From Sphaerolaimus hirsutus (Eukaryota > Nematoda > Chromadorea > Monhysterida > Sphaerolaimidae), in NCBI GenBank assembly GCA_964036195.1, contig OZ038452.1:12208704-12272703 (forward strand): a stretch of DNA of 64,000 nucleotides. The letters are read 5' to 3'. A program made the translations under genes and the position numbers. Each line of letters begins with the position of its first letter. Within the stretch, counting starts at the first letter, position 1. The notes below the pieces were generated by a model, which searched no databases, was not told the DNA's origin, and worked only from the letters and a program-made list of their open reading frames with translations. Below are positions 1 to 64,000 of the stretch, piece after piece.

Positions 1-3000
1 TCCCTCCGAGTACGCGTATAATTGACTCTGCTGCGCGCGCGGCGGTCAGTGCACATCGACTCGGACGCCAGCGACAGCAGAGCACTTGGCTCGATGCCAA
101 ATTGTCGGGCCACCTGCGGTCAAAACGGGATATTTTTATGTTTGTTGTGACAGTTGAAGTACATAAGATCAGTGATAGATAGCTGAAAAAATTCTGGGGT
201 GGTGGGTGGTGGTGGTTGGGTAATGAGGGGTGAGGGTTAGGGGGTTGGGTTCAATATTGAGGCTTTTGTGTCTTCATCTTGACGATCTTTAAAAAGTAAC
301 AAATTGACAATGGATAAAAGCCAGAAATAACAGCGTCCACTGACAATTTTTAGTTTTTCTATGCGTTTGGCACAATTCCAGCAGTTGTTGACCCTCCTAT
401 TGGATACCTTCTATTTATTATGTGGACCAAATAAACTCGAAAGTGTACCTTCCTAACAATATCGGTCCCATGTTTGTCAACCCCACACGAAAACAAACCT
501 TCTCAACCATCTTAGGCGCCATGGCAACCTTGTGAGCCCGTTGAGCATCGTGCCCCGAGGCGACTAGCGCATTCCTGAACATGTCCAACTCGCGCTGGGC
601 CAACTGCTCCAGCGAGAACCACTTGCAGGCGGAGCTGTGCGGGTTGCCCGCGCGGTCGCAGTACACCTCGCCGGTGCGGTCCAGCGCGTAGAATGTCACC
701 GATTTGCAGGTGCATCTGCGAATCAGCGCTCGGGTGTACCTTCGATTTACTATCTGTTATATGTATAAAATTAAGCACTTCCAAGCACGCGTAGTTTGGG
801 CAAAGCCTGACCCCCATTGGAGTTTGTAGAAATATTTAAATAGCTGACGAAAGCAATCTTAGGGCTGGCATTTGATTTTTAAAACTCGATTTCAAACGGG
901 TCAGCAGGAATGGCGCGAGGCGACAACATTGGAACATTTCAATTCCACAGCATTTAAAGGAAAATTTTTTACCTTCCAAAAATATACAGGACCAATGGTG
1001 TCGCTGGGCAACTCTTACGCCCTCGCTGAAAACAACTGGAGATTTGGAAAAAATCAAATGAAAGTGAAAATTGGAAAATTGAAGCAATTGATCAGTGGTT
1101 CTTTGGGTCGAAGCGGGTCCGAGTGGACCGCATGCTTTGCACAGAATGTTGCCATATTTTCAAGTGGCCACAAGAAACACATTATATATATATATATATA
1201 TATATAAACACAAACACAAGTAAATATGTATATACTCGGCGGACCACAAAGTATGCACAGATTCTACCATAATTTAATGAAAAAAATTTTGTGTTAAATT
1301 TCGTAATAATTCCATAGTAAATCCGAATAATTATGATGATATACTGTAAAACTGTTGGTTGATCATTCAGGTGGGTTATGGTAGGTTTCCATACAAAGTG
1401 TGATGTACGCCGTAGCATACCACTAAGGATGCAGTTTTTAGCGATCCATTATTTTCGAGAGAAAAACAAACTTTTTGAATCTCCTAAATATGGTTATGAG
1501 TTATTACTTTGTGCGGATATCTGTACAAAATGTACAGGCCTCGCATCGTTTAACCCGGTGTTCACAGTCATCCAAATGTTTGTAGAAATACAAGTCAAGT
1601 TGGAATACGATCTCTGACCCAACCAGGAATCTGTCTTTTATAGGATTCGAATATCAAAAACCTAAGAACAGCATCAATCGTTTTTTACGGGAACATCAAT
1701 TTCAGCAAAACGCTTTTTAAACGATCATGCAAAATCATAACAAAATCATCCCCGATAAATCAAGCGTGTCAATCGAAAACAAGAACAAACTTGAGTCGTT
1801 TGAACAAGTCCCCCTGCCGGCCGTTCTGAACAGCCCAAACAAATCTCGGCCGGGAGTAGTCGGTCTCGATGGCGAACGCGCACCCAGCTCGCTGCGTGGT
1901 CAGGTTACGCACCACGCGCCTGCAAGCGCACGAATTGGGTTGGCATTGATTTTTTTGATTTTTTTAAAAATCTGATTTTAATTTTTTTAAATCAATTTAA
2001 AAATATTTTTGATTTTAAAAAATCAAGGCGTTTAAAAAAATTGATTTTTTCCCAACCCTACGCACGACGATATAACAAACTGTCAACGTCTACAGCGGGA
2101 ACAACTAGCAGGGATTGCGCGAGTTTCTTTTACGCAGTGCAGTGCGTTTTGATTGTGAAATGGGCAAATTTAGAAATGTCTGGACATTTGTCATTCGACA
2201 AGTGAAGAGAGCATCACACAAGCCGGTATAAAAGTGCTTAAAATAATCAAAACTGCTGTCAACCCAGCTAACATTGTAGACGGGAGCTTGAACATCTGTC
2301 TGAACCTGTTGCCGCTGCGCAGCAAGTGCGTCGCCGCAGCAGCGTCGCTGTCCGCTTCAACGGCGGCCCCCGTCTCAGACTGTGACCCGCAGCAGTCGTC
2401 GGTGACATTGACAGCCAGAGGCGATGAGCTGCTCGGTGTGGCGAACTGATTCCCCGATGCTTGGGGAAATGCATCGACACACGTGGAACTCGGGATCTGC
2501 TGAGGAACGCATAGATCAACGAACGAGCTATAAAAGATGTAAAATAGCTCTGGTGAATTTTTGATCGTTACCCATTTTTCAGACAAACTTCTCCGCATAG
2601 TTATTATAGGAGCGCTTCGGGATGAAAATGAAGTAAATCATCATCAAAATGGGCATTCTCGAACCATCCATAAACTTTTAACAGCAGCAGTAATAGGTTG
2701 AGTGGGAAAGAGGCACTACCGACGACACCAAAGAAAACCAACAAACTGGCGCATCGTACACTGAAATTTTACGTTCAGCGTTGTAATATTTCGCACAATT
2801 TGCATGCGAGTCGCATTTACCCTTCAAAAAGGTGGTGTTCGTTGGATATTGATTTCAGCGTTTGTTGTTCAGCGTGCGAAAACGTTCGAACGCTGAAAGC
2901 GAAATTTCAGTTAATGAATTTGAAAGCAAAACTGCACACACCTCGGGCGATGCACAGAAATCCTCTCGGCACGCCGGATCAAGACCATTGGAAACGACCA

Positions 3001-6000
3001 CATCCTGTAACGATGGTAGAAATTAGCAAACACAAAATAACTAGAATCAACAACAAAGCAACGAACATGCTGGCCACCACCCTGGTCGTCTGCGGGCGCG
3101 GCACACACGCCTCTGGCGGCGGCGAGAAGGTCGCCGGTGGCCGCGGCGCCGAGCGCCGCCACCGAGTGCAGCCGCGCCGACAACCTGTCCAGGCGGCGGG
3201 CGAGCGCCAGCCAGTGAGCGTCGGCGCGCCGCCGCCCGTCGCTCAGCGAAGCGTAGCAGTGGCGCGACTCGGCCGCGCACTCGGTGGACATGTCGCCCAC
3301 GGCGTCGTGCGCCCACTGCACCGCCTGGTTGAGTATGGTTAAGTTTAGTAAGTTAAGCACAGCGTGCATGCGCTATGTGGATATGTTGCAACCGGTCAAA
3401 AGTGACAATAGGGTTGACAATCATGGTCCGGATCAGGAAAATTGTCGGCATCGGGATTGGTGTTTTTATTTCAGGGAACCGCGATTGGTGTCTCGAACCA
3501 GGAGATATGTATATTTAACGGGATTTCAATAAGCAATTTGACCCTACCTCTTACTTGGGCAAATGATCCCATTAAAACCAGACTAAACGCAGACTCTACG
3601 ACTTCACCAAAACGTACTGTGACGGCTGCTGTCAAAGCCTCCATGTTACCGCAACCGGGGCCGTTCACCTGAAATGGCAACATCATATAAATCAAAGAAT
3701 AGCTGAAGATCAGTGTAAAAAGGCTTCGACATAAAACAATAAAAAAGTTTAAGTTCAGTTTCAGTGCAAGTAGACAAGTCAAGAATAAGGATGGTTAAAA
3801 ATCATTTTTTTAGCTGGCCGATCTTTTACGAATTAACCGGCCACACAAATCAACTTTTCCTTTAATAACCAACATTCGTGTTATTGCAATGGTCATAGCG
3901 TTCAAAAAATGCGTGATTGTCAGAAAAATTTAACTAGGTACCTAAATAAAACATCCGGAAATCCCTCAAAACAAAACATACCGTATTTCCTTGAAATACC
4001 CCGAGGGGTTTTTTTTCAGAGTGGAAATTTTGAGGGGGAATTTCGAGGGGGGTATGTCGAGGGGGGGCTTATTCGAGGGGGGGGGGTTATTATTTCCTCA
4101 GAAATATTCAGAAATTCAAAGTAAATAGTATGGTTTTATGAACCCAAAACTGGTATTAAACATGTCCAAGTAGGGTATATTCGGACATATCAACGTGCAT
4201 CGCTACACAAACTAGTATATGTGTAGCTGCGATGAAAACTGCGACAAATATATACATCATGTACACTGCATACATGATGTACATCATTTCAGACGGGGCT
4301 ATTTCGAGGGGGGTATCTTTCCCAAGCTGAAAAACACCTGGGGGTATTTCGAGGGGGGGTTAAGTCAAGGGAGGGGGTATTTCGAGGAAATAAGGTCATT
4401 AAGTCTCTCTAAAAATACAGTGAAAATGTAAATAATAATGAATTTTTTCTCAAAAAAATCTAATGAAGTCCCTCCGGAAAAACCTGGAGGAATATAAATA
4501 AATATAAGATTTAGTTATATTTTCCTATATTTAAAAAACACCGTATTACCACAAATTACCCCCCCCCCCAAAAAAAAATATATGCCGGTGAAATAATAAA
4601 ACCCCCACGAAAGACCCCCCGTCCGGAATGATGTAAAAACATCATGTATGCAATGTACATGATGTATTTACTACTGCTAATTTGCATCGCAGCTGCACAT
4701 AGACTAGTTTGTGTAGCTATCCACGTTTTTCTGTCCAAATATATCCTGTTTGGACACATTTATTACCTGTTTTGGGTACGCAACTGCCCACTATTTACGA
4801 CGATCCTTACGAAAATTTTTGACGAAATAATACAACCTTCGAATTAACCCCTCATTTTGCTGGCGAAATAATAAACCCCTCCCTGGGGGTATTTCACGGT
4901 AACCTTTTGAGATTTTTGGACCGCAGTATACTCTACAGTAATTATATGACCACCTTCCATCTACATAAATATATACCGCTCAGATATGATTTCAAATAAA
5001 AAAAAAAGGTTTTTATTTTAAAAAAATTGATCAGAAAATCGATCCAAAATGTTTTCGACCAAGCCCACTCCACACCGACCTCAGCGTCCATGCCGCACCG
5101 CTCGACCGTGGTCTCGACGAGGCGGCGCAGCGTGGCGGGCGCGATGCCAGTGATGCGGGAGGCGGCGCGCGCGCTCACCCGCGACAGACGCACGGCGCGC
5201 GGACACGCCCACTGGCTCGCCACCGACCACAGCTGAGGGGACGGCATGGCTCAGTTACGTAAATGTAAATAGATTGGGCCGTTTTTTGCGAGCAACTTTA
5301 TTAAAAGACTAGCATGCAGAATCGCCAAAATTCATGGAAAAATACTTCAGGTGACACTGGGGTTCTAACGGGATCCCGATCCCGCATCCGGTATTTTTTC
5401 CCTTTTTGAACTCAGAAATATCTACAGAAACATACAGTGAAACATTTTATGCCATTTCTTTGGCATCCAATATGTTTTTGAACTTTTTTGTGGAAAATCA
5501 GTAAAACCATCTATATTTACCAGAACTTTGGGCAAGATCTCGATTCCGGAACCTGGATCCCGGCACAATCCCGATCACGAAATCTCAATAAACCAATCCG
5601 GATCCCGGCACGGAGACCCCTATCCCGATCCCGAAAAAACGAAAAGTCAATCCCGTTTGAACAATAGGTGACTCCGGGTGACACTTGAGGCAGGATGGAC
5701 ACAAATGTGGAACCATTGCCTACCTGTTGATCGGACACTCGACCATCAGCTCGTTGCCGAAACGCTCGGAACAACTGCAATTTGAGCAGCTCGCGTTCAC
5801 GTTTGTCCATTATTGGCACCAACACAGCACCTTTTGTCCCCGCCGAATCTCTCCCGTTACTAAATCGGCGCGAACATCGCTCAGACTGCAAATGGGTTAC
5901 CTACTTGCATTTTGTCGCAAGGTACACGGGAGTCGGAACACTGACAGTTTTGGTTCTGCATTCGAACGTTTTTCGTTCCGGAAAGCGGAAATGGTATTTA

Positions 6001-9000
6001 AAAGCATCGTAATTTTTGAAATATAGCGACACGCATCGCGAAAATATAAAATTTGTTTGTCGCCCTTCACACAATTCGCAATTGTGCACTCTGAAAAAAG
6101 TGGAGAACGCTCACAAAAAAAAACAACACAACTAACAGCGTAGCGTCGAAGTTTCATTTCATTCTCAGCGGGCGCCAACCGAATGTGGTTGACTGGCGCG
6201 GGACATCTCCATTTGGAACTGATTCTGTGTTTTTGACCACAGGACATCACGCCCGCAGTCGAAGAGAGCACGCAACTGGACATCTGCATCAATGGATAGG
6301 AGCGATTAAAGTGGTTGTAATTGGGGCTGGCCAGAGCTTTTTTTGAGGCCCAGAGTAGAACAAAGTTTTCACTGTTGGCCGGAATAACTAGTCTTTTGGA
6401 CTACATATTTTACAACATAAAAATTCATACACAGAATTTGAATTTGCCAATCACCTGATGAATAAATTCTTAGAAAAATGTCGGAGGGAGGTTTTTTTAT
6501 AAAAGTGACATCCCAGGTGCTATTTTTACGAAATTGAAACGTACGTGTCCCTGTTGCTGGGGCCGCATCGCTGGGAACTGCTGCAAATGGAGCCCATCAT
6601 CGTTCGGCCTGTAGTAGGATATCAACGCGAAGCAGACCTCGTCATATCGAGCGCCGATGCACCAGTTGCCGATGTACACCAACTTGGTGAACGACCCTGA
6701 AATTACCAGAGGACATAACAATTGAATGGCGGGTCTCTTCAATGGGGGGATTTGGGTAGGAAAACATCCCAGTGGCTTTTGTAATTTACCTTGAATTTAA
6801 CTTTTACAGTTAACTTTTACATATCAAAAATATCGATATTAATTTTTTTAAATATCGAATATATTTAGACTGTTCTTATATCGAATATTATATATCGACC
6901 ATTTTTACTAATGAATATCGATGACTTTATATTGATATCGAACATAGATATTCAGAAAAATAATGAATGTCGACATCGAAAATTCAGTTCATCCCAACCC
7001 TCACTCCAGAGGTATCTTGAATTTTGACCCTCCGAGTGGTTGGAAAGATAGCTGAGCGGCCTTCGGGATAGATAGATAGCCGGAAAAAATTGGGAGGGGA
7101 GAGGTTTGGGGGGGGGGGTTGTAGTGGTTCGATATATAGGCTATTCCAGGGGTCTCCAGGATTTTGGCCCTCGCGGGGGCTGGATAGATAGCAAATCGTT
7201 CCTCCGGAGGGATAGATAGCTGGAAAAAATTTCTGGGGGGGGGGGCTGGGAGGGGGGCTGGCGGGGGCTGGCGGGGGCACAATATATAGGCTTTTTCAAG
7301 GTTAAGAAGGCAGAAAGGGGAAAAAATCGCTAATAATCAGTTAAAAGTAGGGTTCAAACGGGATTGACTTTTCGGGATCGGGATCGGGATTCACTTTTTG
7401 AGATTTCGGGATCGGGATCGGGATTGGGGTTTCGGGATCGGGATCGGGATTGGTATTTTGAGATTTCGGGATCGGGATCGGGATCGGGATTGGCCGGGAT
7501 TGGGGTCACGGGATCGGGATCGGGATCGGGATTGGCATTTTTTCGGGATCGGGATTGGGGTCTAGGGATAGAGATTTTCGTCACTGTTCTGGCATTCACA
7601 GTTGTTCATAAAGGTCTCAAAACACTGTTGGATGCCAGAAAAGTGACATAGAATGGACGCTGGGGGTTTGCGGTCACATTTTCGAACGCAAAAATGTCAT
7701 TTTTTCACTTTCTATAATTTTCACTATTTTTTCCGGGATCGGGATCCCGGACTTGGGAGATTCTCGGGATCGGGATCGGGATTTGAAAGTTTTCGGGATC
7801 GGGATCGGGATTGGTATTTTTGGATTTCGGGATCGGGATCGGGATCGGGATTGGGGTTTCGGGATCGGGATCGGGACTGCTAAATCCCGGAATTTCACGG
7901 GATCCGGGATCGGGATCGGGATCCCGTTTGAACCCTAGTTAAAAGTAGCCAAAAGTACCGTATTTCTCCGTGTAAACCGCCCCCCCGTGCACAACGCCCG
8001 GGGCGGTATACAGCTTTATAGCGCCCCCGGGGCGTTAAACAAGGTTTCAAAAAAAAACAAAAAAAACTTGAAAATCACACGACAAAAAACACTGCGTAAT
8101 AATGAAATGCCCGCCCAATTTGAACTATTTCAATGCTATGCCTGGCGGCACTGCGCCGCGTCTGCGCGGCATGCACATTTTTCAATTGAATAAGCTGCGC
8201 GTTGGGAACAAAAAAATGTAAATATTTTTTGCACGTTCACAAAATGTGAAAATCCTATAAAAATGTGAAAATATGGTTATGTATAACGCCCCCTCCAAAT
8301 AAATTAACGCCCGGGCGTTATACAAGTTTTCAAAAAAGGTTGGTAAGAAGTGCCCCGGATTTGTATAACGCCCGGGCGGTTTACACGGAGAAATACGGTA
8401 GGTACAAAATGGCTGAAAATAGGTATATAACTGTGTATATAACCGAAAAGCACGATTTTGAAGGTGAAAAACCTATAAAAAGGTGCGAAAATTGGTGATT
8501 TTGAGCAAAAATTGGGGCAAAATTTCTCAAAAACCACTCCAGATCAGGGGTCTCCAAGGGGGGGGGGGGGCTGGGGGGGGGGGCTGCCCCCCCCCCCCCA
8601 AATCGGCCAGCTATCTATCTATCCCGGAGACCGCTCAGCTATCTATCTATCCCGAGGCAAAATTTTGGCTACTACCCCAAAAGACCCCCCCCCCAATCGC
8701 TCAGCTATCTATCTATCTGGAGTGGTTTTTGAGAAATTTTGCCCTAATTTTCGCTCAAAATCACTAATGTTCGACCATTTTATAGTTTTTCACCTTCAAA
8801 ATCGTGCTTTCCGGCTATATAGATGGTTATATACCTATTTTTAGCCATTTTATACCTACTTTTGGCTACTTTTAACTAATTATTAGCGATTTTTTCCCCA
8901 TTTATGCCTTCTTAACCTTGAAAAAGCCTATATATTGTGCCCCCGCCAGCCCCCCCCCCAGAAAAATTTTCCAGCTATCTATCCCTCCGGAGGAGCGATT

Positions 9001-12000
9001 TGCTATCTATCCAGCCCCCGCGAGGGCCAAAATCCTGGAGACCCCTGCTCCAGATAGATAGATAGCTGAGCGATTTGGGGGGGTCTTTGGGGGTAGTAGC
9101 CAAAAATTTTGCCTTGGGATAGATAGATAGCTGAGCGGCCTCCGGGATAGATAGATAGCTGGCCGATTTGGGGGGGGGCAGCCCCCCCCCCCCAGCCCCC
9201 CCCCCCCTAGGAAACCCCTGGGGCCAGATTTAATACTCCCTACAGATTTGTAGGGTAGGGCGTACGCCCGACAGATTTTTTAAAGTTTAGCCACATCGAC
9301 GCACATGCACCGAGAGCAAGGCGGTTCGTAAAATATACGAAACCATCCCTTAAGGTTGCCGATATTGCAATATGACGTATATCACATCGATTTTGGCCCG
9401 GAAATCACGATTTCGTCATTTCTTGGCCGTCTCCCAATTCGTTTTTTATTTTATTTTGTCGGGCGAGTTACTCGCATAGGTCACGCTTTTGTGTAGTCAG
9501 GTGGTCACTTTTTTAGTGTTCACTGTCTGCAACCGAAACCATGAGGGCAGCGACAAGAAAGAAATGCATGCACGAGCGTACAAAAGCGCGACTTATGCGA
9601 GTAACCTGCCCGACAAAATAAAATAAAAAACGAATTGGGAGACGGCCAAGAAATGACGAAATCGTGATTTCCGGGCCAAAATCGAAGCGATATACGTCAT
9701 ATTGCAATATCGGCGACTTTAAGGGATAGTTTCGTGTATTTTACGAACCGCCTTGCTCTCGGTGCATGTGCGTCGATGCGGCTGAACTTTAAAAAATCTA
9801 TCGGGCGTACGCCCTACCCTACAAATCTGTAGGGAGAATTAAATCTGGCCCCTGGGCTATTCGTAGGGTGTAGAAGGAAGAAAAGGGAGAAAAATCGCTA
9901 AAAGTATGTGTAAAATAGCTCAAAATGGGTATACAAAAGCATATACCGTATTACCTCGAAATACCCCCAGGGGGTTTATTATTTCGTCAGCAAAATTTGA
10001 GAGGGGGATAATTCGAGGGGGGTCTATTATTTCGCCAGAAATTTTCGGAAATTCCCCATACCCAGACGTAGAAAGATTGAACAATTACGTAGATGTATAT
10101 GTGTTGATAGGCATATATATTTAACTGTATATACACATAAACCCTTCCCTAACGTCACTTAGCCATCACTTTTAACGTGTGTTCTGCACTGTACAGATCA
10201 CAAACTACGGTATTGGTCATGTATGTTCCCTTTACACTCAATTTTAGGGGGGGGGGTATTTCGAGGGGGGGGGGGGGTTATTTCCTCGGCCGAATTTTAG
10301 GGGGGTATTTCGAGGGGGGAGTCAAGGGGGGATAATTCGAGGTAATACGGTAGTAAAATAGCTGAAAATAGGTAAATAGGAACAAAAAGTAGCATTTTGG
10401 AGGTGAAAATGTATAAAAAGGTATGAAAAATTGGAGTATAGTTTCTCAAAAATCGCTCCAGATACTAGCTGAGCGATTTGGGGGGGGGGGGGTTAGGGGT
10501 AGTAGCGCAAAATTTTGCCTCCGCGATAGATAGATAGCTGAGCGGCCCCTGGGATAGATAGATAGCTGGGCGGTTTGGGGGGGGGGTTACCCTGCCCCCC
10601 CCCCATTCGAGACAGCTGCCTCACTCAACAAACAAACAAGCTCAAAAGACAACTCACCGATCTGAGAATTCCTCAGCGCGAGTACCTGAAACCGCCAATC
10701 TCCATCGTCCCAATTTCTCTGCTCCTGCACCAGCCAAGTGCCATGGGCGTCCACGCACAAATCCCAGTTGGGCGGCGCCGAGGCCACGTTCACGAGGAAC
10801 ATGCAATGAGTCCGACCCATGGGCAGACCTGAAGGCACCTGGAGGGAAGGTAAGAATGGCAAGTGTCAAGTTGCATGTCAACTCAAAATAATGCCGTAGA
10901 TTTCGGTCTATGGTAGAAAGGTGATTTTCAAAACGCTTTTTTCAAACAGCACACTGTTATACAAGCAACTTTTTGAAAAACAAGAAAGTTTTTCAGGTAT
11001 ATCTTTCAGAGGGTCAAAATTTGCTAATTACCCAACCCATACGAGGGTCAAAATTCAATATATACTCGGCGGACATCACACTTAGTATGAAAACCTACCA
11101 TAATCTATCTCAAAAATGAACAAAAAATACAGTTTTTTCATCAAAAATATTTCGTTTTTACTATGGATTAATACTATAGCATTAATTGCTAGAAAAATAC
11201 TAGGTGTGCTGTCCGCCGAGTATACCCATAGTTCAAAGCGAAATGATTCAGTTGCGAAACCAGTGCAACTACCTACAAAGTTCAAAACCAGGAAGTAAGC
11301 GAACATGACACAAACCGATGGGGACAAACAAGGCGGTGGAGATTTGGCCGCTTGCTTGATCATGTCCGTAGCCCGATCATCGAACAAAACCAGGAAGTAA
11401 GCGAACATGACACAAACCGATGGGGACAAACAAGGCGGTGGAGATTTGGCCGCTTGCTTGATCATGTCCGTAGCCCGATCATCGAACAAAACCAGGAAGT
11501 AAGCGAACATGACACAAACCGATGGGGACAAACAAGGCGGTGGAGATTTGGCCGCTTGCTTGATCATGTCCGTAGCCCGATCATCGAACAAAACCAGGAA
11601 GTAAGCGAACATGACACAAACCGATGGGGACAAACAAGGCGGTGGAGATTTGGCCGCTTGCTTGATCATGTCCGTAGCCCGATCATCGAACAAAACCAGG
11701 AAGTAAGCGAACATGACACAAACCGATGGGGACAAACAAGGCGGTGGAGATTTGGCCGCTTGCTTGATCATGTCCGTAGCCCGATCATCGAACAAAACCA
11801 GGAAGTAAGCGAACATGACACAAACCGATGGGGACAAACAAGGCGGTGGAGATTTGGCCGCTTGCTTGATCATGTCCGTAGCCCGATCATCGAACAAAAC
11901 CAGGAAGTAAGCGAACATGACACAAACCGATGGGGACAAACAAGGCGGTGGAGATTTGGCCGCTTGCTTGATCATGTCCGTAGCCCGATCTTCGGAGGGA

Positions 12001-15000
12001 TGACCCTCCAGCTGCGCGCCGTCGACATCGATGAGCGCATGTACCTGAGAGAAGCGCACACAAACTCGGCACAAACACGAAAAAAACATTTAAGTAGTGA
12101 TTGAAAAAACTTTTTTCAAGGACCAGGTTTTTAAAAACAACATGTACACGTATATCAGACAAATGGCAGTAATTTATGATGATATAAACGGCTATAGAAT
12201 AACGCGGTTCGATGTGTTTTTACTAAAAATTTCGCTGGCATTTTTTTCGAAAAAGACGTCTGAATTAAAAACATTTCAAAAAGATGGTTTAAAATACCAG
12301 CTATCCCTAGTTGTGTGTACGTTAAATTGCGCACTCGCAAGCACGAATTTCAAATTACCGCTAGTGCTCGAATTAGGGAGGTGCCCTTTGTTTTTAAAAA
12401 CAAAAACAGAGGCATCGAAACCTTTTTTTTTAAACATCAGCCAAAAAATTTTGTACTATGCACTAGGTATTTTGCAATTTTTACACTTCAATTTCACATA
12501 CACATTACCATTACAGGGTCATTAAAAAACATATTTTGGCCATCCCTAGCTCGAATACAAAAAAAATTCGGACGAGATTAAAACAACATTTTTAAGCTTG
12601 AAAAACAGCCATCCCCATCCAGCAGCAAACATAATTACCAAAACTTCTACACACCGAATCCGAAGCGACGGCCGGCGGCGACTGCGCGCAATTAGCAGCA
12701 CTCACAGTCGGCTGGACTGCATCAGATTCCCCGCCGCTGCACAGGGCCGCTGCAGATGGCGGCCGATCGAACGCCATCCCGCATACGACTCGATGGGGCA
12801 GCGAGAAGCAACGGTCATCAGCGAGGGCGAGCACAGCGTCGCACGGCTCCGCGCCGTCCACGTCGATATCCGCGTCGCTGTCCAGCAGCTCGGTCATGTC
12901 GCCGACATTCGCTTTAGTAAATATTTATGTATCCGGTTGAAGCGCGCGGTGAGCCTGAAAACGAGATGTACGGTGATCTTCAACGGTATCGTTTATACAA
13001 GAAATGTCGCAACACACACTTAACAGCAGATGAGATGAAAAATTAAAGTAGAGAAAATTAGAGATAATTAGAGATAACTCTTTAACGCCACAAATGAAAA
13101 ATCTGCGATAAAAACCACCGGCTCAGTAGACAAAAAAAAATTTAATTCAAAACAAAAGCTAACTTACTTGAACAACAGCTAGGCAAACAAACCGGCAAGT
13201 GGAAGAGCACCTGGCGATACCGCTGGCGAAGTTCCAGCTGGAAACGGGCCAAACGCTCGATCGACTGACGGGCACGCCAGCACGCAGATACGAATGCTTT
13301 AAAATCGTGCGAATGCTCAAATAACACATGAAACTCATGAAAAATAACCAAAATTGAGTAACACCTGCTCGAAAAAAAATCCCCATTTTGGTAAGTATCC
13401 TTGAAGTAAGTGCAAAGTATCCTTAAAAATACAAAATACAGATCTGAGCGAGAATTTTTGGCACAATTACTGATTAACATAGATTGGGAAATTCGATGCT
13501 TGATGATAGACTAACTAAGAATGCCTTGTCTTTGATGAAAATTGATACTAAAAAGTCAAATAAATACGCCCCCCCCCCCTCCCGAACTACTCAGAGAGGC
13601 TAGCCTATAACGGTCCTAACATGCGACGAGAGTACACGTATGACAAATTGGCAGACGGCCAAAAATTTCGAAATCGCTACAAGTAAAGGCTAAAAATGTG
13701 TATATAGCCATGTATATGATTAAAATAACGATTCTGAAGGTAAAAAAAACAAAATTGGCAAATTGAGCAATTTTTCTCCAATTTATCACTCAAAGTTCTA
13801 ATACGCAACCGATAAGCTGGGCGTGGGGCCAACTTGTCATACGAGACCCGACCCCGTTTTACCGATGCTTACCGAACGCAACATCAAGCGACAAAAAGCA
13901 AGCAAAATGTGTACGGGACATTTGAAGTTGTGAAGCATGAAAAGCGGACCTAAAGAGCCTTCATTTATGAGCATGAGAAATGAGTGCACCGAAGCGGCTC
14001 ATAAAGAAATGCCGGCGCATCTTTCTTTTTAAGAGTATTCACAATATTAGGATACATTACAAATATCTCCAACTAGCTAAACAGCTGGGCGATTTGAGGG
14101 GGGGGGGAGCGCCCAGGGGAAAATGACCGAAAACTTGATCCGATATCGATAGCTGATCAGTCTCTGGGACCTCCGTGGCGCTAGCATAAACGCCAATTGC
14201 GTGGCGCTTATGAACGGCGCCATTCCGTCGCTGTGTAAACTAAATTATAAGGGGATGGCATTATGGCATAAGGGCATTGTGGCTTATGGCCTTCAAAAAC
14301 GACGTAAAAATTGAAACCTTTTACTCAAAAATTTAAATCTTGTTTAAACTCAGGATTCCGACGACATGACTACTAGGTGTCGATAATGGTTTTCTAAAAG
14401 ATTTTCTGTCACATTCGAATACGAAAATTGATAAATAGTGTATCGCTCGCTAACCAACGCCTCAATATATAGTCGGAATCCAAGCAAACATTGGCCGTAC
14501 ACAGTTGACACAACGACACCAAATATCAACTGGTTCCGATTCCAATTCAAAGCTTGCAGACGATTAACACTGCACACAGCAAACATTCTTCCAACACTTC
14601 AGCTTTATTCGCAACATGATTTAACACTTGATCGTTCGTTCGTTGGCTTGATAGCATTAGATTTGGGATTGGAACCACTTGACACTCGGGGTCGCCGCTG
14701 TCATCTAAAAAACGGCCGTCGACACAAAAGAAACAGGAGAAACTTGCGTTGTGGGCAATACCGTAAATATTCGTAAATACCGTATCTACTCGAATAGCCC
14801 CTTTACTTCCTCCAGTTAATAGCATGTCAGTCTTTATAAAGCATATTTTGTGGAATGACTTGATAGAAACATGCTTGAAAATTTTGTCCCCAAAAATACC
14901 CCCCCGCCCTCTCAAAAAGTTTGACGAAAAATAATTCCCGGAGGAATTATTCGAGTGAATACGGATTGTTAAAACGAGCAGGAACCAGACTTCAGCAATG

Positions 15001-17106
15001 TTCCTGCCTTTAACAGGATAAGGTAATATTCGATCAAATATATATATATTGCGAAAACTACTACAGTGTCGCATGGAAAATACTACATGCCACGTTGGCA
15101 GTGTAAGACATAGATATTCAAAAAAATGATACTCGAGGAAAATTTGAAATATTTTACATGAACCTGACATAAACACGAAAGAAAGTCGGGGCTGGAATGG
15201 GGCGGATACCTATTTATTGTTTGGGATGGCTCACAATTGGCATACCAATATTAAGCGTGATACACCAGATCACAAGGAAAGAGCCTGACACAACACAAAC
15301 ATGTATTTTTTCTCAAATTTGCTTAAAAAACGAGAATGATAAATTGAATGGCAATTGAAATACAGAAACAAGACGTATTTTAAATTCAGCGTGAGGAAAA
15401 AATCTGCCGAAAACACGACTCGGTGATAAATTAGCAGACGCATGCGAATCGTGAGAACGACCACAAATTTCTTCAAAAATTACCGTGTGATGGGACCCTC
15501 CACTCAAAAAATCACGATCTGATTACGAACACCATTTCCGCATGTGCGGATTTACCAGCTCTCTCACGCGGAACAAAGTGCCAGTGTTCGGGTTTACAAT
15601 AATTATTTAAACACATCATTAGTGTTCCGCAGATTATGAACATTCGAATAAAACACTTACGATAAATTTAGGTTGCGGACCCAGGGTGTAACAAATAGGC
15701 GGGCTGATGGCGATTCGAACGATGCAGCTTACTGATAATCGATTTCGAAAATATCAAATATGGACAACAAAATAATCAATCATTCTCATTTTGAGATTTG
15801 AACGAAAATGTCGAAAAATATCGAATTTCGATAGATAAGTAATATTGCTGCACCCAGAGTTTAGAGAAATGAGTAATCTACGAAATTAATAAAATTCAAT
15901 AGCTAGCTACAATCACACAAACCAGCTCGCGGGAAAAAACGAACAAAACGGTTTAAAAAATCGACTCAAAAAAGATAATCAAGAAAAGCGAACCAGCGGC
16001 ACGGCAGCAGCAGCTTTGGCGCGGTGCCAGAACGCGGCACCCGCACATCGCGGAGGAGTGCCAGAAGGCAGCACTCGCGATCACGCCCAGACGCTAGACT
16101 GAAATGAATCGTTACAATACGTCAGGGCCCACGGCTTGCTTCGTTGCCAGTTGAGGCGTCCAATTCTAAAAGTCCAAAATATGAAAATTTCGAGTTAAGC
16201 CAGGAAACGTCATCTGGGGCTGCTTAAATTTTTTGACCTCACATGGCCATATGGCATAGTGCCAAATTTGACATTTTGGGTAAAAATGCAAAAATTTGGG
16301 CAAAAAGTCGACAAGTCCACTTAGTTTTGGGCTAAAAGTCGACAAGTCCATCCTCCACATCCTTTTTATGGGAAAAAAACGCAAGAAATATGATAAGTCC
16401 ACTGTGGACACAGATTTATAAAAGTCGACTTAAATTGGGATTGGATCTGAAGGGTCTGAAATCTAAAATGCGATTAAATGTGGACTTGTCGACTTTTAGA
16501 ATTAGACGCCTCAGTTGCGTTCTAGGGCCGGTGAGAGTGGCAGAGTTTACCGCCCGCAACGTATCACAGAAGTGGAAGTCGCCGTACTGGCTGGATTTGT
16601 CGGTACGACAACGTCGCTAGCAGGAACATTGCACCAGTGTGAATTCAATCGGGATTTCAGGGTACCGCGGTCCTCAATTTCATTTCATCCATTCTCACTG
16701 CCCACAAGTCGGCTAATGTTCGCTCAAGATCGCTAATTGTCATAGCTTTTTGCTCATTTTCACGTACAAAATCGCTAGGTAGTAATATTTACACATTTTA
16801 TCTAGCTAATTTGAATTTTTTGTCATTTTAATTTACATTTAGGGATTTCCCTCTCGCCTTCTGGCAACCAACGCGAAACCAGCCCCGCAAAAATTCTCAA
16901 CAATATAAACGCCTCCGGTCGAAACCTATCGAACCCCGCAAAAGTCAAAATTTTGGAACAATCCGTCAACCCGGAAAACACGGTAGCACGGCAGCGCAAA
17001 CAGTAAAAGCAAACCTGACGAGCAGGGGGCAGCAGAGGCGTATAGATCAGGCCAGAGTGACACACAGCCAGGTGACGCCGCCGCGGATGAGTACCAAGGC
17101 AAAGTA
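1..17106 (-). CDS. Gene A copy 1: multi-exon gene, product not recognised (3' end cut by window edge)
   Basis: I do not recognise this protein. Exons in transcript order: 17015-17106, 16551-16586, 13168-13333, 12706-12911, 11928-12044, 10658-10838, 6545-6696, 6180-6275, 5724-5885, 5080-5232, 3555-3668, 3109-3324, 2273-2499, 1791-1919, 973-1025, 499-715, 1-113 (partial). Nearly all have AG/GT borders, and phases join without a stop from the first to the 973-1025 exon; only the join into 499-715 is out of phase, so a small exon is probably missing there. The product is soluble-looking, with no signal peptide or membrane segment. It opens with a strand-rich stretch like a beta-propeller blade (LAVCHSGLIYTPLL), then has Trp/Cys-rich exons (NWDDGDWRFQVL, YIGNWCIGARYDE), a basic helical part (MDKRERELLKLQLFRAFRQR), an Ala/Arg-rich helical exon and a Ser/Asp-rich linker. 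Exon sequence is GC-rich against AT-rich introns. Conservation of the exons in copy 2 supports a real gene. Donors at 3109 and 2273 are the least certain. Confidence 0.72.
1170..1206. repeat. (TA)n microsatellite
   Basis: About a dozen or more TA units; copy 2 has almost none at the matching place (49575). Confidence 0.9.
1936..2059. mobile_element. Miniature TTGATTTTTT element (both copies; 51196-51323)
   Basis: Ends GGGTTGG / CCAACCCTA with GATTTTTT and AAAATC repeats between, near-duplicate targets (GCACGAA / CGCACGA). It sits immediately upstream of the acceptor of exon 1791-1919 (51053-51181 in copy 2). Confidence 0.55.
3981..4400. mobile_element. TA-target CCGTATTTCC element (both copies)
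   Basis: It begins TACCGTATTTCCTTGAAATACC and ends CGAGGAAATAAGG. The match in copy 2 is about 53330-53753, so insertion preceded duplication. The body has runs of GAGGGGGG and a TACATCATGTACA-type palindrome. Confidence 0.65.
4542..4902. mobile_element. Degenerate TA-target CCGTATTACC element (both copies)
   Basis: It begins ACCGTATTACCACAAATTACC and ends GGTATTTCACGGTAACC. The copy 2 match is about 53892-54256. It shares internal sequence with 36355-36904 and 37233-37622. Confidence 0.6.
7348..7937. mobile_element. hAT-like element made of GGGATC arrays
   Basis: Terminal inverted repeats TAGGGTTCAAACGGGAT / ATCCCGTTTGAACCCTA are flanked by an exact 8-bp duplication GTTAAAAG. Both arms are arrays of GGGATCGGGATC-type hexamers; the middle (about 7580-7730) is unique AT-rich DNA. 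An older relative occurs in both gene A copies (5365-5680 and 54690-54995). Confidence 0.85.
7958..8398. mobile_element. TA-target element, CCGTATTTCTCCG family
   Basis: Inverted ends CCGTATTTCTCCGTGTAAACC / GGTTTACACGGAGAAATACGG are flanked by TA on both sides. The body has repeated GCCCGGGCGTTATAC-type motifs. A second member lies at 27524-28161. There is no coding capacity. Confidence 0.8.
8545..9047. mobile_element. Third-level hAT-like MITE (CAGGGGTCTCC family)
   Basis: The ends CAGGGGTCTCC / GGAGACCCCTG are flanked by an exact 8-bp duplication CTCCAGAT (8537-8544, 9048-9055). It is inserted into an older member of the same family (7147-9854). Confidence 0.85.
9222..9852. repeat. Long near-perfect inverted repeat (arms about 270 bp)
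   Basis: The left arm runs from GGGCCAGATTTAAT at about 9222 to about 9490; the right arm is its reverse complement from about 9590 to 9852, with few mismatches. A loop of about 90 bp contains no known motif. The target duplication is short and ambiguous (3-5 bp around CTGG). It is probably a foldback transposon inserted at the tip of the 7147 element. Confidence 0.85.
9946..10350. mobile_element. TA-target element, CCGTATTACCTCGAA family
   Basis: The ends CCGTATTACCTCGAAATACC / CGAGGTAATACGG are flanked by TA. It lies inside the outer MITE (7007-10618). A close relative in inverse orientation is at 37700-38129, sharing internal sequence such as CCCTAACGTCACTTA. Confidence 0.8.
11282..11995 (-). 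repeat. 102-bp tandem array, 7 units, spanning an exon end and its splice donor
   Basis: Seven essentially identical 102-bp units lie in copy 1; copy 2 has one unit (near 57660-57745). Each unit holds the last part of the 11928-12044 exon, its donor (TCG|GTTTGT) and about 40 bp of intron. Donors therefore recur after 11928, 11826, 11724, 11622, 11520, 11418 and 11316. Because 102 is divisible by 3, the exon frame stays open through the whole array (34 residues per unit, including the hydrophobic run VCVMFAYFLVLF). Confidence 0.95.
14500..14710. repeat. Dispersed repeat shared by both gene A copies and gene B intron
   Basis: About 200 bp here matches 60905-61150 (copy 2) and, more distantly, 39655-39885. 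Shared landmarks are CAACATGA(T/C)TTAACACTT and GGAACCACTTGACA. The nature of the element is unknown. Confidence 0.6.
14780..14964. mobile_element. Short TA-target CCGTATCTACTCGAA element (both copies)
   Basis: Ends CCGTATCTACTCGAATAG / TTCGAGTGAATACGG; the copy 2 match is 61221-61404. Non-coding. Confidence 0.65.
15180..16540. other. Gene A intron sequence, nothing supported
   Basis: Present in both copies (61625-63590, where copy 2 has one extra MITE). A GC-rich island at about 15990-16100 with TGCCAGA repeats has no usable splice frame. The rest is AT-rich. Confidence 0.5.
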
Positions 17107-17794
17107 CTCAGCCACCGTCCTCACACGCAAAGCTGTGTGCGTTTATGAACGCATTTGATGGCAAAACGAAGTGGAAAACAGCGACAAAACGAAATGGAAA
17201 ACGGCGACAGAAAAAGCTAAGTTAGTAAAACCAACCACGAGTGTGAGGATTTGCGGGTAGACTCAGCAGCCGACGCAGGTGACATCCGCCAACGGGAATC
17301 GGGCATCTCTGCAGAATGAAAAATGATATGATTCTCCTCCAGCAATTGCAACAGTGGCGCACTGCCTAGCGGCGTTCAAGGAAACTCCTTGCAAAACAGT
17401 CAGCTTAAAAACCATGGCGCCAACGTGGTCCATTCCATGGCGCCATTGGCGCCAATGGCGCCAGACACCGCTGTAAACAGTGATTTTACATACATATACA
17501 CCAGGAGTTTAGTAGGGGGTGGGTTGGGGGGGGGGGTTATCCCCCCCCCACAAATCCGCCAGCTATCTATCTATCCCGGGGGCCCGCTCAGCTATCTAGG
17601 TATCTATCCCGGAGGCCCGCTCAGCTATCTATCCCGGAGGCAAAATATTGGGCTACTATCCCCGATTTTAACGAAATTTTGCCCGAATTTTCGCTTAAAA
17701 TCGCTAATTTTCATACCTTTTCACCGTTTTTCACCTTCAAAATTCTAATTCATGTTCCGAATTGCCTTGCCTATTTTCGGCTATTTTTAGACTA

Positions 17795-18414
17795 CCGTAA
17801 ATCCTCGATAAGTCCCCAGGGGAGTCATTTTTTCGTCAGAATTTTTTGAGGGGGGACTTATTCGAGGGTGGAGTTAATCGAGGGGAGGAGTTATTTTTTC
17901 GTCATAATATTAGGTACATTGCATGATCAATAAATTATATTAATGGGGTGAAATTCATGCAGGAATTCATAAATTATAATTATGGGGTTAAATTCATGCA
18001 GGAATCTATTTTTAATGCCATGGAATTAATGCTGGTGAACATGAGCTGCAAAAAATACATTCATTTTAATGTACACATACATTAACAGCGTTTTTTACAT
18101 GTACGCCGTTCCTAGCCATAAAGTAGGGTGGAGGCAATCGAGGGGGGAGTTCTTTTTTCCTCAGTCAGCTAACAGGGGAGAGTTATCCGAAGGGGGAGTT
18201 ATTCGAAGGGGGAGTTATTCGAAAGGGGGAGTTATTCGAAGGGGGAGTTATTCGAAGGGGGAGTTATTCGAAGGGGGAGTTATTCGAAGGGGGAGTTATT
18301 CGAAGGGGGAGTTATTCGAAGGGGGAGTTATCCGAAGGGGGAGTTATCCGAAGGGGGAGTTTTTCGAAGGGGGGAGTTACTCGAGAGGGGGGGGGCTTAT
18401 TCGAGGATTTACGG
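17795..18414. mobile_element. TA-target element with internal 16-bp minisatellite
   Basis: Ends CCGTAAATCCTCGATAAG / TCGAGGATTTACGG are flanked by TA. Internally, about 18176-18380, there are a dozen or so 16-bp units of the type GAAGGGGGAGTTATTC. Confidence 0.75.
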
Positions 18415-18490
18415 TATAATGTAGCTGTTTTTCTCCTACTTTTAGCGATTTTTTCCGTTTTCTTCCTTCTATACCTCGGAAAAGCCTATA

Positions 18491-18570
18491 CCGTATTTCC
18501 TCAAAATACCTCCAGGAGTATTTTTTCAGTGAAAATTTTGAGGGGTGGTGGATAATTAGAGGAAATACGG
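18491..18570. mobile_element. 80-bp miniature CCGTATTTCC element
   Basis: Both ends (CCGTATTTCCTC / GAGGAAATACGG) and the flanking TA are intact in only 80 bp. It is the smallest member of the family in this window. Confidence 0.7.
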
Positions 18571-19330
18571 TATATTGAAAAGCCTTAGAGGAAATATGGT
18601 ATATTGAAAAGCCTAACACCATGCGTGGCGCAAACGAATCGCGCCAGCGCCATGGCGCACGTTCCCTACAACAGGGGTCAAATTTTAGGGTGCCGCTCAC
18701 CCCCGTTCGCCGGGCTCAGTAAACGATCCGCCCCCCCCCCCCCGCTCAAAAATCCTGGCTACGCCCCTGCCCCCAGCCCGGAGGGTCAAAATTAAAGATA
18801 CCCCTGATCTGTGAATGGACCTTTCAACTTAGCGAATAAACAGGAAACCTTAGTTGGTGAAAACCAGTTAGGAAACCACTGATTGGAGGGGCCGCATTTA
18901 TAAGGAGAGTCACATTTTATTACGCTTCAAATCAACGTCCACGCCACTCAAGTGTGAGCATGACATTGTAAAGGCTTTTTCAAAGTGTAGTAAGAAGAAA
19001 AGGCAGAAAATTCAAGGTGTAGAAGGAAGAAAAGGGAGAAAATCGTTAGAAGTAGGTGAAAAATAGCTCAAAATATGTATATAAGAAATCGAAATAGCTG
19101 AAAAAAGGCAGTTATATACATGAATTAGTGATTTTGTAAGTTGGGAGTCGCATTATTGGATGGGTTCGCATTATACTCGCACAACGTGCGCAAAGGGGGG
19201 CACTATTGGAGGGGTTCCTTAGGGGGGGGTTGCAACAAGTGAATTCACGGTATCTTAAGTTTGCGATAGGCCCACATAATAAGGTCGGAATTCCGAATAA
19301 CACTAATCTCCAACAATTAAAGTGACGTAC

Positions 19331-19520
19331 CGCCGCACTGCAATCACTCTCTGTCCATGTTCCGGCAACTTGCAGGGTTCGAGCAACAGGATCATTGTTC
19401 GCCATCGCTCAACCGGACGAAACCTCAAATCGATGCAACAGCGAACACAACGCAAGCAGGTGAACACCGCCGACCGGCTCCGAAGGGCAGTCCGAGTGAT
19501 TCCAGTCCAGCCGCGTAACT
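19331..19520 (-). CDS. Candidate internal exon, possibly gene A
   Basis: On the minus strand a good acceptor (TGTTTCTCAG) is followed by 190 nt open in one frame and then a strong GTACGT donor. The open frame includes FRPVERWRTMILLLEPCKLP. It sits between the candidate first exon (22458-22502) and the first secure exon (17015-17106). The entering phase is 1 and the leaving phase is 2. I do not recognise the sequence. Confidence 0.4.
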
Positions 19521-19756
19521 CTGAGAAACATCAGCGAAACATTACAATGACTGACTACATTTATTTGCCAATAGGGGGTCAAGTAGGTGGGGTAGGGCTA
19601 CCACCGAAACGCTCCAGCTGTCTGTCTATACCACACGCCCCAATGGCGCCACACACGCTAGTTGACGTCGAAATTAGCATCAACTCAGTCAACTCCATTT
19701 TAGTTGATGCAATCTCTTTCTTAGTAGACATTTTTGTGATTGCGTACACGTTAACC

Positions 19757-20264
19757 CAGGGGTCTCCAAGATTTTGGCCCTCGCGGGGGCTGGATAGAGA
19801 GCAAATCGCTCCTCCGGAGAGATAGATAGCTGAAAAACTTTTCTGGGGGTGCTGGGGGGGGGGCTTGGGGGGGGGCTCGCGGGGGCAAAATATATAGGCT
19901 TTTTCAGTGCATAGAAGGCTGAAAGGGGAAAAAATCGCGAATAATCGGTTAAAAGTGGCCAAAAGTAGGTTTAAAATGGCTAAAAACAGGCATATAACCA
20001 TGCATATAGCTGGAGAGCACGATTTTGAAGGTGAAAAACTATAAAAAGGTGCGAAAATTGGTGATTTTTAGCGAAAATTGGGGCAAAATTTCTCAAAAAC
20101 CACTCCAGATAGATAGATAGCTGAGCGATTTGGGGGGGGGGGGTCTTTGGGGGTAGTAGCCAAAAATTTTGCATCGGGATAGATAGATGGCTGAGCGGCC
20201 TCGGGGATAGATAGATAGCTGGCGGATTTGAGGGGGAGGGCAGCCCCCCCCTAGGAGACCCCTG
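19757..20264. mobile_element. hAT-like MITE, CAGGGGTCTCC family
   Basis: CAGGGGTCTCC ... GGAGACCCCTG, with an exact 8-bp duplication CGTTAACC on both sides (19749-19756, 20265-20272). Subterminal GATAGATAGCTGAGCG-type repeats and G runs are present. Confidence 0.85.
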
Positions 20265-20688
20265 CGTTAACCTGTTTTTTTAGTACTTAGTAGGGTTGTA
20301 AAAAAAGCATTGGCATAGCATTATAAGTGGTGATTTGTGTCAAAAATGTCCATTTTTTGTCGACATGTTCGTATATTGCTTTATAGTCGGTGATTGGTTT
20401 CCTTGGTTTCCTTGGTTGATTTGGCTCGTTTAAATCATTTTTGAACATGAACATCTCATGAAACAAAATTGGAAACTACAAATTTTTGAATATATCTCCC
20501 CAATCAAAAGTTGAAGTGAATATAAATTATTTTATAAGTCAAGAAATTTCCGGGGTTCAACCTGAAAAACTTTATTGGTTGTCTAAAATATTAAAACAAA
20601 ACGGCAAAACTAAGGTTTCCTGTTTATTCGCTAAGTTGAAAGGTCCATTCACAGATCAGGGGTATCTTTAATTTTGACCCTCCGGGCT

Positions 20689-21133
20689 GGGGGCAGGGAC
20701 GTAGCCAGAATTTTTGAGCGGGGGGGCGGATTGTATACGGAGCTCGGCGCACGGGGGGGGGGGGTGGCCCCCCCCTAAAATTTGACCAAATTTGAAATTT
20801 GATTTGAATTTGGGTGGTACGCCATTCGTAGGCGCAACGCCATGGCGCCATTGGCGTTTGCATTGGCGCCAAATAGTGCTGTACTTGTATGTGTTTTACA
20901 TACATATACAGCGCTGGGGGCACATTTTGAGTGTTTTTTTGGTCCTAAACCACAGGTATGACAAAAATATACTGTGCGGTGCCGAAATGCGCGCTTGCGC
21001 GCAAAATTTTTTCCGAACTGCCGACGAAATCGCTTTACGAAAGTGCCATTTCGGGCATATTTTCTTGTCCGACTCGGGAAGGGGGGGGGGGGGGGGCGGC
21101 CGCCCCCCCGCCCCCCCTGGCTACGTCCTTGCT
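20689..21133. mobile_element. hAT-like element with CAGGGACGTAGCCAG ends
   Basis: The ends CAGGGACGTAGCCAGAATTTT and GGCTACGTCCTTG form an inverted pair. The target duplication is not clean. The body has G/C runs, GGCGCC motifs and a CGCGCTTGCGCGC palindrome. A fragment of a similar end is near 18745-18772. Confidence 0.55.
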
Positions 21134-21312
21134 CCGGGGGTTGCACAGATAGCAAATCGCTCCTCCGGGCTGGGGCTCATAATATAAGCGTTTTCAAGGT
21201 GTAGAAGAAAGAGAAGGGAGAACAATCGCTAAGTGAAATATAGCTTAAAATGGGTATATAAGCACTAGCAAATACGGCAATTGGACCCCCAGTCTGCGAG
21301 GCGTTTTATGCT

Positions 21313-21398
21313 TGTGCCAGAAAAATATTTGGCTGACTGCGATAACGCATGACGCACGCCATGCGCTGTCGCAGTCAGCCAAATATTGTTCTGGCACA
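21313..21398. ncRNA. 86-nt near-perfect hairpin, pre-miRNA-like
   Basis: Arms of 39 nt (starting TGTGCCAGAAAAATATTTGG) pair with only a few internal mismatches around an 8-nt loop. A second, smaller hairpin (15-nt arms, CACTCAGCATTGACC) follows at about 21405-21450. The size fits a miRNA precursor, but it could equally be the relic of a foldback element. Expression is unknown. Confidence 0.3.
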
Positions 21399-22457
21399 CA
21401 AACCCACTCAGCATTGACCGACTACGGTTTGGTCAACGCTGAGTGAGTAAAAACAACTGAATGGAGGCACCTGTGCGCGGCCCATTTATAAGTCGCGTGG
21501 CACGCCATGTGCGCGGGTGCAGTGCACACAATAATTACTCACAAAAGTGCATGCGCGCAGTGCTAGTCACGTGATAATCACGTGGCTGAGTGCATGCACA
21601 TGCGTCCCTGATTATGGTAATAATAAAATATTGATGACGTCATGGTTCTCAGCGACCTATGGCGTCGTCGAAATGCCGGAACAACTCCCCCGTACACCCA
21701 CTTCTTTAAAAATCAACCTCCTTCCAAAAAAGAAAAATCAGGCGAGGTAAAGAAAAAGAACCGCGCCAACCCCCCCCCCCCCCGATAATTTGGTCAGTCC
21801 CGCCGTACTACCGCCAGCAAATACAAGAAAGCTGAAAATAGGCAATATAAGACATGAACTAGTGATTTTAAAAGTGAACAACTATAAAAATTTATGAAAA
21901 TTCGCGATTTTGAGTGAAAACTAGGGTAGAATTTCTCAAAAATCGCCACAAATATATACATTGCTGGGCGGTTTGGAGGGGGGGTGGTCATCGCCCTGAA
22001 CCCGACCACATAAGCACCACCAACATTTCAGCGACACCAAATTCGGCCTATGCAGAAGGTTATAAGGGGCCAAAGGCCGCAACAACAAAAAACAAGAAGC
22101 CAACATATATAGCGGAGGGAGCAGGTCAGGTTTTCCTAGCAGCGTATCACTGATGACGGGCCTCCCGCGGGCAGCAACGGCCGTCAGATCATAAAAGGAG
22201 TCCAAGAGGAATCTGAAAAAAAATCGAAAATGAAACGAATTGAGCAATTTTACGTTCCACTGGGCAGGGACTGGAATCAAACTATATTTACGCTGCCCGA
22301 TCAAAAGTGGTTCAACGAGAAAACGGACATTAAATGATTTTTCCTAACAGAAACACGATTATAGGACAGAAACAGCCACCCGAAAAACTTGCCGGGAACC
22401 AATCTAAAATACATTCAGCGCAAAACGAGCTACTATCAACACATGCGTACAACTCAC

Positions 22458-22502
22458 AAAATGCTTCCAGTCGAACAAGTACGACCGCGCGAAATTCTGC
22501 AT
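22458..22502 (-). CDS. Candidate first coding exon (15 codons), possibly of gene A
   Basis: An ATG at 22502 opens a short reading frame (MQNFARSYLFDWKHF) that runs in phase into a strong GTGAGT donor at 22457. It lies on the same strand as gene A and upstream of its first secure exon, so it may encode the N-terminus. Intervening exons are not all resolved: possible pieces lie at 22151-22212 (behind a T-tract and CAG) and 19331-19520. The phases of these pieces do not all join, so the link is inference. Confidence 0.4.
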
Positions 22503-23990
22503 AGCTTCGAACCAGCGGCGGCGGTCAAAAACGTCGAAAACTAGTCGAACACACGGTTAACAGCGTCCGAGTGACGGCAAAGGAGAGTGCAACCGAGCGA
22601 TCGATAAAAACAAACGTTTCTTTTTGACAACTAAATTTGAAAAGAACCTCGTGCTCCTGTTTAAATGAAAAGGACTTACTGGCACATTGCCAGTGTGGTC
22701 AATGTCATTCTGGCACGCACCCAACATTTAGCTGAACCCTTAAAGCCAGTTCAAAGTAATTTTTTGGTTCCTCACAGTCGTTTCCTACATCAAAGTACCC
22801 AATAATAAAAAATTACCCCGGGTAACTTTTAAAATGAAATGAGATTTTTTTTTGACAATTTGCATTTATTTCCCTGTTATCGTGACAGCAACGAATTGCA
22901 ATTGGTCGATTATAGTGTCGCAAACATGTTTTTAAAGCCACACAACCGTTGATTGTATGCTAATTATCAGGCATTTGCCGGCGGAGTATGCTAATAGTAG
23001 AACGAGTGTGCATAAAGCGCACCATTTCGAACTGGCGTACTGCCAGTTACAAGTGCGCGCAGTTATTTTGCTTTGCATGCGGCGGTCAGCGTAAGCTCCG
23101 CCCACTTTCGTGTAAATGCCCACTAGCGCTAACCCCAAAAATCACGAACGTTCCGTCAGGCTCACCTTTTTTTGTGTGTGAGCTCAATAACGACAGTTAA
23201 ACTTCTACGATTTTTTACATTTGACAGAGAACGGACATAATTTTAGCCCCCTGTGCGTACGCTCGACCCACAATTCCCATTTTCAAGCGCGTGGTGGGCC
23301 TCAAAAGGTTCGTAAAAATCACAAGTTTGTATAGGGAAAACGGGGCGCGCGGCCGGGCCAAAATGCGCGTGCAGTTTTAAGATGTAGGCTGGCGCGAGTG
23401 CGCGGAGTAACAGTGGCACATGGCTCGGTGCCAATACGCACAGGAATTTCTGCGCACACTGTAGGCAAATATTGTTCTGGCGATCATTCTGCTTAAATTT
23501 TTCTGCTGTCCGCCGTAATTTTATCGATTCACAACATTCATTTCAGATAAAAACTACCATAGCCGAAAAAATATGCTACACGCGTAGAAAACATCCAGAC
23601 AAAAAAAATGTCTTGCTAGTTTTTTTGAAAAATCTATATTTGATCGCAAAAACATATCTTTAACAAAATACCGTATTTACTCTGATAATTACCACGGGTA
23701 ATTTTTTCCGTCAACTTTTCAGCATATTCAAGAGGGAAATTATCATGTCGTCAAAATTTTCAAGCATGTTTTTCACGAATCAATTCATGAAATATGCTTT
23801 ATTAGAAACACAACATGCTATTTTTATTCAAATTATGCCCAACAAATTTATTATCTAATGTATGTAGCGTTATGTGCATAGAACCTATTCTGGTAATATA
23901 ACACGGTAAGCTAACGCAGATAACCAGTTTTACCTTAATATAAAATTCATTTTCACATTAAAAATCAAAACATAAGAAGTGCATACAAAA
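22503..23990. other. Intergenic stretch with no gene seen
   Basis: AT-rich with several GCCAG/CTGGC short palindromes. A CCGTATTTACTCTG end at 23671 suggests one more TA-target element of uncertain length (to about 23907). I see no supported coding sequence. Confidence 0.5.
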
Positions 23991-23999
23991 ATAATAGTA

Positions 24000-24190
24000 T
24001 TTTTTTAGGACTGTGGCGCCAAGTGCCCAAAGTGCTGTGGCACTTTTCTGACCCCCAACGCCAATGGTACAAATAGGATGGTGCCAGAGAAGCCATGGCG
24101 CCGCAACAAAATGGCGTCCAGCACCAGAAGTGACATGGTGCTTTATTCCTAGCATTTTTTGCTTTGGCGCTATCGCCAGCGCCATGGCGC
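24000..24190. repeat. GGCGCC-type palindromic array
   Basis: It carries repeated GGCGCC and CATGGCGC motifs ending CACATCACTCA, resembling the ends of the TAGTGATGGAA elements. Boundaries are not resolved. Confidence 0.5.
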
Positions 24191-24223
24191 TTTCACATCA
24201 CTCAATTGTTATCTGAACAATCA

Positions 24224-25985
24224 TCATCATAAACACCATCTACGCCAAGTTAGCCACCCATTTTTTATTTGATGCTGGATGTTATATCTCCAGCTGTGGG
24301 AGGACGGTGAATTCGAAATTTTGGGGTTATGTGCTTGACATCCCTCCACCACTATATACGGCAGGGGGCCGGCCGGCGACCCACTTGAGTGTGGGCCGCG
24401 CCGCCCTATACATAAAATTTTGTTGTGCGAATTTGGCTGTCCACGCCAACTTTGCCACCCAATGTTTTTGCAAATAGCATGGACTTTAGGAAGGGGGTTG
24501 AATTGAAAATGTTGGGGGGATGTACCCAACATTCCCCCACTGGTAATACAAGAGGGGAGCGACCCACCTGTGAGTGGGCTGCCATGAACAAACGGGGCAA
24601 CTTTTTCCCTCTAAACTTTCACTGTCCAATCCACGTCCACCAAAAAAAAAACAGGCACCAATTATTGTAATAAGTGTGAATTGCTACCTTTTCGCATTTA
24701 CAGTTTGTAACAGTACTGTAGAATGTCAAAAAATGATGTACTGTAGTACAGAAAAATAAGCAGGCACACCTAGACAAGTGCCAGATTTTTTCTTTCTGAG
24801 GTTTACAAGTGTGTGTTAAAAAGTGAGTAAACATCAAAATGAAAATATGAAAAAATGTAAACATCACTTGTCTAGGTGTGTCTGCTTAATTTTCTGTATT
24901 GCAGCACATCATTTTATGACATTTTACAGTACTGTTACACACTGTAAATGTGAAAAAGTAGCAATTCACACTTATCATGATATTTGGTGCCCTTTTTTTG
25001 TGAATTGGACAGTGCAAGTAAAGTGATAAACGTTGTTTTTGCATGGCAGCCCACGCACACGTGGGTCGCTCCACTCTTGTATATAGCAGTGGGGGAAATG
25101 TTGGGTACATACCCCCAACATTTTGAATGCGACCCCCTCCTATAGCTGGAGATTGTTCGCTCTATTTACACAAAACCATTGAGTGGCGAACTTGGCGGCA
25201 TATTCGCACATAACACTTTATGTATATGGCGGCCCACACTCAGGTGGGTCGCCGGCTGGCCCCCTGCCGTGTACAGTTGTGGGTAGGGTGTCAAATTTCC
25301 GTTTTCCGTTTTCCATTTCCGTTTTCCGCAGGCAAATTTTTTCTGGTTTTCCGTTCCGTTTTCCGGCTGCTGAATTTTTTTTTCCGTTTTCGGTTCTGTT
25401 TTCTGGCCACTTTTTCCGTTTCCGTTTTTCTGGCTCATTTTCCGTTTTCCGGCTAAATTTTCAGTTTTTCCACCTTTTTCCGTTTTCTGCCTCAATTTTC
25501 TGTTTTTCCGCCTCATTTTACCTTTTTTGGCTCAACTTTCTGTTTTCTGTTCCAGCCAAACTGGGAAAAAATTGTCAAGCAGATTGTCAATTATGTAAAA
25601 AAATTTTTGTTCCCAGCACAATTTTTCACTTCCAGCAAAATTTCAGCAAATTTTATCTGTTTTCTGGCAAAATTTCAGCAAACTTCATTTTCCAGTTCCG
25701 TTTTTTCCGGCCCATTTTTCCGTTTTCCGGCCACTGAAATTTTTTTCCGTTTCCATTTTCCGCCAAGTGCAAATTTTTTTTCCATTTTCTGTTCCGTTTT
25801 CCGTCCGCTGAAATTTTTTTTCCATTTCCGTTTTCCGTAAATAATTTTTTTTGACACCCTAGTGGTGTGGGATGTCAGGTACATCCGCCAAAATTTCGAA
25901 TTCACCATCCTCCCACAGCTGGAGATATAACGTCCAGCACCAAATAAAAAATGGGTTGTGAACTTGGTGTAGAGATGGTGTTTAC
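24224..25985. repeat. Large foldback (inverted repeat) with a TTCCG-array element in one arm
   Basis: The left arm (24224 to about 24800) is the reverse complement of the right arm (about 24840-25985). Paired landmarks include TATATCTCCAGCTGTGGGAGG at the outer side and CACTTGTCTAGGTGTG at the centre. The right arm is longer because of an insertion at 25284-25861. No transposase is visible. Confidence 0.8.
25284..25861. mobile_element. hAT-like element built of TTCCGTTTTCC arrays
   Basis: Terminal TAGGGTGTCAAA / TTTGACACCCTA, with a near-match 8-bp target (GTTGTGGG versus GGTGTGGG). The uninterrupted left arm of the foldback serves as the empty site. The body is almost wholly TTCCGTTTTCC-type repeats. 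A related CCGGAAAACGG array lies at about 29975-30400. Confidence 0.75.
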
Positions 25986-26187
25986 AAAAAAATGCCATTT
26001 TGGCTTGCCCCATCCACCGTTTTTCAACCCCGTTTGTAACCTGATTCAGCCACTGAGTTCCAAACTCTGCTGAACTTTAAAAGCATTTCCAAACCCTTGA
26101 TCAATGTTATGTTACATCAGACTCAAATATCACCTTAAAAATTCTAATCATACATTAGTGATTCACATGTATTTCATGTCAATTTTT

Positions 26188-27429
26188 TTAATTCACTGAA
26201 GCAGCAAGACCAACATTATTAACCTTTGTTTTTACACTAGGCTGTGCTTTCTGCAGAATGTTTGCCTCAGTCAGACCTATATAATACCAGATTAGTGACA
26301 TACAGGGACAATACTTGTGAAGAATCTGAGCAGCAGCTTTCTTATAACTTGTAGTAAAAATTATGTGTAAACCTATCCCTAATGTTCCATTTAGGCCAGG
26401 CATAAGTTCGTGAAATGCCCAACATGGCAAATTCCACCAAGTGATTACTGGATATTGAAACTTGTTTATAATTTGCCATATTGAGGTGTATAGTAATGGC
26501 ATTTGCAAAATTAGGTTGAGGCCAACAGTTCCTAACAGTAGCATAATTTTTTCAAGCAAATCACTTTGTTGCATACCTTTTGATCTAGAAGGGGTCCTCA
26601 TTTTTCTCAAAATAATCAGACCACAAACAAACTGGCCAGCAATAAGTGATAACTGAAGCATGATGCCAAGTGGCAAAGTGAAAATCATGATGGCAGATAA
26701 ATATTTGTGTATGATCTGTAGATGTGTTGGATCATAAACATCATATGGGACTGAGATATTGAAAATCCAACAAGAGCTGTACCCTACAAGGAATGATACA
26801 ATTAATGATAAAATGATCACAAGAATGGCAAGCTTTTTGGTGTTTGCATACTTATACTTCATGGGGTAAACTACAGCAACACAGCGCTCAAGTGCTAAAA
26901 AGAACAAGAATGACTGATTGAAAATATTACTGAAGAATATGAGACTCCAATTTGTGCAAATTTCATTTGAACTAAGATTGTACATGAACATTGCATGTAC
27001 TGGAAAGAATAAGTCATTTATCTTTCCAACACCAGCTAAGTAGACTAGAATGTCAGTGACAACTTCACCAAGGTGATAATATAGTGCACCCTTTGATTCC
27101 TTGCTTAGCATTTGGAAAAGAATAGCTGAATTTAGGACTGCCATCAGGATTATTATTGGGAGAAACCAAATTCTGAACCATCTTATGAGACTGATTATGA
27201 CCTTTGGTTCTGGCCACAGTCCTATGGCATTTTTCCACCCATAAAGCAATGCAAATTTCAAATTCTTCCATGGGGTGAAAATAGTCCAATTTCTAAATGC
27301 ATAAGTTGTATAGCATTTCTCATATCTGTATTCAAAGTAGAATGTGGCCATGTAGCATGTGTCAAAATGCTCAGTGAATCCCAGCCTCTGCACAGACATA
27401 TTGATCACAAGCTCTGAGAAATTATCCAT
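26188..27429 (-). CDS. Intronless class A-like seven-transmembrane (GPCR) protein
   Basis: A single open frame of 413 codons runs from ATG 27429 to TAA 26188-26190; the frame is open a few codons further upstream but without ATG. Approximate membrane segments by residue: 84-108, 118-145, 159-182, 200-221, 242-272, 292-318 and 335-360. The N-terminus is long (about 80 residues), has N-glycosylation sequons (NFS, NMS) and extra Cys. Rhodopsin-family marks are a Cys before TM3 (CTNW, residue 158), a second Cys after TM4 (SSCWIF, about 220) and ERC at the end of TM3 (about 181-183) in place of DRY. TM7 carries LNGTLGIGLHIIF, with no NPxxY. This suggests an invertebrate peptide-, amine- or chemosensory-type orphan receptor; the ligand cannot be read from sequence. 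It is AT-rich and intronless, unlike the spliced GC-rich genes around it. A transposon begins about 95 bp upstream of the ATG. Confidence 0.8.
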   Translation of the reverse strand: MDNFSELVINMSVQRLGFTEHFDTCYMATFYFEYRYEKCYTTYAFRNWTIFTPWKNLKFALLYGWKNAIGLWPEPKVIISLIRWFRIWFLPIIILMAVLNSAILFQMLSKESKGALYYHLGEVVTDILVYLAGVGKINDLFFPVHAMFMYNLSSNEICTNWSLIFFSNIFNQSFLFFLALERCVAVVYPMKYKYANTKKLAILVIILSLIVSFLVGYSSCWIFNISVPYDVYDPTHLQIIHKYLSAIMIFTLPLGIMLQLSLIAGQFVCGLIILRKMRTPSRSKGMQQSDLLEKIMLLLGTVGLNLILQMPLLYTSIWQIINKFQYPVITWWNLPCWAFHELMPGLNGTLGIGLHIIFTTSYKKAAAQILHKYCPCMSLIWYYIGLTEANILQKAQPSVKTKVNNVGLAASVN

Positions 27430-27523
27430 CCAAGTGAGCACCTGCTTATTTTGCAACCCCCTTGTCCTGTGGAAATTTTGTTTGTATCAGACATATGTAG
27501 ACACTAGTGTTTAAGTAGATGTA

Positions 27524-28161
27524 TTGTATTTCTCCGTGTAAACCGCCCCCCCCCCGTGCACAACGCCCGGGGCGTTACACAGCTTTATAGCGTCCCCGGG
27601 GCGCTATGCTTGGTTTCAAAAACCTTTGCAAAAATCTTAAAAATGATGCTACACAGTAATGAAATGTCTGCCAGATTTGAACAGTTTGAATGTGTGCCTG
27701 GCGGCACTCATTGTATACTCCAGTCACTTTACACCCTGCACGCGTGGTTCCCGCTGTAAGCGTGCCAACGATTTTTAGGCATGCTATTTTCATACGAAGT
27801 CGAAAAAAGTCATCGCTGTTATAACGCTATGTGCTAACTCATTCACAACAATGATTTTTTCGTCTTTTACACAAAGATCGCATCCTTTACACATTGGCAC
27901 ACATCCAACGTGAGCCATAAATGAGTGAGATGGCAGAGTATCATGTCTGCCGAGTATAATTCCGCGGCGTGCACGTTTTTCATTGAATTAGATGCATGCC
28001 AGGAACGAAAAATATGTAGTAAATACCCATTATTATAGGTTCTATGTATAACGCCCCCAAAATAACACCCGGGTGTTATACATGTTTTCAAAAAAGGTAG
28101 CTGAAAAGTGTCTCAGTTTTGTATAACACCTGGGCAGGGCGGTTTACACGGTCAAATACGG
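27524..28161. mobile_element. TA-target element, CCGTATTTCTCCG family, beside the GPCR
   Basis: It begins TTGTATTTCTCCGTGTAAACC and ends GGTTTACACGGTCAAATACGG, TA-flanked. It starts about 95 bp upstream of the receptor ATG, so it occupies the receptor's likely promoter region. Confidence 0.7.
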
Positions 28162-28718
28162 TAAGTGAATCAATCTCTTATCGGTAAGTTCTCATCTATT
28201 GTAGAATCCATACTGTAGCTAGCTGAGTAACATACTGGCATATAGTCCTGTCATCTTCCAGTACTTGTTCTGCCCAACATTCAACATGCAAATGACATGT
28301 TTCATTCTGTAAGTTGATGTTTACTGAAAAAATGAACACTTTTAACAAAAATTACGTTCTTGAAAGATTTAGATTTACCCATCCAAAACGTGACAATGGG
28401 TCCAAATTTGAACCAGTTGCTGTAGAATTAATCTGGTTAGTTGAATTGTCATTGATGGAGTTGACTATGAACAGATTTGCAACAATTAAGATAATGAGAA
28501 GTTTTGTCATTTTTCACTGCTGTTTTTCATGGCATCATGTTTTCCATCGTTTCATCGTTTAGATGAATCCACACTACACGATAAGCCACCTCGTGTCATT
28601 ATTTATGGTAATTTATTTACCTGTGTGTGTGTGGGAGAATGAAATGCTATTTACGTTTTGTGCCAGGCACCGAGTAGCATTTCAATCAAGTCCTCAAAAG
28701 CTACGAAAATGTTGACTA

Positions 28719-28961
28719 CCGTATTTCCTCGAATTACCCCCCGGGGGGTTTATTTTTCAGAGTGAAAATTTTGAGAGAAAAACGTGAAAAATGCAACAAT
28801 AACCACCATTTATAAGTTTTTACAGCCTTATATAAGGATGTAGATGGTATGAACGATGTTCTAACGTAACACAGTAAGTGTTTTGAACGTCTGTTATGCA
28901 TTTCCCGGACCACAAATACATAGTGCCGATTTTGAGAGGGGGGTATTTCGAGGAAATACGG
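28719..28961. mobile_element. TA-target CCGTATTTCCTCG element
   Basis: Ends CCGTATTTCCTCGAATTACC / TTTCGAGGAAATACGG, flanked by TA on both sides. Non-coding. Confidence 0.75.
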
Positions 28962-29133
28962 TAGTGAGAAAAAATTCTCAAGTTGTTGTTAAATTTGTGG
29001 AAATGATGAGTCCGGGTGTTTGTGAAATCTGTTGTACATGTTTCAATAACAACACTAAGAAATCGGTTATGGATATGGTGTCAACAACAACTTTTTTACG
29101 GAACAAGGAAACGGGAAAAAATTTGAACCTGCC

Positions 29134-29972
29134 TAGTGATGGAATGGCGCCATGGCGCTGGCGCCATTTGAGGGCGCCAAAGGGCGCAGCGCCATGGCGC
29201 CATTGGCGCTTGGCGCCCTTTTTCTGTGGCGCCCTTGGCGCCTGGCGCCCACATTCTGAAAGGCGCCATGGCGCCCTTGGCGCTTGGCGCCCTTTTTCTG
29301 TTTCGCCCTTGGCGCCCTGCTTCTAAAGGGCGCCAAAAAGGCGCCAGCAGGGTTTCAAGGTGAGTGCTGTGTAAATGAAAAAATAATGAAAAACGCATCC
29401 GTAGATGATCTAAATTCGCCAGAAAAATGGAGGATATGGTGTGAGTGGGTGGAAATCTTTCGTCCAACGTTTCATCAGATGTGTCTGACGGATCAGAAGA
29501 CAAGAATGATGGACCGTCGAACTTGCAAAATTATTTAAAAAAAGGATTCAAATTGTTGCAATTCCGTTTTTGTCCATTTCAGGGAAACATTGATTGGAAA
29601 AGTATATTTGAAGTACCTAATTGGATTGCTGTCAAATGACAATTTCCATTGTGTTTGAATTTGTCATGGGAATTTTACTGAAAATTTTTTGTTGCTAGAT
29701 TTGTTTTTGTTCATTACATCCTGAAAAACGTGAATTAAGACGTGAATGCGTGTACCACGGTGCTGTAGAAACATTTTTCGCGCATGCAGGGTGTTGTTGG
29801 CACTTATTAATCCTGGCGCCCTTGGCGCCTGGCGCCCTATTTTCCAAATGGCGCCATGGCGCCCGCTTTCTGTGGCGCCCCTGGCGCCTGGCGCCTGGCG
29901 CCCACTTTCCGAATGGCGCCCTTGGCGCCCTTGGCGCCTGGCGCCATTGTTTCTGGCGCTTTTCCATCACTA
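29134..29972. mobile_element. hAT-like element with GGCGCC arrays
   Basis: TAGTGATGGAATGGCGCC ... GGCGCTTTTCCATCACTA, with an exact 8-bp duplication AACCTGCC (29126-29133, 29973-29980). Arrays of GGCGCC fill both ends (about 29145-29345 and 29815-29965). The core between them is AT-rich and non-coding. It is inserted in an older GGAAAACGG-array element. Confidence 0.85.
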
Positions 29973-30447
29973 AACCTGCCGGAAAACGGAAACGTAAATT
30001 GAATTTTTTTTGCACCTGCCAGAAAACGGAAAAATGAAAAGCCGGAAAACGGAAACGGAAAAATTCGCTGAAATTCGGCTGGAACGAGAAAATATTTGCT
30101 GAATGTTTGCCGGAAATGAAAAACAATCTGGAGAAATTTATCCGGAAATGAAAAAAATTGCAGGAATTTTGCTGGAAACAGAAGAATTTCACATAATTGA
30201 GAACCTGCATGCATGTTTACCAGTGTGGCCGAAACAGAAAACAGAGATTATGAGTCAGAAAAGAATAAGAAATTGGAAAAACAGAAAATAGAAAAATTGG
30301 AAAAACGGAAAACAGGCGGAAAAAACTAAAAATGTGGCCAGAAATCGGAAAATGAGCTGGAAAGACGGAAACGGAAACAAAATCAACAGCCGGAAACAAA
30401 ATCCACTGCCACCACAGCTGACGATATTGCATCCAAACGCATCGCGC

Positions 30448-30476
30448 GCGCGCGCTCTCTCTCTCTCTCTCTCTTT
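30448..30476. repeat. (GC)n(TC)n microsatellite
   Basis: GCGCGCGCGC followed by about a dozen CT units. Confidence 0.9.
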
Positions 30477-30702
30477 TGCCAGATTCTGTAGAAATTTAAC
30501 CAACGCTGAACAACAACGCATTTCATTTTTTCAAATTGGAATTTATGAAAAAGGTGGAAAAAGTGTTATCTCTGTGAACTTCAGCACCATTTTCATTATT
30601 TTCCGCCATATTTGGCAACCGTTTGTATGATTTTACGCGATTTGGCACGCACCCAGCTGTGCCTTATATTAGAGGTATACCTTATATTGGAGGTAATACG
30701 GT

Positions 30703-30868
30703 CACTATCGAAACAAAAAATAAAAGATCCGCATCTCCTGGTGGTTTTGACAATGATGGGGACTGCGATCTAAGTGTTGAGGAGTGTCCACCAGAGTCCG
30801 GTAGCTCATACGATGGAGCTGAGGGCTCCTCACCTCCTAAGCTGTGGACTTTTTCGACACTTGAATGA
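30703..30868 (+). pseudogene. Possible coding remnant, acidic, unrecognised
   Basis: This stretch is open in one frame and reads KRSASPGGFDNDGDCDLSVE and onwards to a stop, with a composition unlike its simple-repeat surroundings. There is no recognisable start, acceptor or domain. After the stop a second frame continues briefly (LNEYPDAMWDLNMR), which may mean a frameshifted relic, perhaps of a transposon protein. Confidence 0.2.
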
Positions 30869-31180
30869 ATATCCAGATGCTATGTGGGATCTAAACATGC
30901 GCAAAACCAATATTTGAGAAGATAACCGCCGTTTCCACATTAAGATGCTGTAAAATGTGAGTTTGTGTTATAAAAACGTGAGTTTTTACCACAAAAACTC
31001 GATTTTTTTACAAAAAAAAACAGAAATAAAACACAGAAACTCATACAAACTTCGTGAAAAAACTCAAAACACAGATATTTATTTTTGAAAAACTCAAAAT
31101 ACAGAAAGTGTTTTTATTTTGAGAACTTAGCCATCGTTGGTTTCAGCTGTGCACACTAACGAAGATTCCCCGCGCATCGA

Positions 31181-31189
31181 CTATAAATA
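31181..31189 (+). promoter_or_regulatory. TATA box (CTATAAATA)
   Basis: A canonical TATA motif lies 62-70 bp upstream of the ATG at 31251, a spacing that fits a start site near 31212. The ATG itself has a favourable context (CAAAAATGT). It is therefore the likely core promoter of the signal-peptide exon. Confidence 0.5.
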
Positions 31190-31250
31190 TTGAGTCGGTA
31201 ACTAATTTTTATAATCGTTTCTTCCTTGCGCACCATCGAATGCATCAAAA

Positions 31251-31436
31251 ATGTCTTTCGCACACATCTACGTTGTTCTGACACTGTATCTTGGATGTCT
31301 CTGTGAAGCAACCAGTTTCACCAAGACACTAGACACCACCAAATCTATTACATCACACGAAGCATATCCTAGTGCTACTATTGACTACGGAAATAAGAAT
31401 AACTACCGGTACATAGTTAAAGCAAAGTCACCCAGG
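31251..31436 (+). CDS. First exon of a putative secreted or membrane protein, interrupted by a repeat element
   Basis: The frame begins MSFAHIYVVLTLYLGCLCEA, a textbook signal peptide with cleavage expected after residue 20. It continues about 42 residues that are Ser/Thr/Lys/Tyr-rich and not recognised. At 31437 the sequence passes into a repeat element (31437-32205), so the natural end of the exon is uncertain. One possible donor is CCG|GTACAT after 31408. The partner exons may be those at 34369-34702 on the same strand, but this is not proven. Confidence 0.5.
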
Positions 31437-32205
31437 GGCCAGTTCCGCAAGTAGACAAGTTAAGAGTTAAAAGTTAAGAGTTGAGTTAAAGGTTAAAAGT
31501 TGAGACAAAAGTTGAGTTAAAAGTTAAGAGTTGAGTTAAAGGTTAAAAGTTGAGTCAAAAGTTGAGTTAAAAGTTAAGAGTTGAGTTAAAGGTTAAAAGT
31601 TGAGTCAAAAGTTGAGTTAAAAGTTAAGAGTTGAGTTAAAGGTTAAAAGTTGAGTCAAAAGTTGAGTTAAATGTTAAGAGTTGAGTTAAAGGTTAAAAGT
31701 TGAGTCAAAAGTTGGGTTAAAGGTTAAAATGTGAGTTAAAAGTTGATTTAAAAGACGAATGGGTCATTCGTTGCAGAAGCGCGATACGCTGATCTTCAAT
31801 CATATTTTGTCCCCGCACGGCCATTTTGAAACAACGTTCCGCGATTTTTTTTTTTAGCGATAATTTTTTTGGATACGTTATTTTCAAATGTTGTGCATAC
31901 CACATTGGCATCATGCTAGCGAACAGCCGTATCAATACCAATTTCACATTTTTATTTTTTTACCATCATTTTCCACTTGTCTCTTAACTCTCAACTCTCA
32001 ACTCAACATTTAACTCAACTTTTAACTCAACTCTTAACTCAACTTTTAACCTTTAACTCCACTCTTAACATTCCACTCAACTTTTAACTCAACTCTTAAA
32101 TTTTAACTTTTCTCTTAAACTTTAACTTTACTCTTAACTCGCCATTTGTCATTTTACTCAACTCTTAACTTTTAACTCTTAACTTGTCCACTTGCGGAAC
32201 CGGCA
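31437..32205. mobile_element. Element with GGCCAGTTCCGCAAG ends and TTAAGAGTTGAG arrays
   Basis: Inverted ends (GGCCAGTTCCGCAAGTAGACA / ACTTGCGGAACCGGC) enclose arrays of GTTGAGTTAAAAGTTAAGAG-type sequence, including 50-bp tandem units at about 31490-31735. A shorter relative is at 45668-45888, upstream of gene B. The target duplication is unclear. Confidence 0.65.
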
Positions 32206-32430
32206 CCAGTACGGTCGGTTGGAAACATTGACCACGATCATTTCATAATTTGCGTATAAACTGAACTTTTGCGTGACATTTGACACTTGATTTTGCACTT
32301 TACAGGGTGCTGACTAGCAGAGTTGCGAAAGCGTATTTACGCTTACCCGAAATACCCGGGTAAATGGGTATTTATATTTACGCTTACGCTTACGCTTTTA
32401 TAAAATACCCATACGCTTTATTACGCTTTC

Positions 32431-32630
32431 NNNNNNNNNNNNNNNNNNNNNNNNNNNNNNNNNNNNNNNNNNNNNNNNNNNNNNNNNNNNNNNNNNNNNN
32501 NNNNNNNNNNNNNNNNNNNNNNNNNNNNNNNNNNNNNNNNNNNNNNNNNNNNNNNNNNNNNNNNNNNNNNNNNNNNNNNNNNNNNNNNNNNNNNNNNNNN
32601 NNNNNNNNNNNNNNNNNNNNNNNNNNNNNN
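32431..32630. other. Assembly gap (200 N)
   Basis: An exact run of 200 N, probably a scaffolding gap of conventional size. It is flanked on the left by TACGCTTACGC repeats and on the right by a foldback element. Confidence 0.98.
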
Positions 32631-33474
32631 CCACTCCCCTACTATACAATATTCAATAATGTGAGATTAACGCGAAAAATTTCTCAAAAATTAGCTTATT
32701 CTCCAAAAAAACACCACTCCCCATTAGATGGATGACAAAAAATTCACTTTTTGGAACTTTTTTATTAAACACTTCAAGAGATGGTTTACGATACTTGAAA
32801 GGGAAGGGTTTGATGTTTAAAGTTATGTAAAGAACCATACCTCTAAAATGCCTGCATAGCAAAATTTACTTTAGGCGAATTTTATGACATCATAATGGCA
32901 TCATTGCAGGAACAAAAACTTGCAAAATTTACACTTTGAAATTCCCCCCAAGTAAATTTTGCAATGCATGCATTTTAGTGGTATGATTCTTTACATAACT
33001 TGAAACATCAAACCCTTCCCTTTAAAGTATTGTAAACCATCTCTTCAAGTGTCTAATAAAAAAGTTCCAAAGAGTGGATTTTATGTCATCCATCTATTGG
33101 GGAGTGGTGTTTTTAGAGAATAAGTGAATTTTTGAGAAATTTTTCACATTAATCTCACATGGTTGAATAGTGTGTAGTAGGGGAGTGGTGTTGGTAACAC
33201 ATCCCAAAAATTTTTGATTTATACCGCTCCCACAGCTCAAAAATCAGCGGGTGCCGGACCTGCTCTGGGACACCGAAAAAGCCACAAAAAATTTTTGCAC
33301 TTAGGGCGACCCACCCTGAGAGGGGTCGCCGCGACCCCCCTAGTTCATGCGAGGTAGAGGGAGGTTGTGCCAATATCTTCCCCAAGTTTCAGCTACTGGC
33401 GCGCCCTAGAACTGGAGATAGGGTGTCACAAGTACGATCAAAAATAGGGTGCCGGACGTGACCGGGAAGGTGTT
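32631..33474. mobile_element. Foldback element of the AACACCTTCCC family, left end in the gap
   Basis: It matches 48310-49155, including the right end GACGTGACCGGGAAGGTGTT followed by TA. The left portion is lost in the N gap. Confidence 0.75.
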
Positions 33475-33917
33475 TACCAAAAATCGGTCATGTAAAATGA
33501 CTTTTTCCCATAATTCCGTTTCTAAGTTTTGGCAAACTCTGCGTATATGTATGAAATCAAAAAGTGTCTGACAGGGTTCCATATATAGTTTTGTTCAACC
33601 AAAATGTTTCATGTGAGATCCATTTTTCACATGTTTCTCTTTTGAAAATTTTTCACCTTCTGCATATTCCGTTGGAATCGAAAGTGTCTAAGTGGCTTCC
33701 ATATTTATATTTGTGTATAACCAAAATCTTTCATGTGAAATAAAATTTAACCATGTTTCTGTTTTGAAAATTTTGCACATTCTGCAGGTATGTTTGGAAT
33801 CAAAAAATGTCTAAGTGGGTCCCATATTTAAATTTTTGTTATACCAAAATCCTTCTGTAAAATCACTTTTTCCCATATTTCTCTTTTTAAAATTGTTCAC
33901 CTCATGCATCAGAAGTT

Positions 33918-34250
33918 GGAATCAAAAATGTCTCAGTGTGTGCCATATATATATTTTTCAGCCATCAAAATTCTCACTGTTTCACTGGCTCACAATTTTA
34001 ATTGGTTCTTAGAAAGGTGTAGATTGATGGAATCGAAAATGTCTCTGTCTGTTCCATATATATATTTTTCAGCCATCAAATTTCTCACTGTTTCACTGGC
34101 TGACAATTTTAATTGGTTCTTAGAAAGGTGTATATTCTTGGAATCAAAAATGTCTCAGTGTGTGCCATATATATATTTTTCAGCGATCAAAATGCCCACT
34201 TTTTCACTGTCTTAAAATTTTAATTGTTTCTTACAAAGTGAGAATTACAT
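33918..34250. repeat. 111-bp minisatellite, three clear units
   Basis: Units start at 33918, 34029 and 34140 (GGAATCAAAAATGTCTCAG). More diverged units occur upstream near 33560, 33670 and 33795. Confidence 0.8.
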
Positions 34251-34368
34251 TGGCTGAATCGAAACTGGCTTCAACTGCTCTGATTTTATAATTTTGTATT
34301 TACAAAATTATACATGGCTAATTTCCTTTTGCAAAACATTTTCTCAAAATGTTTCTCTTATTTCGCAG

Positions 34369-34702
34369 ACCCTGCAAGAAATCCGGAACGAGTTGGCCAT
34401 GCCCACGTGCACTACCCCGTTGCCGGCCATGTACAAAGACGGTACTCTTTTCTAACTGTCAGTTTAACATGGAAACGAAACATTCATTGTAACGTGCTCT
34501 TTGTGCAGATGTTTTGGACGAGGGCCAGGGCTGGGTTCACTCGGGTCCCGGTGACGACGGTTGGATTCGGCACACGACGAGGACACCGGGCCCGTTTTGC
34601 CCCTTTCCAATTTACCACCGCACAAATTCGCTTCCGCGTCGCCTGATGGATATCGTTAGCCCGACACTTTTTACCATTTTACTGTTAACTTTTTTCGAAT
34701 AA
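34369..34702 (+). CDS. Two C-terminal exons of an unrecognised plus-strand gene
   Basis: Exon 34369-34441 follows a strong acceptor (TTTCTCTTATTTCGCAG) and ends at a G|GTACTC donor. Exon 34509-34702 follows TTTGTGCAG and ends in TAA. Joined in phase they read through DDVLDEGQGWVHSGPGDDGW and finish with a hydrophobic tail (IVSPTLFTILLLTFFE). Such a tail could be a GPI-anchor signal or a C-terminal membrane anchor. If the signal-peptide exon at 31251 belongs to the same gene, the product would be a small anchored extracellular protein. Other frames are also open across these exons, so the reading frame is my best choice rather than certain. Confidence 0.45.
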
Positions 34703-34734
34703 CTTTCTGAATGGCAGGTAGGCCGTTCGACAGT

Positions 34735-35637
34735 GTAAGTTTCTTTTTACAACTTTTTTATTAGACACTTGAACGGCTGGTTTACAATAATTTATAGGGG
34801 AGGGTTAAAGGTCTCAAATTGTGTAAAAAATCTTACCTCAAAAATGCCTTCATAAGAAAATTTGCGGGGGGTGAATTTCAAATTGTAAAAATGACATCAT
34901 TGTAGGAATAAAAATAGGCAAAATTCACAATTTTAAATTTACCCCCAGCAACTTATGAAGGCATTTTTGAGGTAAGGTTTTTTACACAATTTGAAACCTT
35001 AAACCCTCCTCTATAAATCATTGTAAACCAGCAGTTCAAGTGTCTGATGAAAAAGTTGTAAAAAGTGATTTTTTTGTCACCCACTTGGGAGGAGGGGTTC
35101 ATGTGGTGGGCAGTTTTAGGTTGGATAAGATATTTTTTAGAGGATATTTCATGCTTAATTCACATTGTCAATCACATTAGTGTTAAAACAACACAAAAGT
35201 GTCCATTTTTTGAAATTCAATTGGATGCTGTACTTGTGTGGGACAGTAACATTTTAATAAATTTTCAACTTTGCACCCCACACTGTGGTGAGTTGCCAAA
35301 AACCGCCTGGCCAGTGTATAGTAGGGGAGGGGTGTTGGCGACATATCCCCAAAATTTTAGATTTATACCCCTCCCACAGGTGGAGGTACGGCACCCGCAG
35401 TGAAAGAAATCAGTGGGGGCCGGACCTGTGTGGGACACTAAAAAAGCTGCAATTTTTTTTTGCACTCGGCGACCCACCCTGTAGGGGGTCGCCGCGATCC
35501 CTTCAATTCATGCGAAGTAGAGGGGGGTTGCGCCATTATCTACCCCAAGTTTCAGCTTCTGACGCGTCCTAGAACAGGAGATAGGACGTCAGAAGTAAAA
35601 TAAAAAATGGGGGGCCGGACTTGATCGGGAAGGTGTT
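34735..35637. mobile_element. Diverged foldback element of the AACACCTTCCC family
   Basis: An internal palindrome (34745-35060) precedes a right part matching 48850-49155 and ending GATCGGGAAGGTGTT before TA. The left terminal repeat is missing. Confidence 0.65.
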
Positions 35638-35643
35638 TATATG

Positions 35644-35955
35644 CCGTATTACCTCGAAATACCCCCAGGGGGTTTATTATTTCGCCAGTAAATTTGAGGG
35701 GGGTTAATTCGAGGGAGGAGCTTATTCAAGGGTTTTTTTACTATTTCGTCAAAAGATTTCGTGATGGATCTAAGTAAAGAATAAGCCAAAACGTACCGAA
35801 AACGTATTTTGCTACGTCTGCGTACGTCACAAAACAACAAATTAGTACTGGGATCGAAAAATTTATGGCGAAATGATAAACCCCATCGATTAACCCCCCT
35901 AAAAATTGTCACTCTGAAAAAATAAACCCTCTGGGGGTATTTCGAGGAAATACGG
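35644..35955. mobile_element. CCGTATTACCTCG element
   Basis: Ends CCGTATTACCTCGAAATACC / TTTCGAGGAAATACGG with G/C runs inside. It abuts the end of a foldback element (35637). Confidence 0.7.
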
Positions 35956-36156
35956 TAGTACTTATTTCAAACAAACAGCCAGCGCACTGCCACGATGATG
36001 TGTAGTAAAAGGAGGCTTGGTGACAAAATAATTTGCGGCTCATGGTAAGTAAGAGTCTCATTTAGTGGAAAAGTTTCGTTTAGTGGAAGTATTTAAATAA
36101 AAGTGATCATTTAGTCTTCCAAACTGAACATAATTTCGCCATACGTGAATCATGAC

Positions 36157-37199
36157 TAGTGATGGAAAAGCGCCAGGAAAAATGGCGCCAGGCGCCAATG
36201 GTGCCATTCGAAATAATGACGCCGGGCGCCAAAGGGCGCCAGAGAAAATGGCGCCACGGCGCCATCTGAAAAAATGGCGCCGGGCGCCAACGATAAAAAT
36301 CACTTATTTAGCAGGTATATCATAACAGAAGCTTTTTTAGAAGAGGAATATGTACCGTATTTCCTTCAAATACCCGTTGAATTAACCCCCCTTCAAAATA
36401 CCCCCTGGTCTGAGCAAGCTGGGAAAAAAATAACCTACACTCAACGTCGACACTCCCATCTGTAATAAAGTACATCATGTTTACAATGAACATGATGTTT
36501 TAATGGCTGCCAATTTACATCGCATCGAAATACCCATAGCGGGTTTATTTGTCAGAGTGCGAATTTCGAGGGGGGTATTCGAGGGGTGGTTGTATTTTTT
36601 CCCCAGAAATTTTCGAGACAGAGGGTAGCAAAGATGGGCTTTTACATACCAAAATTGGTAATCAAAGTGACAAAACAGGATATATTTAGATGTATAACGT
36701 TGATGGCTACACAAACTAGGTAGTCTGATGTGTGGCTGTGATGCATATTGGCATCGACTAATACATCACGTACGTTGTGTATTATACATGATGTACCTTA
36801 TTCCATACAGAGGAATTTCGAGGGGGTATTTTTTACTCAGCTCGAAAACACCTGGGCGTATTTCGAGGGGGTGAGTTCTAGGGGAGTATTTTAACGAAAT
36901 ACGGTACATTGACTGCTTTGTGTAACGATCTACGATAAAATGTCCAAAAATGTCCTATTTGGTCACACTTATTCGCGAAATTTTGGCGCCATTTCTGGCG
37001 CCATCCAAAACAATTGCGCCGGTCGCCAAATTGGCGCCAGCGAAAATGGCGCCAAGCGCGCCATGGCGCCATTCGGAATAATGGCGCCAGGCGCCAGATG
37101 GCGCCACAGAAAAGGGCGCCAAGCGCCAATGGCGCCATGGCGCTGGCGCCTTTTGGCGCCATTAAAGGGCGCCAGCGCCATGGCGCCATTCCATCACTA
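36157..37199. mobile_element. hAT-like element with GGCGCC arrays, itself interrupted
   Basis: TAGTGATGGAAAAGCGCC ... GGCGCCATTCCATCACTA, with an exact 8-bp duplication ATCATGAC. GGCGCC arrays occupy 36170-36290 and 36980-37190. A TA-target CCGTATT element (36355-36904) is nested inside. Confidence 0.85.
36355..36904. mobile_element. TA-target CCGTATTTCC element nested in GGCGCC element
   Basis: Ends CCGTATTTCCTTCAAATACC and TTAACGAAATACGG, flanked by TA. The body carries CATGATGTAC-type palindromes shared with 4542-4902. Confidence 0.7.
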
Positions 37200-37232
37200 A
37201 TCATGACGTATTACCCCGAACCGTACCGGATA

Positions 37233-37622
37233 CCGTATTACCTCGAAATACCCCCATGTGGGTTTATTATTTCGCCAACAAAATTTGAGGGGGGTTAATT
37301 CGAGGGGGGTTATTATTTCGTCAGAAATTTTCGTGAGGATCGTAGTAAATAGTAGACATTTTTGTACTCGAAACAGGTATTGAATATGTCCAAACAGGAT
37401 ATATTGAACATAAAAACGTAGATAGCTACACAAACTAGGTAGTCTTATGTGTAGCTGCAATACAAATTAGCAGTAATAAATACATCATGTACATTGCATA
37501 CATGATGTACATCATTCAGGTGGGGTATTTCGAGGGGGGTTTATTACTTCCCCTGACCATTTTGAGGGGGGTTAATTCGAGGGGGGGGGGTAATTCAAGG
37601 GGGGGTAATTCGAGGTAATACT
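37233..37622. mobile_element. CCGTATTACCTCG element
   Basis: Begins TACCGTATTACCTCGAAATACC; ends AATTCGAGGTAATAC. It contains a TACATGATGTAC palindrome and shares its middle with 4542-4902. Confidence 0.65.
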
Positions 37623-37699
37623 ATAAATAAATATGTGCATCAATTTGAGCACAGATCACAAGCAATATGGTTTTGTAATAATGCCCTTAAGTGAAACTA

Positions 37700-38129
37700 C
37701 CGTATTACCTCGAATTATCCCCCCCCTTGAATTAACCCCCCTCGAAATACCCCCCCTAAATTTCGGCTGAGGAAAAAATAACCCCCCCCCCTCGAAATAT
37801 CCCCCCCTAAAATTGAGTGTAACGTGAACGTACATGACAAATACCGCAGTTTGTGATCTGTACTATGCAGAACACACGTTAAAACTGATGATTAAGTGAC
37901 GTTAGGGAAGGGTTTTTGTGTATATACAGTAATATCTGCCTATAAACACATATAAATCTATGTGATTGTTCGATTTTTCTACGTCTGCGTATGGGGAATT
38001 TCCGAAAATTTCTGGCGAAATAATAGACCCCCCCCCCCCTCGAATAAACCCCCCCCCCTCGAATTATCCCCCCCTCAAATTTTGCTGGCGAAATAATAAA
38101 CACCCTGGGGGTATTTCGAGGTAATACGG
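37700..38129. mobile_element. TA-target CCGTATTACCTCG element
   Basis: Ends CCGTATTACCTCGAATTATC / TTTCGAGGTAATACGG, TA-flanked. It is the inverse-orientation relative of 9946-10350 and lies just 3' of gene B. Confidence 0.75.
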
Positions 38130-38205
38130 TATACGAGAATTTAAAAAAACTCAAGGAATTTTAGAGAGTAAAATAAATAAAGCATCATTTGGTGAAAGCT
38201 GGTCG

Positions 38206-41200
38206 CTAATTGTCATTCCCCTTTGGTATCATCTCATCATACAGCTTAGAAAACTCGTTGTTATCCAACATCTCCACACGGCCGCGAATTATATCTGTTC
38301 CGAAAACAGTGGCCATTTGCTGCAGGCAATTTTTCGCTGCCTGTACTGTCCGTTCGGGCCCATCCAAAGTGCACCCGTGCATGACACAGGTGATTATGTC
38401 CTGCAAATGAATCTTGTTCAGAAGTGATATTTTCTCTTATGTTGTACTGTAATCGATGACAAAAATATATACCTAGCCGTCTTTTTTTCTGTAATAGACG
38501 CATCACACGGTTCGATGTCGCGACTAGGGATGGCTGAGGGTTTTTTTCAAAGGTTTAAAAATAAAAAAACGTTTTATTTTGTAAAAAAACCCGACCATCG
38601 AAACCTTTTTTTAATTAAAAAAAACCTTGGCCAAAATTTTTAGTACTAAGCACTAGGTATTTTGCATTTTTTGCGCGCAAGCGCGCAATTTCACATACCC
38701 ATTACCATTGCTGGTTGTTTTCATTGGTTTCGAGGCATTTGTAGTGTGACAGCTTCCATTTGTACTTCATGGCTAACTTCACTTGAAGTCATGATGTTCG
38801 ACAAAAGCCGATATACATAACTGTCACCTGTCTGATTTACCTGTATATGTGGACTCATGGCCATATCTGGGAACTTTTTTGAAAATTTTTTTTACTTTTT
38901 TTGGCCATCCTTAGTCGCGACAATGTTCAAGTTGAGAAAATTGATGGGATGCACATATAACCGTATTTGCTTGAATAGTTCCCCTTCGAATAATCCTCCC
39001 TGTAAGACGAGTGAGGAAATAATTATTACCCCTTGAAAAATTCCCCCCTTAAGGGATTTAATCAATTAATTGTTGAGCCCAATTTTAACACAAATGGCAC
39101 GTTATTGTGTTAATAAAGCATATTTAGTGAAATAACTCGATAGAAAGCTCGAAAATTTTGACGAAATGATACCCCCCACTCGAATAGTTCCCCCTCAAAA
39201 AGTCCCGAGGAAATAATAATCCCCCAGGGGTCTTATTCTAGAAAATACGGCAAGTTCTATCTTAGATAACATCGTGGTTAAACAGATTTTGCCCTGTTCG
39301 ACGACAACAATTTTTTGAAATTGAACGAATCTGAATTTTTGCCGGAACAGCAAAATAATTTGCACGCACCTGGAGCAACGGCTTAAAGCGCATCTTTCCA
39401 ACAGAGGTCACAGCGGCATACAGTCGTTCGCACACGGTGGTCAGCAGAACAGCGCACTCGGGCATATCGAACTGGACGCACAGCCGCAGCGCGAGAACCA
39501 TCGGCCCGGGTTTCGTGCAGCTGGCGGCGGGGCGGCCCGGCTGAGGCTGGTCGCTGCTCAGCAACCTGTCGCATAGAGGTCGCGGGCACGGCTTGTGCTG
39601 CGCAATTGAATCTAGTATGTGGAGAAAAGTGAGAGGCGGCGGTATGCCCCACACATACTACGTTGACAACGATACCAAATGTCAACTTGCTCCCATTTTA
39701 TTCAAACTTTGCTTCATGCCGGGCTACATTGCACACACCGCAATTTTTTTCCAAAACTTCAGCTCCATTATTTGCAACATGACTTAACACTTTAGCATTT
39801 GAACGTCGTTGTCGGCTCGTCGGTAATCTTTGAATTGGGATCGGAACCACTTGACAAATTTGGTGTCGTTGTCATCTACTGCGTGCATGCTCAATTTTAC
39901 GCACTGTCAGCGCTTCCAGAGTCAACAAAACGGCGCCGTGTGCTCGCCGCCATCGGCACGCCTCATCCGTGACGTCACTGCCGCTCTGGCTGCCCGGTTG
40001 AAACGGCAAATCGTGTAGGTACTGCTCCACTATTGAGACCACCTGAAATGAGCCACGCTGGTGGCCTTCATTTAAAAAAAAACAACAACCGGACAACTGT
40101 AAAAATACCGTATTTCCTCGAAATAGCCGCGGGGGGTTTATTTTTTTAAGAGTGCAAATTTTGAACAAATTAGAAACAATTGATATATCAAGTACACGAT
40201 GAACCTTATACCAGACGGGGGTATTTCGAGGGGGGTTGTTTTTTTCTCAGCTTGAAACGAACTCGGAGTATTTTGAGGGGGGTTGATTCAAGGGGGGTAT
40301 TTCGAGGAAATACGGTATCTCAAATACTTGCAAAAGGTTTATCAACATTTAGCATGTAAGTACATTACAGCTAATTACATAAACGAACTTTATCACTCGG
40401 AGCACCTTGGTGCAGCAGAGCAGTGTGCGCCAGAAACTCGGCAGCGGCGGCGCGCACTTGGTTCGTTTCGTCGCTCAAGCAGCGCACAAACACGCCGATC
40501 AAGCTGCAATCATTCACCTGCTTATTACCGCAAACATTAAACCTCGAGCAACAACGGTGAAAATTTAATTGCAGGATAGGTGGGTTCAGACGGGATTTCG
40601 ATCTCGAATCTCGATAATTTTCGGGATTTAGCGATAGATGGACTGGGAGTTTACGTGCACTCAAAGTTTCAGCCGAAATTCACAACGTTGGTGCGGCTGA
40701 CTCCACTCTTATAGAATTACCCACTCCCAAAATCTCAGCGACAAAGATTTCACGCAGTCAACCATCGTTCGGGATCTCGTGATTTCGGCCTCCGAAATTG
40801 GGTCCAGGTAGAAATCACTAAAACATCACTGTCAATGTATGTGGCATATTAAAGATGCCGATAAATTCCCGATCCTGGAAAAAATTCCAAATGACCTTTT
40901 TGCGGCGAGAAATGTGAAATATGCACCTGTTGAGAATCTGCGCGCCGCAGTTCGCGTCGAACGCCACCACGCTGAGGGCGCTGATGGCCGCGCACCGGAC
41001 GCGCCAGCTGGTCGGGTCACCGCTGGCGCTCTTCAAATCGTCGACGATCGTGGCTTGGTGAGCTGTTTAGAAAATAGTTTGGTAGAAATGAAAGAATTTT
41101 ACCGTATTTCCTCGTATTACCCCTCTCAAAATGGCCACTATGAATTTATAATCCCTCCCTCGAAATACCCCCCCCCCGTTTACCGTTTTGGGTACTTAAA

Positions 41201-44200
41201 AGCATATTCTCTACTATGAATTTCACAAAAATTTCTGACGTAATAATAACCCTCGTTTAACCCCCTTCAAAATTTGCACTATGAAACAATCACCCCGGGG
41301 GTATTTCGAGGAAATACGGTAGGCAAGTTAATATCAAAACTTATGATGGTTGTAATCATGCCATGCATGCATTAAAATTTAATATTTGTGCATTTTAACA
41401 TCGTTGTGCGACGCGTCAACCCGTCAGAAACTAGTAGACACCCAGTATGTGTGTGTGTGGCCACATACACAGGTCACACTTTACAAGATCATGGTTTCAA
41501 AGTCAAGTGTCAAATGTCATGTAAAATGTCAATCAAAATAAAAAATAAAAGATTTTATCACTGAACTTTTGGCATTTTGATATAACATTTTCATTATGCA
41601 ATAATTGAAAATCTTGGTTAAATGTATCTAAAAATTACTGCTGATTTTCAACTAATTTAATATACCGTATTCGTTTGAAAAGTTTCCCCCACTCGAAAAA
41701 TCCCCCCCTGTAAGACGAGTGAGGAAAAAATAATTCCCCCTTGAATGACCCCCCCCCCCTTAAAGGATTTGATCAATTTGTTGTACCTAATTTTAACAAA
41801 CATGACACGTTTATGTTTATAAAGCATATTTCGTAAAATGAGTTGATAGAAACATGCCTGAAAACTCTGACGAAATAATAATCCCCCCCTTGCATTATTG
41901 CCCCCTAGAATAGTCCCCCCCCCCCTCAAAAATGTCTGACGAAATAATAATCCCCCAGGGGAATTATTCAAGCATATACTGTAAACTTTAGAAGATTCAC
42001 AACCCCCCGCCCCGCAAAGGTGAATGCAGTAGTTGCACCAACATTTCAATTTCTCCGGCGGCACTTTTCGCAGTAACTCATTCATAGACACGCACGCGTT
42101 CTCACGCAGTTCTGGCAATTCACTTTTAAGGTGCCGGTTGTAAAAGTCGACCAGCCGCGGCAGCTGAGCTACGACCAAGTTCAAGCCTTGATCATTTGAT
42201 ACTACGCGCCAAGTTTCCTGCGAAATGGCCAATATTATCAACTGAAAGATAAGAAACGCGAACTACCAAAAAGAACCTGGAACATTCCCATCACAAAAAT
42301 CAAGGACAATCGACAATCTTAGCGTGCAAAAGAAATTTGCAGCGTTAAAGCAACCTGAAAAACATTGGCCAAATCGGCGCTGGTGGCTGCATATCGACTG
42401 AAACACAGCGCCGGCAACAATCTGTCCAGATTCTCAGCATGTTTCTCAGCAGGCGAATATTCGAGTAGCGACCGCGCAGCCAACGAAGAAGCAGCTCTTA
42501 TCTGAGAAAATTTTGTAGATATTTTTCAACACGCGATACGCACCAAAATTAGTTTTCCATAGTTGTTAAAACGTATTTACTTTTACTCGCAAAATACGTA
42601 TACTCGAGTTCTGGATAAATACGTTTACGTTTCCTCTAAAAAGTAACTGTACTCGCTTTTACGTATACTTTTTGAAAGTACTCGAGTGCAGAAAACGTAT
42701 TGCACATAAAAGTTTATAAAAAGACTATGTGCAATGCGTTTTCTGTATATAAACTATGCAATATATAAACTTTTAAAGGCATAGAAAGGAAACCGGGAGC
42801 AAATAGGTTATATTTATGTAGAAAAAAAGTCGCATATAAGTACGCGCAGACGCAGCAGGTGAAGTATTATACGTTTACTCATGAGTAAAAGTAAAAATTA
42901 TTTGCGTTACGTTTTCTGTACTCAGGGGTGAGTAAAAAATAAATACTTTACGTTTACGCATACTTTGAAAAACTTTTTCAAACTCTGCAGTTTTCACACA
43001 CCTGAGGCATAGGATCAACCAAGGCGGAGTCAATGATTTCCACCAAATCAGTTGCCAGCGGTTCATCATGCAGAACGGCCGCACGGCATGGAAACATGGC
43101 AGTCAGCAAGGAGAAACTGGTCTTGCGGAGAAACCAATTCAGCCCACAGATGCCCCCATCAGCGCCACTGCACACATCCAGCGTGAACCTAAGTAATATT
43201 TACGAACATTTTGCACTTCAACGACAAACCAAAAACTTCATTGTATAAATTAATCTATCTTAAATCCTTTTTGTGTGACTAATTTATTAGAAATCCTTGA
43301 ATAAGTCCCCACTTGAATAACCCCATCACTTGAGTACTCCCCCCCTGTTGACGAAGTGAAGTGAAATAACTCCCTCAATTGAATAACTTCCCAGTGATTG
43401 GGAAAGCGCCAGGAAAAATGGCGCCATCCATACAAAATGGCACCAGGTGCCAGAGATAATGCTCCACGGCGTCTTTTGAAATATGGCACCAGGCGCCAGA
43501 GACAATGGCCCCACGCAAAGTAAGCGAATGACGCCAATGCCGTTGGCGCCAGCGCCTCTGCGCTACTCCCGCTCAAAAAGCTCTGACAAAAAACACCCTG
43601 CCCAGGGAATTTACATTGAATTAGAAAATTTCCAGAACGAACGAACCGCACGAGTCGCTGGTCGACCACGTGAGCAAAGGCGGCGGGATCGCATTCTGCG
43701 CACGCCTGCGCCGCTGACATGCAACAGTCGCAATGGTGCCTCGCGTTGGCATCCTCCGCACCTGAAAGCGCACCAATTGTAAAATAACTATAAGTTGTTG
43801 TGGCTGTGCCAGAGGGGAGAACTATCGGTGCATATGTAAACTCCCAGTATTTGTAAACTCTCAGTGCATGTAAATTCGTTGAATCCACGCACCCTATGCA
43901 CGGGTCCGCAATGGGGGATTGGATTTATTTGTTATTCACCTAGTTGATTTTTATAAGTGATGTCGATATTTAGTGCGGCCAATTTTTGACACTTTTAATG
44001 TTTTTGGCGGGGGCGGGGGGTTGAGTCTTTCAGTTTACAGTAGAATATTATTCTCTAGGAATTTTTTAGCTGATTTCCAATGTTACGACATCCACGGGAC
44101 AAAATTTGTTTCCATTTAGTATTTGAAATTAAAAATAACAAAATTCAGCAGTCGTCATTTTTGACATTGCAACACATCAAAAGAATTTCTTTGAGAAGAG

Positions 44201-45456
44201 GCGAGGCATAAATATTAGGAATTAAAATTTTAAGTAAAACTTTTATATTAAAAAAACAGCCGTCACGCGCACACCGCGTAGGGTGCATAGATGCACAGGG
44301 TTTTCACGCACTGACTGCGTGCAACGCTGAGAGTACGCATGCACTGAAGCACACCGCGTGCAAGAGAACGAACGCACTGGGACTGGGCAGCGGGGACGCG
44401 CGGCCGTGCGTAGAGTCCGGGGCGGTGCGCAGCGCGGCGGCGATGTCCAGCAGCATGGCGGCCAGCTCGGCAGCCACCTGGGCCACGGCGGCAGTTCCCC
44501 GTCGCAGCAACGCGACCAGGGCATCGCGACTGGCCACGCACACACGGGGCTCGGCGTCGCGCAGCCGCTCCAGTGCGAACGGCTGCAGCCACGAACGGCA
44601 GTCGGCCGGCAGGCTCTGAGGTAGCGCAGGTTGCAGTAGTTGCAGTAGTCACAGGTTTGGGCAATATCACTGTTTTGTTACAGATATTGACCCTCGATGA
44701 AAATAAGGCAGGGGGTTCAACATAAAGGTATTTTCGAGGAGAGAAAAATCGCTAAAATGGGGTATATAGCTAAAATAGGTATATAGAAACATACATATTT
44801 ACAGCAAAATAAATAGCTGAAAATAAGCAATAAACAACGTGATTGTGGATTGTGGAGGTGAAGATGGGCAAATGGTGTGAAAATAAGCTTCAGCAAAAAT
44901 AAGAACAAAATTTCAAAAAAATCCCATCAACTGGCTAGATCGCCGATTCCAGGGAAGGTGGGGGGGGGGGGTTCAAGGAGTAGTAGTGAAAAAAATTCCT
45001 CGAGGTACGTACATAAATAGTAAGCGGTCCCCAGGATAGACGGATAGCTGCAACGTTTAACCCCCCCCCCCCCCCCCTGCGTTTGATACAATTTATTTTA
45101 AATAGTAACTCAGCCGTGTATTAAGAAGACAGATTTCATTTTACCATAAGACTCAAAATGCACACCCACCAAACACCGGAAAACACCCGGGCTACCCCCA
45201 CAATTTCAAAACCACCACCAACCAAATGCTCGGCGTCGACAAGCGCGGTCAGGGCCACCAGCTGTGCATGCCTGCACTGCCACGAGTCGTCGCCCAGCGC
45301 CTTGACCGCGTCGAAGACAGCCGCGGGCGCATTGGCGTCGCTGGCCGCCGGCGCCAACAAACAGCGCAGTTGGTCCAAGGCCCGATCGCGCGTGAGTTTG
45401 TCGTCGGACGACATGAGGCCGATGCAATCGTCCACGGACGGATCGGGCGCAGACAT
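38206..45456 (-). CDS. Gene B: HEAT-like helical-repeat protein, 11 exons
   Basis: Exons in order: 45223-45456 (ATG at 45456), 44378-44615, 43647-43761, 43002-43188, 42355-42501, 42039-42241, 40927-41028 (start uncertain, could be 41053), 40406-40503, 39905-40029, 39370-39597, 38206-38400 (stop TAG at 38206-38208). Apart from the weak acceptor at 41028, all join in phase with GT-AG borders. The product is about 630 residues, cytosolic-looking, without signal peptide or membrane segment. It is built from helical repeats with the alternating pattern of HEAT/ARM proteins, for example SWRVRCAAISALSVVAFD, NQVRAAAAEFLAHTALL and ELRENACVSMNELLRKV. Such proteins act as scaffolds for protein complexes or transport. 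I could not assign a family. The C-terminus (about 65 residues) is helical and acidic-basic. Its 5' end lies about 1 kb downstream of the gene A copy 2 stop, on the same strand. Confidence 0.78.
38525..38913. mobile_element. Variable-terminus hAT-like MITE (GGTTT motif)
   Basis: TAGGGATGG ... CCATCCTTA with an exact 8-bp duplication GTCGCGAC. The core has AGCACTAGGTATTTTGCA and GCGCGCAAGCGCGC. The subterminal motif is GGTTTTTT/AAACC. Confidence 0.85.
38961..39250. mobile_element. CCGTATTTGCTTG element in gene B intron 10
   Basis: Ends CCGTATTTGCTTGAATAG / CTAGAAAATACGG. It contains GGCACG...AAAGCATATTTAGTGAA sequence shared with 41666-41981 and 14780-14964. Confidence 0.6.
40108..40315. mobile_element. 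CCGTATTTCCTCG element in gene B intron
   Basis: Ends CCGTATTTCCTCGAAATAGC / TTTCGAGGAAATACGG with TA on both sides. It lies between gene B exons 39905-40029 and 40406-40503. Confidence 0.7.
41102..41319. mobile_element. CCGTATTTCCTCG element in gene B intron
   Basis: Ends CCGTATTTCCTCGTATTACC / TTTCGAGGAAATACGG, TA-flanked, just upstream of exon 40927-41028. Confidence 0.7.
41666..41981. mobile_element. Degenerate CCGTATTCG element in gene B intron
   Basis: It begins TACCGTATTCGTTTGAAAAG and ends GAATTATTCAAGCATATACTG, with C runs inside. It is adjacent to the 3' border of exon 42039-42241. Confidence 0.55.
43300..43600. repeat. GGCGCC-type array in gene B intron
   Basis: AGTGATTGGGAAAGCGCCAGG and following GGCGCC motifs resemble the TAGTGATGGAA elements; no clean right end or target duplication is visible. 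Confidence 0.45.
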
Positions 45457-45667
45457 GCTGATGGCTTCATCAGTTGCGAGGTTTGGAAACACTACTAAAT
45501 ATTCATCATCGACTTTATCAGAATGTAGGGGAGGCGGCCATGCCTGTGGATTGGACACACTTGTCCGGACCAACGCAACATTACAGTGCCATCAGTGGGG
45601 CGTTGCTGTGATGTAGAACGAATGCGCTGCAGCCCCGGCCAGCCAAAATATGACAATCAGTGGGCCG

Positions 45668-45888
45668 GTGCCGGTTCCGCAAGTGGAAAAGTTAAGAGTA
45701 AAGAGTTGAGTAAAATGATATATGATAGGTTCAGAGTAAAGTTAAAAGTTAAGAGTTGAGTAAAACCATTTGTCATTTTACTCAATTCTTAACTCTTAAC
45801 TTTACTCGTAACTTGTCATTTGTCATTTTACTCAACTCTTAACTTTTAACTCTTAACTTTTCCACTTGCGGAACTGGCCCGTGTGCCA
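45668..45888. mobile_element. Short relative of the 31437-32205 element
   Basis: GCCGGTTCCGCAAGTGGAAAA ... TTTTCCACTTGCGGAACTGGC, with TTAAGAGTTGAGTAAAA repeats between. It lies between gene B and gene A copy 2. Confidence 0.65.
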
Positions 45889-46484
45889 CTACCAGTGAAA
45901 AGCGAATGGCAGGCATCTTTGCGCGACACATAGAGACGAAAAGATCATTGGACACGCGCATCTAGTAAGTAACGCAGTAACGCAAAACCAAGTAACGCAA
46001 ATTAGTTCATTGACACTGAGTGCATAGTCATAATTTTTCCGCCAAACTTTATTCGTGAATTACAGTGGGGGTCGACACAATGTGTTTGTCATTGTTCATT
46101 CATTTGACCTCTTTATTTATATTCATTAATTATGTAATCAAAATACACTCCCTATATAGCAAATAGACGGAAAAAGTATTGCACGCAAAACTGGAGACAA
46201 ATCTTGAAGGTACCTACCAATCTGGAAAGTGTAAGGCAAGCTTTGTTACACTAACACGCTGCCGGGCCGCTCCAAACTTTTAAATTCTTAATTGCTGAGA
46301 GGACCACTTTATGCTTAGGCCACCTCCGATCACATCATAAAAACATCACCACGTACCCCACTGATGGCACTGCATAGTTGTACTTGGGTAACCATAGATA
46401 GAAAAAATGCATCACATTAACAGCACGCTACACACAGCAAACGTTTCTTTCTAAAAATCAAAAGTAACCCCACATTAATACAGC

Positions 46485-49400
46485 TCATTTAGTATCAATC
46501 CATCTGGACAATTTTTGTGACGCCCGCGCGACACATTCCAGAGACCCAGCGGCCAAATTCTCATCCCTCCGAGTACGCGTATAGTTAACTCTGCTGCGCG
46601 CGCGGCGGTCAGTGCACATCGACTCGGACGCCAGCGACAGCAGAGCACTTGGCTCGATGCCAAATTGTCGGGCCACCTGCGGTCAAAACGGGATATTTTA
46701 TGTTTGTTGTGACAGTTGAAGTACATAATATCAGTGATAGATAGCTGAAAAAATTCTGGGGTGGTGGGTTGTGGTGGTTGGGTAATGAGGGGTGAGGGTT
46801 AGGGGGTTGGGTCTAATATTTAGGCTTTTGTGTCTTCATCTTGACGATCTTTAAAAAGTAACAAATGGACAATTGACAAAAGCCAGTAAATAACAGCGTC
46901 CACTGCAGGGGTCTCGAATGGGGGGGGGGGTTGGGGGGGGTTACCCCCCCCCCCCCAAACCGCCCAGCTATCTATCTATCCCGGAGGCCGCTCAGCTATC
47001 TATCTATCCCGGAGGCAAAATTTTGGGCTACTACCCCCTAAACCCCCCCCCCCCAAATCGCCCAGCTATCTACCTATCTGGAGCGAGTTTATACCTATAT
47101 ATATAGATTTTCACCTCAAAAATCACTGGTTCATGCGTCTAACTGCCTATTTTCAGCTATTTTAAGTACTATATGCTCTTGTATACCCATTTTGAGCTAT
47201 TTTACACCTACTTTTAGCGATTTTTCTCCCTTTTCTTCCTTCTATGCCCCGGAAAAGCCTATATATCGAACCAACACAACCCCCCCCCAACCCCCCCCCC
47301 CAGAAAATTTTTCGGCTATCTATCCCTCCGGAGGAGCGATTTGCTATCTATCCAACCACTCGGAGGGTCAAAATTCAAGATACCCCTGGTCCACTGACAA
47401 TTTTCAGTTTTTATATGCGTTTGGCACAATTCCAGCAGTTTTTGACCCTCCTATTGGATACCTTCTATTTATTATGTGGACCAAATAAACTCTAAAGTAT
47501 ACCTTCCTAACAATGTCGGACCCATGTTTGTCAACCGCACACGAAAACAAACCTTCTCAACCATCTTAGGCGCCATGGCAACCTTGTGAGCCCGTTGAGC
47601 ATCGTGCCCCGAGGCGACTAGCGCATTCCTGAACATGTCCAACTCGCGCTGGGCCAACTGCTCCAGCGAGAACCACTTGCAGGCGGAGCTGTGCGGGTTG
47701 CCCGCGCGGTCGCAGTACACCTCGCCGGTGCGGTCCAGCGCGTAGAATGTCACCGATTTGCAGGTGCATCTGCGAATCAGCGCTCGGGTGCACCTTCGAT
47801 TTACATCTGTTATATGTAAACACCTTCCCGGTCACGTCCGGCACCCATTTTTTGATTTTACTTCTCACATCCTATCCCCAGTTCTAGGGGGGCTAGACTC
47901 GCTGTGCATTTTTACCCGCTGTGCATGGTTACCCGGCGTGCATTTTTCGCTGCCCGGTGTGCATTGTTGCCCGGTGTGCATGGAGGGGCGGCCGCCATGC
48001 ACACCGGGCAACAATGCACACCGGGCAGCGAAAAATGCACGCCGGGTAACCATGCACAGCGGGTAAAAATGCACAGCGGCACAGGCTCGTTCTAGGGCAC
48101 CCCAGAGGCTGAAACTTGGGGGAGATATTGGCGCAACCCCCCTCTACTTCGCATGAATTGGGGGGATCGCTGCGACCCCTCTCAGGGTGGGTCGCCCTAA
48201 GTGCAAAAAATTTTTTTGGCTTTTTTGGTGTCCCACAGCAGGTCCGGCACCCGCTGATTTCTGAGCTGTGGGAGGAGTATAAATCTAAAAATTTGGGGAT
48301 GTGTTACATACACCACTCCCCTACTGTACACTATTCAAAAATGTGAGATTTATGTGAAAAATTTCTCAAAAATTCGCTTATTCTCTAAAAAAACACCACT
48401 CCCCAATAGATGGATGACAAAAAATTAACTTTTTGGAACTTTTTTATTAGACACTTGAAGAGATGGTTTACAATACTTTAACGGGAAGGGTTTGATGTTT
48501 CAAGTTACGTAAAGAACCATACCTCTAAAATGCCTGCATTGCAAAATTTACTTGGGGGGAATTTCAAAGTGTAAATTTTGTAAATTTTTGTTCCTGCAAT
48601 GATGTCATTATGATGTCATAAAATTCGCCCTAAGTAAATTTTGTAATGCAGGCATTTTAGAGGTATGGTTCTTTACAAAACTTTAAACATCAAACCGTTC
48701 CCTTTAAAGTATCGTAAACCATCTCTTCAAGTGTCTAATAAAAAAGTTCCAAAAAGTGATTTTTTTTGTCATCCATCTATTGGGGAGTGGTGTTTTTTTA
48801 GAGAATAAGCGAATTTTTGAGAAATTTTTCACATTTATTTCACATTATTGAATAGTGTATAGTAGGGGAGTGGTGTCCAAAAATCTCCAAAATTTTAGAT
48901 TTATACCCCTCCCACAGCTCAGAAATCAGCGGGTGCCGGACCTGCTGTGGGACACCAAAAAAGCCGAAAAAATGTTTGCACTTAGGGCGACCCATGCTGA
49001 GAGGGGTCGCCGCGACCCCCCAAATTCGTGCGAAGTAGAGGGGGGTTGCGCCAATATCTCCCCCAAGTTTCAGCCTCTGGGGTGCCCTAGAACTGGGGAT
49101 AGGATGTGAGAAGTAAAATCAAAAAATGGGTGCCGGACGTGACCGGGAAGGTGTTTATAAAATTGAGCACTTACAAGCACGCGTAGTTTGGGCAAACCCT
49201 GACTCCCATTGGAGTTTGTAAAAATATTTAAATAGCTGAAGAAAGCAATGGTAGGTAGGGCGGGCACTTGATTTTTAAAACTCGATTTCAAATGGGTCAG
49301 TAGGAATGGCGCGAGGCGACAACATTGGAACATTTCAATTCCACAGCATTTAGAGGAAATTTTTTTACCTTCCAAAAATATACAGGACCAATGGTGTCGC

Positions 49401-52400
49401 TGGGCGACCCTTACGCCCTCGCTGAAAACAACTGGAGATTTGGAAAAATCCAATGAAAGTGAAAATTGGAAAATTGAAGCAATCGATCGGTGGTTCTTCG
49501 GGTCAAAGCGGGTCCGAGTGGACCGCATGCTTTGCACAGAATGTTGCCATATTTTCAAGTGGCCACAAGAAACACATTATAAATATAAACACAAACACAA
49601 GTAAATATGTATATACTCGGTGGACCACAAAGTATGCACAGATTCCTACCATAATTTAATGAATAAAATTGTTTGTTAAATTTCGTAATAATTCCATAGT
49701 AAAAACAAAATATTATGATGATATACTGTAAAATTTTTGGTTGATCATTCAGGTGGGTTATGGTAGGTTTCCATACAAAGTGTGATGTCCGCCGTAGCAT
49801 ACGGGGTGGGAAGAGGCAGGTCCAAAATTAATGTTGTTATCTTTATAGTTCACGTTTGACGGTTCAATTGATGGATGATGATTACCCCCCCGCCCTCCAG
49901 CCATTTTATTTCTACAATTTATTTTTCAAAACCTTTTAATTTGTGGTTGGCGATTATTATACCATTAAGGATGCATTTTTTAACGACCCCATTATTTTCG
50001 AGAAAAAAAAACTTTGTGAATCTCCTAAATATGGTCATGAGTAGGGTTGGCAAGCGATTTTTTTTAAGCGATTTTTGAAAAAAAATTTCGATTTAAAAAA
50101 AAAAAATCGCAGGACCCGTACCGATTTAAAAAAAAAATCGCTGGCTAAAAATTTTGGTACTCGAGCACTAGGTAAAATGTAAAAATTTTGCGCGCAAGCG
50201 CGCACTTTCATGCAAACAATCCATCAGTTACTTTTTTCATTGCTTTTACAATCAATTTGGGGGTGTAGTACGCATTTATGTGTGCTTTTAAGTGTGTAAG
50301 GTAGGCTGTAAATCATTTTAGGAAGTATTCATGCTTTGTGATGCTTTGTGTTGTCACATCAAACATTTATGCAAATGCATCCATGTTTACTTCCAATATG
50401 ATTTAGTTTGTTCTGAGCAAGAACATGCTATTTCTGCAAACAAAATTGCAAATGGTCGATGAAATGTGATCCCGTCACAAATATAACAATTTCATTACTT
50501 TAACACTTAAAAATAACTGACTTTCAAGCTTTTCCAAAGCTCTACAGTACTTATATTAGCACAGAAGGCATAAGTGTGCACTTTCTATCAGTTTATATGG
50601 CTTTTATTACCCCCAGAGGTGATTTTAGACAGAAATGGGGCTAATTTTGACCCCAGCGATTTTTATTTAAAAAATAGATTTTTTTTTAAAAAATCGAATT
50701 TTTTTATAAAAAAATCGGGGTCGTTAAAAAAAATCGATTTTTTTCCAACCATAGTCATGAGTTATTACTTTGTGCGGATATTTGTACCAAATGTACAAGC
50801 CTCGCAGCGTTTAACCCGGTGTTCACAGTCATCCAAATGTTTGTAGAAATACAAGTCAAGTTGGAATACGAACTCTGACCCAACCGCGAAAGTGTCTTTT
50901 ATAGAATTCGAATATCAACAACCTAAGAATCGCATCATTCGTTTTTTTACGGGAACATCAATTTCAGCAAAACGCTTTTTAAACGATCATGCAAAATCAT
51001 AACAAAATCATCCCCGATAAATCAAGCGTGTCAATCGAAAACAAGAACAAACTTGAGTCGTTTGAACAAGTCCCCCTGCCGGCCGTTCTGAACTGCCCAA
51101 ACAAATCTCGGCCGGGAGTAGTCGGTCTCGATGGCGAACGCGCACCCAGCTCGCTGCGTGGTCAGGTTACGCACCACGCGCCTGCAAGCGCACGAATTGG
51201 GTTGGCATTGATTTTTTTGATTTTTTTAAAAATCTGATTTTAATTTTTTTAAATCAATTTAAAAAATATATTTGATTTTAAAAAATCAAGGCGTTTAAAA
51301 AAATTGATTTTTTTCCAACCCTACGCACGACGATATAACAAACTGTCAACGTCTACAGCGGGAACAACTAGCAGGGATTGCGCGAGTTTCTTTTACGCAG
51401 TGCAGTGCGTTTTGATTGTGAAATGGGCAAATTTAGAAATGTATGGACATTTGTCATTCGACAAGTGAAGAGAGCATCACACACAAGTGCTTAAATAATG
51501 AAAACTGCTGTCAAGCCAGCTAACATTGTAGACGGGAGCTTGAACATCTGTCTGAACCTGTTGCCGCTGCGCAGCAAGTGCGTCGCCGCAGCAGCGTCGC
51601 TATCCGCTTCAGCGGCGGCGCCCGTTTCAGACTGTGACCCGCAGAAGTCGTCGGTGACATTGACAGCCAGAGGCGATGAGCTGCTCGGTGTGGCGAACTG
51701 AGCTCCCGACGCTTGGGCAACTGCATCGACACACGTGGAAACCGGGATCTGCTGGGGAACGGATAGATCAACGAACGAGCTATAAAAGATGTAAAATAGC
51801 TCTGGTGAATTTTTGATCGTTACCCATTTTTCAGACAAACTTCTCCGCATAGTTATTATAGGAGCGCTTCGGGATGAAAATGAAGTAAATCATCATCAAA
51901 ATGGGCATTCTCGAACCATCCATAAACTTTTAACACCAGCAGTAATAGGTTGAGTGGGAAAGAGGCACTACCGACGACAGCAAAGAAAACCAACAAACTG
52001 GCGCATCGTACACTGTAATTTTGCGTTCAGCGTTTGAACCTTTTTGCACGCTGAACTAAATACAAACGCTGAAATCAAAATCTTAAGAACACGACGTTTT
52101 TGAAGTGTAAAAATTCTGAATTTGTAATATTTCACACAATGCGAGTCGCATTTTTTACCCTTCAAAAAGATGGTGTTCGTTGGATATTGATTTCAGCGTT
52201 TGTTGTTCAGCGTGCGAAAACGTTCGAACGCTGAAAGCGAAATTTCAGTGTGCGGTGCGTTAATGATTTTGAAAGCAAAACACCTCGGGCGATGCACAGA
52301 AATCCTCTCGGCACGCCGGATCAAAACCACTGGAAACGACCACATCCTGTAACGATGCTAGAAATTAGCAAACACAACTCGACTTGAATCAACAAAAAAG

Positions 52401-55400
52401 CAACGAACCCGCTTGCCACCACCCTGGTCGTCCACGGGCGCGGCACACACGCCTCTGGCGGCGGCGAGAAGGTCGCCGGTGGCCGCGGCGCCGAGCGCCG
52501 CCACCGAGTGCAGCCGCGCCGACAACCTGTCCAGGCGGCGGGCGAGCGCCAGCCAGTGAGCGTCGGCGCGCCGCCGCCCGTCGCTCAGCGAAGCGTAGCA
52601 GTGGCGCGACTCGGCCGCGCACTCGGTGGACATGTCGCCCACGGCGTCGTGCGCCCACTGCACCGCCTGGTTGAGTATGGTTAAGTTTAGTAAGTTAAGC
52701 ACAGCGTGCATGCGCTATGTGGATATGTTGCAACCGGTCAAAAGTGACAATAGGGTTGACAATCATGGTCCGGATCAGGAATATTGTCGGCATCGGGATT
52801 GGTGTTTTTATTTCAGGGAACCGCGATTGGTGTCTCGAACCAGGAGATATGTGATTACATTTAACGGGATTTCAATAAGCAATTTGACCCTACCTCTTAC
52901 TTGGGCAAATGATCCCATTAAAACCAGACTACACGCAGACTCTACGACTTCACCAAAACGTACTGTGACGGCTGCTGTCAAAGCCTCCATGTTACCGCAA
53001 CCGGGGCCGTTCACCTAAAATGGCAACATCATATAAATCAAAGAATAGCTGAAGATCAGTGTAAAAAGGCTTCGACATAAAACAATAAAAAAGTTTAAGT
53101 TCAGTTTCAGTGCAAGTAGACAAGTCAAGAATAAGGATGGTTAAAAATCATTTTTTTAGCTGGCCGATCTTTTACGAATTAACCGGCCACACAAATCAAC
53201 TTTTCCTTTAATAACCAACGTTCGTGTTATTGCAATGGTCATAGCGTTTAAAAAAATGCGTGATTGTCAGAAAAATTTAACTAGGTACCTAAATAAAACA
53301 TCCGGAAATCCCTCAAAACAAAACATACCGTATTTCCTTGAAATACCCCGAGGGGTTTTTTTCAGAGTGGAAATTTTGAGGGGGAATTCCGAGGGGGTAT
53401 GTCGAGGGGGGGCTTATTCGAGGGGGGGGGGGGTTATTATTTCCTCAGAAATTTTCAGAAATTCAAAGTAAATAGTATGGTTTTAAATATGAACCCAAAA
53501 CTGGTATTAAACATGTCCAAGTAGGGTATATTCGGACATATCAACGTGCATCGCTACACAAACTAGTATATGTGTAGCTGCGATGAAAACTGCGACAAAT
53601 ATATACATCATGTACACTGCATACATGATGTACATCATTTCAGACGGGGCTATTTCGAGGGGGGGTATCTTTCCCAAGCTGAAAAACACCTGGGGGTATT
53701 TCAAGGGGGGGTTAAGTCAAGGGAGGGGGTATTTCGAGGAAATAAGGTCATTAAGTCTCTCTAAAAATACAGTGAAAATGTAAATAATAATGAATTTTTT
53801 CTCAAAAAAATCTAATGAAGTCCCTCCGGAAAAACCTGGAGGAATATAAATAAATATAAGATTTAGTTATATTTTCCTATATTTAAAAAAACACCGTATT
53901 ACCACAAATTACCCCCCCCCCAAAAAAAAATATATATGCCGGTGAAATAATAAAACCCCCACGAAAGACCCCCCGTCCGGAATGATGTAAAAACATCATG
54001 TATGCAATGTACATGATGTATTTACTACTGCTAATTTGCATCGCAGCTGCACATAGACTAGTTTGTGTAGCTATCCACGTTTTTCTGTCCAAATATATCC
54101 TGTTTGGACACATTTATTACCTGTTTTGGGTACGCAACTGCCCACTATTTACGACGATCCTTACGAAAATTTTTGACGAAATAATACAACCTTCGAATTA
54201 ACCCCTCATTTTGCTGGCGAAATGAGAAACCCCTCCCTGGGGGTATTTCACGGTAACCTTTTGAGATTTTTGGACCGCAGTATACTCTACAGTAATTATA
54301 TGACCACCTTCCATCTACATAAATATATACCGCTCAGATATGATTTCGAATAAATAAAAAAAGGTTTTTATTTTTAAAAAATCGATCAAAAAATCGATCC
54401 AAAAGATTTTCGACCAAGCCCACTCCACACCGACCTCGGCGTCCATGCCGCACCGCTCGACCGTGGTCTCGACGAGGCGGCGCAGCGTGGCGGGCGCGAT
54501 GCCAGTGATGCGGGAGGCGGCGCGCGCGCTCACCCGCGACAGGCGCACGGCGCGCGGACACGCCCACTGGCTCGCCACCGACCACAGCTGAGGAGACGGC
54601 ATGGCTCAGTTACATAAATGTAAATCGGTTGGGCCGTTTTTTGCGAGCACCTTTATTAAAAGGAAAATACTTCAGGTGACACTGGGGTTCTAACGGGATC
54701 CTGATTCCGCACCCGGGATTTTTTTTCCTTTTTGCACTTAGAAATATCTACAGAAACATACAGTGGAACATTTTAAGCCATTTCTCCTGGCATCCAATAT
54801 GTTTTTGAACTTTTTTTTGTGGAAAATGATAAATCAGAGAAAAACCATCTATACCAGAACTTTGGGCAAGATCTCGATCCCGGAACCTGGATCCCGGCAC
54901 AATCCCGATCACGAAATCTCAATAAACCAATCCCGATCCCGGCACGGAGACCCCAATCCCGGCCCCGAAAACACGAAAAGTCAATCCCGTTTGAACAATA
55001 GGTGACACTTGAGAGCGGGATGGACACAAATGTGGAACCATTGCCGACCTGTTGATCGGACACTCGACCATCAGCTCGTTGCCGAAACGCTCGGAACAAC
55101 TGCAATTTGAGCAGCTCGCGTTCACGTTTGTCCATTTTTGGCACCAACACGGCACCTTTTGTCCCCGCCGAATTTCCCTCGCTACTAAATCGCCGCGAAC
55201 ATCGCTCAGACTGCAAATGGGTTACTTGCATTTTGTCGGAACACTAGTTTTGATTCCGCATTCGAACCGTTTTTTAGTCCAGAATGTGGAAATGGGATTC
55301 AAAAGCATCGTAATTTTTGGAATATAGCGACACGCATCAAGAAAATATTAAATTTTTTTGTCGCCCTTCACACAATTCGCAACTGTGCACACTGTGGAGG

Positions 55401-58400
55401 ACGCTCACAAAAAAAAACACAACGAACAGCGTAGCGTCGAAGTTTCAGTTCATTCTCAGCTGGCGCCAACCGAATGTGGTTGACTGGCGCAGGACATCTC
55501 CATTTGGAACTCTTTCTGTGTTTTTGACCATAGGACATCACGCCCGCAGTCGAAGAGAGCACGCAACTGGACATCTGCATCAATGGATAGGAACGATCAA
55601 AGTGGTTGTAATTGGGGCTGGCAAGAGCTTTTTTTGAGGCCCAGAGTAGAACAAAGTTTTCACTGTTGGCCGGAATAACTAGTCTTTTGGACTACATATC
55701 TTACAACATAAAAATTCATGCACAGAATGTCAATTTGCCGAATTATCTGATGAATAAATTCTTAAAAACATTTAGGAGGCACGATTTTTTTTATAAAACT
55801 GACATCCGAGGTGCTATTTTTACGAAATTGAAACGTACGTGTCCCTGTTGCTGGGGCCGCATCGCTGGGAACTGCTGCAAATGGAGCCCATCATCGTTCG
55901 GCCTGTAGTAGGATATCAACGCGAAGCAGACCTCGTCATATCGAGCGCCGATGCACCAGTTGCAGATGTACACCAACTTGGTGAACGACCCTGAAATTAC
56001 ATGACACTCGACAACTCCAATGGCACTCCAATTTACCAAGAGGTCTTTTTCTATGAAGTGGATTTGTGTGCGATAACAACCCAGTAACTAGTAACTTATT
56101 TTTAATTTTTTTGCCAAGGCATGATGACCGCAAATATGTAGTATTTACATATCACGGGTAGACCAAAATGGGGAGGTCAACTATGCGCTCCACTATGCTG
56201 GAACGATATATCGACGATCGAATATCGAATGTTTTTCCTGTTGAATATCGATATCGAGTGTCCATATCGATATTGAACGGAGTTTCAAAAATAATAATAT
56301 CGATATCGAAAAGTCATATCGTCCCAACCCGATCCTCACTCAACAAACAGACAATTCCAAAACACAACTCACCAATCTGAGAATTCCTGAACGCGAGTAG
56401 CTGAAACCGCCAATCGCCATCGTCCCAATTTCTCTGCTCCTGCACCAGCCAAGTGCCATGGGCGTCCAAGCACAAATCCCAGTTGGGCGGCGCCGAGGCC
56501 ACGTTCACGAGGAACATGCACTGAGTCCGACCCATGGGCAGACCTGAAGGCACCTGGAAGGTAAGAATGGCTAAGTGTCAAGTTGCATGTCAACTCAAAA
56601 TAATGCCGTAGATTTCGGTCTATGGTAGAAAGGTGATTTTCAAAACGCTTTTTTAAAACAGCACACTGTTATACAAGCAACTTTTTGAAAAACAAGAAAG
56701 TTTTTCAGGTATATCTAGGGTTGGAAAAAAAACGTTTTTTTTTTAACTCGATGTTTTTTTTTAAAAGCTCCCAGATATGACCTAGTGTCAACATATATAG
56801 GTATATCAGGCACTGGCAATACTCTGTGATGTTAAATATGACCATATAATGGCTGTGGAGCCATGGGATAGCATTATAAGTAGTGATTTGTGTCAAAAAT
56901 ATCCATTTTTCGTCGACATATCGTTTGTATATCGCCTTATAGTCGAATGTTCGTGACTTCAGGTAAAGTTTGGCACAGAATGGTGATCAAACAAGGTTAT
57001 AAAAGGAGGTTGTTACTTTGGGAGTGAAGTTACACACTGTGGAGGTACATGGAAGCACATTACCTCAATATTATATATTACAGCAACATATGTCGGCTTA
57101 TTCACCCATGGTAGCACATAGAAATGGATGTTTTGATACTAAAAATGCAACAAAACCAATGAAAACAACCACCAATGTCAATTTGCGTGTGAAATTGCGC
57201 GCATGCGCGCAAAAATTTTGCAAAATACCTAGTGCTTAGTACTAAAAATTTTGGCCGATGTTTTTTTTAAAAAAAAAAACATTTCGGACGTCATGTTTTT
57301 TAAAAAAAAAAAACGTTTTTTTTTTTAAAAAAACGTTTTAAAAAAAACATCGGCCAACCCTAGGTATATCTTTCAGAGGGTCAAAATTTGCTAATTACCC
57401 AACCCATACGAGGGTCAAAATTCAATATATACTCGGCGGACATCACACTTAGTATGAAAACCTACCATAATCTATCTCACAAATGAACAAAAAATACAGT
57501 TTTTTCATCAAAAATATAATGTTTTTACTATGGAATAATACTATAGCATTAATTGCTAGAAAAATACTAGGTGTGCTGTCCGCCGAGTATACCCATAGTT
57601 CAAAGCGAAATGATTCAGTTGCGAAACCAGTGCAACTACCTACAAAGTTCAAAACCAGGAAGTAAGCGAACATGACACAAACCGATGGGGACAAACAAGG
57701 CGGTGGAGATTTGGCCGCTTGCTTGATCATGTCCGTAGCCCTATCTTCGGAGGGATGACCCTCCGGCTGCGCGCCGTCGACATCGATGAGCGCATGTACC
57801 TGAGAGAAGCGCACACAAACTCGGCACAAACACGAAAAAAACATTTAAGTAGTGATTGAAAAAACCTTTTTCAAGGACCAGGTTTTTAAAAACAACACGT
57901 TTTTTTAAAAAGCTGCCAGGTATGGGTCTACATGTACATGTATATCAGACAAATGACAGTAATTTATGATGATATAAACGGCTATAGAATAACGCGGTTC
58001 GATGTGTTTTTACTAAAATTTTGGCTGACATTTTTTTCGAAAAATACGCCTGATTAAAAAACATTTTAAAAAGATGGTTAAAAATACCAGCTATCCCTAG
58101 TTGTGTGTACGTTAAATTGCGCACTCGCAAGCACGAATTTCAAATTACCGCTAGTGCTCGAATTAGATAGGTGTCCTTTGTTTTTTTAAACAAAAATGTT
58201 GTTGTTTTTAAAAACAGAGGTATCGAAACCGTTTTTTTTAACATCAGCCAAAAAAATTTGTACTATGCACTAGGTATTTTGCAATTTTTTACACTTCAAT
58301 TTCACATTACCATGAGTGGTTCTTTTCATTGGTTTTGAGGCATTTTTTAGTGTGAAATCTTACATTTGTTCATGCTATTGTGTAATAATAAGCCGTGATA

Positions 58401-61400
58401 TGTTACTGTAGTGTAAAATATCCAGCCAATGTGCTCCCACATACTTCTACAGTGTGAAACATCACTGTCAATCACCTTATTTAAGCACTATTCCATGCAA
58501 ACCTTAACTTGAAATCATGAATATTTGACAAAAGGTGATAGTCAGCAAATGGATATTTTTGACAGAAATCACCACTTATAATGCTATCTCACGGCTCCAT
58601 AGTTTTTTATGGCTATATATAACATCACAAAGTACTGGCAATCTATACTGTATATGTTGACCCACAACCATATTTGGGAGCTTTTGAAAAACATGTTTAA
58701 AAATGTTGTTTTAAACAGGGTCATTAAAAACATATTTTGGCCATCCCTAGCTCGATACATACAAAATACATACAATACAAAAATACAAAATACAAAGAAT
58801 ACAAAAAAAATTTGGATGAGATTAAAAAAGTTTTCAAACCTTGAAAAAAACCAGTCACCCCTACACAGCAGCAAACATATTTTATCTAAACTTCGACGCA
58901 CCGAATCCAAAGCGACGGCCGGCGGCGACTGCGCGCAATCAGCAGCACTCACAGGCGGCTGAACTGCATCAGATTCCCCGCCGCTGCACAGGGCCGATGC
59001 AGACGGCGGCCGATCGAACGCCATCCCGCATACGACTCGATGGGGCAGCGAGAAGCAACGGTCATCAGCGAGAGCGAGCACAGCGTCGCACGGCTCTGCG
59101 CCGTCCACGTCTATATCCGCGTCGCTGTCCAGCAGGTCGGTCATGTCGCTTTAGTAAATATGTATCCGGTTGAAGCGCGCGGTAAGCCTGAAAACGAGAT
59201 GTATGGTAATTTTCAACGGTATTGTTTATGAATACAGGAAATGCCGCTAAACACACTTAGCAGCAGCAGAGATGAAAAATTAAAGTAGAGAAAATTAGAG
59301 ATAACTCTTTAACGACCAGACTTCTACAAATAAAAACACTGCGATAAAAACCGCCGACTCAGTAGTCAAAGAAAAAAAATTTAATTCAAAACAAACATAC
59401 TTAAACAACAGCTAGGCAAACAAACCGGCAAGTGGAAGAGCACCTGGCGATACCGCTGGCGTTCCAGCTGGAAACGTGCCAAACACTCGGTCGACTGACG
59501 GGCACGCCAGCACGCAGATGCGAATGCTTTAAAATCGTGCGAATGCTCAAATAACACATGAAACTCATGAAAAATAACCAAAATTGAGTATAACACCTGC
59601 TCGAAAAACATCCCCATTTTGGTAAGCATCCTTAAAGTAAGTGCAAAGTATCCTTAAAAATACAAAATACAGATAGATTTGAGCGAGAATTTTTGTCACA
59701 GTTACTGATTAACATAGATTGGGAAATTCGATGCTTGATGACAGACTAATCTAAGAATGCCTTGTTTTTTTATGAAAATTGATACTAAAAAGTCAAATAC
59801 GCCCCCCCCCCCGAACTTATCAGAGAGGTTAGCCTATAACGGTACTGATTTCTCAGCTGCACCCCAGACAGTTGAGCCAATTTGGACAGTACTTAGGGTT
59901 TATCTAATAAAGAGTAAAAATCACACGATGTCGAAGGGTTCAAACTGCCGGTAAAAGTCTGCCTAACATGCGACGAGAGTACCCGTATGACAAATTGGCA
60001 GACGGCCAAAATTTCGAAATCGCTACAAGTAAAGGCTAAAAATGTGTATATAACAATGTATATGATTAAAATAACGATTCTGAAGGTGAAAATAAAACAA
60101 AATTGGCAAATTGAGCAATTTTTCTTCAATTTATCACTCTAAAATACTTAAGAGTTCTAAATAAAATACGCAACCGATAAGTTGGGCGTGGGGCCAACTT
60201 GTCATACAAGACCCGACCCCGTTTTACCGATGCTTACCGACCGCAACGTCAAGCGACAAAAAGCAAGCAAAATGTGCACGGGACATTTTAATTTGTCAAG
60301 CATGAAAAGCGGACCTAAAGAGCCTTCATTTATGAGCATGAGAAACGAGTGCACCGAGGTGGCTGATAAAGAAATGCCGGCGCATCTTTCTTTTTAAGAG
60401 TATTAACAAGATCAGGATACACTAAAAATAGCTCCAACTAGCTAAATAGCTGGGCGATTTGAGGGGGCGGGGGGGGAGGCGTCCAGGGGACAATGACCAA
60501 AAACTTGGTCCGATATCGATAGCTGAGCAGCCCCTGGAGTAGATAGATAGCTGGGTGATTTGAGAATACCATCATTCGAGATACTCCGTGGCGCTAGCAT
60601 AAACGCCAATTGCGTGGCAGTTATATACGGCGCCATTCCGTCGCTGTGTAAACTAAATTGCAGGGGCCACTCAAATATGCCATTATGGCATAAGGGCATT
60701 GTGGCTTATGGCCCTCAAAAACGACGTAAAAATTAAAACCTTTTACTCAAAAATTCAAATCTTGTTTAAACTGAGGATTCCAACGACATACAACTAGGTG
60801 TCGATAATGGTTTTCTTAAAGATTTTCTGTCACATTCGAATACCAAAATTGATAGTGTATCGCTCGCTAACCAACGCCTCAATATATCGTCGGAATCCAA
60901 GCAAACATTGGCCGTACACATTAGTTGACACAACGAAACCAAATATCAACTGGTTCCGATCCCAATTCAAAGCTTGCAGACGATTAACACTGCACACAGC
61001 AAACATTTTTCCACTGCACACAGCAAACATTTTTCCAACACTTCAGCTTTTTTCGCAACATGATTTAACACTTGATCGTTCGTTCGTCGGCTTGATAGCA
61101 TTGAATTTGGGATTGGAACCACTTGACACTTGGGGTCGCTGTCATCTAAATAACCGCCGTCGACAGAAAACAAACAGGAGAGGCTTGCGTTGTGGGCAAT
61201 ACCGTAAATATTCGTAAATACCGTATTTACTCGAATGGCCCCCTCTACTTCCTCCAGTTAATAGCATGTCAGTGTTTATAAAGCATATTTTGTGGAATGA
61301 CTTGATAGAAACATGATTGAAAATTTAGACCAAAAATACCCCCCCCCCCTCTCAAAAAGTTTGACGAAAAATGATTCCCGGAGGAATTATTCGAGTGAAT

Positions 61401-63632
61401 ACGGAATGTTAAAACGAGCAGGAACCAGACTTCAACAATGTTCCTGCCTTTAACTGGATAAGGTAATATTCGATCAAATATATATATTGCGAAAACTACT
61501 ACAGCGCCGCATGGAAAATACTACATGTCAGGTTGGCAGTGTAAGAAATAGATATTCAAAAAATGATACCCGAGAAAATTTTTTTAAATATTTTACCTGA
61601 AATTGACATAAACACGAACGAAAGTCGGGGCTGGAGTCGGGGCTGGAATGGAGCGATACCCATCGCTTGGTTCACCATTGGCATAAATATCAATTAAGCG
61701 CGATACACAAGATCACAAGGAAAGAGACTGACTAGGGATGGCCAGCGCTTTTTTTCAAGCGCTTTTTTTTAAAAAAACGCCGCTTTTTTTTAAAAAAAGC
61801 GCAAGGGTCCCAGCACTTTTTTAAAAAAAAGAGCGCTGGCAAAAAATTTCAGTACTTATGCACTAGGTATTTTCCAATTTTTCGCGCGCAAGCGCGCGAT
61901 TTCACATGCACATTAGCATTGGTGGTTGTTTTCATCGGTTTTGTGGCATTTTTAGTTCAATTGCTTCTATTCCTGTATGCTATCATGTAATAATAAGTAG
62001 TGATATGTTAGTGTAGCATAGAATTTCCAGCCAATGTCCTACCACATACTTCTACAGTGTAAAACATTACTCTCAATGTATTAGCCTTCTCTTAAAGCCG
62101 TATTTATAAGCACTATTTCATGCCTCACTTCACTTTAAGTCGCGAAACATTCACAAAGGGCGATATACATAATGAGTCAAAATTAAAAGTTTTTTTTATT
62201 GTCAGAAATCGCCACTTATAATGCTATCCTATGGCTACACAGCCATTCTATGGCTATATATCATCACAAGTACTGCCACTTGTCTGATATACCTGTATAT
62301 ATTGATGCAGAACCATATTTGGGAGCTTTTTAGTGAACGTCCCGACATTTTTTGAAAAACAGCGAAAAAAGCGCGTTTTTTTTAAAAAAGCGCTTTTTTT
62401 AAAAAAAAGCGGGGCCGTTAAAAAAAGCGCTTTTTTCCATCCCTAAGACTGACACAACACAAACATGTATTTTTTTCCTCAAATTTGGTTAAAAAACGAG
62501 AATGATAAATTGAATGGCAATTGAAATACAAATGTATTTGGCAATTGAAATACAGAAACAACGAGAAATCCGCCGAAAACACGACGTAAACAACGAGAAA
62601 TCCGCAGAAAACACGACGTGATGGTGATAAGTTAAATTAGCAGACGCATGCGAATCGTGAGAACGACCACAAATTTCTTCAAAAATTACCGTGTGAGGGT
62701 AAAGTGCCAGTGTACGGGTTTACAATAAATTATTTAAACACATCATTAGTGTTCGGCAGATTTTGAACATTCGAATAAAACCTTACGATAAATAGGTTGC
62801 GGACCCAGGGTGTAACAAATAGGCGGACTGATGGCGATTCGAACGATGCAGCTTATTGATAATAGATTTCGAAAATATCAAATATGGACAACAAAATAAT
62901 TGATCATATTTCGAGATTTGAACGAAAATGTCGAAAAAATGTCGAAAAATATCGAATATCGATAGACAAGTAATATTGCTGCACCCAGAGTCTATCAAAG
63001 CTAGAAATGAGTAATCTACGAAATTAATAAAATTCAATAGCTAGCTACAATCACACAAACCAGCTCGCGGGAAAGAAACGAACAAAACGGTTTAAAAAAA
63101 TCGACAATCAAAGAAGAGACAATCAAGAAAAAGCGAACCAGCGGCACGGCATGGTAGCAGCAGCTTTGGCGCGGTGCCAGAACGCGGCACCCGCACATCG
63201 CAGACGAGTGCCAGAAGGCGGCACTCGCGATCACGCCCCGCACGCTAGACTGAAATGAATCGTTACAATACGTCAGGGCCCACGGCTTGCTTCATTGCCA
63301 GTTGAGGCGTCCAATTCTAAAAGTCCAAAATATGAAAATTTCGAGTTAGGCCCGGAAACATCATCTGGGGCTACTTCCGCACATTTTTCATGATTTTCCA
63401 TTAAATTTTTTGACCTCACATGTCCATATGGCATAGTGCCAAATTTGACATTTTGGGTAAAATGCAAAAATTTGGGCAAGAAGTCTGAAGGGTCTGAAAC
63501 TCAAAATGCGATTCACTCAAAATCGCATTTTGTGGACTTTTAGAATTAGACGCCTCAGTTGCCTTCTAGGGCCGGTGAGAGTGGCAGAGTTTACCGCCCG
63601 CAACGTATCGCAACAGTGGAAAAGTTGCCGTA
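46485..63632 (-). CDS. Gene A copy 2: same unrecognised gene with 3' end; 5' exons frame-damaged
   Basis: Exons matching copy 1: 63595-63632, 59401-59563, 58953-59148, 57683-57799, 56373-56553, 55839-55990, 55471-55566, 55049-55210, 54435-54587, 52901-53014, 52451-52666, 51525-51751, 51053-51181, 49369-49421, 47553-47769, 46485-46676. The last exon reads VARQFGIEPSALLSLASESM and ends in TGA at 46485-46487, giving about 733 residues from the ATG at 59144. From that ATG onward every exon keeps the phase of copy 1. Several exons are identical (47553-47769 at the nucleotide level, 52451-52666 in protein) or differ silently (49369-49421). Upstream the match breaks: the 12-residue exon at 63595-63632 is 2 nt longer, and the exon ending at 59148 lacks 10 nt, so a product continuous with the 5' exons would be out of frame. 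Copy 2 may start at 59144, be a damaged duplicate, or be a variant allele. Confidence 0.7.
46906..47388. mobile_element. hAT-like MITE, CAGGGGTCTC family, copy 2 only
   Basis: CAGGGGTCTC ... GATACCCCTG with an exact 8-bp duplication GTCCACTG. Copy 1 (about 335-345) has the single uninterrupted site. CTATCTATCCCGGAGG-type repeats and C runs fill the body. Confidence 0.9.
47819..49155. mobile_element. TA-target foldback element with AACACCTTCCCGGTC ends, copy 2 only
   Basis: Long inverted repeats start AACACCTTCCCGGTCACGTC and end GACGTGACCGGGAAGGTGTT, flanked by TA; copy 1 lacks it (about 765). It is palindromic almost throughout, with its centre near 48590. A 200-bp element (47889-48088) is nested near the left end. 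Confidence 0.88.
47889..48088. mobile_element. 200-bp hAT-like element that is one perfect hairpin
   Basis: An 8-bp duplication GTTCTAGG flanks it. Positions 47900-47983 and 47995-48078 are exact reverse complements (84 nt) around an 11-nt loop. The arms consist of GTGCATnnTnnCCCGG-type units. Confidence 0.8.
50042..50753. mobile_element. Variable-terminus hAT-like MITE (CGATTT motif), copy 2 only
   Basis: TAGGGTTGG ... CCAACCATA, 8-bp duplication GTCATGAG; empty site in copy 1 near 1500. The core has GAGCACTAGGTA and GCGCGCAAGCGCGC. The subterminal motif CGATTTTTT is repeated at both ends. Confidence 0.88.
56716..57362. mobile_element. Variable-terminus hAT-like MITE (ACGTTT/ATGTTT motif), copy 2 only
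   Basis: TAGGGTTGG ... CCAACCCTA, 8-bp duplication GGTATATC; empty site in copy 1 near 10997. The core is in inverse orientation (ACCTAGTGCTTAGTACT, GCGCGCATGCGCGC). Confidence 0.88.
57880..58750. mobile_element. Older variable-terminus MITE (both copies; 12120-12552 in copy 1)
   Basis: Internal ATGCACTAGGTATTTTGCAA and the end GGCCATCCCTAG place it in the same family. Its subterminal motif is GTTTTTAAAAAC. The copy 1 version is shorter by an internal deletion. It predates the duplication. Confidence 0.6.
61733..62445. mobile_element. Variable-terminus hAT-like MITE (GCGCTTT motif), copy 2 only
   Basis: TAGGGATGG ... CCATCCCTA, 8-bp duplication AGACTGAC; the copy 1 site near 15285 lacks the element. 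The core has GCACTAGGTATTTTCC and CGCGCGCAAGCGCGCG. GCGCTTTTTTT is repeated at both ends. Confidence 0.88.
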
Positions 63633-64000
63633 CTGGCTCGATTTGTCGGTACGAAAACGTCGCTAGCAAATACATTGCACCAGTGCGAATTCAATCGGGA
63701 TAGCAGGGTACCGTGGTGAACATACCAGCCACATTTAATACATTCCCACTGCCCACAAGTCGGCCAATGTTCGCTCAAGATCGCTAATTTTCATAGCTTT
63801 TTGCTCACTTTCATGTACAAAATCACTAGTCATATTTACACATACTTTATTTAGCTAATTTGAATTTTTTGTCATTTTAATCTACATTTGGGGATTTCCC
63901 GGGATTTCCCTCTCGCCTTCTGGAAACCAACGCGAAACCAGCCCCGCAACAATTTACAACAATATAAGAGCCTGTGCCTCTCCGAATGTAAACCCGCCCC

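Follow-up and report, generated by a model that had tools for sequence, protein, structure and literature searches.

Can a transposon family keep its tips while the motif repeated through both of its ends is exchanged as a set? The question was raised by four short elements in a 64,000-nt stretch of the Sphaerolaimus hirsutus genome (contig OZ038452.1, positions 12,208,704–12,272,703; the window, numbered from its first nucleotide). The original prediction had placed them in a single MITE family with TAGGGWTGG tips and with a motif that differed between copies and was matched at both ends of each. The coordinates of all four were right: elements A (50042–50753, + strand), B (61733–62445, +), C (56716–57362, − strand) and D (38525–38913, +) were each bounded by a perfect 8-bp target duplication, GTCATGAG, AGACTGAC, GGTATATC and GTCGCGAC, respectively. 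The letters adjoining the T or A runs were CGA in A, CGC or GCG in B, ATG or ACG in C and GGG or AGG in D, and the elements represent the classes CGA, CGC/GCGC, ATG/ACG and AGG/GGG, respectively. Many of the motif sites were palindromic and near-identical. The uniformity within a class was imperfect, with ATG at some sites of C and ACG at others, and with CTC, CAC or ACA at some class B sites. Element D is internally deleted (389 bp), and its motif was seen at the left end only. Since the GG motif was absent from its right end, which was scored '?', the predicted matching of both ends held within the window for three of the four elements (A, B and C).

The predicted shared core was recovered far above chance. 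Six places in the window matched the core 14-mer with at most two mismatches (0.5 expected), and none of 100 shuffles gave as many. The exact 14-mer was found at five places, three of them within the four named elements. A GC palindrome gave ten matches, corresponding to five places on both strands (0.2 expected), and four of the five places were inside the named elements; element C carries GCGCGCATGCGCGC at this palindrome. In element A, the core 14-mer reads GCACTAGGTAAAAT. As determined with BLAST, only approximately 80 bp of core were common to A and the others, and A shared 58–64% identity with the others across approximately 140 aligned bp. Element A is a distant family member, with shared tips, scaffold and the 80-bp core, and the objection that the core is too weak for one family applies in part to this element.

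The window also contained a diverged segmental duplication (1–16914 versus 46564–63973, approximately 75–98% identity by block). At the positions paralogous to elements A (1380–1560), B (15240–15330) and C (10960–11040), the sequence was uninterrupted and contained a single target copy, which was one base off for two of the three elements. Because of these empty sites, the three insertions most likely postdate the duplication. A long open frame on one side of the duplication contained seven 102-bp units (11283–11994, 99% matching), and the paralogous frame at 57449–57844 seems to hold one such unit.

Further members were present in the window. Element E (58164–58749, +) was of a TG-type class and had the same core (14-mer at 58267), with flanks GCTCGAAT and GCTCGATA that differed by two mismatches. 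Its internally deleted paralog (12374–12548, +; core 14-mer at 12460) had a perfect TSD, GCTCGAAT. The short element F (51197–51323, +; flanks CGCACGAA/CGCACGAC, one mismatch) was of a TGA class and lacked the core; its paralog was located in the duplicated region (1935–2060, +). The TGA class does occur with the core, at three loci of the assembly (L038, L060 and L090). Ends of the pattern TAGGGTTGGCA are those of the A and F classes.

Elements with other tips were found as well, all on the + strand. The element at 7348–7937, of the TAGGGTTCAAACG family and the CGGGAT class, had a perfect TSD (GTTAAAAG) and contained the word ATCCCG 18 and 19 times in its two ends. A left end of a CAGAGTTG-family element of the GC class (32318–32430) was cut by an assembly gap (32431–32630). 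The TAGGGTGTCAA-family element at 25284–25861 had TTTCCG arrays, both tips and flanks GTTGTGGG/GTGGTGTG with two mismatches. Two elements of the TAGTGATGG family and the GGCGCC class, at 29134–29972 and 36157–37199, had perfect TSDs (AACCTGCC and ATCATGAC, respectively). Additionally, a fold-back of approximately 770 bp (31435–32207), in which either end holds AGTTAAAAGTTGA-like arrays, is possibly a similar element.

Across the 348.5-Mb assembly, the exact core pattern occurred at 3,420 places and its backwards control at none. The first 70 of 100 matches listed on contig C1 were taken in position order, without choosing by motif. An element with both ends (tips, and duplications with at most one mismatch) was obtained at 56 of these 70 loci, and the left and right motif classes were equal in 55 of the 56: 51 elements were ATG/ACG at both ends, the commonest class in this sample, three were TGA and one was CGC. 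The remaining element, L031, had a left end scored as D and a right end scored as E. The right end of class D was either unmatched (element D) or ambiguous (L031). In a wider set, composed of this core sample, copies fetched by similarity to element B and the window copies (core, tips, TSD with at most one mismatch), the ends agreed in 84 of 86 rows, of which 24 CGC rows had come via the similarity to B; because two rows repeat another sequence, the agreement among distinct sequences was 82/84. TSDs in this set, preselected for at most one mismatch, were perfect in 83 rows and had one mismatch in three. Sixteen of 98 loci failed the strict tip and TSD limits and stand outside the agreement counts. 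Fourteen of these belong to the 70-locus sample, and six of the 14 had no right tip. The other eight had a poor TSD or none; three of them had the same class on both sides (C in L032 and L072, B in L092), and five had one side uncalled (L030, L046, L047, L064 and L065). Independent variation of the left and right motifs, which the original prediction had named as a possible refutation, was not found in the motif-blind core sample.

The traits of a MITE were present: the copies were short (273–1385 bp in the 86 rows, mostly near 700 bp), non-coding, high-copy and homogeneous. In the search with element B, 40 of 5,244 candidates were scored; all were near-full length, and the window copy was among them. 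On one small contig, the copies L016 and L017 (C82:26791–27565 and 5451–6225) were identical to each other and had a common target duplication (TCAGGTTT), which reflects either a duplication or an assembly effect.

Six motif classes aligned on a common tip and scaffold, and an end pattern with GGTG/ACCG looks like a seventh. In the comparison of A with B, all six flagged motif positions of the left end and six of the seven of the right end differed, compared with 20/108 and 6/78 of the other positions, respectively; because class labels and motif positions were set from the same sequences that were scored, such scaffold contrasts are descriptive. Both elements carried their own class motif at six of the 12 differing flagged positions. 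The first and second left motifs also covaried among the 100 matches listed of the 294 TAGGGATGGC ends (1.07 bits versus a shuffled mean of 0.43; none of 5,000 shuffles as high), with GTG and CG paired in 32 and AGG and GG in 23. The original description was supported as regards one tip family with several motif classes, matched left and right on a recognisable scaffold; the motif was changed at most sites.

The property was wider than originally reported and extends beyond a single family of this genome. In the fetched loci and the window, motif arrays were recognised in four additional tip families (TAGGGTTCAAACG, CAGAGTTG, TAGGGTGTCAA and TAGTGATG). Judged from their sequences, wholesale motif change appears clearly in two of them, TAGGGTTCAAACG and CAGAGTTG, and tentatively in TAGGGTGTCAA and TAGTGATG. 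The TAGGGTTCAAACG classes CGGGAT, CGATAT and CGGGAC shared a common scaffold, and the motif adjoining the tip was changed as well; the number of array units varied among copies. The TAGGGTTCAAACG end pattern occurred at 1,202 places in the assembly, a count that is no class census because the pattern fits the CGGGAC spacing best. The CAGAGTTG family comprised AAACGT (AC), AAGCGT (GC) and AAGTGT (GT) classes. In the TAGGGTGTCAA family, TTTCCG elements were accompanied by a single GTACGG element whose tip differed (TAGGGTGGCAGA), and in the TAGTGATG family, GGCGCC elements by one GGTGCC element, so that the second class of either family is represented by a single element. In a word-spectrum test across the five tip families, the left end picked its own class among the right ends in 36 of 37 elements, a set that had been sorted into classes beforehand and in which five classes had a single element. 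For the TAGGGWTGG family, with one of 14 elements misassigned, left–right word similarities overlapped, reaching 0.65 between classes and falling to 0.28 within them. T runs were considered as the cause of the switching and are disfavoured, since TAGGGTTCAAACG and CAGAGTTG switch without them.

The CAGAGTTG family gave the closest view of the difference between classes. Elements L102 (AC) and L104 (GC) aligned through both ends, with 141–152 bp matching at each end (84–85% identity) and interiors that did not match. At eight aligned sites of one end and at seven of the opposite end, each element carried its own class base, all of them one-base differences, compared with differences at 16/154 and 30/171 of the other aligned positions; the difference at the sites is built into the site definition. 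Most of the unique spacers between the sites were kept. The ratios of AC-type to GC-type words per end were 8:0 and 6:1 in L102 and 2:8 and 0:7 in L104, with one AC-type site kept in L104 and one GC-type word in L102 as exceptions. With looser flagging, the comparison of an L102 end with the L119 flank gave eight changed and nine unchanged positions. The CAGAGTTG end pattern occurred at 3,322 places in the assembly. Among the 100 matches listed of these, the two arms of the first palindrome agreed in 93 (39 AC, 32 GC and 22 GT), whereas 10,000 shuffles gave a mean of 33.2 and a maximum of 50. AC/GC hybrid ends numbered 11 among all 3,322 (eight GC/AC and three AC/GC), again in disagreement with independent left and right motifs. 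GT/GC hybrids were not rare (two of the 100 matches listed).

A hAT identity, as proposed in the original prediction, was supported for three of the sister families. The hAT dimerisation domain (PF05699) was detected at 28 places in the assembly. At 12 of these, the exon was located between motif arrays, with tips and an 8-bp duplication with at most one mismatch; one of the 12 elements belonged to the TAGGGTTCAAACG family, two to CAGAGTTG and nine to TAGGGTGTCAA. Because a transposase exon lies inside these array-bounded elements, the three families belong to hAT. A hAT origin of the TAGGGWTGG and TAGTGATG families is argued from tips, arrays and 8-bp duplications, which point to that superfamily: short terminal inverted repeats and several subterminal repeats are present, as in hAT elements. 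Searches with three of the hAT exons gave no match to an element of the TAGGGWTGG family. The zf-BED domain was detected at eight places, none of which coincided with the 28 PF05699 places, and the profile searches of the assembly recovered no autonomous element with a DNA-binding domain for any motif class. Six of the eight zf-BED matches were located within approximately 22 kb (C1:7466186–7488779), possibly a tandem gene cluster. Tandem copies with hAT exons, separated by less than 4 kb, were also found (L107 and L108; L114 and L115 on contig C626).

We propose, with a probability of roughly 60%, that these are hAT-type elements in which arrays of putative transposase-binding sites were rewritten as a set, probably tracking a changed transposase specificity. 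On this reading, the elements are non-autonomous hAT-type transposons. Each end consists of a tip of 8–12 bp followed by a spaced scaffold of 100–200 bp with approximately 5–20 copies of one motif. From class to class, in three tip families, the tips and the spacing are recognisable and the motif is changed at most sites of both ends; each class is a subfamily amplified on its own. The motif would be the binding site of the N-terminal DNA-binding domain of the transposase, and each class would answer to a transposase with altered specificity. Replacement may have proceeded mostly via successive selected point substitutions at separate sites as the preference of the transposase drifted, possibly helped by short-tract copying between look-alike sites. 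Successive point changes fit better than long conversion tracts because one base per site was changed and most spacers were kept. Since the copies within a subfamily are not independent, the agreement of left and right ends is partly descent, and the number of independent switches is about ten rather than thousands.

The likeliest of the competing accounts, though still an unlikely one, is neutral concerted evolution, in which gene conversion over short tracts or template switching homogenises the sites within fold-back DNA without a role for the transposase. The palindromic and near-identical nature of many sites would suit such a process, as would a duplicated unit in L044. The ATG/ACG copies provide a further argument, with 96.4% identity in the interior and 93.6% overall (50 of 53 copies; 600–730 bp kept): the ends of this class seem to change faster than the interior, although the alignment of run lengths adds noise. 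The CGC copies showed no such acceleration, with a mean pairwise identity of 95.7% overall and 95.8% in the interior (n = 27, two repeats included). Neutral homogenisation also sits poorly with the AC and GC ends, which differ by one base per site while spacers were mostly kept, since longer tracts would move the spacers, and with the same change in TAGGGTTCAAACG and CAGAGTTG without long T runs at each site. An alternative that we consider quite improbable is that the arrays are unrelated and acquired their tips and core through recombination, in the manner of Galileo, with no site-by-site change. Galileo copies that pair one subfamily's ends with another's core have been described, at least in the portion of the account consulted (PMC3573991), and in L031, the second D-class copy, ends of the D type and the first part of the core are joined to a different interior. 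The limited common portion of the CAGAGTTG AC and GC elements would likewise suit chimeras. Scaffold and motif nevertheless alternate every few bases between A and B, between AC and GC and among the three TAGGGTTCAAACG classes, which would need many exchanges; the aligned class pairs have no single breakpoint between kept and replaced blocks, and AC/GC hybrids were, as noted, rare (11/3,322).

Very improbable is the separate building of each array, with a fresh expansion from a motif near the tip in every class, and with constraint rather than descent behind the common spacing. The variable unit number of TAGGGTTCAAACG would accord with it, and it could hold for TAGGGTGTCAA and TAGTGATG, whose second class is one element each. 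It does not account for unique spacer words common to several classes (such as AACGnCCC and TTACCCGAAATACC), and the CAGAGTTG ends suggest a spacer identity above that demanded by transposase geometry. Mutational decay, in which CpG deamination or a similar process altered the sites of old copies alike, has the lowest probability that we assign. Some class pairs do differ by C to T (e.g. GC and GT in CAGAGTTG), and the GT/GC hybrids (2/100 of the CAGAGTTG matches listed) point in the same direction. CpG was however not depleted (observed/expected ratio of 1.05 in the window and 0.99 in the transposase loci), the differences among CGA and CGC, AGG, and GGAT, GGAC and ATAT are not all deaminations, and the B and C copies were homogeneous.

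The rewriting of arrays in step with the transposase is in line with what is known of hAT proteins. According to the parts consulted of a study on hAT-19-type proteins, their DNA-binding domains prefer CGG, CGC, GCGC or AT-rich motifs; the preference can vary among close paralogs, and for four hAT proteins the motifs have matches in subterminal regions (PMC8097297). The classes found here (CGC, CGA, ACG, AGG, CGGGAT, CGGGAC, TTTCCG, GGCGCC and the AT-rich CGATAT) span a similar range. The consulted portion of that work treats the protein side only, without motif replacement within a transposon family (PMC8097297). The excerpts available on two other hAT elements describe a Herves transposase that binds the short subterminal repeat CG/AATTCAT (PMC3143072) and, for Hermes, transposase-bound subterminal repeats with a quasi-palindromic pair (PMC10368747); in these excerpts there is one motif per element type, not a motif that varies by class.

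The statement in the original prediction that no described family has this property was too strong, given a partial precedent in the CMITEs of Acropora corals. As far as the consulted part of their description extends (PMC2872659), CMITEs are MITEs with a conserved core and terminal repeats that differ by family yet match on the left and right; this matching applies to families I–III, three of the six, and the matching repeats are shorter in families IV–VI. CMITEs are of the piggyBac type with TTAA duplications, whereas the present elements have 8-bp duplications and nearly constant tips. In CMITEs, the terminal repeat of 13–14 bp itself differs; here, the tips stay and approximately 5–20 internal sites per end change, and an array of sites is not mentioned in the part of the CMITE description consulted (PMC2872659). 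The Galileo subfamilies (P superfamily) are also similar, with a common tip of approximately 40 bp and family-specific long ends that contain several transposase-binding sites (PMC3573991, PMC3688188, each in part). Their binding is largely private: for the DNA-binding domain of the G subfamily, binding to K is weak and binding to N is absent (PMC3688188, in part). Chimeric copies were reported in 12 of 170 cases, and the consulted parts of these accounts do not describe a collinear scaffold carrying one swapped motif (PMC3573991, PMC3688188). Galileo and Foldback duplications are 7 bp, compared with 8 bp in the present elements. Bacterial REP sequences resemble the arrays as palindromic repeats treated together with a tyrosine transposase, and differ in being bacterial and having no hAT-like ends (PMC2817692, in part). 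Our searches of the open-access literature gave no account of a motif that is exchanged throughout both ends while tips and scaffold stay constant, or of a genome in which several families switch motifs.

The joint change in specificity of a DNA-binding protein and its many target sites is an old open question. In a more far-reaching version of our proposal, the DNA-binding domain shifts its specificity and at least ten sites of each element change with it, and this happened repeatedly in three or more tip families (perhaps in five). The outcome would be mobilisation systems that are private to one another although they have tips and catalytic machinery in common; we regard this version as tentative, with odds slightly below even. 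If it is true, the motif class would be a species barrier between transposon lineages, and each pair of classes would be a natural record of protein–DNA coevolution. The coexistence of hAT families with the same tips in one genome, without cross-mobilisation, could be accounted for as well. In this one genome there are several tip families, the motif classes number from two to six or more in each of them, and individual end patterns or cores occur at more than 1,000 places; the order of site changes, the tolerated hybrids and the recognition residues could be read directly from such material. A practical caution is that a single MITE family can be broken up into many when its members are clustered by end sequence.

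Three other features of the window were observed. An open frame of 432 amino acids (26188–27486, −) resembled a 7TM receptor; its scores against both 7TM profiles were under the curated cut-offs (PF00001, E = 1.4e-6, 28.4 bits versus a cut-off of 30.5; PF10328, 0.0039). Such a frame is in keeping with an animal genome. A 96% palindrome, made of TGCACACCGGGCAA-like repeats, was located at 47900–48078. A longer palindrome of approximately 660 bp (9205–9868) was 87% identical with its own reverse complement.
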